Source: Ascidia mentula (Eukaryota > Chordata > Ascidiacea > Phlebobranchia > Ascidiidae). From it: a DNA stretch of 64,000 nucleotides. Below the pieces are notes generated by a model that was given only the letters and a program-made list of their open reading frames with translations, was not told the DNA's origin and did no database searches. Positions 1 through 64,000 of this stretch are shown here, in pieces. Location: positions 6,073,001 through 6,137,000 of the forward strand of contig OX387197.1 in assembly GCA_947561715.1 (NCBI GenBank), in the 5' to 3' direction. Every line of letters begins with the position of its first letter. The stretch's first letter is position 1. Position numbers and translations under genes: made by a program.

Positions 1-106
1 CGCAAACAGTTTGCTGCCGTGACGTACTAAGTTCAGAACAAGAGACTTCTGAGGGAAATCTAGCCTTTTGCCTCCATAGTTCAGACAGTTAAGTCAACAA
101 AACAGC

Positions 107-292
107 TCAAACCACGTCTTCAAATTCTGAAACCAGACTGATAGGACTATATTGATCTATGATGCAAAAATGAAACCAGTCATTTTCACCGCAAAACTCA
201 AAATAAACTTTTACTGTGTTTTCAACCGCTTTCGTTGCACAATCAGTCAAATTGACTTGTACTTGATTAGAAGACGATGATTTTTCATGCAT
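107..292 (-). other. Conserved 61-codon ORF, coding status unknown (copy 1)
   Basis: This open frame begins with MHEKSSSSNQVQVNLTDC and recurs in all three units with a few amino-acid changes (Y/C, E/A). Upstream on the minus strand a pyrimidine/AG stretch (TATTGCAG) precedes the ATG, so it could be a terminal exon. I recognise no domain, and most of the differences between copies change amino acids, so it may be noncoding. Confidence 0.2.
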
Positions 293-1823
293 TTCGTTTC
301 TGCTGCAATATTTAATGCATAGTTAAAAACACTACAATAGCAAATATTGCTGCATTAGAGTCGGTTACGCAAACGATTGTTTAAGTTGAAAAAATTTACA
401 TCGGCGGTTGTAGTAGCAGCCTCTGCGATGACGCACAGAAATATGTAAGGCGGAGAGAACCACGTTAATAAAAAAATGTTGGCCTCCCATTCAGTTTTTT
501 TACTCTTTTTCGTAAATGGGTCCCTAATGAGTTTTTGTGGTGTTGCATCAACTCAAACGTTCATTATATCTGATGTGTACTTGTCGTGAATATGTGACCA
601 CTGGCACCATCAGCTAGATCCGTATTAAGCGTTTTGTGTGCACAACAGAAGTTCGAAGTCCCTTCAACGAGTGTTACTCTGGCAATGTCAACATGGACTT
701 GACAATGAACAATGAAACTGATTGAAGCTTAGCAAACATTAGGATCCGCCCATCAGTTATAACGTCCCTTCCACATAAACATGCTGTATTGTGCAAGTCA
801 TTCCTCAAAAGTGCTGTTGCAATTCAAATTGTGGATTTACAGAGTATAATTAAACTTTGGCGTAAAGGTACTGTAAAGTAGTACTTTTTTTACCAATTTT
901 TGGGCGTTTTTCCGATATCTGCCGTGATCATGCCATGAGCAGGGTTATGGAAAGTCCCATTTAGCCTAAAATTGTCTTGATGCCATATATCATTGCATGT
1001 TCGATGGTGGTAATGCTCTCGTCTTTAACTGCAAGTAAAGTATACATGTTTCACTGATTTGTAACGATCAATGTTGTGGTCTCTATCCGGGTGACTTTTG
1101 TGAGCAAACTGCAGCCAAGTTTAACAGCGCTGCTGGTAAAAAAAACGCTAAAACCAATAGTGGGAACAGCGACCGAAATGTTCTACAATAGCACGAACAA
1201 CTCGAAACAAAGAGAACATTACCTTTAGTTACTATTTGGTGTTTTTGGACTTGAGCATGAGCTTTAAACACTACTAAATTATCCATGACATCTGAATGCA
1301 AGTTAAAATATTGCACAAACATTGTAGATTGATTCACAAAAAAAAAACGAATTGGTATTTTCTACAATAAAACACTCCCAGAATTGTGCTTAATATGATA
1401 TAAGTTTGGATTGAAGGAAAAATTTATAGGTCATGTACCTATGCAGACAACCTAATGAAACAAGTGAGTGGCAAAATGCAACTCCTCACAGCAATGTGTT
1501 TTTCAGAATTGTGAAAATAATACTTTGGTGCAACATACATGTTGTTTATTATATGAAATGCAGTCAAGAAATAGTGAATGGGAATTATCAATGCAAATGC
1601 GTTAGAAAAATGATCGGCGCTGTTATTCAAACAGTAGGTATGTAAACCTATTCACGTGGACTAATATTTGGAGATTATTTGAATGTGAGGCTAACATTTA
1701 TCATTTTCCCAAGTGAACAAACTTAATTACAAACATGTATGTTTAGTATTAGATAAAAATTATTGAATCAAAGAAGAGCAGTTTACGTGCTGGCCTCACC
1801 CGCGCACTGGGTCAACATTAACC
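293..1823. other. Intergenic region upstream of gene A1
   Basis: No gene is supported here. Positions 310-1025 are shared with units 2 and 3. Positions about 1030-1800 replace the segment that units 2 and 3 have at the same place. Within that part, 1653-1800 matches 57532-57690, far outside the array. Confidence 0.6.
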
Positions 1824-2588
1824 ATGGCAACGACAGCATGCATCGGTAAGAGCGTTGAACAGTAAACAGTGAAATACGAAGATGGAGGCCCAATGCTTAC
1901 ACTGAAAATTTATGAGCGTAGTATTGGTTCAAATTATTTACAAGTGCGTGTTCCAGAATCGTTTAAAAAGCTGGGACTGAAGTCTGGAAAAGTGCCGAAC
2001 CACGCCATATCATCATCAGGCAGCTGGGATCCTCAGCATGAACACCGTTTCGGACGACTGAGCACACCCAACAGACCGGGTTTACATATCGGGGCTTGAG
2101 CTGCTAAATCCAATCTCTAAATGGGAAAAAGGTTTATTGTATCTCTGACTATGTTGCAACAATTTAGATGACAGAAGTCAGTGGATTCAAGTGGATTTGG
2201 ACAGAGCGACTAAAATAACTGGAGTCATAACGCAGGGAAGAAACGGTTACGATCCATGTCAGTGGGTTACACAGTACCATATTTTATACATGGGTCCATT
2301 CGATAGGGACTGGAAAACAGTGAAGGATCCTTCGGGCAGCAAAACTGAGGTGGGATTCTTTCCTTCATATCTGTTGATATAATGCAACGTTTCGTCTTTA
2401 AGTCACTATTGTCTGAAAACACTTGTTTTAATAAACAACAGCGTTTTCATGGGAATAGCGATGCGGACACGAAGGTGACCAACGTCTTTTACTCGCCAGT
2501 GGTTGCAGTAAAACTTCGTCTGGTCCCTGTTGAGTGGAAAGATCATATAAGTTTGCGTCACGAATACTTGACGTGTTCTGAAATGTAA
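1824..2588 (+). pseudogene. Discoidin-like gene A1, broken copy
   Basis: The four exons of gene A can be placed at 1824-1845, from 1957, 2168-2349 and 2442-2588. The first domain exon has TGA (2097-2099) at the Trp codon of the conserved GAWAA motif. The donor that follows (GTATGT in A2 and A3) is altered to a non-donor sequence. Exons 3 and 4 remain open and end in SLRHEYLTCSEM like A3. With both a stop and a lost donor, a normal 168-aa product is not expected. The start exon has a good context (AACCATGG) and encodes MATTACI. Confidence 0.85.
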
Positions 2589-3687
2589 AATGACAACAGG
2601 CTACCATTTATTTAGACTTAGGCTACCATTTAAGCGGAAAGTGCTATATTTACCATTGTCATATTGCAGTCATTTTATTAATAGCCTATAAATAGTACTG
2701 CTATAAGTCTGTCTTCGATTACTTTTAATGTCGACCACACTTAAAGTAAACTACTTCAGACGTAAATAAGCATAGGATGATAACAGTAACATATAGGGTA
2801 ATATGTTTGTGAATTGTTGTCTTGGCATTTTAAAATGTGACGTTATTTTGTGTCGACGAGACCAATTGGCTGATTAGTGACAATGATTTACACACGACGT
2901 AAGTACAGCGTTCCTACAAAATCAGTGTCAGTAGTAAATGTGTTGGACCCTACCACAAAAATTCCGTTTACAATTCGTCATTCTCTTGCGTTTGTACGTC
3001 CGATATTGGTTGTTTTAAATGATGGTAAGGGAATTAACACAAGAATTTATGCCAAGGGTTTGAAATCAAATTTCTCCGTGAGCGAAATTAAAACTTGAGA
3101 AGCAACTGGAAGGCTGCACTGTGAATGTCAATAAAATAATACATACCAGGAACACAGTTAGCAACGAGTTATTCTGCCGTATGTCATATTATCACATCTT
3201 ATACCTGGACGCTATCTTAAGACCAACATAGCAGAGGAACTGTGACACGCATTTGCTCAAAAGTGTTATTACCTGATACTTTGATTTCTATTGACTCGTC
3301 TCAAACGGCGCGCTACGGCGCATTTGTTTAAGACAAAAAAAGGGGCAAGGCTGCTGAGTAGGATGAATTCGAATTAGCTATGTTCAATTAAAGCGAATCG
3401 TAACCATCGATACTAAGCAACAGCAGTTGGAAAAGCAGCTATATTCAGTTTGATAAAGTGAGTGCGGGTGCGCACGAAGTAGATAAGTTCAATGTTTGAG
3501 ATCAAGCTTACGTCAAAACTCATGTCAACGATTCCGAAATTTTATTCGCTAGACAGTTTGATTGTGAACCTACAGTACAATATTGTGTTACTGCTAGTTC
3601 GAATTTGCTGAAGAATCAACCGTTTTTTTTTATCAAGCCGAAGTTTGAATTTACTTGGTACTGTTATTCAATAGTGCAGAATCAACT
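2589..3687 (+). other. Spacer between A1 and B1, with B1 upstream region
   Basis: No gene is supported. A frame at 2877-3098 is disrupted in the unit 2 and 3 copies. Near 3300 lies a GC-rich ACGGCGCGCTACGGCGC stretch. It resembles the GGCGCACCGCAGCGC stretch found upstream of every type-C gene and may belong to the promoter. A decayed relative of the type-C upstream module follows at about 3480-3590. Confidence 0.5.
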
Positions 3688-4734
3688 ATGACAGGTAAGT
3701 AATTAATAAAACGAAAATTTGTAGTTTAACAATGTGGTTTGTACGTATGCATAACTGAATATAAAACTAAATTTCGCTTCCTAGATTTCAATGAAATTAC
3801 AGCGAATTATCATCAAATTATCATTTACGAAGTTCAATGTTAAATTTAAATGTAATCCATTCTGACTTTGTTTCGTTGTTTAAAGCTTACCACGAAGGAA
3901 CATTCCGAAAACCCCTTCAAAAACTAGGTTTAAAGTGTGGAACAATTCCTAACCACGCCATATCAGCTTCAAGCAGTTGGGACGGCCGACATGAACCACG
4001 TTACGGACGACTGAGCACACCCAACAGACCCGGTCTACATATCGGCGCATGGGCTGCCAGGACAAGTGAGTAAATATAAAGTTTTGTTGAATCTCTATAT
4101 TCACACTCCAATTACTGTTAATTTAGATAACTCTAACCAATGGATTCAAGTTGATTTGGCAAGTCCAACCAGAATAGCTGGGGTCATAACACAAGGAAGA
4201 AATGGGTCTAAACCTGAACAGTGGGTTACACGGTACAAAATTTTGTATGTTGGCCCTTCCGATTTCAACTGGAAAACAGCAAAAGATTCTAACGCAAATG
4301 GAAATGAGGTTGCCTTTCTCATCTTAATTTAGGTTATTGTCAGACCAATGAAAAAAAACCCAGCAGATTAACGTGACTAAACTATTTTAAAAATTTACGT
4401 GAAAATGTGTGACAGCACTTATAACAGATGGAAGTTACAATCGAATTAGTAATTAATTTTCTGTTCCGGTCTATCACCTCACGTTACCATGCTTGTTGTT
4501 CCTCGGCAAGTACACAGAAACTTTACTAATGTTCATTTTTTGTGCTATCGTAATTTATTCCCTCGAACACATAGTACAACGTTGTGGATTTTACAGGTTT
4601 TTTATGGCAACAGTGATAGGGACACGAAGGTGACCAACATCTTCCAGTCGCCGGTGGTTGCAGTCAAACTTCGTCTGGTCCCTGTTGAGTGGCATGGTCA
4701 TATTAGTTTGCGTCACGAGTACTTGGTATCTTAA
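3688..4734 (+). CDS. Discoidin-like (F5/8 type C) protein B1, 168 aa
   Basis: Exons are 3688-3694, 3886-4065, 4127-4308 and 4597-4734 (7+180+182+138 = 507 nt), all with GT/AG borders and phases 1,1,0. The start exon is only ATGACAG before GTAAGT. The product is a single F5/8C domain. It shows IPNHAISASSSW, GRLSTPNRPGLH, WIQVDL, GVITQGRNG, QWVTRYKILY and a C-terminal HGHISLRHEYL that resembles the end of Dictyostelium discoidin I (known family: beta-sandwich carbohydrate or lipid binding). No signal peptide is apparent if the tiny start exon is correct, so it may be cytosolic or leave by an unconventional route. The usual disulfide pair joining domain start and end is incomplete: the first Cys is present (LKCG), but the last is His (SLRHEY, where discoidin I has Cys). 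The frame is intact. The start exon is the least certain part. Confidence 0.85.
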
Positions 4735-5520
4735 GAGTAAACTTGATGTCATTTTATGAAGAATTTATTGCTTCCAGTGAATTGTGTTTGAGTCATTTCG
4801 TAATACTCAAACTCATGCGAAGTTAGAATGTAATTAGTGAACTCGTTTGAAATGGATTTCAGTTTCAGTATCTTGTTCATTGTTCTAGGTGAGATAATTC
4901 ATCAAATATGGTAAATTGGGATGTGCACAAATTCAATACACTTGGTACGTGTCAATCTGCATGCTATTTATGAAAATGTTGGGAAAACGTATTTGGACGA
5001 CTCGAATTGATCAAGTACTCAAACGATTGTTCCTAGAGATTTGTAGGCCTATTTTGGCGATGTTGTGTACGCATTTGTGAGGCGCACAATATTAATGATT
5101 AATCGTGTCTGCCGACTCTTCCATTCAGCTATATTACTTTCCGTTGTGTACACAGGCAACCTGGTGTGCTTGTTGTGTTGTACAGAACTGAAACGTTCAG
5201 TGCATCTGATGTTTACTTGTCGTAAAAATTCAATCATGTTTTGTGTGCGCAAGTAAGTTTCATTTCCTTCCTGGGCATTAGAAATTGTTACTGGCAATCT
5301 CAACAAAAACTTGTCATTGAACAATAAAACAGAACCCACACAACAAAGAAAAGCTCCTCCCAGTTGAAGAAAATAGCTGTGATAAGCATTCTGTTTTATA
5401 GTTCCAAACGAATTACTCTGCCTTATTTCACATTATCACAGACTTCGTAACATGAATTCTGTTTTAAAAACAAACAAACAGTGGTACAGCTGAAATATGA
5501 TTTCTATTGATTTGTTTGTA

Positions 5521-5542
5521 ACGGCGCACCGCAGCGCGATAG
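5521..5542 (+). promoter_or_regulatory. Conserved GC-rich box upstream of type-C genes
   Basis: GGCGCACCGCAGCGCGATAG stands out in AT-rich sequence. It recurs at about 15060, 24393, 26527, 31359, 34271 and 36422, always at the same place ahead of a type-C unit. Its constant position suggests promoter or regulatory use, but simple duplication of the flank explains it equally well. Confidence 0.25.
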
Positions 5543-5644
5543 TTATAGTAAATAAAATAAGGCAGCTGAAAAAGGTGAATTCGAATTAGTTATGTTCCAT
5601 TAAAGCCAAGTACAAAGCAACAGCAGTAGGCAAAGAAACCATCT

Positions 5645-5929
5645 TTGGGACTTAGAAGCCAGACAAGTTCACTGTATGAGAAGTTGCTTTCACCTGAAGC
5701 GCAAATAACATTCGCGTCAACTCTCTATTCATGTCGTGTAACGAATCGTGACTCGCTAGCTAGACTGATGGGAGGAAGCTGTGCAGCTGAACCGCAGACG
5801 GGCTTGTTTTCGCGACGTACGCTTTCTGCATTCCAGCAAAGACCAAAGGCTAGTGACTGTGTGGTTTCAGATTACCGCAATGGAGAGTTGGTTCATGCTG
5901 TGTTAACTAGTGAACAATTTATAGGATAG
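5645..5929 (+). other. Type-C upstream module with 94-codon ORF (copy 1)
   Basis: This module precedes each type-C gene (also 15184-15468, 24552-24806, about 29335-29627, 32293-32575, 34415-34688 and 36555-36766). In several copies it is open and ends in LTSEQFIG. Other copies carry frameshifts, and many differences between open copies change amino acids. A donor-like TATGTGAGT follows. A 5' UTR exon or promoter is more likely than a protein. Confidence 0.35.
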
Positions 5930-6002
5930 GTGGGATTTTCGCGTGGAAGCTCGTTTCGTATGTGAGTGCTATTCAGCATTAGATGAAGCCTATTACGCTT
6001 AA

Positions 6003-6440
6003 ATGCCCACTTACTGTGCAACCCCTTCAAAACTTGGTCTGAAGTGTGGAACAGTTCCTAACCACGCCATATCAGCTTCAAGCAGTTGGGACGGCCAACA
6101 TGAATCACGTTACGGACGACTGAGCACACCAAACAGACCCGGTCTACATATCGGCGCATGGGCTGCCAGGACAAGTGAGTTAATGTGAAACATTCCAATT
6201 ATTGTTTTGCCAAGTAAAAAACTTAATCACTGAAATTTAGATGATTCAAACCAATGGATTCAAGTTGATTTGGCAAGTCCAACCAGAATAGCTGGGGTCA
6301 TCACACAAGGTAGAAATGGCTTCGAACCAGGACAATGGGTTACACGATACAAAGTTTTGTATGTTGGTCCTTCCGATTTCAACTGGAAAACAGCAAAAGA
6401 TTCATACGGAAATGGAAATGAGGTTGCCTTTCATTACTAA
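6003..6440 (+). pseudogene. Discoidin-like gene C1, truncated at both ends
   Basis: A deletion of roughly 340 bp relative to C3 removed the start exon, first intron and acceptor. It fused upstream sequence directly to the first domain exon, and one A is missing from the run in CCTTCAAAAAC. The result is an open frame starting MPTYCATPSKLGLKCG in the correct phase (6003-6174), spliced to an intact middle exon (6241-6422). The last exon is missing: homology to other copies stops at about 6437 and the frame ends at TAA 6438-6440. The C-terminal third of the domain is therefore absent and the fold is probably not viable. The in-frame new start is notable. Confidence 0.75.
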
Positions 6441-6951
6441 GACAGAGACAAACCTAGGACTGGCAGTTTGGCGATAAGCCTTTGCAAACGCCCCCACCCA
6501 CGTGCTGTCTTAATGCAGCTGCAATCAATTTTTTTTCTGTTAAGTAATAGTAGTCCCCCTTCATGAGTCATCAGACCCGGAAACTGTTTTTGGCAAACAA
6601 GAGAAACTGCCACCAGGTGCTGTAAGGCGAATGACCTCTAAAGCTCAATTTTCAAGATTTAATTGTAAGATACGGCCTTAAAGGTGTGTTTATATATCGT
6701 TTATACAATAATATTATTCAATTTTGTGGGATTCGTATTCCACACAAAAGGGGTTGGTCGTGTCGTAATTATGGTATAAATGCAGTTTAAAGCTTCTACC
6801 TGCCAAGAATACAACAACAGTTACATTGAAAGAGATGCATTTTTCCAATCAGTTTTTATTTTTCAATGTTAGTTCTGTTACAAATAATATCGCTCATATG
6901 CAGCATGTCAAATGTACATATTGTGATATTGTTGTTTGTCACAAGTCACTC
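6441..6951. other. Junction sequence between truncated C1 and inverted D1
   Basis: The sequence has no match to other type-C flanks and is present only here and in unit 2 (15980-16490). No gene is supported. It probably marks the rearrangement that removed the last exon of C1 and brought in gene D. Confidence 0.5.
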
Positions 6952-7782
6952 TTAAGTAGACATCAAGTATTCGTGACGCAAACTAATATGACCTTTCCAC
7001 TCTTGGGCGACAAGACGAAGTTTTACTGCAACCACCGGTTCGTGGAAGACGTTGATCACCTTTGTGTCCCTATCGCTGTTCCCATGAAAAAGCTGCGAAA
7101 AATGTTAGGAAGTAGTATTTAAAACATACTAAAACAAATAAATGGTTAGAAGTTTTTTGATACTTGTGTCTTGACCAGAATGTATCCAAAAACAAGTTTC
7201 AATGAAAGTGTGAACAAAAAACCCGCTTAACGTGGATTGAAAAATTATTAACTGTTTTTTACAATAAAGGGTTAGGGAGGTGCGAAATTGTAGTTAAATA
7301 ATATAGACCCTCCCCAATGTAACAAAGTAAACCAAATTTAAACCAATTCAACAATCAACGTAAAAACCTCGTCCTTTTCGCCTGTAGAGTCCTGGACTGT
7401 TTTCCAGTCATTGTCGAAAGGGCCCATGTACATTATATTATATCGCGTTACCCATTGTCCAGGGTCGAGGCCATTTCTGCCTTGTGTAATAACACCGGTA
7501 ACTTTGGTTGGTTTAACCAAAGTGACTTGAATCCATTCACCAGGCTCATCTAAAAAACACTACCGATGTTTAATATTTGACAAATCGAGGAAATTGTGCG
7601 TCTAAGTGCTTGTCACATATACATACTGATTTTAGCAGCCCAAGCCCCGATATGCAGACCCGGTCTGTTGGGTGTGTTCAGTCGACCATAACGGGCGTGA
7701 TGTTTAGCATCCCATTGGCTTGAAGATGACAAGGCGTGGTTCGGGACTTTTCCAGACTTCAGCCCAAGTTTTTTAAATGAAT
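6952..7782 (-). CDS. Discoidin-like gene D1, inverted, start exon not found
   Basis: Read on the minus strand, the three domain exons are 7782-7627 (156 nt), 7549-7368 (182 nt) and 7092-6952 (141 nt including TAA). They have AG/GT borders and the same phases as gene A. The protein shows DSFKKLGLKSGKVPNHA, GRLNTPNRPGLHIGAWAAK, WIQVTLVKPTKVTGVITQ, WVTRYNIMYMGPFDNDW and GHISLRHEYLMST. All three domain exons are open. It is closest to gene A: the first Cys is replaced by Ser (LKSG). I could not identify the short start exon upstream (beyond 7800 on the minus strand), so the gene may be incomplete or start from a diverged exon. It is tail-to-tail with C1. Confidence 0.7.
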
Positions 7783-7930
7783 CTGAGAACAAACGTTGCT
7801 TGTAACCGTAGGCTATGCAAATTTCGACTTGACTTGGCGCAATTTCTGTTATGTCTATGTACGTGATTAAGGTGCATTTAGTGAAGCAAAAAGCCTCTGA
7901 TTTATGTCAGCAGATTTTATATTGAAAAAT

Positions 7931-8019
7931 CGATTTCGCTTGTGTAGGTTACCAAAGGCATCGTCAGTTTCTTATTCAAATAGACTGACGATGTTATGGT
8001 AACCCATAAGCGAAATCGA
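7931..8019. repeat. Hairpin element with CTGACGATG...GCGAAATCG arms
   Basis: Arms at about 7931-7967 and 7984-8019 are imperfect inverted repeats of about 35 nt (CGATTTCGCTT... against ...AAGCGAAATCG) around an AT-rich loop of about 16 nt. Each arm contains CTGACGATG, and in the right arm a small hairpin (TTATG/CATAA) lies between that motif and GCGAAATCG. The copy in unit 2 is at 17470-17558. It is likely a small non-autonomous element. Confidence 0.6.
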
Positions 8020-9883
8020 AATTATTGAAAAAATATGATCTGATGACGTAAATCATTGACTGGTTGCTTCACTATATACACCAACTAAAGTAATTCGCTG
8101 TCGCAGATAAATAAACAACGCCTAACCGAGGGCCAGATCCCTCTACAGCTATAAAGAAAGTCCTAAGTGATTAAGGTATGTACATACACCGTTTCAAACC
8201 AGTGGCTTATGGCACACTTTCGTAAAACAATAATATCACTGTACTTATGATGTCGATGATTATTCTGAGATATCGTGCTTGTTATTATTCTCACCAATAA
8301 ATGCAATTGTTGCCATAGTTGACGATGACGTGCCGATTTGATGATAAAAAATTGCCTGCTTGTCAATACAGGTTTATTCGATTTTGGTCTCAAAAAAACA
8401 CACGGTTTTAGTTTCTAAATAGCCACACAATATCAAATTATCTGATAAGTAACTGTAACGTGTTTCTTGTCACGTTTATGTGAGTTCGTATTTCACATAC
8501 TATTTGGATTTACCAGACAAATAGTTAACTTCCTTTTACAGAACATAAGCCTTTTCATTCACAAAACACCTGCCGCAACTTATTTTGTAAAAGCACAGTT
8601 ATTTATAATATTGGTTCATTCGATACAAACATGTTAGAGCGTTTAAAATTACGAAAGTTACTTCAACAAAAGTTTAACACAGTGTTTTAACACGGAGTCA
8701 CTTTTTGTGACTTTCTGCAAATTAACACAAATTCAGATTCAAAAGTGCATCTAAAATTCCATCTAATCTCAGGTCTAACATGACGGGGTTTTATACATGT
8801 TCGCAGGAAACTTGAATACGTTCCGACATTACGAAACCAGGAACCAGAATGCCAAGGATAATCAGAGCAGGGAAAAGGGCGATGGGGATTAAGCACGCGT
8901 CAGTGCGTTTGACGTAATTTCACGCCAGTTTACACACAATTCTAATAAACATAGAAGTATTTTCTTTTTTAAGTATAGTTTTGCGGGTTAGTTTGCATTA
9001 AACCAAGCGGCCCACGCGATGAATGCGTGACGAATCCATGATCGGTGCGTGTTTCGTCTAGGGAGGCGCACTGCGAGCAAGTAAAAATCAAAGGCAAGTG
9101 ATTTCTGTATCGTTACAATTCACAAAGCAATTTGTCCTAACAAAGGTTGGTGTTATTTGGGAACGACGTGCATAATAAAAGGATTTTTTTATTGTATTCC
9201 TTTATGGATGTTGTTGAGGCCTTACAGCAGACGGGACAATAGAGTTATACGCAATAAACAATTAACAATCAACAACAGCTCGCACTGTAGCAGCAGTTGC
9301 TTGCGTAATTGCCAAAGTTATCATCTCGAATATCGTCCAGTCAAACTGACTAGTAAAATAACATTCCCTAGCTTGGCAGACCAAGCACATCTCACGCAAT
9401 CACGCACAGTTCATTGTTCATGTGAAGTGAATGACTTAAGCCATTACGTAACAGTAGCTTCAGGTGAACCTATTCTATTACTAGTATAGATGTCAAATAT
9501 ATAGCACGAACAAAACCAATGCAAGTATAAAACCTCATCAAATACCGTAAGCACTTTATTTTCTATGTAACGCACGTTGACACAGCCAGGCGCAGCTAGT
9601 CAACAGATTTAAGACTTAAAGTGCATGTGACAACTTTGCGTAAAACTAAGGGTACATTTACAATGAACATATATCCAAAGTTTTGCAGACCATGCTGAGA
9701 TGATGTTATCCGACAAATATTCTCCACATGCCTAATCTAATGGTTTTCACTGCGACTTATTGTTCCGCCTGCAAAAGAAATACGCCAAAGCTTACTGCAG
9801 TTTCCCAAGTTTGTTTTACTCTGGCAACTTGTCGCCTTTTTTTTTCAGGAAACAACGGCGTTATTCTGCTAATGGCCACTTTC
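8020..9883. other. Long spacer at the right end of unit 1
   Basis: No gene is supported. The longest frame (9157-9489) has no recognisable domain. It is open in both units, but that says little because the two copies are almost identical. From 9621 a fragment of a dispersed repeat (GTGCATGTGACAACTTTGCG) appears that is also found at 49207 and 58705. Confidence 0.5.
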
Positions 9884-9989
9884 CGCAAACAGTTTGCTGC
9901 CGTGACGTACTAAGTTCAGAACAAGAGACTTCTGAGGGAAATCTAGCCTTTTGCCTACATAGTTCAGACAGTTAAGTCAACAAAACAGC

Positions 9990-10175
9990 TCAAACCACGT
10001 GTTCAAATTCTGAAACCAGACTGATAGGACTATATTGATCTATGTTGCAAAAATGAAACCAGTCATTTGCACCGCAAAACTCAAAACAAACTTTTACTGT
10101 GTTTTCAACCGCTTTCGTTGCACAATCAGTCAAATTGACTTGTACTTGATTAGAAAACGATGATTTTTCTAGCAT
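9990..10175 (-). other. Conserved 61-codon ORF (copy 2)
   Basis: This is the unit 2 copy of the minus-strand frame at 107-292. It differs at several residues, including the N-terminus (MLEKSSFS). Coding status is unresolved. Confidence 0.2.
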
Positions 10176-11353
10176 TTCGTTTCTGCTGCAATATTTAGTG
10201 CATAGTTAAAAACACCACAATAGCAAATATTGCTGCATTAGAGTCGGTTACGCAAACGATTGTTTAAGTTGAAAAAAATTACATCGGCGGTTGTAGTAGC
10301 AGCCTCTGCGATGACGCACAGAAATATGTAAGGCGGAGAGTACCACGTTGATAAAAAAATGTTGGCCTCCCATTCAGTTTTTTTACTCGTTTTCGTAAAT
10401 GGGTCCCTAATGAGTTTTTGTGGTGTTGCATCAACTCAAACGTTCATTATATCTGATGTGTACTTGTCGTGAATATGTGACCACTGGCACCATCAGCTAG
10501 ATCCGTATTAAGCGTTTTGTGTGCACAACAGAAGTTCGAAGCCCCTTCAACGAGTGTTACTCTGGCAATGTCAACATGGACTTGACAATGAACAATGAAA
10601 CTGCTTGAAGCTTAGCAAACAGAAGGATCCGCCCATCAGTTATAACGTCCTGTTGTGCAAGTCATTTCTCAAAAGTGCTGTTGCAATTCAAATTGTGGAT
10701 TTACGGAGTATAATTAAACTTTGGCGTAAAGGTACTGTAAAGTAGTACTTTTCACCAAGTTTTTGGCGTTTTTCCGATATCTGCCGTGATCATGCCATGA
10801 GCAGGGTTATGGAAAGTCCCATTCAGCCTAAAATTGTCTTGATGCCATATATCATTGCATGTTCGATGGTGATAATGCTCTTGTCTTTAACTTTGATAAA
10901 ACTTGTCACGCAACAATAATAATAATAAGATAAGAAGAAAAAGGTGATGGACTTGGCAATTCAAACCAATTGCAAAGGAAATGCACGTCAATCCCACAGA
11001 GGAAGCTCATTACTGACGTAGACATCAATACTGTAGTGCCTACGCATTCCATACGACATGAAGCGTTTGTATCTAAGCTGTTGAGCCAAGCTATTTCCTT
11101 GTGTGAGGTTTTGACGAGAACGCTGTTACTAACTGCTGATATGCTTTATACAGGACATAAAGTGCCAGTTTTTCGTGGATAGGTTGATGGCTATTTAATA
11201 TTTAATTTGGCCTTACTGTAGCATAATTAACTGTTATATCGCTTGCAAGTATAAAATGCGTTCTTTCTATAGTCGCTGAAAGATCTAGTACAATAATTCA
11301 AAGTTGTAAGCAACTTGTTGAGATAAATATTCCTCACTGGGTCAACATTAACC
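10176..11353. other. Upstream region of A2
   Basis: No gene is supported. The segment from 10888 (TTGATAAAACTTGTCACGCAACAATAATAATAATAAG) to 11336 is shared with unit 3 and with 57897-58357, but is absent from unit 1. Confidence 0.5.
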
Positions 11354-12116
11354 ATGGCAACGACAGCATGCATCGGTAAGAGCGTTGAACAGTTAACAGA
11401 AATACGAAGATGGAGGCCCAATGCTTACACTGAAAATTAATGAGCGTTGTTTTGGTTCAAATTATTTATATGTGCGTGTTCCAGAATCCTTTAAAAAGCC
11501 GGGACTGAAGTCTGGAAAAGTGCCGAACCACGCTATATCATCATAAGGCTGCTGGGATCCTCAGCATGAACACCGTTTCGGACGACTGAGCACACCCAAC
11601 AGACCGGGTTTACATATCGGGGCTTGGTCTGCTAAATCCAGTATGTAAATGGGATAAAGGTTTATTGTATCTCTGACTATGTTGCAACAATTTACATGAC
11701 AGAAGTCAGTGGATTCAATGGGATTTGGACAGAGCGACTAAAGTAACTGGAGTCATAACGCAGGGAAGAAACGGTTACGATCCAGGCCAGTGGGTTACAC
11801 AGTACCATATTTTATATTTGGGTCCATTCGAGAGGGACTGGAAAACAGTGAAGGATTCTTCGGGCAGCAAAACTGAGGTAGGATTATTTTCTTCATATCT
11901 GTTGATATAATGCAACGTTTCGTCTTTAAGTCAGTATTGTCTGAAAACACTTGTTTTAATAAACAACAGCTTTTTCATGGGAACAGCGATGCGGACACGA
12001 AGGTGACCAACATCTTTCACTCGCCGGTGGTTGCAGTAAAAATTCGTCTGGTCCCTGTTGAGTGGAAAGATCATATAAGTTTGCGTCACGAATACTTGAC
12101 GTGTTCTGAAATGTAA
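11354..12116 (+). pseudogene. Discoidin-like gene A2, broken copy
   Basis: Exon positions are 11354-11375, 11485-11640, 11696-11877 and 11970-12116. The first domain exon has an in-frame TAA (11544-11546) where A1 and A3 have a Ser codon. The acceptor before the middle exon reads TTTAC instead of TTTAG. These lesions differ from those in A1, so A1 and A2 decayed independently after duplication. The donor lost in A1 is intact here (GTATGT), and the last exon is open. Confidence 0.85.
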
Positions 12117-13225
12117 AATGACAACAGGCTACCATTTAATTAGACTTAGGCTACTATTTAAGCGGAAAGTGTTATATTTACCATTGTGATATTGCAGTCA
12201 TTTTATTTATAGCCTATAATAGTACTGCTATAAGTCTGTCTTCGATTACTTTTAATGTCGACCACACTCAAAGTAAACTACTTCAGACGTAAATAAGCAT
12301 AGAATTATAACAGTAACAGAGGGTAATATGTTTGTGAATTGTTGTCTTGGCATTATAAGTTGTGACGTCATTTTGTGTCGACGTGATCAATTGGCTGATT
12401 AGTAACAATGATTTACACACGACGTAAGTACAGCGTTCCTATAAAACCAAAATCAATAGTAAACCAGCACAACAAGTACGTCTGTGTTAGACCCTACCAC
12501 ACAAATTCCGTTCACAATTCGTTATTTTCTTGCGTTTATACGTCCGAAATTGGTTGTTTTTAGTGATGGTATAGAGATGAACACAAGAATTTATGCCAAG
12601 GGTTGGAAATCAAATTTCTCCGTGAGCGAAATTAAATCTTTAGAAGCAACTGGAAGGCTGCACTGTGAATGTCAATAAAATAATACATACCAGGAACACA
12701 GTTAGCAACGAGTTATTCTGCCGTATGTCATATTATCACATCTTATATCTGGACGCTATCTTAAGACCAACATAGCAGAGGAACTGTGACACGCATTGGC
12801 TCAAAAGTGTTATTACCTGATACTTTCTATTGACTCGTCTCAAACGCCGCGCTACGGCGCATTTGTTTAAGACAAAAAAGGGGCAAGGCTGCTGACTAGG
12901 ATGAATTCGAATTAGCTATTTTCAATTAAAGCGAATCGTAACCATCGATACTAAGCAACAGCAGTTGGAAAAGCAGCTATATTCAGTTTGATAAAGTGAG
13001 TGCGGGTGCGCACGAAGTAGATAAGTTCAATGTTTGAGATCAAGCTTACGTCAAAACTCATGTTAACGATTCCGAAATTTTATTCGCTAGACAGTTTGAT
13101 TGTGAACCTACAGTACAATATTGTGTTACTGCTAGTTCGAATTTGCTGAAGAATCAACCGTTTTTTTTGATCAAGCCGAAGTTTGAATTTACTTGGTACT
13201 GTTATTCAATAGTGCAGAATCAACT

Positions 13226-14273
13226 ATGACAGGTAAGTAATTGATAAAACGAAAATTTGTAGTTTAACAATGTGGTTTGTACGTATGCATAACTGAATAT
13301 AAAACTAAATTTTGCTTCCTAGATTTCAATGAAATTACAGCGAATTATCATCAAATTATCATTTACGAAGTTCAATGTTAAATTTAAATGTAATCCATTC
13401 TAACTTTGTTTTGTTGTTTAAAGCTTACCACGAAGGAACATTCCGAAAACCCCTTCAAAAACTAGGTTTAAAGTGTGGAACAATTCCTAACCACGCCATA
13501 TCAGCTTCAAGCAGTTGGGACGGCCGACATGAACCACGTTACGGACGACTGAGCACACCCAACAGACCCGGTCTACATATCGGCGCATGGGCTGCCAGGA
13601 CAAGTGAGTAAATATAAAGTTTTGTTGAATCTCTATTGTCACACTCCAATTACTATTAATTTAGATAACTCTAACCAATGGATTCAAGTTGATTTGGCAA
13701 GTCCAACCAGAATAGCTGGGGTCATAACACAAGGAAGAAATGGGTCTAAACCTGAACAGTGGGTTACACGGTACAAAATTTTGTATGTTGGCCCTTCCGA
13801 TTTCAACTGGAAAACAGCAAAAGATTCTAACGCAAATGGAAATGAGGTTGCCTTTCTCATCTTAATTTAGGTTATTGTCAGATCAATGAAAAAAAAACCA
13901 GCAGACTAACGTGACTAAACTATTTTAAAAATTTACGTGAAAACGTGTGACAGCACTTGTAACAGCTATAAGTTACAATCGAATTAGTAATTAATTTTCT
14001 GTTCCGGTCTATCACCTCACGTTATCATGCTTGTTGATCCCTGGGCAAGTACACAAAAACTTTACTAATGTTCATTTTTTGTGCTATCGTAGTTTATTCC
14101 CTTGAACACATAGTAAAACGTTGTGGATTTTCCAGGTTTTTTATGGCAACAGCGATAAGGACACGAAGGTGACCAACATCTTTCACTCGCCGGTGGTTGC
14201 CGTCAAACTTCGTCTGGTCCCTGTTGAGTGGCATGGTCATATTAGTTTGCGTCACGAATACTTGGTATCTTAA
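13226..14273 (+). CDS. Discoidin-like protein B2, 168 aa
   Basis: Exons are 13226-13232, 13424-13603, 13665-13846 and 14136-14273, with the same lengths and phases as B1 (507 nt in all). Every splice border and the whole frame are preserved. The product matches B1 closely, with SDKDTKVTNIFHSP in the last exon where B1 has SDRDTKVTNIFQSP. The acceptor of the last exon reads TTTTCCAG rather than TTTTACAG and is still functional in form. Spacer before it: 12117-13225, equivalent to 2589-3687, with no gene supported. Confidence 0.85.
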
Positions 14274-15183
14274 GAGTAAACTTGATGTCATTTTATGAAG
14301 AATTTATTGCTTCCAGTGAATTGTGTTTGAGTCATTTCGTAATACTCAAACTCATGCGAAGTTAGAATGTAATTAGTGAACTCGTTTGAAATGGATTTCA
14401 GTTTCAGTATCTTGTTCATTGTTCTAGGTGAGATAATTCATCAAATATGGTAAATTGGGATGTGCACAAATTCAATACACTTGGTACGTGTCAATCTGCA
14501 TGCTATTTATGAAAATGTTGGGAAAACGTATTTGGACGACTCGAATTGATCAAGTACTCAAACGATTGTTCCTAGAGATTTGTAGGCCTATTTTGGCGAT
14601 GTTGTGTACGCATTTGTGAGGCGCACAATATTAATGATTAATCGTGTCTGCCGACTCTTCCATTCAGCTATATTACTTTCCGTTGTGTACACAGGCAACC
14701 TGGTGTGCTTGTTGTGTTGTACAGAACTGAAACGTTCAGTGCATCTGATGTTTACTTGTCGTAAAAATTCAATCATGTTTTGTGTGCGCAAGTAAGTTTC
14801 ATTTCCTTCCTGGGCATTAGAAATTGTTACTGGCAATCTCAACAAAAACTTGTCATTGAACAATAAAACAGAACCCACACAACAAAGAAAAGCTCCTCCC
14901 AGTTGAAGAAAATAGCTGTGATAAGCATTCTGTTTTATAGTTCCAAACGAATTACTCTGCCTTATTTCACATTATCACAGACTTCGTAACATGAATTCTG
15001 TTTTAAAAACAAACAAACAGTGGTACAGCTGAAATATGATTTCTATTGATTTGTTTGTAACGGCGCACCGCAGCGCGATAGTTATAGTAAATAAAATAAG
15101 GCAGCTGAAAAAGGTGAATTCGAATTAGTTATGTTCCATTAAAGCCAAGTACAAAGCAACAGCAGTAGGCAAAGAAACCATCT

Positions 15184-15468
15184 TTGGGACTTAGAAGCCA
15201 GACAAGTTCACTGTATGAGAAGTTGCTTTCACCTGAAGCGCAAATAACATTCGCGTCAACTCTCTATTCATGTCGTGTAACGAATCGTGACTCGCTAGCT
15301 AGACTGATGGGAGGAAGCTGTGCAGCTGAACCGCAGACGGGCTTGTTTTCGCGACGTACGCTTTCTGCATTCCAGCAAAGACCAAAGGCTAGTGACTGTG
15401 TGGTTTCAGATTACCGCAATGGAGAGTTGGTTCATGCTGTGTTAACTAGTGAACAATTTATAGGATAG
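15184..15468 (+). other. Type-C upstream module (copy 2)
   Basis: This is identical by eye to the unit 1 module at 5645-5929 and lies in the spacer 14274-15541. No protein function is recognisable. Confidence 0.35.
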
Positions 15469-15541
15469 GTGGGATTTTCGCGTGGAAGCTCGTTTCGTAT
15501 GTGAGTGCTATTCAGCATTAGATGAAGCCTATTACGCTTAA

Positions 15542-15979
15542 ATGCCCACTTACTGTGCAACCCCTTCAAAACTTGGTCTGAAGTGTGGAACAGTTCCTAA
15601 CCACGCCATATCAGCTTCAAGCAGTTGGGACGGCCAACATGAATCACGTTACGGACGACTGAGCACACCAAACAGACCCGGTCTACATATCGGCGCATGG
15701 GCTGCCAGGACAAGTGAGTTAATGTGAAACATTCCAATTATTGTTTTGCCAAGTAAAAAACTTAATCACTGAAATTTAGATGATTCAAACCAATGGATTC
15801 AAGTTGATTTGGCAAGTCCAACCAGAATAGCTGGGGTCATCACACAAGGTAGAAATGGCTTCGAACCAGGACAATGGGTTACACGATACAAAGTTTTGTA
15901 TGTTGGTCCTTCCGATTTCAACTGGAAAACAGCAAAAGATTCATACGGAAATGGAAATGAGGTTGCCTTTCATTACTAA
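15542..15979 (+). pseudogene. Discoidin-like gene C2, truncated
   Basis: It has the same structure as C1: a fused first exon at 15542-15713 beginning MPTYCATPSK, a middle exon at 15780-15961, and no last exon (TAA at 15977-15979). The shared deletion breakpoints show that the damage predates the duplication of this half of the unit. The flank 15980-16490 is the junction sequence also seen in unit 1. Confidence 0.75.
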
Positions 15980-16490
15980 GACAGAGACAAACCTAGGACT
16001 GGCAGTTTGGCGATAAGCCTTTGCAAACGCCCCCACCCACGTGCTGTCTTAATGCAGCTGCAATCAATTTTTTTTCTGTTAAGTAATAGTAGTCCCCCTT
16101 CATGAGTCATCAGACCCGGAAACTGTTTTTGGCAAACAAGAGAAACTGCAACCAGGTGCTGTAAGGCGAATGACCTCTAAAGCTCAATTTTCAAGATTTA
16201 ATTGTAAGATAAGGCCTTAAAGGTGTGTTTATATATCGTTTATACAATAATATTATTCAATTTTGTGGGATTCGTATTCCACACAAAAGGGGTTGGTCGT
16301 GTCGTAATTATGGTATAAATGCAGTTTAAAGCTTCTACCTGCCAAGAATACAACAACAGTTACATTGAAAGAGATGCATTTTTCCAATCAGTTTTTATTT
16401 TTCAATGTTAGTTCTGTTACAAATAATATCGCTCATATGCAGCATGTCAAATGTACATATTGTGATATTGTTGTTTGTCACAAGTCACTC

Positions 16491-17321
16491 TTAAGTAGAC
16501 ATCAAGTATTCGTGACGCAAACTAATATGACCTTTCCACTCTTGGGCGACAAGACGAAGTTTTACTGCAACCACCGGTTCGTGGAAGACGTTGATCACCT
16601 TTGTGTCCCTATCGCTGTTCCCATGAAAAAGCTGCGAAAAATGTTAGGAAGTAGTATTTAAAACATACTAAAACAAATAAATGGTTAGAAGTTTTTTGAT
16701 ACTTGTGTCTTGACCAGAATGTATCCAAAAACAAGTTTCAATGAAAGTGTGAACAAAAAACCCGCTTAACGTGGATTGAAAAATTATTAACTGTTTTTTA
16801 CAATAAAGGGTTAGGGAGGTGCGAAATTGTAGTTAAATAATATAGACCCTCCCCAATGTAACAAAGTAAACCAAATTTAAACCAATTCAACAATCAACGT
16901 AAAAACCTCGTCCTTTTCGCCTGTAGAGTCCTGGACTGTTTTCCAGTCATTGTCGAAAGGGCCCATGTACATTATATTATATCGCGTTACCCATTGTCCA
17001 GGGTCGAGGCCATTTCTGCCTTGTGTAATAACACCGGTAACTTTGGTTGGTTTAACCAAAGTGACTTGAATCCATTCCCCAGGCTCATCTAAAAAACACT
17101 ACCGATGTTTAATATTTGACAAATCGAGGAAATTGTGCGTCTAAGTGCTTGTCACATATACATACTGATTTTAGCAGCCCAAGCCCCGATATGCAGACCC
17201 GGTCTGTTGGGTGTGTTCAGTCGACCATAACGGGCGTGATGTTTAGCATCCCATTGGCTTGAAGATGACAAGGCGTGGTTCGGGACTTTTCCAGACTTCA
17301 GCCCAAGTTTTTTAAATGAAT
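16491..17321 (-). CDS. Discoidin-like gene D2, inverted, start exon not found
   Basis: Minus-strand exons are 17321-17166, 17088-16907 and 16631-16491. It is almost identical to D1; one visible change, in the middle exon, turns GEWIQV into GKWIQV or a close equivalent only by position, so the protein should be essentially the same. Its reading frame and splice borders match D1. As for D1, no start exon was recognised upstream. Confidence 0.65.
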
Positions 17322-19369
17322 CTGAGAACAAACGTTGCTTGTAACCGTAGGCTATGCAAATTTCGACTTGACTTGGCGCAATTTCTGTTATGTCTATGTA
17401 CGTGATTAAGGTGCATTTAGTGAAGCAAAAAGCCTCTGATTTATGTCAGCAGATTTTATATTGAAAAATCGATTTCGCTTGTGTAGGTTACCAAAGGCAT
17501 CGTCAGTTTCTTATTCAAATAGACTGACGATGTTATGGTAACCCATAAGCGAAATCGAAATTATTGAAAAAATATGATCTGATGACGTAAATCATTGACT
17601 GGTTGCTTCACTATATACACCAACTAAAGTAATTCGCTGTCGCAGATAAATAAACAACGCCTAACCGAGGGCCAGATCCCTCTACAGCTATAAAGAAAGT
17701 CCTAAGTGATTAAGGTATGTACATACACCGTTTCAAACCAGTGGCTTATGGCACACTTTCGTAAAACAATAATATCACTGTACTTATGATGTCGATGATT
17801 ATTCTGAGATATTGTGCTTGTTATTATTCTCACCAATACATGCAATTGTTGCCATAGTTGACGATGACGTGCCGATTTGATGATATAAAATTGCCTGCTT
17901 GTCAATACAGGTTTATTCGATTTTGGTCTCAAAAAAACACACGGTTTTAGTTTCTAAATAGCCACACAATATCAAATTATCTGATAAGTAACTGTAACGT
18001 GTTTCTTGTCACGTTTATGTGAGTTCGTATTTCACATACTATTTGGATTTACCAGACAAATAGTTAACTTCCTTTTACAGAACATAAGCCTTTTCATTCA
18101 CAAAACACCTGCCGCAACTTATTTTGTAAAAGCACAGTTATTTATAATATTGGTTCATTCGATACAAACATGTTAGAGCGTTTAAAATTACGAAAGTTAC
18201 TTCAACAAAAGTTTAACACAGTGTTTTAACACGGAGTCACTTTTTATGACTTTCTGCAAATTAACACAAATTCAGATTCAAAAGTGCATCTAAAATTCCA
18301 TCTAATCTCAGGTCTAACATGACGGGGTTTTATACATGTTCGCAGGAAACTTGAATACGTTCCGACATTACGAAACCAGGAACCAGAATGCCAAGGATAA
18401 TCAGAGCAGGGAAAAGGGCGATGGGGATTAAGCACGCGTCAGTGCGTTTGACGTAATTTCACGCCAGTTTACACACAATTCTGATAAACATAGAAGTATT
18501 TTCTTTTTTAAGTATAGTTTTGCGGGTTAGTTTGCATTAAACCAAGCGGCCCACGCGATGAATGCGTGACGAATCCATGATCGGTGCGTGTTTCGTCTAG
18601 GGAGGCGCACTGCGAGCAAGTAAAAATCAAAGGCAAGTGATTTCTGTATCGTTACAATTCACAAAGCAATTTGTCCTAACAAAGGTTGGTGTTATTTGGG
18701 AACGACGTGCATAATAAAAGGATTTTTTTATTGTATTCCTTTATGGATGTTGTTGAGGCCTTACAGCAGACGGGGCAATAGAGTTATACGCAATAAACAA
18801 TTAACAATCAACAACAGCTCGCACTGTAGCAGCAGTTGCTTGCGTAATTGCCAAAGTTATCATCTCGAATATCGTCCAGTCAAACTGACTAGTAAAATAA
18901 CATTCCCTAGCTTGGCAGACCAAGCACATCTCACGCAATCACGCACAGTTCATTGTTCATGTGAAGTGAATGACTTAAGCCATTACGTAACAGTAGCTTC
19001 AGGTGAACCTATTCTATTACTAGTATAGATGTCAAATATATAGCACGAACAAAACCAATGCAAGTATAAAACCTCATCAAATACCGTAAGCACTTTATTT
19101 TCTATGTAACGCACGTTGACACAGCCAGGCGCAGCTAGTCAACAGATTTAAGACTTAAAGTGCATCCAAAGCTTACTGCAGTTTCCCAAGTTTGCTTTAC
19201 TCTGGCAACTTGTCGCCTTTTTTTTCAGGAAACAACGGCGTTATTCTGCTAATGGCCACTTTCCGCAAACAGTTTGCTGCCGTGACGTACTAAGTTCAGA
19301 ACAAGAGACTTCTGAGGGAAATCTAGCCTTTTGCCTACATAGTTCAGACAGTTAAGTCAACAAAACAGC
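17322..19369. other. Right-hand spacer of unit 2
   Basis: It contains the second hairpin element (17470-17558) and sequence almost identical to 8020-9620. It lacks the dispersed-repeat fragment that unit 1 has at 9626-9790. No gene is supported. Confidence 0.5.
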
Positions 19370-19555
19370 TCAAACCACGTGTTCAAATTCTGAAACCAGA
19401 CTGATAGGACTACATTGATCTATGTTGCAAAAATGAAACCAGTCATTTGCACCGCAAAACTCAAAACAAACTTTTACTGTGTTTTCAACCGCTTTCGTTG
19501 CACAATCAGTCAAATTGACTTGTACTTGATTAGAAGACGATGATTTTTCATGCAT
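19370..19555 (-). other. Conserved 61-codon ORF (copy 3)
   Basis: This is the third copy of the minus-strand frame beginning MHEKSSSSNQ. It is open in all three units, with scattered amino-acid differences. Confidence 0.2.
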
Positions 19556-20718
19556 TTCGTTTCTGCTGCAATATTTAATGCATAGTTAAAAACACTACAA
19601 TAGCAAATATTGCTGCATTAGAGTCGATTACGCAAACGATTGTTTAAGTTGAAAAAATTTACATCGGCGGTTGTAGTAGCAGCCTCTGTGATGACGCACA
19701 GAAATATGTAAGGCGGAGAGTACCACGTTGATAAAAAAATGTTGGCCTCCCATTCAGTTTTTTTACTCGTTTTCGTAAATGGGTCCCTAATGAGTTTTTG
19801 TGGTGTTGCATCAACTCAAACGTTCATTATATCTGATGTGTACTTGTCGTGAATATGTGACCACTGGCACCATCAGCTAGATCCGTATTAAGCGTTTTGT
19901 GTGCACAACAGAAGTTCGAAGTCCCTTCAACGAGTGTTACTCTGGCAATGTCAACATGGACTTGACAATGAACAATGAAACTGCTTGAAGCTTAGCAAAC
20001 AGAAGGATCCGCCCATCAGTTATAACGTCCTGTTGTGCAAGTCATTTCTCAAAAGTGCTGTTGCAATTCAAATTGTGGATTTACGGAGTATAATTAAACT
20101 TTGGCGTAAAGGTACTGTAAAGTAGTACTTTTCACCAAGTTTTTGGCGTTTTTCCGATATCTGCCGTGATCATGCCATGAGCAGGGTTATGGAAAGTCCC
20201 ATTCAGCCTAAAATTGTCTTGATGCCATATATCATTGCATGTTCGATGGTGATAATGCTCTTGTCTTTAACTTTGATAAAACTTGTCACGCAACAATAAT
20301 AATAATAAGATAAGAAGAAAAAGGTGCAAACCAATTGCAAAGGAAATTCACGTCAATCCCACAGAGGAAGCTCATTACTGACGTAGACATCAATACTGTA
20401 GTGCCTACGCATTCCATACGACCTGAAGCGTTTGTATCTCAGATGATAAGCCTAGCTACTTCCTTGTGTGTGGTTTTGACGAGAACGCTGTTACTAACTG
20501 CTGATATGCTTTGACTTGGACATAAAGTGCCAGTTTTTCGTGGATAGGTTGATGGCTATTTAATATTTAATTTGGCCTTACTGTAGCATAATTAACTGTT
20601 ATATCGCTTGCAAGCATAAAATGCGTTCTTCCTATAGTCGCTGAAAAATCTAGTACAAGAATTCAAAGTTGTAAGCAACTTGTTAAGATAAATATTCCTC
20701 ACTGGGTCAACAGTAACC

Positions 20719-21485
20719 ATGGCAACGACAGCATGCATCGGTAAGAGCGTTGAACAGTTAACAGTGAAATACGAAGATGGAGGCCCAATCCTTACACTGA
20801 AAATTTATGAGCGTAATTTTGGTTCAAATTATTTATATAAGTGTGTTCGCAGAATCCTTTAAAAGGCTGGGACTGAAGTCTGGAAAAGTGCCGAACCACG
20901 CCATATCATCATCAGGCAGCTGGGATCCTCAGCATGAACACCGTTTCGGACGACTGAACACACCCAACAGACCGGGTTTACATATCGGGGCTTGGGCTGC
21001 TAAATCCAGTATGTAAATGGGAAAAAGGGTTTATTTTATCTCTGACTATGTTGCAACAATTTAGATGACGGAAGTCAATGGATTCAAGTGGATTTGGACA
21101 GAGCGACTAAAGTAACTGGAGTCATAACGCAGGGAAGAAACGGTTACGATCCAGGCCAGTGGGTTACACAGTACCATATTTTATATATGGGTCCTTTCGA
21201 TAGGGACTGGAAGACAGTGAAGGATTCTTCGGGGAGCAAAACTGAGGTAGGATTCTTTTCTTTATATCTGTTGATATAATGCAACGTTTCGTCTTTAAGT
21301 CATTATTGTCTGAAAACACTTGTTTTAATAAACAACAGCTTTTTCATGGGAATAGCGATGCGGACACGAAGGTGACCAACATCTTTCACTCGCCGGTGGT
21401 TGCAGTAAAACTTCGTCTGGTCCCTGTTGAGTGGAAAGATCATATAAGTTTGCGTCACGAATACTTGACGTGTTCTGAAATGTAA
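20719..21485 (+). CDS. Discoidin-like protein A3, 168 aa, the intact type A
   Basis: Exons are 20719-20740, 20853-21008, 21065-21246 and 21339-21485 (22+156+182+147 = 507 nt), phases 1,1,0, with clean GTAAGA, GTATGT and GTAGGA donors. The start has a strong context (AACCATGG) and gives MATTACIESFKRLG. The F5/8C core follows: LKSGKVPNHAISSSGSW, GRLNTPNRPGLHIGAWAAK, WIQVDLDRATKVTGVITQ, QWVTQYHILYMGPFDRDW and DHISLRHEYLTCSEM. No signal peptide is visible. The N-terminal Cys of types B and C is Ser here, while a Cys appears near the C-terminus (LTCSEM), so the two types have opposite single cysteines. A1 and A2 carry lesions at sites where this copy is intact. It is probably the only working type A in the window. 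Confidence 0.87.
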
Positions 21486-22561
21486 AAAGACAACAGGCTA
21501 CCATTTATTTAGACTTCGGCTACCATTTAAGCGGAAAGTGTTATATTTACCATTGTGATATTGCAGTCATTTTATTAATAGCCTATAATAGTACTGCTAT
21601 AAGTCTGTCTTCGATTACTTTTAATGTCGACCACACTCAAAGTAAACTACTTCAGACGTAAAAAAGCATAGGATGATAACAGTAACATATAAGGTAATAT
21701 GTTTGTGAATTGTTGTCTTGGCATTTTAAAATGTGACGTTATTTTGTGTCGACGTGACCAATTGGCTGATTAATAACAGTGATTGACACACGACGTAAGT
21801 ACAGCGTTCCTACAAAACCAAAATCAATGGTAAATGTGTTAGACCCTACCACAAAAATTCCGTTCACAATTCGTTATTTTCTTGCGTTTATACGTCCGAA
21901 ATTGGTTGATTTAGTGATGGTATAGAGATGAACACAAGAATTTATGCCAAGGGTTGGAAATCAAATTTCTCCGTGAGCGAAATTAAAACTTGAGAAGCAA
22001 CTGAAAGGCTGCACTGTGAATGTCAATAAAATAATACATACCAGGAACACAGTTAGCAACGAGTTATTCTGCCGTATGTCATATTATCACATCTTATATC
22101 TGGACGCTATCTTAAGACCAACATAGCAGAGAAACTGTGACACGCATTGGCCCAAAAGTGTTATTAGCTGATACTTTGATTTCTATTGACTCGTCTCAAA
22201 CGGCGCGCTGCGGCGCATTTGTTTAAGACAAAAAAGGGGCAAGGCTGCTGAGTAGGATGAATTCGAATTAGCTAATTTCAATTAAAGCGAATCGTAACCA
22301 TCGATACTAAGCAACAGCAGTTGGAAAAGCAGCTATATTCAGTTTGATAAAGTGAGTGCGGGTGCGCACGAAGTAGATAAGCTCACTGTTTAACTCATGT
22401 CAACGATTCCGAACTTTTAATCGCTAGACAGTTTGATTGTGAACCTACAGTACAATATTGTGTTACTGCTAGTTCGAATTTGCTGAAGAATCAACCGTTT
22501 TTTTGATCAAGCCGAAGTTTGAATTTACTTGGTACTGTTATTCAATAGTGCAGAATCAACT
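21486..22561. other. Spacer between A3 and B3
   Basis: It is equivalent to 2589-3687. The frame open in unit 1 (2877-3098) is shifted here, which argues against coding. No gene is supported. Confidence 0.5.
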
Positions 22562-23608
22562 ATGACAGGTAAGTAATTGATAAAACGAAAATTTGTAGTT
22601 TAACAATGTGGTTTGTACGTATGCATAACTGAATATAAAACTAAATTTTGCTTCCTAGATTTCAATGAAATTACAGCGAATTATCATCAAATTATCATTT
22701 ACGAAGTTCAATGTTAAATTTAAATGTAATCCATTCTAACTTTGTTTTGTTGTTTAAAGCTTACCACGAAGGAACATTCCGAAAACCCCTTCAAAAACTA
22801 GGTTTAAAGTGTGGAACAATTCCTAACCACGCCATATCAGCTTCAAGCAGTTGGGACGGCCGACATGAACCACGTTACGGACGACTGAGCACACCCAACA
22901 GACCCGGTCTACATATCGGCGCATGGGCTGCCAGGACAAGTGAGTAAATATAAAGTTTTGTTGAATCTCTATTTTCACACTCCAATTACTATTAATTTAG
23001 ATAACTCTAACCAATGGATTCAAGTTGATTTGACAAGTCCAACCAGAATAGCTGGGGTCATAACACAAGGAAGAAATGGGTCTAAACCTGAACAGTGGGT
23101 TACACGGTACAAAATTTTGTATGTTGGCCCTTCCGATTTCAACTGGAAAACAGCAAAAGATTCTAACGCAAATGGAAATGAGGTTGCCTTTCTCATCTTA
23201 ATTTAGGTTATTGTCAGATCAATGAAAAAAAACCCAGCAGATTAACGTGACTAAACTATTTTAAAAATTTACGTGAAAACGTGTGACAGCACTTATAACA
23301 GATGGAAGTTACAATCGAATTAGTAATTAATTTTCTGTTCCGGTCTATCACCTCACGTTACCATGCTTGTTGTTCCTCGGCAAGTACACAAAAACTTTAC
23401 TAATGTTCATTTTTTGTGCTATCGTAATTTATTCCCTCAAACACATAGTAAAACGTTGTGGATTTTACAGGTTTTTTATGGCAACAGCGATAAGGACACG
23501 AAGGTGACCAACATCTTCCAGTCGCCGGTGGTTGCCGTCAAACTTCGTCTGGTCCCTGTTGAGTGGCATGGTCATATTAGTTTGCGTCACGAATACTTGG
23601 TATCTTAA
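22562..23608 (+). CDS. Discoidin-like protein B3, 168 aa
   Basis: Exons are 22562-22568, 22760-22939, 23001-23182 and 23471-23608, with all borders intact and 507 coding nt. It differs from B1 at a few residues (WIQVDLTSP instead of WIQVDLASP, SDKDTK instead of SDRDTK). With B1 and B2 this makes three preserved type-B copies, in contrast with one of three for type A. Confidence 0.85.
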
Positions 23609-24551
23609 GAGTAAACTTGATGTCATTTTATGAAGAATTTGTTGCTTCCAGTGAATCGTGTTTGAGTCATTTCGTAATACTCAAACTCATGCGAGGTTAA
23701 AATGTAATTAGTGAACTCGTTTGAAATGGATTTTAGTTTCAGTATCTTGTTCATTATTGGTGTTATTGGTGAGATAATTCATCAAATATGGTAAATTGGG
23801 ATGTGCACAAATTCAATACACTTGGTAGGTGTCAATCTGCATGCTATTTATGAAAATGTTGGGAAAACGTATTTGGACGACTCAAATTGAATCAAGTACT
23901 CACAAACAATTTGTTCCAAGAGACCTGTAAGCCTATTTTGGCGATGTTGTGTACACATTTGTGAGGCGCACAATATTAATGATTAATCGTGTCTGCTAAC
24001 TTTTCCATTCAGCTATATCACGTTCCGTTGTGTACACAGGCAACCTGTGTATTACGCTGAACTGAAACGTTCAGTGCATCTGATGTGTACTTGTCGTAAA
24101 ATTTAATCATGTTTTGTGTGCGCAAGTAAGTTCCATTACCTTCCTGGCCATGAGAAATTGTTACTGGCAATCCCAACAAAAACTTGTCAACGAACAATAA
24201 AACAGAACCCATACAACAAAGAAAAGCACTTCCCATATGATGAAAATAGCTGTGATAATCATTCTGTTTTATAGTTCTAAACGAATTATTCTGCCTTATT
24301 TCACATTATCACAGACTTCGCAACATGAATACTATTTTAAAAACAAACAAACAGTGAAACTCCTGATGCTTGATTTCTATTGATTTGTTTGGAACGGCGC
24401 ACCGCAGCGTAATAGTTATAGTAAAATATAAGGCAGCTGAAAAAGGTGAATTCGAACTAGTTTTGTTCAATTAAAGCCAAACGTACAAAGCAACAGCAGT
24501 AGGCAAAGAAACCATAATCTTTGGGGCTTAGAAGCCAGACAAGTTCACTGT

Positions 24552-24806
24552 ATGAGAAGATGCCTTAAACCTGAAGCGCAAATAATATTCTCGTCAACTC
24601 TCTATTCATGTCGTGTAACGAATCGTGACGCGCTAGCTAGACTGGTGGGAGGAAGCTGTGAAGCTGAACCGCAGACGGGCTTGTTTTCGCGACGTACGCT
24701 TTCTGTACTCCAGCAAAGACCAGAGGCTAGTGACTGTGTGGTTTCGGATTACCGCAATGGAGAGTTGGTTCATGCTGTTTTATCTAGTGAACAATTTATA
24801 GGATAG
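24552..24806 (+). other. Type-C upstream module (copy 3)
   Basis: The open frame starts MRRCLKPEAQIIF and ends SSEQFIG. Compared with the unit 1 copy most differences are amino-acid changing. The donor-like TATGTGAGT follows at about 24837. A later stretch (TTAACTGCACAG at about 24905-24916) could be the acceptor of a second 5' UTR exon leading to the C3 start. Confidence 0.35.
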
Positions 24807-24998
24807 GTGGAATTTTCGCGAGGAAGCTCGTTTCGTATGTGAGTGCTATTCAGCATTAGATGAAGCCTAATACGCTTAAATGCCCACTTACTGTACAACA
24901 TTTCTTAACTGCACAGCCTTGCATAAGTTAGTAGAGGAATTGAACAATCCGAAGTTTCAGTCTACTTGTTACTGTAATTCAGTGGTGCAGAATCAACT

Positions 24999-26005
24999 AT
25001 GTCAAGTAAAGCAAGAAGTAGAGGATCTCTTGGTAACATATTGCTAAACTGAACATATTCATTTTTTGCAACATCTTGCATTTTTGTGCATCAAAATAAA
25101 TTTTGCTTCTTTACTTATAATTACAGGCCAAAAACCTATAATTTACGATAATTATAATCAAAATTCGATGTAATCCTTTCTGTGTTTGTTCTGTTGTTTA
25201 CAGTTTACCAAGAAAGAACGTTCGTAAAACCCCTTCAAAAACTTGGTCTGAAGTGTGGAACAGTTCCTAACCACGCCATATCAGCTTCAAGCAGTTGGGA
25301 CGGCCAACATGAACCACGTTACGGACGACTGAGCACACCAAACAGACCCGGTCTACATATCGGCGCATGGGCTGCCAGGACAAGTGAGTTAATGTGAAAC
25401 ATTCCAATTGTTGTTTTGCCAAGTAAAAAACTTAATCACTGAAATTTAGACGATTCAAACCAATGGATTCAAGTTGATTTGGCAAGTCCAACCAGAATAG
25501 CTGGGGTCATCACACAAGGTAGAAATGGCTTCGAACCAGGACAATGGGTTACACGATACAAAGTTTTGTATGTTGGTCCTTCCGATTTCAACTGGAAAAC
25601 AGCAAAAGATTCATACGGAAATGGAAATGAGGTTGCCTTTCATTACTGTTTTAAACTATGTTAAAAGTTGACGTGAAAACATGTGACAGAATTTATAACA
25701 GCTAGAAGTGACAATCCAAATAGTAATTGGTTTTCTGTTCTGGTCTATCACCTCACGTTATCATGTTTATTGATCCTCGGCAAGTACACAGAAACTTTAC
25801 TGAAGTTCAGCATTTTGCTATCGTGATTTAGGCTTTTGAACACAGCAAAAAAATAAGGTTTTTACAGGTTTTGTACGGCAACAGCGATAGGGACACGAAG
25901 GTCACCAACATATTTCAGTCGCCGGTTGTTGCAGTCAAGCTTCGCCTGGTCCCTGTTGAGTGGCATGGTCATATTAGTTTGCGTCACGAGTACTTGGTAT
26001 CTTAA
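24999..26005 (+). CDS. Discoidin-like protein C3, 168 aa, intact type C
   Basis: Exons are 24999-25005 (ATGTCAA before GTAAAG), 25204-25383, 25450-25631 and 25868-26005, total 507 nt. The protein begins MSIYQERTFVKPLQKLGLKCG and has the type-C loop RNGFEPGQWVTRYKVLY and the C-terminus HGHISLRHEYLVS. The first donor is weaker than in type B (A/GTAAAG). This copy shows what C1 and C2 lost: the start exon, first intron and last exon. It is the first of a run of four intact type-C genes. Confidence 0.83.
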
Positions 26006-26591
26006 GAGTAAACTTGATGTCTTATTTTGGAAGTTTGTTGCTTCTAGTGAATTGTATTTACGACATCATTTCGTAACACTTAAAATCATTCTACATTAAC
26101 GATTAATCGTGTCTGCTCACTTTTCCATTTAGTTGTATTACTTTCCTTTTGTGTACAAAGGCAATCTGATGTGTTTTATTGTGTTGTGCAGAACTGAAAC
26201 TTTTGGTGAATCTGTTAATTACTAATCGTAAAAATTTAATCATGCTTCGTTTAAACAAGTAAGTTCCATTACCTTCCTGGGAATTAGAAATTTTTACTGG
26301 CAATCTCAACAAAAACTTGTCAACGAACAATAACACAGAACCCATACAACAAAGAAAAGCTCTTCCCAGTTGATGAAAATAGCTGTGATAATCATTCTGT
26401 TTTATAGTTCTAAACGAATTATTCTGCCATATTTCACATTATCACAGACTTCGTAACATGAATACTATTTTAAAAACAAACAAACAGTGAAACTCCTGAA
26501 ACTTGATTTCTATTGATTTGTTTGGAACGGCGCACCGCAGCGCGATAGTTAGGGTAAAAAAAAGGTAGCTGAAAAGGGTGAACTCGCTTTA

Positions 26592-29260
26592 GGGCCTATA
26601 TGGGTATTAGATTGGAGAAATCCTGTGTTCAAGGCCCTCGGCTGTAATGCATCTAGCGACTGTTCCGCTTGTCTCCCAATGACCGTTAATGGGTCTTGTG
26701 ACTTACATAGGGACCTAAAATTCTACAAAGTTGAAAAAAAAAATTTGCTCCTGGATGAGACTGTACAGAGCAAGGACTTTTTGGGCCTCCTGGAAGATCG
26801 TATGACCAACAGGGGAGTATACCCAGCCCTTGGGGAGGGCTTTGACATTATTTCAGCAACTAAATTTGATGCCATCGCATAGAGAAGAGTTAGAACTTAC
26901 AAAAAAGTGCAAATGAGTAGGTAGTTGAACGATTCATTTTTCTGCAAAATCCAGTTCCATTTTTGGTTGCTCTTTTAACCAAAATACTGAGTAACCAGGG
27001 GGGCAAATGGCCCTAGGGGGATGACTAAACCATTTTTTCGGAGACTAATTTCGATCAAACTTTGTAGATATGAAATGGATTTTTCATAAAATCACAAATG
27101 AATGGACACTTAAACGATTCATTTTTCCACAAATACAGCCTGATTTTTTTGCTCTATTTTCAACATAATTTTCAGCAGCACCCACCAGCAAGTTACTACC
27201 TAATTGGAATAGCCCAAAAACCTAAAATTCGCCATGACAACAGCACGTACATGTGCGCTCATTCAACCGTAAATTTAACTTAATTGCGTCACAGCTTTGC
27301 TTGGTGATGCATGACTTTGCATTGTGACACAGGTCTACACGGTGGGTATTTCCCAGCACCAAAACTAATTTTCATAGAAATACCAATATGCGTCCTTCAA
27401 TAGGAGGTCAATGGACCAGATTCCCAATTGGCCTAAGCCGCAAAGTATATGGGACATTCACCTATCACAATGTGAAGTTTCACACCTGGTTGATCATCGA
27501 TCCCAGAGTTATGGCTGTTTTACCAACACCACCTAAACAACAGAAAATGGCCTTATCAGCAGGGCTACAAGCAGTACAGCTAATAGGCAGAAAATGATGC
27601 CACCGACCTTAAGCGGTTCACATAAATTACACCGAAACATCATGCACCAGTCATGGCAACACCCATTTGTATGCACACATGCTCAACGACACAACAAAAG
27701 TTTCAAATAATCAATATTCGAGGCTAATTAGTCACATGCATAATGGTAAGAAATCATGGCTATCTCCAAAGCATGAAAATGACACGAAAAAAGTGCTGTT
27801 AAGTGGCTCACAAGACCTTGCAAAGTGTTTTGTATTGAAATTTAATGGCCCAAACACAATTAGCAACTACTGTACATGTCAACAAGTGCAGTACATACAG
27901 GAAATACATTGTTGGTTGCGGCAGTTTCAGCAGTGGGTTTATTGGAATCCTTTCGTATGAAGTATCACCCACCGGCATTGGACCACTTCTTTCTGTGGCA
28001 ATAAATACAGTAATTAGGCCACAAAATAATTAAATTTCATGTGTTATGACTAAACAAGATTAAATAGATTTTAATTCGAGATTTTGCAAATTAGGTCAAC
28101 AAATGAATTGATGCTGTGAAAGACAGCACATGCACAAATGCCATGACGAATGAACAATACATTGCAAAAACTATGTGTTATAAATGACTCAAAATGTGTT
28201 GGGGAATGACAATAAAGGAAATGCATGCATTTTAAGCTATATTTCAAGTTGTTTAAAAGCTGGAAGTCAAGCAACATACCCCATACTTTATGTACATTAG
28301 GCATTGAAAAAATTAATTTTTGTCACTAAGTGGCGATGGATGACTGGAGCTGGTTTAAAATCCTCCTATGATGTTTAACTTACATAAATAAACATATTTC
28401 AGTGCAAATTTAATGTCTATTTCACCATTTAAAAAATTTGACATTTCGCCTTAAGGACCTATATGGGTATTAGATTGGAGAAATCCTGTGTTCAAGGCCC
28501 TCGGCTGTAATGCATCTAGCGACTGTTTCGCTTGTTTCCCAATGACCGTTGATGGGTCTTGTGACTTACATAGGGACCTAAATTGTACAAAGTTGAAAAA
28601 AAAAATTTGCTCCTGGATGAGACTGTACAGAGCAAGGACTTTTTGGGCCTCCTGGAAGATCATATGACCAACAGGGGGGAATACCCAGCCCTTGGGGGAG
28701 GGCTTTGACACTTTTTCAGCAACTAAATTTGATGCCATCGCATAGAGAAGAGTTGGAACTTACAAAAAATGCAAATGAGTGGGTAGTTGAACGATTCATT
28801 TTTCTGCAAAATCCAGTTTCATTTTTTGTTGCTCTTTTAACCAAAATACTGAGTAACCAGGGGGGCAAATGGCCCTAGGGGAATGGTTAAACCATTTTTC
28901 GGAGACTAATTTCGATCAAACTTTGTAGATATGAAATGGATCTTTCATAAAATCACAAATGATTGGACACTTAAACAATTCATTTTTTCACAAATACAGC
29001 CTGATTTTTGTGCTCTATTTTCAACATAATTTTCAGCAGCACCCACCAGCAAGTTACTACCTAATTGGAATAGCCCAAAACACCCTAAAATTCGCCATGA
29101 CAACAGCACGTACATGTGCGCTCATTCAACCGTAAATTTAACTTAATTGCGTCACTGCTTTGCTTGGTGATGCATGACTTTGCATTGTGACACAGGTCTA
29201 CACGGTGGGCATTTCCCAGCACCAAAACTAATTTTCATAGAAATACCAATATGCATCCTT
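26592..29260. mobile_element. LTR-like element: two 0.8 kb direct repeats around 1.06 kb
   Basis: Direct repeats at 26592-27397 and 28454-29260 begin GGGCCTATATGGGTATT / GGACCTATATGGGTATT and end CCAATATGC(G/A)TCCTT. They flank an internal part (27398-28453) with no recognisable coding domain. The whole sits in the upstream region of C4, at the same site where C5 has a single repeat. The flanks share CTTTAG, a possible target duplication. Direct repeats plus a solo copy suggest a small LTR-type (TRIM-like) element, although the ends lack TG...CA. A tandemly duplicated MITE is the alternative, since the ends are also weakly inverted. It looks like a decayed fossil, moderately old by the divergence between its repeats. 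Confidence 0.55.
27398..28453. other. Internal part of the LTR-like element
   Basis: Several short frames occur (27388-27597, 27667-27960), but none shows a domain I recognise. No gag- or pol-like motif is visible. Confidence 0.4.
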
Positions 29261-29334
29261 TAGTTATGTTCAATTAAAGCCAAACGTACAAAGCAACAGA
29301 AGTAGGCAAAGAAACCATAATCTTGGGGCTTAGA

Positions 29335-29627
29335 AGGCAGACAACTTCATTGTGTAAGAAGATGCTTTCACCTGAAGCGCAAATAACATTCTCGTCAAAT
29401 CTCAACTCATGTCAAGTGTAACGAAACTTTACTCGCTAGCTAGACTGATGGGAGGAAGCTGTGAAACTGAACCGCAGTCGGGCTTGTTGTCGCGACGTAC
29501 GCTTTCTGTATTCCAAGCAAAGACCAAAAGCAAAGACCACAGGCTAGTGACTGTGTGGTTTCAGATTACCGCAATGTAGCGTTGGTTCATGCTGTTTTAT
29601 CTAGTGAACAATTTATAGGATAGGTGG
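29335..29627 (+). other. Type-C upstream module (copy 4), frame disrupted
   Basis: It aligns with 24552-24806 but has indels (a repeated CAAAGACC stretch, extra bases near 29415) that break the open frame while the downstream gene stays intact. This supports a non-protein role. Confidence 0.4.
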
Positions 29628-29826
29628 GATTTTCGCGTGGAAGCTCGTTTCGTATGTGAGTGCTATTCAGCATTAAATGAAGCCTATTACGCTTAAATGC
29701 CCACTTACTGTACAACATTTCTTAACTGCACAGCCTCGCATAAGTTAGTAGAGGAATTGAACAGTTTTTGAACAATCCGAAGTTTCAATCTACTTGTTAC
29801 TGTAATTCAGTGGTGCAGAATCAACT

Positions 29827-30836
29827 ATGTCAAGTAACGCAAGAAGTAGAGCGTCTCTTGGTAATACATTGTTAAACTGAACATATTCATTTTTTACAAT
29901 CTAATGTTGCATTTTTGAGCATCAAAATAAATTTTGCTTCTTTACTGAAATTACAGGCCAAAAACCTATAATTTACGATAATTATAATCAAAATTCGATG
30001 TAATCCTTTCTGTGTTTGTTCGGTTGTTTACAGTTTACCAAGAAAGAGCGTTCGTAAAACCCCTTCAAAAACTTGGTCTAAAGTGTGGAACAGTTCCTAA
30101 CCACGCCATATCAGCTTCAAGCAGTTGGGACGGCCAACATGAACCCCGTTACGGACGACTGAGCACACCAAACAGACCCGGTCTACATATCGGCGCATGG
30201 GCTGCCAAGACAAGTGAGTAAATGTGAAACACTCCAATTATTGTTTTGCCAAGTAAGAAACTTAATCACTGAAATTTAGACGATTCAAACCAATGGATTC
30301 AAGTTGATTTGACAAGTCCAACCAGAATAGCTGGGGTCATCACACAAGGTAGAAATGGCTTCGAACCAGGACAATGGGTTACACGATACAAAGTTTTGTA
30401 TGTTGGTCCTTCCGATTTCAACTGGAAAACAGCAAAAGATTCATACGGAAATGGAAATGAGGTTGCCTTTCATTACTATTTTAAACTATATTAAAAGTTG
30501 ACGTGAAAACATGTGACAGAATTTATAACAGCTAGAAGTGACAATCCAAATAGTAATTGTTTTTTTGTTCCCGTCTATCACCTCACGTTATCATGTTTAT
30601 TGATCCTCGGCAAGTACACAGAAACTTTACTAGTTCAGCTTTTTTGCTATCGTGATTTAGGCTTTTGAACACATAGAAAAAAAATAAGGTTTTTACAGGT
30701 TTTGTACGGCAACAGCGATAGGGACACGAAGGTCACCAACATTTTTCAGTCGCCGGTTGTTGCAGTCAAGCTTCGTCTGGTCCCTGTTGAGTGGCATGGT
30801 CATATTAGCTTGCGTCACGAGTACTTGGTATCTTAA
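29827..30836 (+). CDS. Discoidin-like protein C4, 168 aa
   Basis: Exons are 29827-29833, 30034-30213, 30280-30461 and 30699-30836. The start-exon donor is A/GTAACG. It is almost identical to C3, with WAAKTSE-type differences at the end of the first domain exon and WIQVDLTSP in the middle exon. The LTR-like element lies in its upstream region, so its expression may differ from that of C3. Confidence 0.82.
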
Positions 30837-31421
30837 GAGTTCGCTTGATGTCTTATTTTGGAAGTTTGTTGCTTCTAGTGAATTGTATTTACGACATCAT
30901 TTCGTAACACTTAAAATCATTCTACATTAACGATTAATCGTGTCTGCTGACTTTTCCATTTAGTTGTATTACTTTCCTTTTGTGTACAAAGGCAATCTGA
31001 TGTGTTTTATTGTGTTGTGCAGAACTGAAACGTTTGGTGCATCTGTTATTTACTAATCGTAAAAATTTAATCATGCTTCGTTTAAACAAGTAAGTTCCAT
31101 TACCTTCCTGGGAATTAGAAATTTTTACTGGCAATCTCAACAAAAACTTGTCAACGAACAATAACACAGAACCCATACAACAAAGAAAAGCTCTTCCCAG
31201 TTGATGAAAATAGCTGTGATAATCATTCTGTTTTATAGTTCTAAACGAATTATTCTGCCATATTTCACATTATCACAGACTTCGTAACAAGAATACTATT
31301 TTAAAAACAAACAAACAGTGAAACTCCTGAAACTTGATTTCTATTGATTTGTTTGGAACGGCGCACCGCAGCGCGATAGTTAGGGGAAAAAAAGGTAGCT
31401 GAAATGGGTGAACTCGCTTTA

Positions 31422-32226
31422 GGGCCTATATGGGTATTAGATTGGAGAAATCCTGTGTTCAAGGCCCTCGGCTGTAATGCATCTAGCGACTGTTCCGCTT
31501 GTTTCCCAATGACCGTTGATGGGTCTTGTGACTTACATAGGGACTTAAATTCTACAAAGTTGAAAAAAAAAATTTGCTCCTGGATGAGACTGTACAGAGC
31601 AAGGACTTTTTGGGCCTCCTGGAAGATCATATGACCAACAGGGGAGTATACCCAGCCCTTGGGGAGGGCTTTGACATTTTTTCAGCAACTAAATTTGATG
31701 CCATCGCATAGAGAAGAGTTGGAACTTACAAAAAATGCAAATGAGTGGGTAGTTGAACGATTCATTTTTCTGCAAAATCCAGTTTCATTTTTTGTTGCTC
31801 TTTTAACCAAAATACTGAGTAACCAGGGGGGCAAATGGCCCTAGGGGAATGGTTAAACCATTTTTCGGAGACTAATTTCGATCAAACTTTGTAGATATGA
31901 AATGGATCTTTCATAAAATCACAAATGATTGGACACTTAAACAATTCATTTTTTCACAAATACAGCCTGATTTTTGTGCTCTATTTTCAACATAATTTTC
32001 AGCAGCACCCACCAGCAAGTTACTACCTAATTGGAATAGCCCAAAACACCCTAAACTTCGCCATGACAACAGCACGTACATGTGCGCTCATTCAACCGTA
32101 AATTTAACTTAATTGCGTCACTGCTTTGCTTGGTGATGCATGACTTTGCATTGTGACACAGGTCTACACGGTGGGCATTTCCCAGCACCAAAACTAATTT
32201 TCACAGAAATACCAATATGCATCCTT
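31422..32226. mobile_element. Solo copy of the 0.8 kb repeat upstream of C5
   Basis: It is a single repeat matching 28454-29260 more closely than 26592-27397. It sits between GAACTCGCTTTA and GTTATGTTC, where the C6 unit has no insertion (34336-34345). Compatible with a solo LTR formed from the complete element in the neighbouring unit. Confidence 0.6.
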
Positions 32227-32292
32227 TAGTTATGTTCAATTATAGCCAAACGTGCAAAGCAACAGAAGTAGGCAAAGAAACCATAATCTTCG

Positions 32293-32575
32293 GTGCTTAG
32301 AAGGCAGACAACTTCACAGTATGAGGAGATGCTTTCACCTGAAGCGCAAATAACATTCGCGTCAACTCTCTATTCATGTCGTGTAACGAATCGTGACTCC
32401 CTAGCTAGACTGATGGGAGGAAGCTGTGAAGCTGAACCGCAGACGGGCTTGTTTTCGCGACGTACGCTTTCTGTATTTCAAGCAAAGACCACAGGCTAGT
32501 GACTGTGTGGTTTCAAATTACCGCAATGGAGAGTTGGTTCATACTGTTTTAACTAGTGAACAATTTATAGGATGG
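32293..32575 (+). other. Type-C upstream module (copy 5)
   Basis: The frame is shifted near 32480 relative to the open copies, so two overlapping frames replace one. Confidence 0.4.
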
Positions 32576-32767
32576 GTGAGATGTTTGCGTGGAAGCTCGT
32601 TTCGTGCGTGAGTGCTATTCAGCATTAGATGAAGCCTAATACGCTTAAATGCCCACTTACTGTACAACATTTCTTAACTGCACAGCCTTGCATAAGTTAG
32701 TAGAGGAACTGAACAATCCGAAGTTTCAGTCTACTTGTTACTGTAACTCAGTGGTGCAGAACCAACT

Positions 32768-33764
32768 ATGTCAAGTAACGCAAGAAGTAGAGGTAACATA
32801 TTGCTAAACTGAACATATTAATTTTTTACAATCTAATGTTGCATTTTTGAGCATCAAAATAAATTTTGCTTCTTTACTGAAATTACAGGCCAAAAACCTA
32901 TAATTTACGATAATTATAATCAAAATTCGATGTAATCCTTTTTTGTTCTGTTGTTTACAGTTTACCAAGAAAGTGCGTTCGTAAAACCCCTGCAAAAACT
33001 TGGTCTAAAGTGTGGAACAGTTCCTAACCACGCCATATCAGCTTCAAGCAGTTGGGACGGCCAACATGAACCACGTTACGGACGACTGAGCACACCCAAC
33101 AGACCCGGTCTACATATCGGCGCATGGGCTGCCAGGACAAGTGAGTAAATGTGAAACACTCCAATTATTGTTTTGCCAAGTAAGAAACTTAATCACTGAA
33201 ATTTAGACGATTCAAACCAATGGATTCAAGTTGATTTGACAAGTCCAACCAGAATAGCTGGGGTCATCACACAAGGTAGAAATGGCTTCGAACCAGGACA
33301 ATGGGTTACACGATACAAAGTTTTGTATGCTGGTCCTTCCGATTTCAACTGGAAAACAGCAAAAGATTCATACGGAAATGGAAATGAGGTTGCCTTTCAT
33401 TACTATTTTAAACTATGTTAAAAGTTGACGTGAAAACATGTGACAGAATTTATAACAGCTAGAAGTGACAATCCAAATAGTAATTGGTTTTTTGTTCCCG
33501 TCTATCACCTCACGTTATCATGTTTATTGATCCTCGGCAAGTACACAGAAACTTTACTGAAGATCAGCTTTTTGCTATCGTGATTTAGGCTTTTGAACAC
33601 ATAGCAAAAAAATAAGGTTTTTGCAGGTTTTGTACGGCAACAGCGATAGGGACACGAAGGTCACCAACATTTTTCAGTCGCCGGTTGTTGCAGTCAAGCT
33701 TCGCCTGGTCCCTGTTGAGTGGCATGGTCATATTAGTTTGCGTCACGAGTACTTGGTATCTTAA
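32768..33764 (+). CDS. Discoidin-like protein C5, 168 aa
   Basis: Exons are 32768-32774, 32961-33140, 33207-33388 and 33627-33764, all borders intact. Distinct residues include YQESAFVKPLQK at the N-terminus and KVLYAGPSDF where other type-C copies have KVLYVGPSDF. The acceptor before the last exon is TTTTTGCAG. Confidence 0.82.
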
Positions 33765-34414
33765 GAGTTCGCTTGATGTCTTATTTTGGAAGTTTGTTGC
33801 TTCTAGTGAATTGTATTTACGACATCATTTCGTAACACTTAAAATCATTCTACATTAACGATTAATCGTGTCTGCTGACTTTTCCATTTAGTTGTATTAC
33901 TTTCCTTTTGTGTACAAAGGCAATCTGATGTGTTTTATTGTGTTGTGCAGTGCATCTGATGTGTACTTGTCGTAAAAATTCAATCATGTTTTGTGTGCGC
34001 AAGTAAGTTCCATTACCTTCCTGGGAATTAGAAATTGCTACTGGCAATCTCAACAAAAACTTGTCAACGAACAATAACACAGAACCCATACAACAAAGAA
34101 AAGCTCTTCCCAGTTGATGAAAATAGCTGTGATAATCATTCTGTTTTATAGTTCTAAACGAATTATTCTGCCATATTCCACATTATCACAGACTTCGCAA
34201 CATGAATTCTGTTTCAAAAACAAACAAACAGTGAAACTCCTAGAACTTGATTTCTATTGATTTGTTTGGAACGGCGCACCGCAGCGCGATAGTTAGAGTA
34301 AAAAAAAAATAAGGTAGCTGAAAAGGGTGAATTCGCTTTAGTTATGTTCAATTAAAGCCAAACGTACAAAGCAACAGAAGTAGGCAAAGAAACCATAATC
34401 TTTGGTGCTTAGAA

Positions 34415-34688
34415 GGCAGACAATTTCATTGTGTGAGAAGATGCTTTCACCGAAGCGCAAATAACATTCTCGTCAAATCTCAACTCATGTCAAGTGTAAC
34501 GAAACTTTACTCGCTAGCTAGACTGATGGGAGGAAGCTGTGAAACTAAACCGCAGTCGGGCTTGTTGTCGCGACGTACGCTTTCTGTATTTCAAGCAAAG
34601 ACCACAGGCTAGTGACTGTGTGGTTTCAGATTACCGCAATGGAAAGTTGGTTCATGCTGTTTTATCTAGTGAACAATTTATAGGATAG
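34415..34688 (+). other. Type-C upstream module (copy 6), frame disrupted
   Basis: It shares the CAACTCATGTCAAGTGTAACG variant with copy 4 and is not a single open frame. The C6 unit lacks the 0.8 kb insertion at the GCTTTAGTTATG site. Confidence 0.4.
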
Positions 34689-34891
34689 GTGGGATTTTCG
34701 CGTGGAAGCTCGTTTCGTATGTGAGTGCTATTCAGCATTAAATGAAGCCTAATACGCTTAAATGCCCACTTACTGTACAACATTTCTTAACTGCACAGCC
34801 TTGCATAAGTTAGTAGAGGAATTGAACAGTTTTTGAACAATCCGAAGTTTCAATCTACTTGTTACTGTAACTCAGTGGTTAAGAATCAACT

Positions 34892-35899
34892 ATGTCAAGT
34901 AACGCAAGAAGTAGAGCGTCTCTTGGTAACATTGTTAAACTGAACATATTCATTTTTTGCAATCTAATGTTGCATTTTTGAGCATCAAAATAAATTTTGC
35001 TTCTTTACTGAAATTACAGGCCAAAAACCTATAACTTACGATAATTATAATCAAAATTCGATGTAATCCTTTCTGTGTTTGTTCGGTTGTTTACAGTTTA
35101 CCAAGAAAGAGCGTTCGTAAAACCCCTTCAAAAACTTGGTCTAAAGTGTGGAACAGTTCCTAACCACGCCATATCAGCTTCAAGCAGTTGGGACGGCCAA
35201 CATGAACCACGTTACGGACGACTGAGCACACCAAACAGACCCGGTCTACATATCGGCGCATGGGCTGCCAGGACAAGTGAGTAAATGTGAAACACTCCAA
35301 TTATTGTTTTGCCAAGTAAGAAACTTAATCACTGAAATTTAGACGATTCAAACCAATGGATTCAAGTTGATTTGACAAGTCCAACCAGAATAGCTGGGGT
35401 CATCACACAAGGTAGAAATGGCTTCGAACCAGGACAATGGGTTACACGATACAAAGTTTTGTATGTTGGTCCTTCCGATTTCAACTGGAAAACAGCAAAA
35501 GATTCATACGGAAATGGAAATGAGGTTGCCTTTCATTACTATTTTAAACTATATTAAAAGTTGGCGTGAAAACATGTGACAGAATTTATAACAGCTAGAA
35601 GTTACAATCCAAATAGTAATTGTTTTTTTGTTCCCGTCTACCACCTCACGTTATCATGTTTATTGACCCTCGGCAAGCACACAGAAACTTTACTAGTTCA
35701 GCTTTTTTGCTATCGTGATTTAGGCTTTTGAACACATAGCAAAAAAATAAGGTTTTTACAGGTTTTGTACGGCAACAGCGATAGGGACACGAAGGTCACC
35801 AACATTTTTCAGTCGCCGGTTGTTGCAGTCAAGCTTCGCCTGGTCCCTGTTGAGTGGCATGGTCATATTAGCTTGCGTCACGAGTACTTGGTATCCTAA
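34892..35899 (+). CDS. Discoidin-like protein C6, 168 aa
   Basis: Exons are 34892-34898, 35097-35276, 35343-35524 and 35762-35899. It is very close to C4. The stop region reads GTATCCTAA instead of GTATCTTAA, a synonymous Ser codon change. This is the last intact member of the run before the transposon-wrecked unit. Confidence 0.82.
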
Positions 35900-36421
35900 G
35901 AGTTCACTTGATGTCTTATTTTGGAAGTGTGTTGCTTCCGGTGAATTGTGTTTAAATCGACATCATTTCGTAACACTTAAAATCATTCTACATTAACGAT
36001 TTATCGTGTCTGCTGACTTTTCCATTTAGTTGTGTTACTTTCCTTTGTGTACACAGGCAACCTAAAATGTTTTATTGTGTTGTGCAGAACTGAAACGTTC
36101 AGTGCATCTGATGTGTACTTGTCGTAAAAATTCAATCATGTTTTGTGTGCGGAAGTAAGTTTCACTTTCCTCCTGGGCATTACAAATTGTTACTGGCAAT
36201 CTCAACAAAAAGTTGTCAACGAACAATAACACAGAACCCATACAACAAAGAAAAGCACTTCCCATATGATGAAAATAGCTGTGATAATCATTCTGTTTTA
36301 TAGTTCTAAACGAATTATTCTGCCTTATTTCACATTATCACAGACTTCGTAACATGAATTCTGTTTTAAAAACAAACAAACAGTGGTACAGCTGAAATAT
36401 GATTTCTATTGATTTGTTTGG

Positions 36422-36766
36422 AACGGCGCACCGCAGCGCAATAGTTATAGTAAAATATAAGGTAGCTGAAAAAGGTGAATTCGAATTAGTTGTGTTCTAT
36501 TAAAGCTAAGCCTACAAAGTAACAGCAGTAGGCAAAGAAACCATAATGTTTTGTGCTTAGAGGGCAGACAAGTTCACTGTATGAGAAGATGCTTTAAACC
36601 TGAAGCGCAAATAACATTCGCGTCAACTCTCTATTCATGTCGTGTAACGAATCGTGACTCGCTAGCTAGACTGATGTGAGGAAGCTGTGAAGCTGAACCG
36701 CAGACGGGCTTGTTTTCGCGACGTACGCTTTCTGTATTCCAAAGAAAGACCTAACGCTAGTGACTG
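36422..36766 (+). pseudogene. Remnant of a seventh type-C unit (upstream part only)
   Basis: The GC-rich box and upstream module are present up to GCTAGTGACTG, where PIF/Harbinger sequence begins. The gene body that should follow is missing. Homology resumes at 39721 with sequence that lies downstream of C6. Confidence 0.75.
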
Positions 36767-36892
36767 CAGCCCTGTTTACATGAACGGTTTGCGAGCGAGC
36801 TTGCGGCATGGAGCCGTGAAGAACTAACAGACCATAACGAGCGAGCTTCGGGGCTCAATTTACATGAGCGCGCGAAATTCGGTTTTCGCGAA

Positions 36893-38650
36893 ATGAATAT
36901 GGCGGCAACAGATAGTTTATTGGAAGTTAGGGCTCTTTTACTTCATAATTATCAAAAACAGTGCAAACGAAGAAAGGCTTTGCTGTTGTTACATGTCAAT
37001 GCGTTACTTTCTCACAATCGAAGACTTGGTCGGCCATGGCGATTACAGAGGTGAGGTATATGGGCCAGACTTTATGCTTCCTGGAAGTGGAATACTGTGC
37101 TTCGTTTTGAATCTTGGTTAAGTTAAATGTTATTTTTATTTGTTTTAGGTCAGGGCAATGGTGGAATCTTATTGTTCCCGGTTTTAATGATTCCCAGTGG
37201 TTGACCCATTTCAGATTGAGTAAAGAATGCTTTGCGTGTTTGTGTGAAGAAGTGTGGGATGATAAAAAACCTGGTAGGGACGATTACAGATAAATTGTAT
37301 TCCCCAAATAGATTGTACATAAGTCTTAAATTGTTTTATTTTCAGATGACTTAACAATAGCACTGTTTAAACTGGCATCTTCTGCCGAATATAGGACTGT
37401 TGCTGAACTTTTTGGAGTTAGTTCGTCTTCTGTTCACAATTGTTTGAAGTGGTAAGAATAAATTTGAACATCAATTGTATTTAGTACTTGTGCAATATTT
37501 GTAGGCTTTGTTTTGCACTTTGCAAAAAAGTGAAAACGTTTATTTCCATCCCACTACTTGATGATGCAGTTAAAATTGCAAAACGTATTGAAGCAAATCA
37601 CCAATTTCCTCAGGTATGATACATACAACACTTTTGCTTTTCTGTAACACACAACATATTTTTAGGTGTTTGGTTGCATTGATGGCACACATATTGCTGT
37701 AACTGCGCCCAGCATTGGAAAAAACGATTCCACAAACAGAAAGGGTTTGGATTCCCTCATATTACAAGGAGTTGTTGATGACAGTGGAAAGTAGCTGAGT
37801 AAAACTTTTAAGTCAATCTTTCAGACAGCTCTTTTAAAGATGATTTTATTTTTGTCAGAAAAATATATTCCGCCCTGAAAAGGGCATCATCAGTTTCTGC
37901 AAAGTGTACAAAACAGCGCAAAATAACTAAGTAGAAGTCTGCCACATAAAGGAAAGTACCTTAATAAAAATTAAAAAAATTAAAAATTAGAGAATGCAAA
38001 TAAAAACCTGGACAGTGGAAAGTAAACAATTTGCTTTATAGCATATTAGGCTAAAACGCAAAAAAATCATTTTAATTTGTAGATTTATTGACATCAGTGT
38101 AAAAATGCCTGGCTGTTGTCATGACGCTTCCGTCTTCAAAGAATCTGGACTTTTTAAAAATTCTTCGCAGTTGCCTAAGGTAATATGTCAAAAAATGATA
38201 AACAACATACTTACAAAGTGGTCTGATTTTTGTACGCTCCAGTTTACGTTGGAGGTGTAGAGTGCCCATTGATGATATTGGGCGACCCAGCTTAATTACC
38301 CCCTCTTGCCTTGGCTTATAAAACCATTTATTGGAACAAATTTGTCTCCAGATAAGAAGTCATTTAATTGTTATCATAGTAGTGTAAGAATTGCTGTTGA
38401 ACATGCTTTTGGAAGATTAAAAGCTCAATGGAGAACAATGGGAAAAAAAATTGATGCTGTATTGCATAACATTTGTGAAGCTTCAAACATACCTATTCCC
38501 GCCTGTAGCCAAACAACACAAAGCACTTTACTTTCACAGCCTGTGTGCACACCACGTGCAACTCAAACAGGGAGCGGTGCTACTTGCAGAAATGCACTGC
38601 AGCAACACATAAACCAAAATTTACCACTGCGTCAATCTTCAAGGTAATAA
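36893..38650 (+). pseudogene. PIF/Harbinger transposase (DDE), degenerate
   Basis: Exons fit at 36893-37050, 37149-37273, 37346-37451, 37505-37613, 37666-37790, 38083-38179 and roughly 38241-38640, joining in phase through 38179. Landmarks are WWNLIVPGFNDSQWLTHFRL, the helix-turn-helix-like AELFGVSSSSVHNCLKW, GCIDGTHIAV (first catalytic Asp), PGCCHDASVF, LGDPA (second Asp) and VRIAVEHAFGRLKAQWR (catalytic Glu). Directly after LGDPA four extra bases shift the frame, and the segment between AQWRTMGKKID and VLHNICE is shorter than expected. Intron 5 has been invaded by a 217-bp element. The enzyme is therefore dead in this copy. Confidence 0.85.
37780..38024. mobile_element. Small hairpin element inside the transposase gene, 14-bp duplication
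   Basis: GACAGTGGAAAGTA occurs at 37780-37793 and 38011-38024 and flanks about 217 bp that interrupts the transposase. The minus strand of the insert reads CTGATGATGCCCTTTTCAGG then GCGGAA. This is a CTGATGA box, a stable GCCCT/AGGGC hairpin and GCGGAA, the same layout as the elements at 7.9 and 58.5 kb. Confidence 0.6.
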
Positions 38651-38921
38651 TCGCTATTTTTTTGTGCTCTTTTTGTTATTGGATTTTGGAAATACATGAC
38701 AGTAAAAAGAATAGAATTATTGTTATAAATACAGTCTAGTGGAAAGTGGTATCACAGTTGCAAAAATATGTTGGACGTACAGTAAATGAGCACACAAAGA
38801 AAATAAAAGAACATTTGAATGAATAGCAATGTACAATGCGAAGAGAACAGTGGCATGCAGAACTTCCTGAAAAACGAAAAAAAGGAACAGTAATAAACGC
38901 TGAACTACAAAGCATGCAAAC

Positions 38922-39519
38922 TCATTTACTTCGTTGTTCAATCGCACTGACAAGGCGATCAAACATTTTTTCGGTCACTTCCCTGTCTTTCTGTGACTCC
39001 TCTCTAAAGGCTGCCACTATGTTTGTCAGATGATATTCTGTGGCTGTTTCTGAAGACAAAAGTTAAAACTTAGCTCTTACAGGATTGCATAGAAATACAA
39101 CATTCGACTTACTTCGTTTTCTAGTGTGACCACTCGTTTGTTTCTGTCCATCAGACAGAAGTTTTGTGCTCTCTGCTGCCAAGGACTCTTTGGAGCTGTT
39201 TGAAGAAGTGCTCATGTCATTTTCCTCGTTGGATGAAATATGATCCTCCTCACAAGATTCCAATATTAATGTTATCATCTCCTCCCCTAATGTAGCATTG
39301 TATTGTAACCAAATAGAAAGTAAAATAGTGACACAAAATTACCTTGTTTTGGCACAGGTTTAAATTTGGGTGTTTCAGATGTGTCTATCCCACTTTCAGC
39401 CTTCATTGCCTAAACGAAATTATATGTTTATGATACTTGCAAGTTTAATTTACTTACTTGAGCTCTTGGTCGACCTGATAGTAAGTTATGTAGCTGCTGC
39501 CAACTGCAAGCTCGAGCCC
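38922..39519 (-). pseudogene. Harbinger Myb/SANT-like accessory protein, N-terminus missing
   Basis: Minus-strand exons fit at 39519-39458, 39409-39343, 39286-39113 and 39049-38922. They carry ACSWQQLHNLLSGRPRAQ (the W...GRP end of the SANT-like domain), an acidic Ser-rich linker (ISSNEENDMSTSSNSSKES) and a C-terminal helix ending VTEKMFDRLVSAIEQRSK. In complete elements such proteins bind the transposon ends and help import the transposase. The DNA-binding N-terminal part lies beyond the lost right end. Confidence 0.65.
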
Positions 39520-39720
39520 CTGATTTATAAATGTCTTTTCTTTTTGTATAGTAGGCTACTGTTTTTTAAGATTTATCACGAACTTCCTCCCTGAAAAAAA
39601 GATTCAAGTTTTTCACAAATTTATATATAGCCTGTAGTTTTCTTACCATGAATACATTAATCCTTGATTTTGAAGACTATAAAAAGAATTTGGTTTCTGA
39701 TTCCCTTTCCATCAATTAAA

Positions 39721-40340
39721 GTCTTAATTTGGAAGTGTGTTGCTTCCAGTAAATTGTTTTTAAATCGACATCATTTCGTAACACTGTTTTTGTTAGCTGC
39801 TTTATTCAATATGGGTTGATTGGAATATGCACCCAACATACCTAAAATTCCCCAATGTTTAAATGACATATCAAAAAACTTTAAAGCAAATTCAATGGCC
39901 AAGTGTCAATCTGCATACTAATTCTGAAAATGTTGGAAAAACTTATTTAAACGACACAAATTGAGTCATGTATTCAAACGATTGTTCCAAGAGACTTGGT
40001 AGCCTATTTTGGCGTTCTTGTGTACGCATTTGTGAGGCGCACAACATTAATGATTAATTGTGTCTGCTATCTTTTCCATTCAGTTTTATTACTTTTCGTT
40101 GTGTACAAAGACAACCTAATGTGTTTTATCGTGTTCAGAATTAAAACGTTCCGTGTATCTGATGTGTACTTGTCGTAAAAATTTAATCACGCTTCTTGTG
40201 CGCAAGTAAGTTTCATTTCCTTCCTGGGCATTATAAATTGTTACTGGCAATCTCAACAAAAACTTGTCAATAAACAATACAGAACCCAACAAGTAAAAGC
40301 TCCTCCCAGTTGATGAAAGTAGCCGTGAAAAGCATTCTGT
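39721..40340 (+). pseudogene. Downstream flank of the lost seventh array unit
   Basis: It matches the 3' flank of C6 (TTTGGAAGTGTGTTGCTTCC) and then the flank of gene B (TTGTGTACGCATTTGTGAGG). This confirms that an array unit was destroyed between 36767 and 39720. No coding exon remains. Confidence 0.7.
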
Positions 40341-40370
40341 GTTGAACTAACCATAGTACTTGCTGATGCA

Positions 40371-40428
40371 CTGTTTTGATAAGAGACAGACTGTTTTGTT
40401 TTAACAATCAGTCTCTTATCAAAACAGT
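40371..40428. repeat. Perfect 22-bp inverted repeat with short loop
   Basis: CTGTTTTGATAAGAGACAG...CTGTCTCTTATCAAAACAG-type arms are separated by a loop of about 14 nt. The sequence CAGTCTCTTATCAAAACAG is close to the tail of the element at 58482-58638, so this looks like two such tails head to head. Confidence 0.6.
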
Positions 40429-41099
40429 AGTACAGAAGTACTGTAGATGTAGACCAGAGACTGACACGGGGCATTGAAGAAATTGTCAAGCAATATAGAG
40501 TCTCCAGAGTTTCAAAAATGCTGTTATTCAAAAAACACTAATATAACTAAAAAGCGTTCATCATACCGTCGTTAAATGTTTGTTTTCAATTAAATGTCTG
40601 CATTTAGTCTACTTTGATTGTGATGTTTATTATTGGCTATGTTTTTGCTTAAGATTAACAGGCCACACAGCTCTACCACAACAACAGCCAAGCTGACAAA
40701 AGGGTTGGTAACGTCTGCCGCGAGTCGATGGTCGTGGTTTAATGTCTGTCTGTCCACGTTATGGGCTGCGGTCATATGGATTTGTAGAACAAATACGTCT
40801 TTGGAGATGTGGAACTATGCCATAGAATATGTAAGAAAAGGTAAGCGAAATTAGTATATTCGTCGTTATCATGCTGCATGTGTACGAATCAAAAGACTTC
40901 CTAATAGACGGCACGGATTGTGGGGCATCGCTTTCCAAGCATGCTGCGACGCTTGACAACATCGTCCGTTATAATCCCGTGCTGTTGTCGAATATTCCAA
41001 ATCTCCCTCCAACGGAAAATTGATTAAAATCTTCACAATAAACAAATCTCACCTGTTTTCTGATCCGTGGGTATCTTTTATAATGTATGTCCTACTTAG

Positions 41100-41249
41100 C
41101 TCTTTTCCGGAAACAGCGATGCGGTCACCAAGGTGAGAAACATCTTCTCTCGGCCGGCTATTGCAGTAAAACTCCGTGTGCTTCCAAAAGAATGGCACAG
41201 TCATGTCAGTTTGAGACACGAATATTTGGTGTCTAATGTAAGCGAGTAA
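41100..41249 (+). pseudogene. Orphan last exon of a divergent discoidin gene
   Basis: After a good acceptor (TCCTACTTAG) the frame reads LFSGNSDAVTKVRNIF, then AIAVKLRVLPKEW, then SHVSLRHEYLVSNVSE and stop, in phase 0 like exon 4 of the other genes. It is clearly more diverged than any other copy. No WIQV-type middle exon or LxxG-type first exon is visible in the 1.5 kb upstream; a frame at 40633-40854 is unconvincing. It is an old relic, or the end of a gene whose other exons I cannot recognise. Confidence 0.65.
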
Positions 41250-41894
41250 AATGTATTCAAAAACCATATATAGGGGTTTTGTCACATAAACGGAGATTAC
41301 TACACATTTATCGATATATTTCGTGTGTTACGTGTGTGTTCCAATAAATCAGTAAATGTAAAAACAGATTTTATGCCTTTTGATTGGAAAACATGCAAGG
41401 GTTGATAGGAATTGCAGAAACTACATTTAGCGAAGTACAACATTTTTTTGTGTCTAGCGGAATAGGCAAACGGACAAAAGAAAGCATAAATTTGATTGTA
41501 AATTAACAGAAAAAAGTGTAACTTTAGTTTATCCTAACAAAATCTTGCCGACTCCATTTCCTTACAATTATTATTATAGCGCTGAAATCGCTAAATAAAG
41601 ACCTCATCAGATAAGCTTTGCAGACTGGTTACTGCCTTCAGTGGGCCTCATTGTACCTCTAGTTTTGGTTTTCGTCAGTGTATGGATTTTGTATCACAGT
41701 GGTAGTTGGGTGACTTCAGACAAAATATTGTACTACACTATAAAGTATCGTTGAATGCCAGAAAGGCAAACATGTTTGCATGCAGTGTCATAACATGTCG
41801 TTACGTGTGTTTGAGCAAATTCAGGTTTATTCCGGGCTAATGTATGACACACAATAGTACAGTATGCACAAACTTGCACGAATATAAGACTGCT
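41250..41894. other. Intergenic DNA between the array and desaturase 1
   Basis: AT-rich, no gene supported. At 41826-41831 TTTATT gives an AATAAA on the minus strand about 65 bp past the desaturase stop. Confidence 0.5.
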
Positions 41895-44800
41895 TCAATC
41901 TTTGCATTGACCGGTTCGTTGGATTCGTGCTTTCAACAACTCTGGCGACACCTTGCGGAGATTTGTGGCTAGTCCAACGTAAGCCATAAGGTCAATGAAA
42001 GCAGTCGCGACGTTGAAGCGCGTTCCTGATTCGCTGGAACTGTAGTCGTACGGAAAGACATGGTGGTAATTGTGAAAACCTTCGCCTGGTAAAATAAAAT
42101 TGTGTTATTTCGTGCAGAGAATGGCGACCATAGCTCCAATATAGAGATTGAATAAAATTTTCTGCAACCAGTCAGATTAACTTCAGAGAAGGCAGGCAAA
42201 AATGTAAATTTTTCGTACCTAAACCAAACAATGATACGAAAAGGTTATCGACAGGCTTGATGTTTTTGTCGTAAGGTCGGTCTCCCCACATATGGGCTAC
42301 ACTATTTATTGACCATGTGACATTCACAACAACGCAGTATCTGAGGGCGTTCATAAGAAACGACATGACCATTGTTTCTCCCCAAAGTAGAGGCACAACT
42401 GGAATACAGAAATGGTATAAAATTTAGCCACAAACTTGCCTGTAAACAACTAAGCAAAATAATTTAAAGCTTTCTAATTTCAAAACTGACCTGTAGGAAG
42501 TATTACACTCATTGACCAAATGCAACTTTTGAAGTACCTAAAAATAAGTTTTTCATTTAAACATAACATATTTTTAAAAATAAAAAACATTTATAAAAAA
42601 AACTTGCTCCGAACTAAAAGCTCACTTGCGTTGAAACATAACAATCTGGTCGTCGTAGAGATCGCTGAGACCAACAGTTTTTCCCTTACTTAACACATCC
42701 GGGTGTTTTTTAACCATAAGCCAACCAACGTGACAGAAGAAAAATCCACGGTGTGAATTGTGAGGGTCGGCATCCGTTTCAGAAAACTTATGGTGGGTTC
42801 GATGGTCTCGTACCCACTCAAATAATGAGCTCTAAATAAAAAAATTTAACAGAAAACAAAGAAAATTTTTTAAATGTACATAAATTCGTAATGCCTGAGT
42901 ACAAACCTTACCTGGTAAGACATCGAGTGACAAAGAAACAAAAAGATACGAAGAGGAAGTTTTGCTTGATAGGATCGGTGACACCAATACCGGTGCGCCC
43001 CAGCAGTAACACCAAGCCCTGATAGTAAGTATATCACTATTCCTGTAAAACAACACATTGCAGGTATGTAATACGTTCTCTCGCAATGGTTTTCTCATGC
43101 ACATCATGAAAAACACACAAAATTTTACTTGTAACATTAATTGCAGTGTTAATGATTCTGGTGGTTTTCCAGCAAACAAGTGTAGTAAATAACACTCACC
43201 CCACAAAATTGTATGGGTCATCATTTTGTGCAGGTTCATCAAAGCATAGAGACTTGTGGCATGGATGGCAAGTATCGCGAAGACGTGTGTCCAAATAATT
43301 TCTTGCCTATGTTTTGCGTCTTCAGTAAACGGCTGGTTCATTATTTCATCTCTGTTACATCACAAATAAACATATAGTCGAATACGTTTTTAAAATAGTT
43401 GACAAGTTCTATTCAATTTAGGGTATTTACGAAACGCAGATGGTCGATTTCACAATATTGGCATGAACAAAAACTGTTAGAATGAATTGTAGCCAATTTA
43501 ATGACCTTAATTTTAATATCCCTTAATTGACGGCGGTAAACGTGTATGTTCTTAGCATATGCAATAAAGTAAGTAATGGAGGAAACGTCATACCTTTGAG
43601 GTTTTCTGTCCATGGTCGTAGAAATAGTTCAAAACGACGAAAGGTAAATGCTTTCTCGCAAGTCTCAATGTCTAAATTAGTGATCCGACTAAAAACAAAA
43701 CGATGCATTTGCATGTTAAAAGTATTGGTGTGATCTTGTGATGATGTAAACAGATAAAGCGTTTCTCTGTGTTGCAAGATTTTGCATAAACCTCTGTGCA
43801 ATCGGCGTACAATTTCTTGTAAAGGTTTGGTAGATACTTTTCGCCACAAATAAGTTTAGTAACACCTGATAAACCTCACTCATTGGTGGAAAAAAGACAT
43901 CTAAACCATCCTGTTCTGACCATTGAGTAACAAAAAAATTATGTAAATGTAATATGATGCAGATTGATGATCTAAAACAACAGAACTACATTGTTTCCAG
44001 ATTACGATGCTGCAACTTACAGACCTACCTTCAAAATTAAAAATCTACGCACTACTGTTCAGTGCAGTTTAATTTTCTTTCCAGAAAAATCTACATTGGT
44101 TCTTAGAAGGTTTAATAATACTCAAACAGAGCACCGGCTGCAAATTGTATACATTGCACGATAACTGGATGTTTCTGCACGATAATGCATCCTGCTAAAC
44201 GGACGCCTAATCTTCAATACGTTTTCTTGTCCAGACCATGCAGTTTTCCATGCAAAAACGTCTTCTAATTACAATTATGAATCAAAACACACTGGTGTTT
44301 TTAAACTCGCATTTGTAACTTGATAATCGTTGGATTTGTATACTTCCTGATGTCTTCTGGTCCCACCAAATCTATTGTATTTAATTGCTACAAGAACGGT
44401 ATTACCCGCTATCGACTGCCGGTATGCAAGCGTTGAATATATTTTCTTACTTTGATAAAAGTCACGCGTGAATAAACACAACGATGCCCCTGAACAAATT
44501 ATTGTCTTTTCTCAAAATATTCCTTGCACAGGTCTTATCGAACGAATATCGACCGACGCAGGCAATGTTAACTTCAGTCTTTCAGTTAGCAGTGAATTAG
44601 TCTGAATGACCAAACACTATGTAGACTGCAACACGTCAGGTATCCCAGAGCAGAGGAAACCATTTACACCCAATAATGGACCAGCACTTAACAATTCACA
44701 TGTGAAACAGGATAGGCTCAATAATTTAGCCTGATCGTTGTATATTCCTCACTGCCGAATATAAGCGTTCACAATTAAGTGTTCGGCGAAGTCTGGGTCA

Positions 44801-44938
44801 AGAAAACACAATTAATGACACAAAAAGACGCATACAAACACAAAAGAAATGGAAAAGGTAAGCCACCCTGGTTACAGCGATTGTTCAGCTACACAAGGTG
44901 TGGTTAAGTTTGGATATATGTGGGCAGGTGTATCATTT
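41811..44938. repeat. Segmental duplication, copy 1 (desaturase 1 and upstream DNA)
   Basis: It matches 46032-49112 at an offset of about 4221 with scattered substitutions and small indels. The right end of homology stops about 20 bp before the C-type lectin exon. Confidence 0.9.
41895..43613 (-). CDS. scd: Stearoyl-CoA (delta-9) desaturase 1, 308 aa
   Basis: Seven minus-strand exons fit: 43613-43594, 43351-43200, 43042-42912, 42831-42626, 42537-42491, 42398-42219 and 42085-41895 (927 nt). All borders are GT/AG and the frame is continuous. This family is an ER membrane di-iron enzyme that puts a cis double bond into saturated acyl-CoA using cytochrome b5. The three histidine boxes are present: HRYWCHR (about 74-80), DHRTHHKF (110-117) and GEGFHNYHH (246-254), plus the NSVAH ligand motif (217-221). 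Hydrophobic stretches near 27-48, 56-72, 173-190 and 194-215 fit membrane segments. The N-terminus (MDRKPQRDEIMNQ) is short compared with vertebrate enzymes of about 355 aa. A paralogue with the same structure lies at 46117-47830. Confidence 0.92.
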
Positions 44939-44958
44939 CACGCAATATAAAACTTCAG
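43614..44958. other. Upstream region of desaturase 1
   Basis: It holds the 5' flank of the desaturase gene and otherwise unassigned DNA. I looked for the first half of the C-type lectin domain here and did not find it. The homologous DNA lies at 47831-49112. Confidence 0.45.
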
Positions 44959-45214
44959 GTATATCATTGATGAATTTCTCAAAGTTCGACCCAATTCACC
45001 ATATTGGATTGGTTTGAGCATGGATGTTGGAGGTGTTTGGAAGTATGTGGATGGTGTTGTAGCGGCAAGTAATAACACCGAATTTCTTCCCAACGAACCA
45101 AATAACTCAGGAGGCATGGAAGGTTGTGGGGAGTTATTGCAAGTGATGGAAAAATTCGCAAAATATGACAGGAATTGCATTGCTACACAACTTTCGATAT
45201 GCGAACGGAGATAA
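44959..45214 (+). CDS. C-type lectin domain, terminal exon (gene incomplete)
   Basis: After an acceptor (AAAACTTCAG) the frame reads YIIDEFLKVRPNSPYWIGLS, then VWKYVDG, EFLPNEPNNSGGMEGCGELL and NCIATQLSICERR-stop. It is the second half of a C-type lectin domain, with WIGL, the EPN triad typical of mannose-type calcium sites, and the paired Cys residues. The WND triad usually found just before the NC motif is absent (KFAKYDRNC), so calcium-dependent sugar binding may be lost. The exon starts in phase 2. No partner exon was found upstream, where desaturase-linked duplicated DNA begins. AATAAA lies at 45253-45258. It may be a relic cut off by the duplication. Confidence 0.7.
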
Positions 45215-46116
45215 TCGCAAATCAAAATATAAATCTATATAAACATTAAAAAAATAAACATTACGTTATTTCTATTTTGTAACAGTGTTTCGCTAATTCC
45301 TAATAGTTTGCTTTATTGATGAATTGATTTTCCGTAAATAAAGAAAAATGTTATTTTCTGAAACAAAATCTTTTTGATCCATGCTTTTGATAGACTACTT
45401 ATATGTCATGCAATGTTTTTTACGCTGAATATTTGTAAGGTTTTTTTTTAAAAAAAAAAAAACGGGCATGTGCACATTTTACTTATTTTGGAAACTTGCA
45501 CTCCTTACGTGGTTGGAAGATTGCATGTCTTGTTGGAACAACCACGCATTACAACTTTGCGGAAGCAAGTGAAACATCTTGCGGAAGCAGACTTTCGCAA
45601 CATACTGTAGAATGGATAACTCACTAATTTTTGGATTGCTTATATCCTGCCGATTACTGAGAATGGAATATTTCTTAAAAGGGGATGTAAGCAGTTCTCA
45701 ATAATTTTCTTCTTTTTTGGGAAATTGGATACTTGCATTTTACCTCCAAAAACGAAAAAAATAATGTATATATTTTCATCTCGCCGAGAAGAATCGTACA
45801 GTCGTACAAGTTCAAATCGTAAAAGTTCACCTTCAAAATATTAATTTTTTGACCTAATTATTGCCTAAAAAATTTACAACAAATTATGTTTATTCGCATA
45901 ATTACGGCACGCCTTATTGTTATACTCGAAACCGTTTTTGGGGTGGCACGTTTAGAATGAAATTGGGCTGTTGCAAACTCCCTGATGATTCTGCATGGAA
46001 AATAAACTCCATGATGATTCTGCATGGTCTTTTTGAGCAATTTCAGGTTTATTCCGGACTAATGTATGACACACCATAGTACAGTATGCACAAACTTTCA
46101 CGAATATAAGAACGCT
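45215..46116. other. Intergenic DNA between the duplicated segments
   Basis: Very AT-rich, with a T9-A13 tract at about 45443-45463. No gene supported. TTTATT at 46048-46053 is the poly(A) signal of desaturase 2 on the minus strand. Confidence 0.5.
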
Positions 46117-49112
46117 TCAATCTTTGCATTGACCGGTTCGTTGGATTCGTGCTTTTAACAACTCTGGCGACACCTTGCGGAGATTTGTGGCTAGTCCAAC
46201 GTAAGCCATAAGGTCAATGAAAGCAGTCGCGACGTTGAAGCGCGTTCCTAATTCGCTGGAACTGTAGTCGTACGGAAAGACATGGTGGTAATTGTGAAAA
46301 CCTTCGCCTGGTAAAATAAAATTGTGTTATTTCGTGCAGAGAATGGCGACCATAGCTCCAATATAGAGATTGAATAAAATTTTCTGCAACCAGTCAGATT
46401 AACTTCAGAGAAGGCAGGCAAAAATGTAAATTTTTCGTACCTAAACCAAACAATGATACGAAAAGGTTATCGACAGGCTTGATGTTTTTGTCGTAAGGTC
46501 GGTCTCCCCACATATGGGCTACACTATTTATTGACCATGTGACATTCACAACAACGCAGTATCTGAGTGCGTTCATAAGAAACGACATGACCATTGTTTC
46601 TCCCCAAAGTAGAGGCACAACTGGAATACAGAAATGGTGTAAAATTTAGCCACAAACTTGCCTGTAAACAACTACGCAAAATAATTTAAAGCTTTCTAAT
46701 TTCAAAACTGACCTGTAGGAAGTATTACACTCATTGACCAAATGCAACTTTTGAAGTATCTAAAAATAAGTTTTTCATTTAAACATAACATATTTTTTAA
46801 AAGAAAAAACATTTAAAAAAAAACTTGCTCCAAACTAAAAGCTCACTTGCGTTGGAACATAACAATCTGGTCGTCGTAGAGATCGCTGAGACCAACAGTT
46901 TTTCCCTTACTTAACACATCCGGGTGTTTTTTAACCATAAGCCAACCAACGTGACAGAAGAAAAATCCCCGGAGTGAATTGTGAGGGTCGGCATCCGTTT
47001 CAGAAAACTTATGGTGGGTTCTATGGTCTCGTACCCACTCAAATAACGAGCTCTAAATAAAAAAATTGAACAGAAATTAAAGAAAATTTTGTGAATGTAT
47101 ATAAATTCGTAATGCCTGAGTACAAACCTTACCTGGTAAGACATCGAGTGACAAAGAAACAAAAAGATACGAAGAGGAAGTTTTGCTTGATAGGATCGGT
47201 GACACCAATACCGGTGCGCCCCAGCAGTAACACCCAGCCCTGATAGTAAGTATATCACTATTCCTGTGAAACAACACATTGCAGGTATGTAATACGTTCT
47301 CTCGCGATGGTTTTCTCATGCACATCATGAAAAACACACAAAATTTTACTTGTAACATTAATTGCAGTGTTAATGATTCTGGTTGTTTTCCAGCAAACAA
47401 GTGTAGTAAATAACACTCACCCCACAAAATTGTATGGGTCATCACTTTGTGCAGGTTCAGCAAAGCATAGAGACCTGTGGCATGGATGGCAAATATGGCG
47501 AAGACGTGTGTCCAAATAATTTCTTGCTGATATTTTGCGTCTTCAGTCAACGGCTGGTTCATTATTTCATCTCTGTATCATCACAAATAAACATATAGTC
47601 GAATACGTTTTCAAAATAGTTGACAAGTTCTCTTCAATTTAGGGTATTTACGAAAAGCAGATGGTCGCTTTCACAAGCATGAACAAAAACTGTTAGAATG
47701 AATTGTAGCCAATTTAATGCCTTTTAATTTTAATATCCCTTCATTAAAGGCGGTAAACGTGTATGTTCTTAGCATATGCAATAAAGTAAGTAATGGAGGA
47801 AACGTCATACCTTTGAGGTTTTCTCTCCATGGTCGTAGAAGTAGTTCAAAACGACGAAAGGTAAATGCTTTCTCGCAAGTCTCAATGTCTAAATTAGTGA
47901 TCCGACTGAAAACAAAACGATGCATTTGCATGTTAAAAGTATTGGTGTGATCTTGTGATGATGTAAACAGATAAAGCGTTTCTCTGTGTTGCAAGATTTT
48001 GCATAAACTTCTGTGCAATCGGCGTACAATTTCTTGTAAAGGTTTGGTAGATACTTTTCGCCACAAATAAGCTTAGTAACACCTGATAAACCTCACTCAT
48101 TGGTGGAAAAAAGACATATAAACCATCCTGTTCTGACCATTGAATAACAAAAAAATTATGTAAATGTAATATGATGCAGATTGATGATCTAAAACAACAG
48201 AACTACATTGTTTCCAGATTACGGTGCTGCAATTTACAGACCTACCTTCAAAATTAAAAATCTACGCACTACTGTTAAGTGCAGTTTAATTTTCTTTCCA
48301 GAAAAATCTACATTGGCTATGATTGTCAACCACAGCACCAGCCGCAAATTGTATACATTGCACGATAACCGGATGTTTCTGCACGATAATGCATCCTGCT
48401 AAACGGACGTCTAACCTTCAATCCATGCAAAAACGTCTTCTAATTACAATTATGAATCAAAACACACTGGTGCTTTTAAAGTTGCATTTGTAACTTGATA
48501 ATCGTTGGATTTGTTTACTTCCTGATGTCTTCTGGTCCCACCAAATCTATTGTATTTAGTTACTACAAGAACGGTGTTACCCGCTATCGACTGCCGGTAT
48601 GCAAGCGTTGAATATATTTTCTTAGTTTGATAAAAGTCACGCGTGAATAAACACAACGATGCTCCTGAACAAATTATTGTCTTTTCTTAAAATATTCCAT
48701 GCACAGGTCTTATCGAACGAATATCGACCGACGCAGGCAACGTTAACTTCAGTCTCTCAGTTATCAATGAATTAGTCTGAATGACCAAACATCATGTAGA
48801 CTGCAACACATCAGGTATCCCAGAGCAGAGGAAACAATTTACACCCAATAATGGACTAGCACTTAACGTTTCACATGTGAAACAGGATTGGCTCAAAAAT
48901 TTAGCTTGATCGTTGTACGTTCCTCCCCGCCGAATATAAGCCTTCACAATTAAGTTTTCGGCGAAGTCTGGGTCAAGAAAACACAATTAATGACACAAAA
49001 GACGCATACAAACACAAAAGAAATGGAAAAGGTAAGCCACCCTGGTTACAGCGATTGTTCAGCTACACAAGGTGTGGTTAAGTTTGGATATATGTGGGCA
49101 GGTGTATCATTT
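46032..49112. repeat. Segmental duplication, copy 2 (desaturase 2 and upstream DNA)
   Basis: This is the second copy of 41811-44938. It ends at TGTATCATTT, after which the sequence is unrelated and the C-type lectin exon is absent. Confidence 0.9.
46117..47830 (-). CDS. scd: Stearoyl-CoA (delta-9) desaturase 2, 308 aa
   Basis: Exons are 47830-47811, 47572-47421, 47263-47133, 47052-46847, 46759-46713, 46620-46441 and 46307-46117, with the same lengths as desaturase 1. All histidine boxes are identical. Differences visible by eye include MERKPQR for MDRKPQR, TEDAKYQQE for TEDAKHRQE, and DPHNSLRG for DPHNSHRG. The Leu here replaces a His next to the second membrane-flanking region and not a metal ligand. 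Both copies look functional. Their introns are also alike, so the duplication is recent at the DNA level and not a retrocopy. Confidence 0.92.
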
Positions 49113-49206
49113 AATTCGGCAGTTTCTACGGTCTGCTCTGCCTGTGATGTTTTATGTAAACGATCACGTAACGTTTACTAGCACTACATACAATGCACGT
49201 GTCGCA

Positions 49207-49525
49207 AACAAGTTTAGTGCATATGCCACGCCATGACAACTTTGCGTAAAACTAAAGGTACATCCACAACAAACATATATCGAAAGTTTTACGGTTGTAC
49301 GTCAACTGAAAAATGTAGAAAACTGCACGAAAAGTAACGGCCACCAAAAATCGTAAACCTTTTGCGCTGAGGAGAAAAGGACATCATATAAGGCGCTTGC
49401 GTCGAAAAAATGCGTTGTTTAGATAGGAGAGAGCGCCTCTTTTTGCAGATATCGAATAGTTTCAAACATAGGAGAATCCACAGATTACGTTACCTTAAAG
49501 GTCAGGACAGGGTTTTGCATCACAC
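49207..49525. repeat. Dispersed repeat (copy near 49.3 kb)
   Basis: It matches 58705-58990 over most of its length (for example AACTGCACGAAAAGTA, ATATCGAATAGTTTCAAACA and GGAGAATCCACAGATTACG), and its beginning matches 9621-9710. It is an unclassified mobile element or repeat. One end is sharp at AGTGCAT. Confidence 0.65.
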
Positions 49526-51387
49526 AAAAATTTGTCATTGTGACGTCACGAATCAAAGGCTTATTTGTCCCAAATTAACGGAAGACCATAGGGTATAGCA
49601 GAAACGACATAACTGTAGGACGTGTAGGTGGACAAAACGACAATGCTAAACTAACGGTTTGTCTCTGTCGTGTTTTCAAAAGTTCATGTATCACGTTAGC
49701 GATCATAAATGCTGTAACAACAAGAACACCCTGTCCCAGTAATTCACGACTGAAGCGCCTTCTATGACGTCTCGCAACAATATCTCGCTTTCGCACGATT
49801 TTGCTCGCAGCGGCAAAAGTGCGACTTTGATCAGCTGTTTTTCAGAAACCAGTCGTCGTATCAAGCTACTTTTTTCGCCAAAAATGTTCTAAAGTTATGT
49901 ACATTTCTTAGTTTGATTATTAACATGTTTTATTTTTACGTGTCATATGCACTTTAAGAGTTTGACGTATCGACCTGAGCAACCGAGCTCAGTAATTATG
50001 TCGAACCTGGCAGTGAGCTTAGTGTTTTCAACAGCTATGGAAAGTAGTACTGGAAAATGTCTCGGTGATTGGACTGTGCTGTTATGTGGTGTGCATAACC
50101 TGTGGTTGGACAGTGGAAAGAGGAAGTTTTTAATTTTGAAAGAGTTGAACGTGTCGGATAGAGCACGGAAAACACAGTCATTGTGGATGCTGATGATGAT
50201 GTTCAGCTGTGCGAGGCGTTGACAGGTGTTGGACGAGTTTACAGGATGTAGGTTCCTTACAGCAATTCTATAGATACTTGGTATTGCGGAAAAAAGCCGT
50301 CCGTAGACCATAGGATACGTTTGAGTAAATAAAACATTTGTTTTCTTCTGATAATGAAACTACCCATTGCAAGGGTCTTACATAGCAATGCAAATTTGTA
50401 TTTCAAAACTACAATATCTGTTGCGCTCTCCTTGGTAGTGCAGGTGGGCACGACTCATTGCGTCCGGACAGTGCAACAGGGAAATTCATTCAATAGTCGC
50501 AACGCGCAACCCACTTCCGTGAAAACGAACAAATCTGCTTTATTCTGAAGAAGCTGCGGTTTCTACATAAACAGTTGAAGAATTAGCGACCAAAAGCAAA
50601 CACAGAGAAATAAGCAAATTCTGCTTACCAAATTATTGTAGAACCAGAGGTACAAATTTCGGGAGGTTTCAGATCAACCTATCAGCGGAAAACAATGTCA
50701 ATTAAATTATCCTTATGCAATAGGCTATTCAAATTGAATATAAATTTACAGTAAGTCAGCAGCACGGGTAGACAATAACAAGTCGACAACAGTGGCAGGC
50801 AGCAGTGTTCCACTAAGACAAAGGTACGTGTGACTCAACAATGGCACATTGAGTGACGCCAAACAACCACAACACAGATAACACACTCACAGCATACAAG
50901 TGGCGATGTATGTGCGACCTATGTTGCTTTGCATGAAGCTGAGAAAGATACGTTTGTGACAGGAAAGTTTTAGATGTATTTGTTCGATGTTAGCAACTTT
51001 AAGTCATAAAAGAATTATAGGAAAAACGCTTTTTTGTCCTTTTCGGCCCCCGGTTTTGTGGAAGCAACCTCTACTTTGTAACAACACGTCTTTTTGCATG
51101 GTTGAGTCACTGCATTTTTGCTCATATTATGTTTACCACAAGCGCCTTATGTGGTTTCGCGTGTTTTCGATGTAATTCGGAGTGCTCGTGCCTCTGGCAG
51201 TTTTATCATCGGTTTCTGCTGTAGATTTAACTACGCTGTCTGAAATACGGACGCACGCCAAACTCCAGATCGTGTAATAATAAATGAATGCAAAACGAAC
51301 AGTTACTAGATAGTTGCATCGTTGGAATTACTTCCTTTTCAATGATTCAATTACAAGTGCTAAACTTTTACACCAATCGCCAAAATA
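49526..51387. other. Intergenic DNA
   Basis: Only short frames occur, the longest being 49943-50311 on the minus strand, without a recognisable domain. I see no gene. Confidence 0.45.
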
Positions 51388-51743
51388 GGCGTACTCTTAT
51401 ATGCGCAATAATAAGCAATGAGAGCTGCAGACAGGTGTACACACTGTTTCGACCTGTAAGGTCTCAGTGTAGCTGGTGACCATGCTGGTTGCACATGCTA
51501 GCTGGTAGACTAGCAGGCACACAGATTTCCACTTTGTGGTACCTTACGGGCAATCGTCGATATGTTAGGTACCAAACTATAGGTACCAATCAACACAGAC
51601 GAGTCGAATAGCACCACAAAGTGGAAATCTGTGTGCCTGCTAGTCTACCAGCTAGCATGTGCAACCAGCATGGTCACCAGCTGCACTGATGAGACCTTAC
51701 AGGTCGAAACAGTGTGTACACCTGTCTGCAGGCGTACTCTTAT
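51388..51743. mobile_element. Foldback element with 116-119 bp arms
   Basis: The left arm is 51425-51540 and the right arm 51613-51731. They are inverse complements with essentially one 3-nt indel and one mismatch, around a 72-nt centre that itself contains GGTACC pairs. GGCGTACTCTTAT flanks it on both sides (51388-51400 and 51731-51743), which looks like a 13-bp target duplication. The near-perfect arms imply a recent event. Confidence 0.75.
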
Positions 51744-52611
51744 TGTGCAATTTTGAAGTAAAATCCCAACGGACAAATTTGACACTCTGCATGTCTTCTC
51801 CTGCACGCGTGATGCAACGTAAACAAGTACAGAAGACAAGAAAACACTACGACGCTACTTCCTTTAATGTTGGAGTTCCATATACAATGCTTTGTGCACA
51901 TGCCCGATGCACCGCAAGGATGCTCGTTGGATTACTGTCATTACTGACAAACGCTATGGCAGACGTACGTTTCAAATTAAAGTGTTTCCCCTGGGTGGTA
52001 AAGATTTGGAACCGAAGCTAGTAGAAAATGTTTAATTTATGTTACAAGCACACCTAAATTTGATCCCGGCACTCCACTAAGAACACTATAAATTAGGAAA
52101 ATCTACAATGTGGTTTCACCACTCACCTGATGCAAAGATCAATCTTCGGTAGGTAGATGTTGCGCCGTGAGCATTGCGAACAGTGGTTTAGGTTTAAAGT
52201 GATAATAAATTTTGAAAATGTCGTTTTGAAAAGGTGACTAATGTTTAGTGGCAAATTGGCACTATGCGATTCAGCGATTCAACATTTTTCCTTTAACTCG
52301 CAGTCAAATTTACTGTAAAACTGAGTGTCTCCATCTTACGCTGTATTTGCTTCAATGTATGACTATGATTGGACTTTCCCGGCGTCACTGCTACATCCCC
52401 GAGCTAACAAAGCGTAAAACCCCAAAACGGCTGTTGAGTCATGCTGTAGCAATGAACTGACACCGCTGAGTTCAAAACAAAAAGCGAAAGCAGCGAGTTG
52501 CCGCGAACACATTGTACATTTAGATAACCATGTAATGTTTGGTTGCTAAGATTTGAGTTATGGTGAGGATGGTAATAAAATATGTTACTTTATATGTATT
52601 TTATTTCGAAC
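51744..52611. other. Intergenic DNA upstream of the first NTase-TPR gene
   Basis: No gene is supported. Frames that cross the foldback arms are artefacts of the inverted repeat. Confidence 0.45.
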
Positions 52612-52794
52612 TCGTTTCAATTATGCACCGGATGTTTGCAAAGTTCTCAGTTTGCATGTTATGTATATTTGGTTATGAACCATATAGTTTCTTTGTTGTA
52701 ACATAAACAAAACTATCATTACTACTGTCTTACAGACCTCAATATACAAATGTGATAAGAAAGTTTCGCGGTCAGTACTTTGATTGTTGCCACA
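52612..52794 (+). promoter_or_regulatory. Upstream and 5' UTR region shared by both NTase-TPR genes
   Basis: It matches 59336-59512 closely. Both contain a pyrimidine/AG acceptor about 60 nt before the ATG (CTACTGTCTTACAG ending at 52735; TTTCTTTCAG ending at 59453). A 5' UTR exon joined by cis- or spliced-leader trans-splicing is likely. Confidence 0.5.
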
Positions 52795-55700
52795 ATGGAA
52801 GTAAGTGGTGAGGAAGACGAGCTTGTGCAATTATTGAAGAACAATTGTTTTCCAAACGGAAAAGAAAAATGCCCCGCTGAGTCGGTCGAAATATTCCACG
52901 GACTGGGAAAAATTTACCGCCAAAAAAGTCCCGACAAAATTTCCCTTATTCAGAGTGCAGCTTTGTTTAATGCTGCGATAGTGAGAAAGCCCGATGCCGA
53001 ACACGTCAAAGAAAGTTTAGAGGAACTGTGCTCACACACTTTGGTCTTGTCAAACGCTGTGAATCAATCAAATTTGTTAAATCTGGCATCTGACTTTAAA
53101 AAAGAATTTGATTTGCTTAGAATGCAAGTCAACGACGACCTGAACAGCCTCGAAAACATGCAGGAAGGTTTGACAGCAGGTGAACGCCACAAATTTGAAT
53201 CTCAACGAATCAACGACATCCAAGTGATACAAGAGAATATTTCAGTAACGTTTGGAGATATTATGAAACGAATCGCGGAACGCTGTGTAGTAGGACTCGG
53301 AAAACCTCCTTGCCAATACGCCTTAGTCGGCATGGGATCGCTCGCAAAACGGGAGGTGACGCCTTACTCCGATTTCGAGTGCATTATTATACTTGAAGAT
53401 CAGCCAGAAACTAATATGGCGACAAATGTTGAATATTTTCGGTGGTTTGCGGTTGTTTTTCAAATGATTCTGATCAACTTTGGAGAGACACTTGTGCCGT
53501 GTGTCGCTGTCCCGACTTTAAATAACGCTTACAACAACGACCCCGCTGTGAAGAAAAAGTACAGGTGGTTTTACGATGCTTACACTCCGTCTGGTATATC
53601 TTTCGACGGAATGGTCCCTTTTGCTTGCAAATCTCCCCTTGGTCGTCAGCAGTACACTGACGCTAAACCATGGAAGACTGAGCTGATTAGAACAGTAAGC
53701 GACATGCTTGAATACCTGAGTAGAGACGAAGATCTCAAAAACGGTTATCACATAGCTGACATGCTAACGAAGACATGTTTCGTACAAGGAGATGAAACGG
53801 TTTATGATAAATTTTGCAATGGAGTATGCTTGGAGTTGGAAACGTATCTAAAGTCTGATGGGTCACTGAGGGATGTCTATATGTCCAAAATCTTGAGCGA
53901 GTTTCGTGAGGACTACGACAAGTTCAATTTTCTGCTCAACGCTATGAAAATTCAATTAGCTACTCAAGTAGACGTGAAAAAGTTTGTGTTCAGAACTCCA
54001 ACATTGGCAGTCGCGTCCCTGGGACGATATCACGGCATTCATGACTTTTCTTGTAATGAAATTGTCAGCTTACTGACGGAGAAACAAATTCTCACCACGT
54101 CAGATGCACACAAGATAAAATACACTTTGGCTGTTTCTTGTGAGCTGCGTCAAAAGGTTTACTGCGAGCGCAGCGCACAAAACGACAACTATGGTCGCAA
54201 TGGCAGAAGTTTTCTTTTCGCAAACGATAGCAAGGCAACAACTCAACACCTTGAGATTTTGGTGGGAAAACAGGCCCTGAGGAATTGTCTTGAAACAGGG
54301 CTCATATTACAAGAACTTACTTACGGACACTTTTACCTGAACTGGTCTTTGGACTTTCAAACTAACGTTTTGCTGTTTCCTTATGACTTATGCGTCTTGG
54401 ACATGTTAGGAGTGTCGATATCCGAAGTTAAAACATTGGTGGAAACAAAGTACATCGACAATAACGAGTTGCGCTTTATTGGCGAGGTCAATACAGATGT
54501 ATGGCTCGTGGGGCACGTTAACGAGATTTTTCCCGAAAAAGCGATGCAGTTTGCCTCAAAAATACTGAATCAATACGAAAGCAATGAAGATGCGCAAACC
54601 GATTTTTCCTTGCAATGTCGAGTTTATTTGTCCGTGGCGACATCATATTTCACAATGAAACATTTTGAAAAATGTCACAAAAGCCTAGAAAAGGCATTGC
54701 ATGCGATTGAATTAGACGAAAACAGTTCGGAAAATCACGGCAACTTGTATTTGTTGATGACCTTGAGCGTGATGCATATCTGCTACAAAGAAACAGGGAA
54801 ACCACTAGAAGCGCTAGAGGCCACAGAGAGAATTTTGCGCTTGACGAAACTTTACAAGTGTGATCTTATTCCCGAGCAGTTTTACTACAACACCTTGGAA
54901 GCAAAATCTGATTTACTCAAGAATCTAAAACTGACTGAAGAAGCAGTTGCATGTCTTAATCAATGCGTTGAGTGGCGAAGAAGAGTGGCCGCCGACCCAG
55001 GACGCGACAACTTCTGGTGCCAGTACCAGTTGGGACTTTATTGTTGTTTTGTGGATATGAAACGCCCAGACTATTGGATCAAAGTCGCACTGCAGCTTGT
55101 TACAGGAAATCCGAGTGACCGCTTCGAGGGTGGGGATCTCTTGCTATACGCCTGCGCCACAGCCTTTCTTCTGCGGACGCCTCAGCAGGGTGTGGAATTT
55201 TGCCGCAATTTCAAGCCGCAATTGCACGCCTGTTTCGCCAACAGCGAGGTCCCGGTTCACAGTCCAAGAATTACCGAAAATCTTGGTAAAGTTACTGATC
55301 CCGGCACAGACTTCGTCGGTTATACGTTCGGAAGCTTTTTAAGCCTCTATGGAGAATGTTTGTACAAACAACAAATGTATGAAGAAGGGTTGGCGATACT
55401 GCAGGAAGCCAAGGAGCAGTTTCAGAAAGAACCGTTTGCTAATCCTGAACACGTTGAGTTCAATGAAATGCTCTTCAGCGGTTGCCAGGATAAAATATCA
55501 GCAAAAGCTCGATATAAGTCATGCACTTCCTTAGAGTGGAAATTGATTAAAGTTCTTGTGGGTTCCATTAGCAACTATGACCGTATAAAATCCCTTAACA
55601 TTGTAGAAGATCTCGTGCAAGAAAAAAGCTTCAAAGAGGCATATCTAAAGATTATGGAGACTCGTGCTATGTCGTGCACATCTTTTGACGATATAGACAC

Positions 55701-56361
55701 ACAGTTCCTACTTAATTTGGCACGATGTTACCATGAATTCGGTCGCCAAAATGAAGCGATATCTGTTTGCGAATGCGCCATTGATATTAGAAGACAAATT
55801 GCACAAAACCCTTGCGATGACAAAACGTTGTGTGCCCTCACCATTCTGCTCAACGACTCACACAGACAGCTCGGTTGTTCGCCAGTGAAAACGCACAATT
55901 TAACCCCACTAGTGTCTGTGCACGCCTTCAATCTAATGGTAAAGGACACAGTAAAATCAAACATAGTTCTGACACAACACAACAGAACCGTAAACTTCTT
56001 TGATACGTTGGTCATTAAATTTGAGAACCTGTTCCAACTGATCGTCGATACCCAATCACACCAAGAAACCATGTCGCTTACTAGAGTATACGCCACCTTC
56101 TATTCTATAAAGAACGCTTTGAAGCTCATGGATTACAACAACGCTAGATTGAAGGCGGTTGAAATGCAGAAAGAGATATTGAGTGGAAATACACAATTTG
56201 CCACACAATTGAGCATGATTTCATTCTCACTTCAACTGATCCTAGGCAAGCTGGCTGTTGTGAAAGGAACCAGAATCGACGACAAGGAGTTTAATTGTGA
56301 ATTGATTGTTAATGAGAAATTGGTAGAAACGTGGGGTGTATATATGAAAAAATTCGAATAG
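52795..56361 (+). CDS. Nucleotidyltransferase-TPR protein 1, 1188 aa, single exon
   Basis: One uninterrupted frame starts at ATG 52795 (context CACAATGG, MEVSGEEDELVQLL). The extension upstream has no ATG. Residues 175-199 read YALVGMGSLAKREVTPYSDFE followed by CIII. This is the GS...R.E..P.SD.E nucleotidyltransferase signature of the GlnD/DUF294 type, with S182, D193 and E195 as candidate catalytic or metal-binding residues. DGMVPFACKSPLGR (271-284) probably belongs to the same domain. About residue 606 onward is helical and repeat-like, with TPR-type units near 606-639, 649-684, 695-730, 844-879, 967-1001 and 1096-1130. GlnD in bacteria uridylylates PII; the substrate of animal members is unknown to me. 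No signal peptide or membrane segment is seen, so it is probably cytosolic. AATAAA lies at 56688-56693. Confidence 0.85.
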   Translation: MEVSGEEDELVQLLKNNCFPNGKEKCPAESVEIFHGLGKIYRQKSPDKISLIQSAALFNAAIVRKPDAEHVKESLEELCSHTLVLSNAVNQSNLLNLASDFKKEFDLLRMQVNDDLNSLENMQEGLTAGERHKFESQRINDIQVIQENISVTFGDIMKRIAERCVVGLGKPPCQYALVGMGSLAKREVTPYSDFECIIILEDQPETNMATNVEYFRWFAVVFQMILINFGETLVPCVAVPTLNNAYNNDPAVKKKYRWFYDAYTPSGISFDGMVPFACKSPLGRQQYTDAKPWKTELIRTVSDMLEYLSRDEDLKNGYHIADMLTKTCFVQGDETVYDKFCNGVCLELETYLKSDGSLRDVYMSKILSEFREDYDKFNFLLNAMKIQLATQVDVKKFVFRTPTLAVASLGRYHGIHDFSCNEIVSLLTEKQILTTSDAHKIKYTLAVSCELRQKVYCERSAQNDNYGRNGRSFLFANDSKATTQHLEILVGKQALRNCLETGLILQELTYGHFYLNWSLDFQTNVLLFPYDLCVLDMLGVSISEVKTLVETKYIDNNELRFIGEVNTDVWLVGHVNEIFPEKAMQFASKILNQYESNEDAQTDFSLQCRVYLSVATSYFTMKHFEKCHKSLEKALHAIELDENSSENHGNLYLLMTLSVMHICYKETGKPLEALEATERILRLTKLYKCDLIPEQFYYNTLEAKSDLLKNLKLTEEAVACLNQCVEWRRRVAADPGRDNFWCQYQLGLYCCFVDMKRPDYWIKVALQLVTGNPSDRFEGGDLLLYACATAFLLRTPQQGVEFCRNFKPQLHACFANSEVPVHSPRITENLGKVTDPGTDFVGYTFGSFLSLYGECLYKQQMYEEGLAILQEAKEQFQKEPFANPEHVEFNEMLFSGCQDKISAKARYKSCTSLEWKLIKVLVGSISNYDRIKSLNIVEDLVQEKSFKEAYLKIMETRAMSCTSFDDIDTQFLLNLARCYHEFGRQNEAISVCECAIDIRRQIAQNPCDDKTLCALTILLNDSHRQLGCSPVKTHNLTPLVSVHAFNLMVKDTVKSNIVLTQHNRTVNFFDTLVIKFENLFQLIVDTQSHQETMSLTRVYATFYSIKNALKLMDYNNARLKAVEMQKEILSGNTQFATQLSMISFSLQLILGKLAVVKGTRIDDKEFNCELIVNEKLVETWGVYMKKFE

Positions 56362-56687
56362 CCGTAACGTAGCTGTCCTATAGTATTGTTTTGTTTGGAT
56401 TGCTTGCATTGAGAATTATTGCTTCTAAAGTCGCCTTTTCTGCAATCAATGGCACACAAACTATCTAGAATATGTGCTGGAGAATTATTATCTGTTACAA
56501 ATGCATTTATCGGCCCTTTTTCTTTTATAAACTTTAGGCCTACGGTTTGTTGTGATTCCGTTTGGTAACAGTTCTTTTTTATTTTGATCGTGCAACTGTC
56601 CTATAATTATTTTACTTTAAAAATGATATTTGAACAGTCCATTAACAAAACACGGGGTTTGTAAATAATGTGAGTGTAACCTGGTAA

Positions 56688-56693
56688 AATAAA
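56688..56693 (+). terminator. Poly(A) signal of NTase-TPR gene 1
   Basis: AATAAA about 330 bp after the stop, followed by T/G-rich sequence. Confidence 0.5.
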
Positions 56694-56699
56694 GATACG

Positions 56700-57026
56700 A
56701 TTTGCTATGAGTCTGTCGTGTGACGCGTTATGAAACCAATTGGAAGCAGGTCTAAGAAAGGAAGTTTCTCATTATAATCTTTGTGCTGACTGTCATAACA
56801 TAGGTAATTTTTTTGCGACATAACGAGACCAGCGAAAATGTCAAAACTATATTAAGAAATAGGAATTATTACGTACTTTTACAGTCTATAAATAGAAACT
56901 TGCATTCCTCAAACAGTGAGTACTGCTACACCTATCCATTTATTCCAACAGTTGTTGATCGCTCGGCAAAGTGTGCGCTTAAACACCAATGCACCTTGGC
57001 CACAATGTACCCCACAAAACCGCTGA
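56700..57026. other. Intergenic DNA
   Basis: No gene supported. Confidence 0.4.
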
Positions 57027-57100
57027 GCTCCTGAAGCTCATGTTGGTAGAGCGTTGGATCTTGTTAACCCAGGGTCGTGAGTTCAAACCTCACTGGAAGC
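57027..57100 (+). repeat. tRNA-like SINE head (Asn-type, GTT)
   Basis: The 74-nt segment folds like a tRNA. It has a GCTC/GAGC D-arm, an enlarged anticodon loop containing TTGTTAA, and a perfect GTGAG/CTCAC T-arm with the TTCAAAC loop. The acceptor pairs GCTCCTG with TGGAAGC at most positions. The oversized anticodon loop and lack of flanking tRNA signals suggest a tRNA-derived SINE, with the body continuing into about 57101-57290, and not a working tRNA gene. Confidence 0.6.
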
Positions 57101-57531
57101 TTGATATTGTATATCTCTCTCCGACTTGTCGGGAAAAAGAGGCGGATCCAGCTTGGCTGCATTTCCAGTGAACCTTCATCCAGCCAAAATACTTTTCTGC
57201 AATCATAACTGCCACATTTTTGTAAAATGATATGTCGTAAGGCTTTAGCTACACTGATAAGAGCCCATGTAAGACAAACCATTTCCAAGTAGACTGAATG
57301 GCGGTAAAATTTACCTTCAATTTGTCCATAATGTTAAATGAAACGATTTCAAAGAAAATGACGCAATTAGTGGGTGCTACAACAAACCATTCATTGCTCA
57401 TGCATAGTGAACAGGACATCTATAGGTACCGTGAGAAATTGTATCACATCAGCTGTGCAAATTCTGTCACCGCACAAAGGTAACTGATTCTGCTACGATC
57501 TTTGTTAACGAGCAGACAGCTTTGGCGTTCA

Positions 57532-57690
57532 TATTCAAGTGGACTAATATTTGGAGATTATTTGAATGTGAGGCCAACATTTATCATTTTCCCAAGTGCA
57601 CAAACTAAATTACAAACATGCATGTTTAGTATTAGATAAAAATTAATGAATCAAAGACTAGCAGTTTACGTGCTGGGCTCACCAGCAGGG
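57532..57690. repeat. Array-derived segment matching 1653-1800
   Basis: It shares TGGACTAATATTTGGAGATT and the following 130 bp with the unit 1-specific region upstream of gene A1. It is followed by 200 bp found nowhere else in the window and then by a unit 2/3-type segment. Confidence 0.7.
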
Positions 57691-57896
57691 CAACCAGCAA
57701 ACCGTATTAAAAACCACACCTACGACCGACTAACACGTAACGCAACCACTAGGAGCGCATCAGAGCACAACCGTCGTAATAAAAGTGTAACCTATTGCGC
57801 AACGGGCAATATTCTTCGCTTGGATTATCAACAAATGTTGCTGGAAGACATATAGATTGTTCAGCATCCAAACACATTCAACCAACCGTGCTTATT

Positions 57897-58704
57897 TTAC
57901 ATTGTTTTGATAAAACTTGTACATTCAACGCCGGCCAAGCACGCAACAATAATAGTAAGATAACAACGATAAGAAGAAAAAGGTAATTGACTTAATAATC
58001 CAAACCAATTGAAAATGAAACTTATGTCGATTCATGAGGAAACTCATTAATGACGTAGACATCCATACTGTAGCGCCTACTCATTTGGACCTGTAGCGTT
58101 TGTATCTAAGCTGTTGAGCCAAGCTATTTCCTTGTGTGAGGTATTGACGAGAACGCTGTTACTAACTGCTGATATGCTTTGACTTGGACATAAAGTGCCA
58201 GTTTTTCGTGGATAGGTTGATGGCTATTTAATATTTAATTTGGCCTTACTGTAGCATAATTTATCGCTTGCAAGTATAAAGTGCGTTCTTCCTATAGTCG
58301 CTGAAAGATCCAGTACAAGAATCCAAAGTTGTAAGCAACTTGTTGAGATAAATATTCCTCCGAGTGTTGAAAATAAATGCAAGCAGTCGCAGTGTTAGGC
58401 AATGTAAATAGTTAAATACTACCAAGAAACTTTTTCCATTGAAATACGAAGATGGAGGCCCAATGCTTACACTAAAAATTTATTCAATTTCTTCAGTTTG
58501 TCGTGTCAGTCTCTGATCTATGACTATATGCTTGCTTGTGCACCTGATGAAGCGAGATCAATCTCGCGAAAGCTCGTGCGAATAAAGTTGTTTAACAGTC
58601 AGTCTCTTATAAAAGCAGTGCACAAGCAAGCATATAGTACTAAAAATTTGTGAGCGTGGTTTTGGTTCAAATTATTTACAAGAGCGTGTTCGCAGAATCC
58701 TTTA
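57897..58704 (+). pseudogene. Orphan upstream region of discoidin gene A
   Basis: It matches the DNA upstream of A2 and A3, including CATTAATGACGTAGACATC-like and TTTTTCGTGGATAGGTTGATGG stretches. It runs to the beginning of the first domain exon (GCAGAATCCTTTAAA), where a dispersed repeat takes over. The MATTACI start exon is replaced by other sequence, and the rest of the gene is absent. Confidence 0.7.
58471..58649. mobile_element. Small hairpin element with hammerhead-like core, 11-bp duplication
   Basis: ACTAAAAATTT at 58471-58481 and 58639-58649 flanks about 157 bp inserted into the gene-A upstream fragment. Inside are a perfect 19-bp inverted repeat (CTATATGCTTGCTTGTGCA at 58524-58542 and its complement at 58619-58637). 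The box CTGATGA (58544-58550), a 6-bp GCGAGA/TCTCGC hairpin and GAAA follow. The order CTGATGA-stem-GAAA is that of a hammerhead ribozyme core, but one extra A precedes the stem, and I see no proper stem III with a cleavage triplet. Confidence 0.6.
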
Positions 58705-58990
58705 AAGTGCATATGACACAGTCATGGCAACTTTATACAAACATATATCAAAAGTATTTCGGTTCTACGTCAACTAAAAAATGTATAAAACTGCACGAAA
58801 AGTAGCGGCGACCAAAAATCGTAAACCTTTTTCACTGTGGTAAAATTGACATCACAAGGCGCTCGCGTCGAAAAATGCATTGTTTACATAGCAGAAGGCG
58901 CCTTATATTGCAGATATCGAATAGTTTCAAACATAGGAGAATCCACAGATTACGTTACCTCAAAGTCCACGACAAGGTTTTGCATAAGAC
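58705..58990. repeat. Dispersed repeat (copy near 58.8 kb)
   Basis: It matches 49207-49525. It begins AAAGTGCATATGACA exactly where the orphan gene-A sequence stops, so it may have caused or used that breakpoint. Confidence 0.65.
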
Positions 58991-59335
58991 AATATTATCC
59001 TTAATGCCAACGTTCGCTTTTTAAGTACTGTGACTGGTATTTTATACTCTATCGATTGCTATAACTGCTTATGTGAAAGAAGTGAATTTAACATTGCCTG
59101 CGTTGTGTCTTTATTACCACTTCGTAAGAATAAAATTGTGTATACAAATTGGAAGATTGATTAGTTCGAAACCAGAAGAAAGGAGTTTGCCAAATTCTAG
59201 CCACAAGACTCAGGCCTTTTAACGGTCAAAGAGCATAAACTCTAACTTGAGGTTCACCTGAAAACTTTATGCCTAAAATAAAAGCTACCTATAGCGGCAT
59301 ACGTTGCAGCAACCTAATAACTCCGTTTTTTTATT
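58991..59335. other. Intergenic DNA upstream of NTase-TPR gene 2
   Basis: No gene supported. From 59336 homology with the region upstream of gene 1 begins. Confidence 0.45.
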
Positions 59336-59512
59336 TTGAACTTGTTTCAATCATGCATCCGATGTATGTAAAGTTCTCAGTTTGCATGTTATGTATATTT
59401 GGTTATGAACCATATAGTTTGATTGTTGAAACATGAACAACACTTTCTTTCAGGCAGCAATATACAAATGTCTTAAGAAAGTTTCGCAATAAGTACTTTG
59501 ATTGTTGCCACA

Positions 59513-62500
59513 ATGGAAGTAAGTGGTGAGGAAGACGAGCTTGTGCAATTACTGAAAGACAATTGTTTTACAAATGGAAAAGAAAAATGCCCTGCTGAAT
59601 CGGTCGAAATATTCCACGGACTGGGAAAAATTTACCGCCAAAAAAGTCCCGACAAAATTTCCCTTATTCAGAGTGCAGCTTTGTTTAATGCTGCGATAGT
59701 GAGAAAGCCCGATGCCGAATACGTCAAAGAAAGTTTAGAGGAACTGTGCTCACACACTTTGGTCTTGTCAAACGCTGTGAATCATTCAAATTTGTTAAAT
59801 CTGGCAACTGACTTTAAAAAAGAATTTGATTTGCTTAGAATGCAAGTCAACGACGACCTGAACAGCCTCGAAAACATGCAGGAAGGTTTGACAGCAGGTG
59901 AACGCCACAAATTTGAATCTCAACGAGTCAACGACATGGAAGTGATACAAGAGAATATTTCAGCGACATTTGGAGATATTATGAAACGTATCGCGAAATG
60001 CTGTGTAGAAGCACTCGGAAAACCTCCTTGCCAATACGCCTTAGTCGGCATGGGATCGCTCGCAAAACGGGAGGTGACGCCCTACTCTGATTTCGAGTGC
60101 ATTATTATTCTTGAAGATCAGCCAGAAACTAATATAGCGACAAATGTTGAATATTTTCGGTGGTTTGCGGTTGTTTTTCAAATGATTCTGATCAACTTTG
60201 GAGAAACTCTAGTGCCCTGTGTCGCTGTCCCGACTTTAAATAACGCTTACAACAACGATCCCGCTGTGAAGAAAAAGTACAGGTGGTTTTACGATGCTTA
60301 CACTCCGTCTGGTATATCTTTCGACGGAATGGTCCCTTTTGCTTGCAAATCTCCCCTCGGTCGTCAGCAGCACACTGACGCTAAACCATGGAAGACTGAG
60401 CTGATACGAACAGTAAGCGACATGCTTGAATACCTGAGTAAAGACGAAGATCTCAAAAACGGTTATCACATAGCTGACATGCTAACGAAGACATGTTTCG
60501 TCCAAGGAGATGAAACGGTTTATGATAAATTTTACAATGGAGTATGCTTGGAGCTGGAAACGTATCTAAAGTCTGATGGGCCACTGAGGGATGTCTATAT
60601 GTCTAAAATTTTAAGCGAGTTTCGTGAGGACTACGACAAGTTCAATTTCCTGCTCAACGCTATGAAAATTCAATTCGCTACTCAAGTAGACGTGAAAAAG
60701 TTTGTGTTCCGAACGCCAACATTGGCAGTCGCGTCCCTGGGACGATATCACGGCATTCGTGACTTTTCTTGTAATGAAATTGTCGGCCTACTGGCGGAGA
60801 AACAACTTCTCACCACGTCAGATGCACACAAGATTAAATACACTTTGGCTGTTTCTTGTGAGCTGCGTCAAAAGGTTTACTGCGAGCGCAGCGCACAAAA
60901 CGACAACTATGGTCGCAATGGCAGAAGTTTTCTTTTTGCATTCAATAGCAAGGCAACAACTCAACACCTTGAAATTTTGGTGGGAAAACAGGCCCTGAGG
61001 AATTGTCTTGAAACAGGGCTCATATTACAAGAACTTACTTACGGACACTTTTACCTGAACTGGTCTTTGGACTTCCAAACTAACGGTTTGCTGCATTCTT
61101 ATGACTTAAGTGTCTTGGACATGTTAGGAGTGCCGACATCCGAAGTTAAAACATTGGTGGAAACAAAGTACATCGACAATAACGAGTTGCGCTTTACTGG
61201 CGAGGTCAATACAGATACATGGCTCGTGGGGCACGTTATCGAGATTTTTCCCGAAAAAGCGATGCAGCTTGCCTCAAAAATACTGAATCAATACGAAAGC
61301 AATGAAGATGGGCAAAACGATTTTTCCCTGCAATGTCGAGTTTATTTGTCCGTGGCGATGTCATCTTTCACAATGAAACATTTCGAAACATGCCTCAAAC
61401 GCCTAGAAAAGGCATTGCATGCGATTGAATTAGTCGAAAACAGTTCAGAAATTCACGGCAACTTGTATTTGTTGACGTTCTTGAGCTTGATGCATATATG
61501 CTATAAAGAAATAGGGAAACCACTAGAAGCGCTAGAGGCCACGGAGAGAATTTTACGCTCGATGAAACTTTACAAGTGTGATTTTATTTCCGAGCAGATT
61601 TACTACAACACCTTGGAAGCAAAATCTGATTTACTGAAGAAACTAAAACTGACTGAAGAAGCGGTTGCATGTCTTAATCAATGCGTTGAGTGGCGAAGAA
61701 GAGTGGCCGCCGACCCAGGACGCGACAACTTCTGGTGCCAGTACCAGTTGGGACTTTTTTGTTGTTTTATGGATATGAAACGCCCAGACTCTTATATCAA
61801 AGTCGCACTGCAGTTTGTTACAGGAAATCCGAGTGACCGCTTCGAGGGTGGGGATCTCTTGCTATACGCCTGCGCCACAGCAGTCTTTCTTCAGCAGACT
61901 CCTAAGCAGGGTGTGGAATTTTGCCGCAATATCAAGCCGCAATTGCATGCCTGTTTCGCTAACGGCGAGATCCCGGTTCACAGTCCAAGAGTTACCGAAA
62001 ATCTTGGTAAAGTTACTGATCCCGGTACAGACTTCGTCGGTTATACGTTCGGAAGCTTTTTAAGCCTCTATGGAGAATGTTTGTACAAACAACAAAAGTA
62101 TGATGAAGGGTTGGCGATACTGCAGGAAGCCAAGGAGCAGTTTCAGAAAGAACCGTTTGCTAATCCTGAACACGTTGAGTTCAATGAAAAGCTAATCACC
62201 TATTGCCAGGGTAGGATATCAGTAAAAGTTCTCTTTAAATCATGCACTTCCTTAGAATGGAAATGGATTAAAGTTCTTGTTGGTTCCATTAGCAACTATG
62301 ACCGTACAAAAAACCTTAACATAGTTGAAGATCTCGTGCAAGGAAAAAGCTTCAAAGAGGCATATCTAAAGATTATGGAGATTCGTGCGATGTCCTGCAC
62401 ACATTTTGACGATATAGACACCCAGTTCCTACTTAATTTGGCACGATGTTACCGTGAATTCGGTCGCCAAAATGAAGCGATATCTGTTTGCGAATGCGCC

Positions 62501-63070
62501 ATTGATATTAGAAGACAAATTGCACAAAACCCTTGCGATGACAAAACGTTGTGTGCCCTCATCATTCTGCTCAACGACTCACACAGACAGCTCGGTTGTT
62601 CGCCAGTAAAGACACACAATTTCACCCCACTGGTGTCTGTGCACGCCGTCAATCTAATGGTAAAGGACAGAATAACATCAGACATAGTTCAGACACAACA
62701 CAACATGACCATTAACTTGTTTGATACGTTGGTCATTAAATATGAGAACCTGTTCCAACTGATCGTCGATAACCAATCACACCAAGAAACCATGTCGCTT
62801 ACTAGAGTATACGCCACCTTCTATTCTATAAATACCGCTTTGAAGCTCATGGATTACAACAACGCTAGATTAAAGGCTGTGGAAATGCAGAAAGAGATAT
62901 TGAGTGGAAATACACAATTTGCCACACAATTGAGCATGATTTCATTTGCACTTGAACTGATCCTAAGCAAGCTGGCTGTTGTGAAAGGAACCAGAATCGA
63001 CGACAAGGAGTTTAATTGTGAATTGATTGTTAATGAGAAATTGGTAGAAGCGTGGGGTACATATGAGTAG
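59513..63070 (+). CDS. Nucleotidyltransferase-TPR protein 2, 1185 aa, single exon
   Basis: The ATG at 59513 has the same context as in protein 1. The N-terminal 400 residues are nearly unchanged, including the whole GSLAKREVTPYSDFE signature. Substitutions cluster in the TPR part (for example around residues 585-700, 890-930 and 1055-1070), and the C-terminus ends EAWGTYE where protein 1 ends ETWGVYMKKFE. One extra residue occurs near AVFLQQTP. A conserved catalytic half with a varying repeat half would fit a family whose repeats meet changing partners, though this is inference. The flanks on both sides are homologous to those of gene 1, so this is a DNA-level tandem duplication. Confidence 0.85.
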   Translation: MEVSGEEDELVQLLKDNCFTNGKEKCPAESVEIFHGLGKIYRQKSPDKISLIQSAALFNAAIVRKPDAEYVKESLEELCSHTLVLSNAVNHSNLLNLATDFKKEFDLLRMQVNDDLNSLENMQEGLTAGERHKFESQRVNDMEVIQENISATFGDIMKRIAKCCVEALGKPPCQYALVGMGSLAKREVTPYSDFECIIILEDQPETNIATNVEYFRWFAVVFQMILINFGETLVPCVAVPTLNNAYNNDPAVKKKYRWFYDAYTPSGISFDGMVPFACKSPLGRQQHTDAKPWKTELIRTVSDMLEYLSKDEDLKNGYHIADMLTKTCFVQGDETVYDKFYNGVCLELETYLKSDGPLRDVYMSKILSEFREDYDKFNFLLNAMKIQFATQVDVKKFVFRTPTLAVASLGRYHGIRDFSCNEIVGLLAEKQLLTTSDAHKIKYTLAVSCELRQKVYCERSAQNDNYGRNGRSFLFAFNSKATTQHLEILVGKQALRNCLETGLILQELTYGHFYLNWSLDFQTNGLLHSYDLSVLDMLGVPTSEVKTLVETKYIDNNELRFTGEVNTDTWLVGHVIEIFPEKAMQLASKILNQYESNEDGQNDFSLQCRVYLSVAMSSFTMKHFETCLKRLEKALHAIELVENSSEIHGNLYLLTFLSLMHICYKEIGKPLEALEATERILRSMKLYKCDFISEQIYYNTLEAKSDLLKKLKLTEEAVACLNQCVEWRRRVAADPGRDNFWCQYQLGLFCCFMDMKRPDSYIKVALQFVTGNPSDRFEGGDLLLYACATAVFLQQTPKQGVEFCRNIKPQLHACFANGEIPVHSPRVTENLGKVTDPGTDFVGYTFGSFLSLYGECLYKQQKYDEGLAILQEAKEQFQKEPFANPEHVEFNEKLITYCQGRISVKVLFKSCTSLEWKWIKVLVGSISNYDRTKNLNIVEDLVQGKSFKEAYLKIMEIRAMSCTHFDDIDTQFLLNLARCYREFGRQNEAISVCECAIDIRRQIAQNPCDDKTLCALIILLNDSHRQLGCSPVKTHNFTPLVSVHAVNLMVKDRITSDIVQTQHNMTINLFDTLVIKYENLFQLIVDNQSHQETMSLTRVYATFYSINTALKLMDYNNARLKAVEMQKEILSGNTQFATQLSMISFALELILSKLAVVKGTRIDDKEFNCELIVNEKLVEAWGTYE

Positions 63071-64000
63071 ATTTAAATAGCCGTAAAGTAGCTGCCCTAT
63101 AGTATTGTTTTGTTTGGATTTCTTCTATTGAAAATTATTGCTTCTAAAGTCACCTTTTCTGCAATCAATGGCACACAAACTATCTGGAATATGTGCTGGA
63201 GAATTATTATCTGTCGAAATGCATTTATTGGGCCTTTCCTTTTTTCAACTTTACGGTTTATTGTGATTTGCCACTCATGTGATTTCGTTTGGTAAAAGTC
63301 GTTTTTTATTTTTATCGTGTCGTATAATTATTTTACTTTAAAAATGATAGTTGAACACTTCATTGACGAAATGCGGCGTTTGTATATGTGCATGTATTTA
63401 TATTTAAAGCGAATTTGCTCAACTCATTTAAGCTACAGTAAGAAAATCCATATGTGCAGCAATAAAGTCATTCACAGTTCCTGGAGAATTCGTGTGTATA
63501 CACGCGCCTGCATGCAAACATCTGCATATTTCCGTCAAGGTAATGATAATCATGCCAGTTTACCCGCAGTTCAGCTTAGTAAATACCCCTAATGTATATA
63601 AAGGCAATATTCACATTTATAGATTCTTTCACAGGCTCAAAATCTCTTGTTTTATGTTTTATTTATGCTACATGGTGAATGTGCCGACCATTTGGGAAAA
63701 GACCCAAATTCGGATATTTCGTGAAAAATTCGCCACTCTTATGTCAAACTAAAACGTACTGTAAAGTAACGATTAAATTTTTCACCTATCTGAGGGAAGT
63801 CTTGCTTGCAAAAAGAACGTAGAAAGTCCTTTCATCCCCTTTTTTACCCAGTAAATATAATGGAAATTTAACTTTGAACCCGCACTTTTGCAACACCGAC
63901 GTTTGTACGTATAGCATATATTAAGACCATTTCACTATTTTTATTCTTATCACCATTTAACATAGAAATAAAGTATATTGTAAAACAAAATAAAGTCTTA
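63071..64000. other. 3' flank of NTase-TPR gene 2
   Basis: The first 280 bp match the 3' flank of gene 1. AATAAA occurs at 63461-63466 and again near the window end. No further gene is supported. Confidence 0.5.

Follow-up and report, generated by a model that had tools for sequence, protein, structure and literature searches.

The array and its copies

The window, a stretch of 64,000 nucleotides from chromosome 1 (C1) of Ascidia mentula, contains 14 multi-exon genes for a single F5/8C (discoidin) domain and one lone last exon (Table 1). Exon 2 is matched 14 times by the Pfam profile PF00754. Exon mapping separates the copies into four types, A (A1-A3), B (B1-B3), C (C1', C2' and C3-C6) and D (D1 and D2). 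The first-pass annotation had counted about fourteen genes, eight of them intact. The fourteen stand; the eight do not, because D1 and D2 are also intact, and according to the gene models ten copies are complete (A3, B1-B3, C3-C6, D1, D2). Similarly, the array does lie where it had been placed in the window, yet its true beginning is far outside. Upstream, about 45 kb of further array carry nine extra copies (C1:6,027,706-6,071,043). Five of these are intact with a start exon; in another, A0, the core is open but a start exon is not recognisable. The whole array comprises 23 copies plus the lone exon, with 15 intact genes, and 8 of the 23 copies are broken, truncated or devoid of a start exon. 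The repeat units of the window are 94-98% identical to one another. The strong turnover of copies noted at first sight is evident from broken, truncated and inverted members and from the lone exon.

Table 1. Discoidin gene copies in the window (window positions)
Copy	State	Position	Exons	Strand	Basis
A1	broken: stop in exon 1, donor 1 lost	1824..2588		+	exon mapping
B1	intact, 168 aa	3688..4734	3688-3694, 3886-4065, 4127-4308, 4597-4734	+	all GT-AG
C1'	truncated: cut down to exon 1, with its 5' part replaced, and exon 2; start exon and exon 3 missing	6009..6422		+	
D1	intact, inverted, 176 aa	6952..8316	8316-8295, 7812-7627, 7549-7368, 7092-6952	-	gene model
A2	broken: stop in exon 1, acceptor 2 lost	11354..12116		+	exon mapping
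B2	intact, 168 aa	13226..14273		+	gene model
C2'	truncated as C1' (start exon and exon 3 missing)	15548..15961		+	exon mapping
D2	intact, inverted, 176 aa	16491..17855	17855-17834, 17351-17166, 17088-16907, 16631-16491	-	gene model
A3	intact, 168 aa	20719..21485	20719-20740, 20853-21008, 21065-21246, 21339-21485	+	gene model
B3	intact, 168 aa	22562..23608		+	gene model
C3	intact, 177 aa (inner donor: 168 aa)	24999..26005	24999-25032, 25204-25383, 25450-25631, 25868-26005	+	gene model
C4	intact, 177 aa	29827..30836		+	gene model
C5	intact, 174 aa; 9-nt in-frame deletion in start exon	32768..33764		+	gene model
C6	intact, 177 aa	34892..35899		+	gene model
Lone exon	exon 3 only (GNSDAVTKVRNIF...HEYLVS); nearby exon 1 or 2 not found	41109..41234		+	exon mapping

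Gene structure and products

The exon phases are 1, 1, 0 and identical across all types. The splice dinucleotides are GT/AG in 60 of 60 cases in the ten intact window copies. The start exons, 7-34 nt long and identified by conservation only, are conserved within and between types; those of A and D begin with ATGGCA, those of B and C read CAGAATCAACTATG or close to it. Exon 1 has no in-frame Met in the gene models and translation must therefore start upstream of it. A constant architecture with a product of 168 aa had been proposed. The phases bear out the former, but a length of 168 aa applies only to type B and A3, and to type C if an inner donor is used; otherwise C products have 174-177 aa, and D1 and D2 encode 176 aa. 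Over the entire array the products have 168-179 aa and are basic (pI 8.9-9.9). The basic charge is nothing special; several secreted relatives have a similar pI.

Exon 1 starts in phase 1, but exon 2 ends in phase 0, and the reading frame is lost if exon 2 is spliced to exon 1 of the neighboring copy. Judged by these phases, the copies are probably separate single-domain genes, as initially assumed, and not segments of one long multidomain protein.

Domain identity and ligand loops

The spliced products contain a single discoidin domain. They match PF00754 with E-values of 4.2e-26 (C), 7.9e-25 (A), 5.5e-24 (D) and 4.9e-26 (B); types A-D score 85-92 bits versus a curated cut-off of 28.2, and the whole domain is covered. 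In the gene models the products stop right after the F5/8C domain. Pfam scans of type A-D products detected no EGF module, no H-type lectin module and no galectin carbohydrate-recognition domain (E up to 0.01 for C, 0.5 in a later scan). This agrees with the original description of a stand-alone domain that lacks EGF and H-type lectin modules and, in the gene models, a signal peptide. Chance open reading frames are excluded by Pfam E-values of 5.5e-24 or better, the conserved splice sites and the between-type dN/dS.

Among solved chains the best single-domain match is lactadherin C2 (2e-26). Factor V reaches 9e-32 with both C domains together and 1e-17 with C2 alone; discoidin-1 reaches 7e-13. 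Roles of the spike residues were assigned after PMC11257402. Phosphatidylserine-binding C2 domains have an aromatic spike 1, a basic spike 2 and a hydrophobic tip on spike 3. Of six representative array cores, one per clade, five retain Trp in spike 1 and all six retain Arg in spike 2. The tip of spike 3 is Y, S, F, L, F and P, i.e., Y/F/L in four clades, Ser in B and Pro in Dc, and belongs to the two most variable positions. When aligned with factor V, spike 1 is 4 residues shorter here and the spike-2 region 4 residues longer. A loop test on the same six cores, with loop limits chosen by the analyst, showed that spike 2 varies less than the rest of the domain. Positive selection in the ligand loops is not supported at significance (p = 0.06 for spikes 1 and 3 jointly).

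Signal exon and cysteine pair

The contrast between the array and the secreted-type, Cys-bearing F5/8C genes of the same genome is the main point, and one beyond the reach of the first-pass annotation. Secreted-type genes carrying the same domain are L028 and L029, L030, an array at C1:4.60-4.66 Mb, and L002-L004 on C69. Their exons e1, e2 and e3 align with those of the array, the motifs GVITQG and LRHEYL are common to both, and several of them likewise form tandem arrays. Unlike the array, they possess either a signal exon, which was observed in L028 and L029, or additional extracellular modules (by Pfam LCCL and EGF in L030), and their domain carries a Cys at each end.

Upstream of the 16 open-core array copies, no signal exon common to all copies of any type was found within 1.6 kb, considering phase-1 donors and exons of 30-150 nt. 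The same scan recovered both positive controls, MVNTFVIFFAVVGLC in L029 (6.578 Mb) and MPLSAAGIVVVVIVVAIC in L028 (6.486 Mb), which among the matches listed are the two nearest other copies on the chromosome. A weak signal-like candidate, MFVNCCLGI.., is common to B1, B2 and B3, and B0 is without it. A3, C3 and C6 have one signal-like candidate exon each, none of them shared.

The terminal Cys pair of extracellular F5/8C domains forms a disulfide. All 10 secreted-type copies read (L002, L003, L004, L023, L028-L031 and two from the L017-L022 array) have both the Cys ahead of the [L/M]GL domain start and the Cys at the domain end. In the array this pair is missing from types B, C and D, and A retains only the C-terminal one. 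The Cys of type A is located near the C-terminus (EYLTCSEM); another is in its start peptide (MATTACI). In a genome-wide motif search, HEYLxC followed by a stop occurs 68 times (reversed control: 1) and is absent from the discoidin array, which has Ser or a longer tail instead. RHEYLxS occurs 19 times (reversed control: 2), and 17 of these are the 16 non-A array copies with an exon 3 plus the lone exon. The other two were read by eye; one has what we take to be the look of a ubiquitin protease, the other has no discoidin frame. In this search, then, the Ser-ending form is restricted to the array.

Selection and phylogeny

The dN/dS pairs drew on 13 of the 16 open cores (all but B0, D0 and D2), and five pairs with broken copies were added. 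Ratios between types are 0.11-0.28, so the discoidin family is under purifying selection. This range is far below 1, the value named at the outset as speaking against functional intact copies. Anciently diverged types (dS 0.6-1.1) have 0.18-0.28, B versus C 0.11-0.18. Within types dN/dS is 0.32 for A1-A3, 0.48 for A2-A3, 0.34 for A0-A3 and 0.71 for Da-Dd; within type D it reaches 0.5-0.7. Since broken and intact copies hardly differ within types, constraint is argued between types and not for single copies in the recent past. The role in recognition or conflict suggested initially is a putative one; the gene-wide dN/dS is low, and variation is not significantly concentrated in the loops (p = 0.06).

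A tree was calculated from the complete set of 16 open cores together with nine domains of secreted type and two of factor V. For a clade that unites the array copies the AU p is 0.276, and for one that also takes in L029 it is 0.146. A single origin of all array copies is neither rejected nor supported by this test. In the best tree the nine secreted rows of A. mentula fall together instead, though weakly (38/89), and a descent of leaderless copies from secreted ones does not follow from it. A viral or bacterial origin was dismissed; one alignment scan each of viral contigs and of genome contigs yielded no relative, and the genes have introns.

Interpretation

We tentatively favor, at slightly less than even chances, a leaderless tandem family of single-domain discoidins which most simply derives from secreted F5/8C proteins of the kind present in its own genome. 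Two losses would have taken place, that of the signal-peptide exon, its place now occupied by a tiny start exon, and that of the Cys pair which links the two ends of the domain outside cells. Because both are lost, the products would stay in the reducing cytosol or exit by an unconventional route. In the cytosol they might bind to the membrane surface via the three loops of the domain. An F5/8C domain can function there, since lactadherin C2 binds phosphatidylserine of the inner leaflet when it is produced inside cells (PMC12565826). By analogy to galectins, and in line with a proposal for Dictyostelium discoidins, the array proteins would likely serve to sense or bind damaged or altered membranes. 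The most far-reaching version is conceivable but rather doubtful: a disulfide-closed extracellular module would have become a leaderless cytosolic family, expanded to 15 intact genes as a membrane-damage or danger sensor, independently of and in parallel to galectins and amoebal discoidins.

A possible, though somewhat unlikely, alternative overlaps with this explanation and differs in the ligand. The proteins would be leaderless galectin-like lectins which read luminal glycans on broken vesicles or are released onto microbes, lipid being uninvolved. PMC5758549 describes the Dictyostelium discoidins as cytosolic, secreted without a signal and suggested to be galectin-like, and the variable tip of spike 3 is what differing specificities would lead one to expect; the closest solved relatives, however, are C2 domains of the lactadherin/factor V type, and the enrichment of variation in the loops falls short of significance.

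That the array encodes ordinary secreted proteins, with a signal-bearing first exon farther upstream or shared, or with several domains spliced together, appears unlikely. It would fit the secreted type of the relatives read outside the array, start exons that are very short in models built from DNA alone, and a signal scan confined to the limits given above. Against it stand the recovery of both controls by a scan which found no signal-like exon common to all copies of any type, the adjoining of copies within a few kb with one type inverted, the out-of-frame join between neighboring copies, and a Ser ending found only in the array.

Still less probable is a dispensable gene with mostly neutral copy-number turnover, its recent duplicates yet to decay. 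The near-identity of the window units, the 8 damaged copies out of 23, the similar dN/dS of broken and intact copies within types and the high values of type D are all compatible with it; the low dN/dS between anciently diverged types, and between B and C in particular, is not. Finally, it is highly improbable that part of the array is an assembly artefact in which both haplotypes of a heterozygous animal were placed in tandem: units 1 and 2 are indeed 98.1% identical over 7.8 kb and haplotypic duplication was removed with purge_dups (PMC11109543), but this is a HiFi and Hi-C assembly of QV 64.9, three window units differ by 2-6% with a fourth located upstream (outside the DNA comparison), and the lesions of A1 and A2 are different.

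Comparison with known systems

In titles and abstract openings of the literature on ascidian and tunicate discoidins (FA58C) and on tandem discoidin expansions, a comparable array is absent among the matches listed, and the accessible portion of PMC12373286 makes no mention of discoidin. From canonical extracellular F5/8C proteins the array departs in two traits, the signal peptide or secreted multidomain context (according to the models and the 1.6-kb scan) and the Cys pair. Galectins, an analogy drawn via PMC5758549, resemble it as a small multigene family of leaderless cytosolic lectins, yet belong to an unrelated domain family. The C2 domains of factor V and lactadherin share the Trp of spike 1 (5/6 clades) and the Arg of spike 2 (6/6), but are extracellular and reside within larger proteins.

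Dictyostelium discoidins consist of a DS domain and a second, H-type lectin domain. Like the array, discoidin I and II belong to a leaderless family of several genes and possess a DS domain, which is of the F5/8C type; the lack of a signal peptide is matched in the predicted ascidian genes. They differ in lineage and in their second domain; the latter was not found in the ascidian products, which sets these apart from discoidins with two domains. The amoebal proteins are cytosolic with two carbohydrate-binding domains, according to PMC5758549. If the models hold, secreted-type genes with the Cys pair coexist in a single genome with a leaderless array that lacks it. The switch between the outside and the inside of the cell could then be followed one exon at a time, and the leaderless discoidins of Dictyostelium, long a matter of debate, would have a chordate counterpart.

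Array Extent and Intactness

The window maps to C1:6073001-6137000 in a genome search. The features are genes of the host, a solitary sea squirt; its assembly kaAscMent1.1 was built from HiFi and Hi-C data with a QV of 64.9, as given in an extract of PMC11109543. Exons were located by tblastn with pieces of one copy, and gene models were then made by homology. Fourteen multi-exon copies of four types are present in the window, i.e., the array exists as the first-pass annotation had claimed. The order is A-B-C'-D twice, then A3-B3-C3-C4-C5-C6. Over 7.8 kb, repeat units 1 and 2 share 98.1% identity; the third unit is about 95% identical. A copy was called intact if it had a start exon and an uninterrupted frame and if 6/6 splice sites were GT/AG. 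Instead of the eight intact copies reported initially, 10 of 14 are intact (A3, B1, B2, B3, C3, C4, C5, C6, D1, D2); the array had been under-counted. Stops and splice-site losses disrupt A1 and A2, and C1' and C2' are truncated. Upstream of the window 9 further copies extend the array to C1:6,027,706. Five of these (Dc, B0, D0, Dd, and De) are intact. In A0 the core is open but no start exon could be recognised; Da and Db are each interrupted by stops, and C0' is truncated with a frameshift in exon 2. In the whole array 15 of 23 copies are intact.

Features in and outside the window (window positions unless a contig is named)
Position	Feature	Remarks
36800-39700	Remnant adjoining last intact copy	Looks like a Harbinger-type DNA transposon; one short piece matches DDE_Tnp_4 weakly (E 0.085, below cut-off)
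41109-41234	Lone exon 3	Beyond C6 in array; tblastn
41810-44938, 46032-49112	3.1-kb direct duplication, 95-96% identical	Small minus-strand frames; four tested, no Pfam match above cut-off
51425-51731	307-base inverted repeat of itself (87%)	Perhaps a small inverted-repeat element
52780-56361, 59498-63070	Tandem long open frames, 1193 and 1190 aa	About 93% identical as DNA; TPR repeats and a nucleotidyltransferase match of DUF294 type
C1:4604001-4664000	Second tandem F5/8C array (L017-L022)	LCCL- and EGF-like exons; two subtypes, mostly alternating, about 4 kb apart
C72:14712261-14719563	Eight HEYLTC-stop matches	Spacing about 1.04 kb; no F5/8C-like frame of at least 35 aa seen by eye in L034, covering the first two

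On the mitochondrial contig (L010, L011) the COX1 frame has, by eye, AGA/AGG at what we take to be conserved Gly sites, as in the ascidian mitochondrial code.

Gene Products and Start Exons

Pfam searches of type A, B, C, and D products found one F5/8C domain in each type and no second domain, which bears out the single-domain claim. The proposed length of 168 aa is correct for A3 and B; the D copies of the window have 176 aa and C copies 174-177. Among solved chains lactadherin C2 is the top single-domain match (2e-26). For factor V the value is 9e-32 when both C domains are matched and 1e-17 when C2 is taken by itself; for discoidin-1 it is 7e-13.

Exon 1 has no in-frame Met; therefore, an upstream start exon is required. 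A small start exon is conserved between A and D, and likewise between B and C. In C5 it carries a 9-nt in-frame deletion, which fits the expectation for coding sequence. An upstream scan which recovers both controls (L028, L029) found no signal-like start exon common to all copies of any array type. A weak signal-like candidate (MFVNCCLGI..) is located upstream of B1, B2, and B3 and is missing in B0; single weak candidates precede A3, C3, and C6. According to the gene models, the array products are predicted to be leaderless.

Secreted-Type Relatives in the Same Genome

Ten other short-domain F5/8C copies were read closely, and all belong to the secreted kind. A clear signal-peptide exon is present in L029 and L028, which lie about 0.37-0.47 Mb from the array on its chromosome. 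L030, which is related to the second array, scores for LCCL, EGF, and F5/8C; the same residues can also be seen in the second array itself. In the C69 copies (L002-L004) a seemingly CCP-like stretch precedes the domain. All ten possess a cysteine pair: one Cys directly before the [L/M]GL domain start and a terminal Cys (EYLxC-stop). By contrast, the discoidin array has neither a signal exon shared by all copies of any type nor this pair. The first Cys is replaced by Lys or Gln (FKKLGL, FKRLGL, LQKLGL), the last by Ser; type A retains the last Cys, as EYLTCSEM.

The genome contains 68 HEYLxC-stop matches (reversed control 1), with 0 in the discoidin array. For the Ser-ending form there are 19 (reversed control 2), and 17 of these fall inside the array, i.e., in 16/16 non-A copies having exon 3 and in the lone exon. 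By eye, one of the two outside matches looks like a ubiquitin protease, and no discoidin frame was seen at the other.

Evolution of the Array

The tree supports type A, type D, and B+C as groups. A single clade of all array copies is neither supported nor rejected (AU p 0.276), and the best tree does not separate them as one side of a branch. It groups the nine secreted A. mentula rows with one another, weakly (38/89). The root is unsure because the factor V branches are long. As a general rule, F5/8C domains with the cysteine pair are extracellular, e.g., in factor V, lactadherin and their family. A change from secreted to leaderless is thus suggested by this rule and not by the tree. Tentatively, a secreted module may have turned leaderless and cytosolic, and then been amplified.

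dN/dS ratios were calculated from Nei-Gojobori dN and dS for 13 of the 16 open cores. Between types they are 0.11-0.28, within types mostly 0.1-0.35 with few changes; higher values were obtained for B2-B3 (0.62, three changes) and in type D (up to 0.70). Ratios are similar when one member of the pair is broken (A1-A3 0.32, A2-A3 0.48, A0-A1 0.46, Da-Dd and Db-Dd 0.71). Thus, constraint is demonstrated for the long between-type history, not for each recent copy. Purifying selection between types is accompanied by copy turnover.

Ligand Loops and Potential Function

Comparison by alignment with factor V C2 shows the spike-1 Trp retained in 5/6 clades and the spike-2 Arg in 6/6. Spike 2 is less variable than the remainder of the domain. 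The spike-3 tip, where factor V has a Leu that enters the membrane in simulations (PMC11257402, in excerpt), is Y, S, F, L, F, and P across six clades and among the two most variable positions. Taken jointly, spikes 1 and 3 do not vary significantly more than the remainder (p = 0.06). Lipid and glycan ligands are both possible. We propose that the array proteins may remain in the cytosol or exit by an unconventional route, would contact membranes via the domain loops, and might act in damage or danger sensing.

The array is real and a variant of a known domain family, not a new kind of system. Its main interest is that secreted-type forms and forms predicted from gene models to be leaderless exist side by side in one chordate genome. 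Lactadherin C2 expressed inside cells binds inner-leaflet phosphatidylserine, as stated in a portion of PMC12565826, a precedent for an F5/8C domain binding membrane intracellularly. For leaderless, cytosolic members the precedent is the Dictyostelium discoidins: according to PMC5758549, these abound in the cytosol, are exported from the cell with no signal peptide, and have a proposed galectin-like function.
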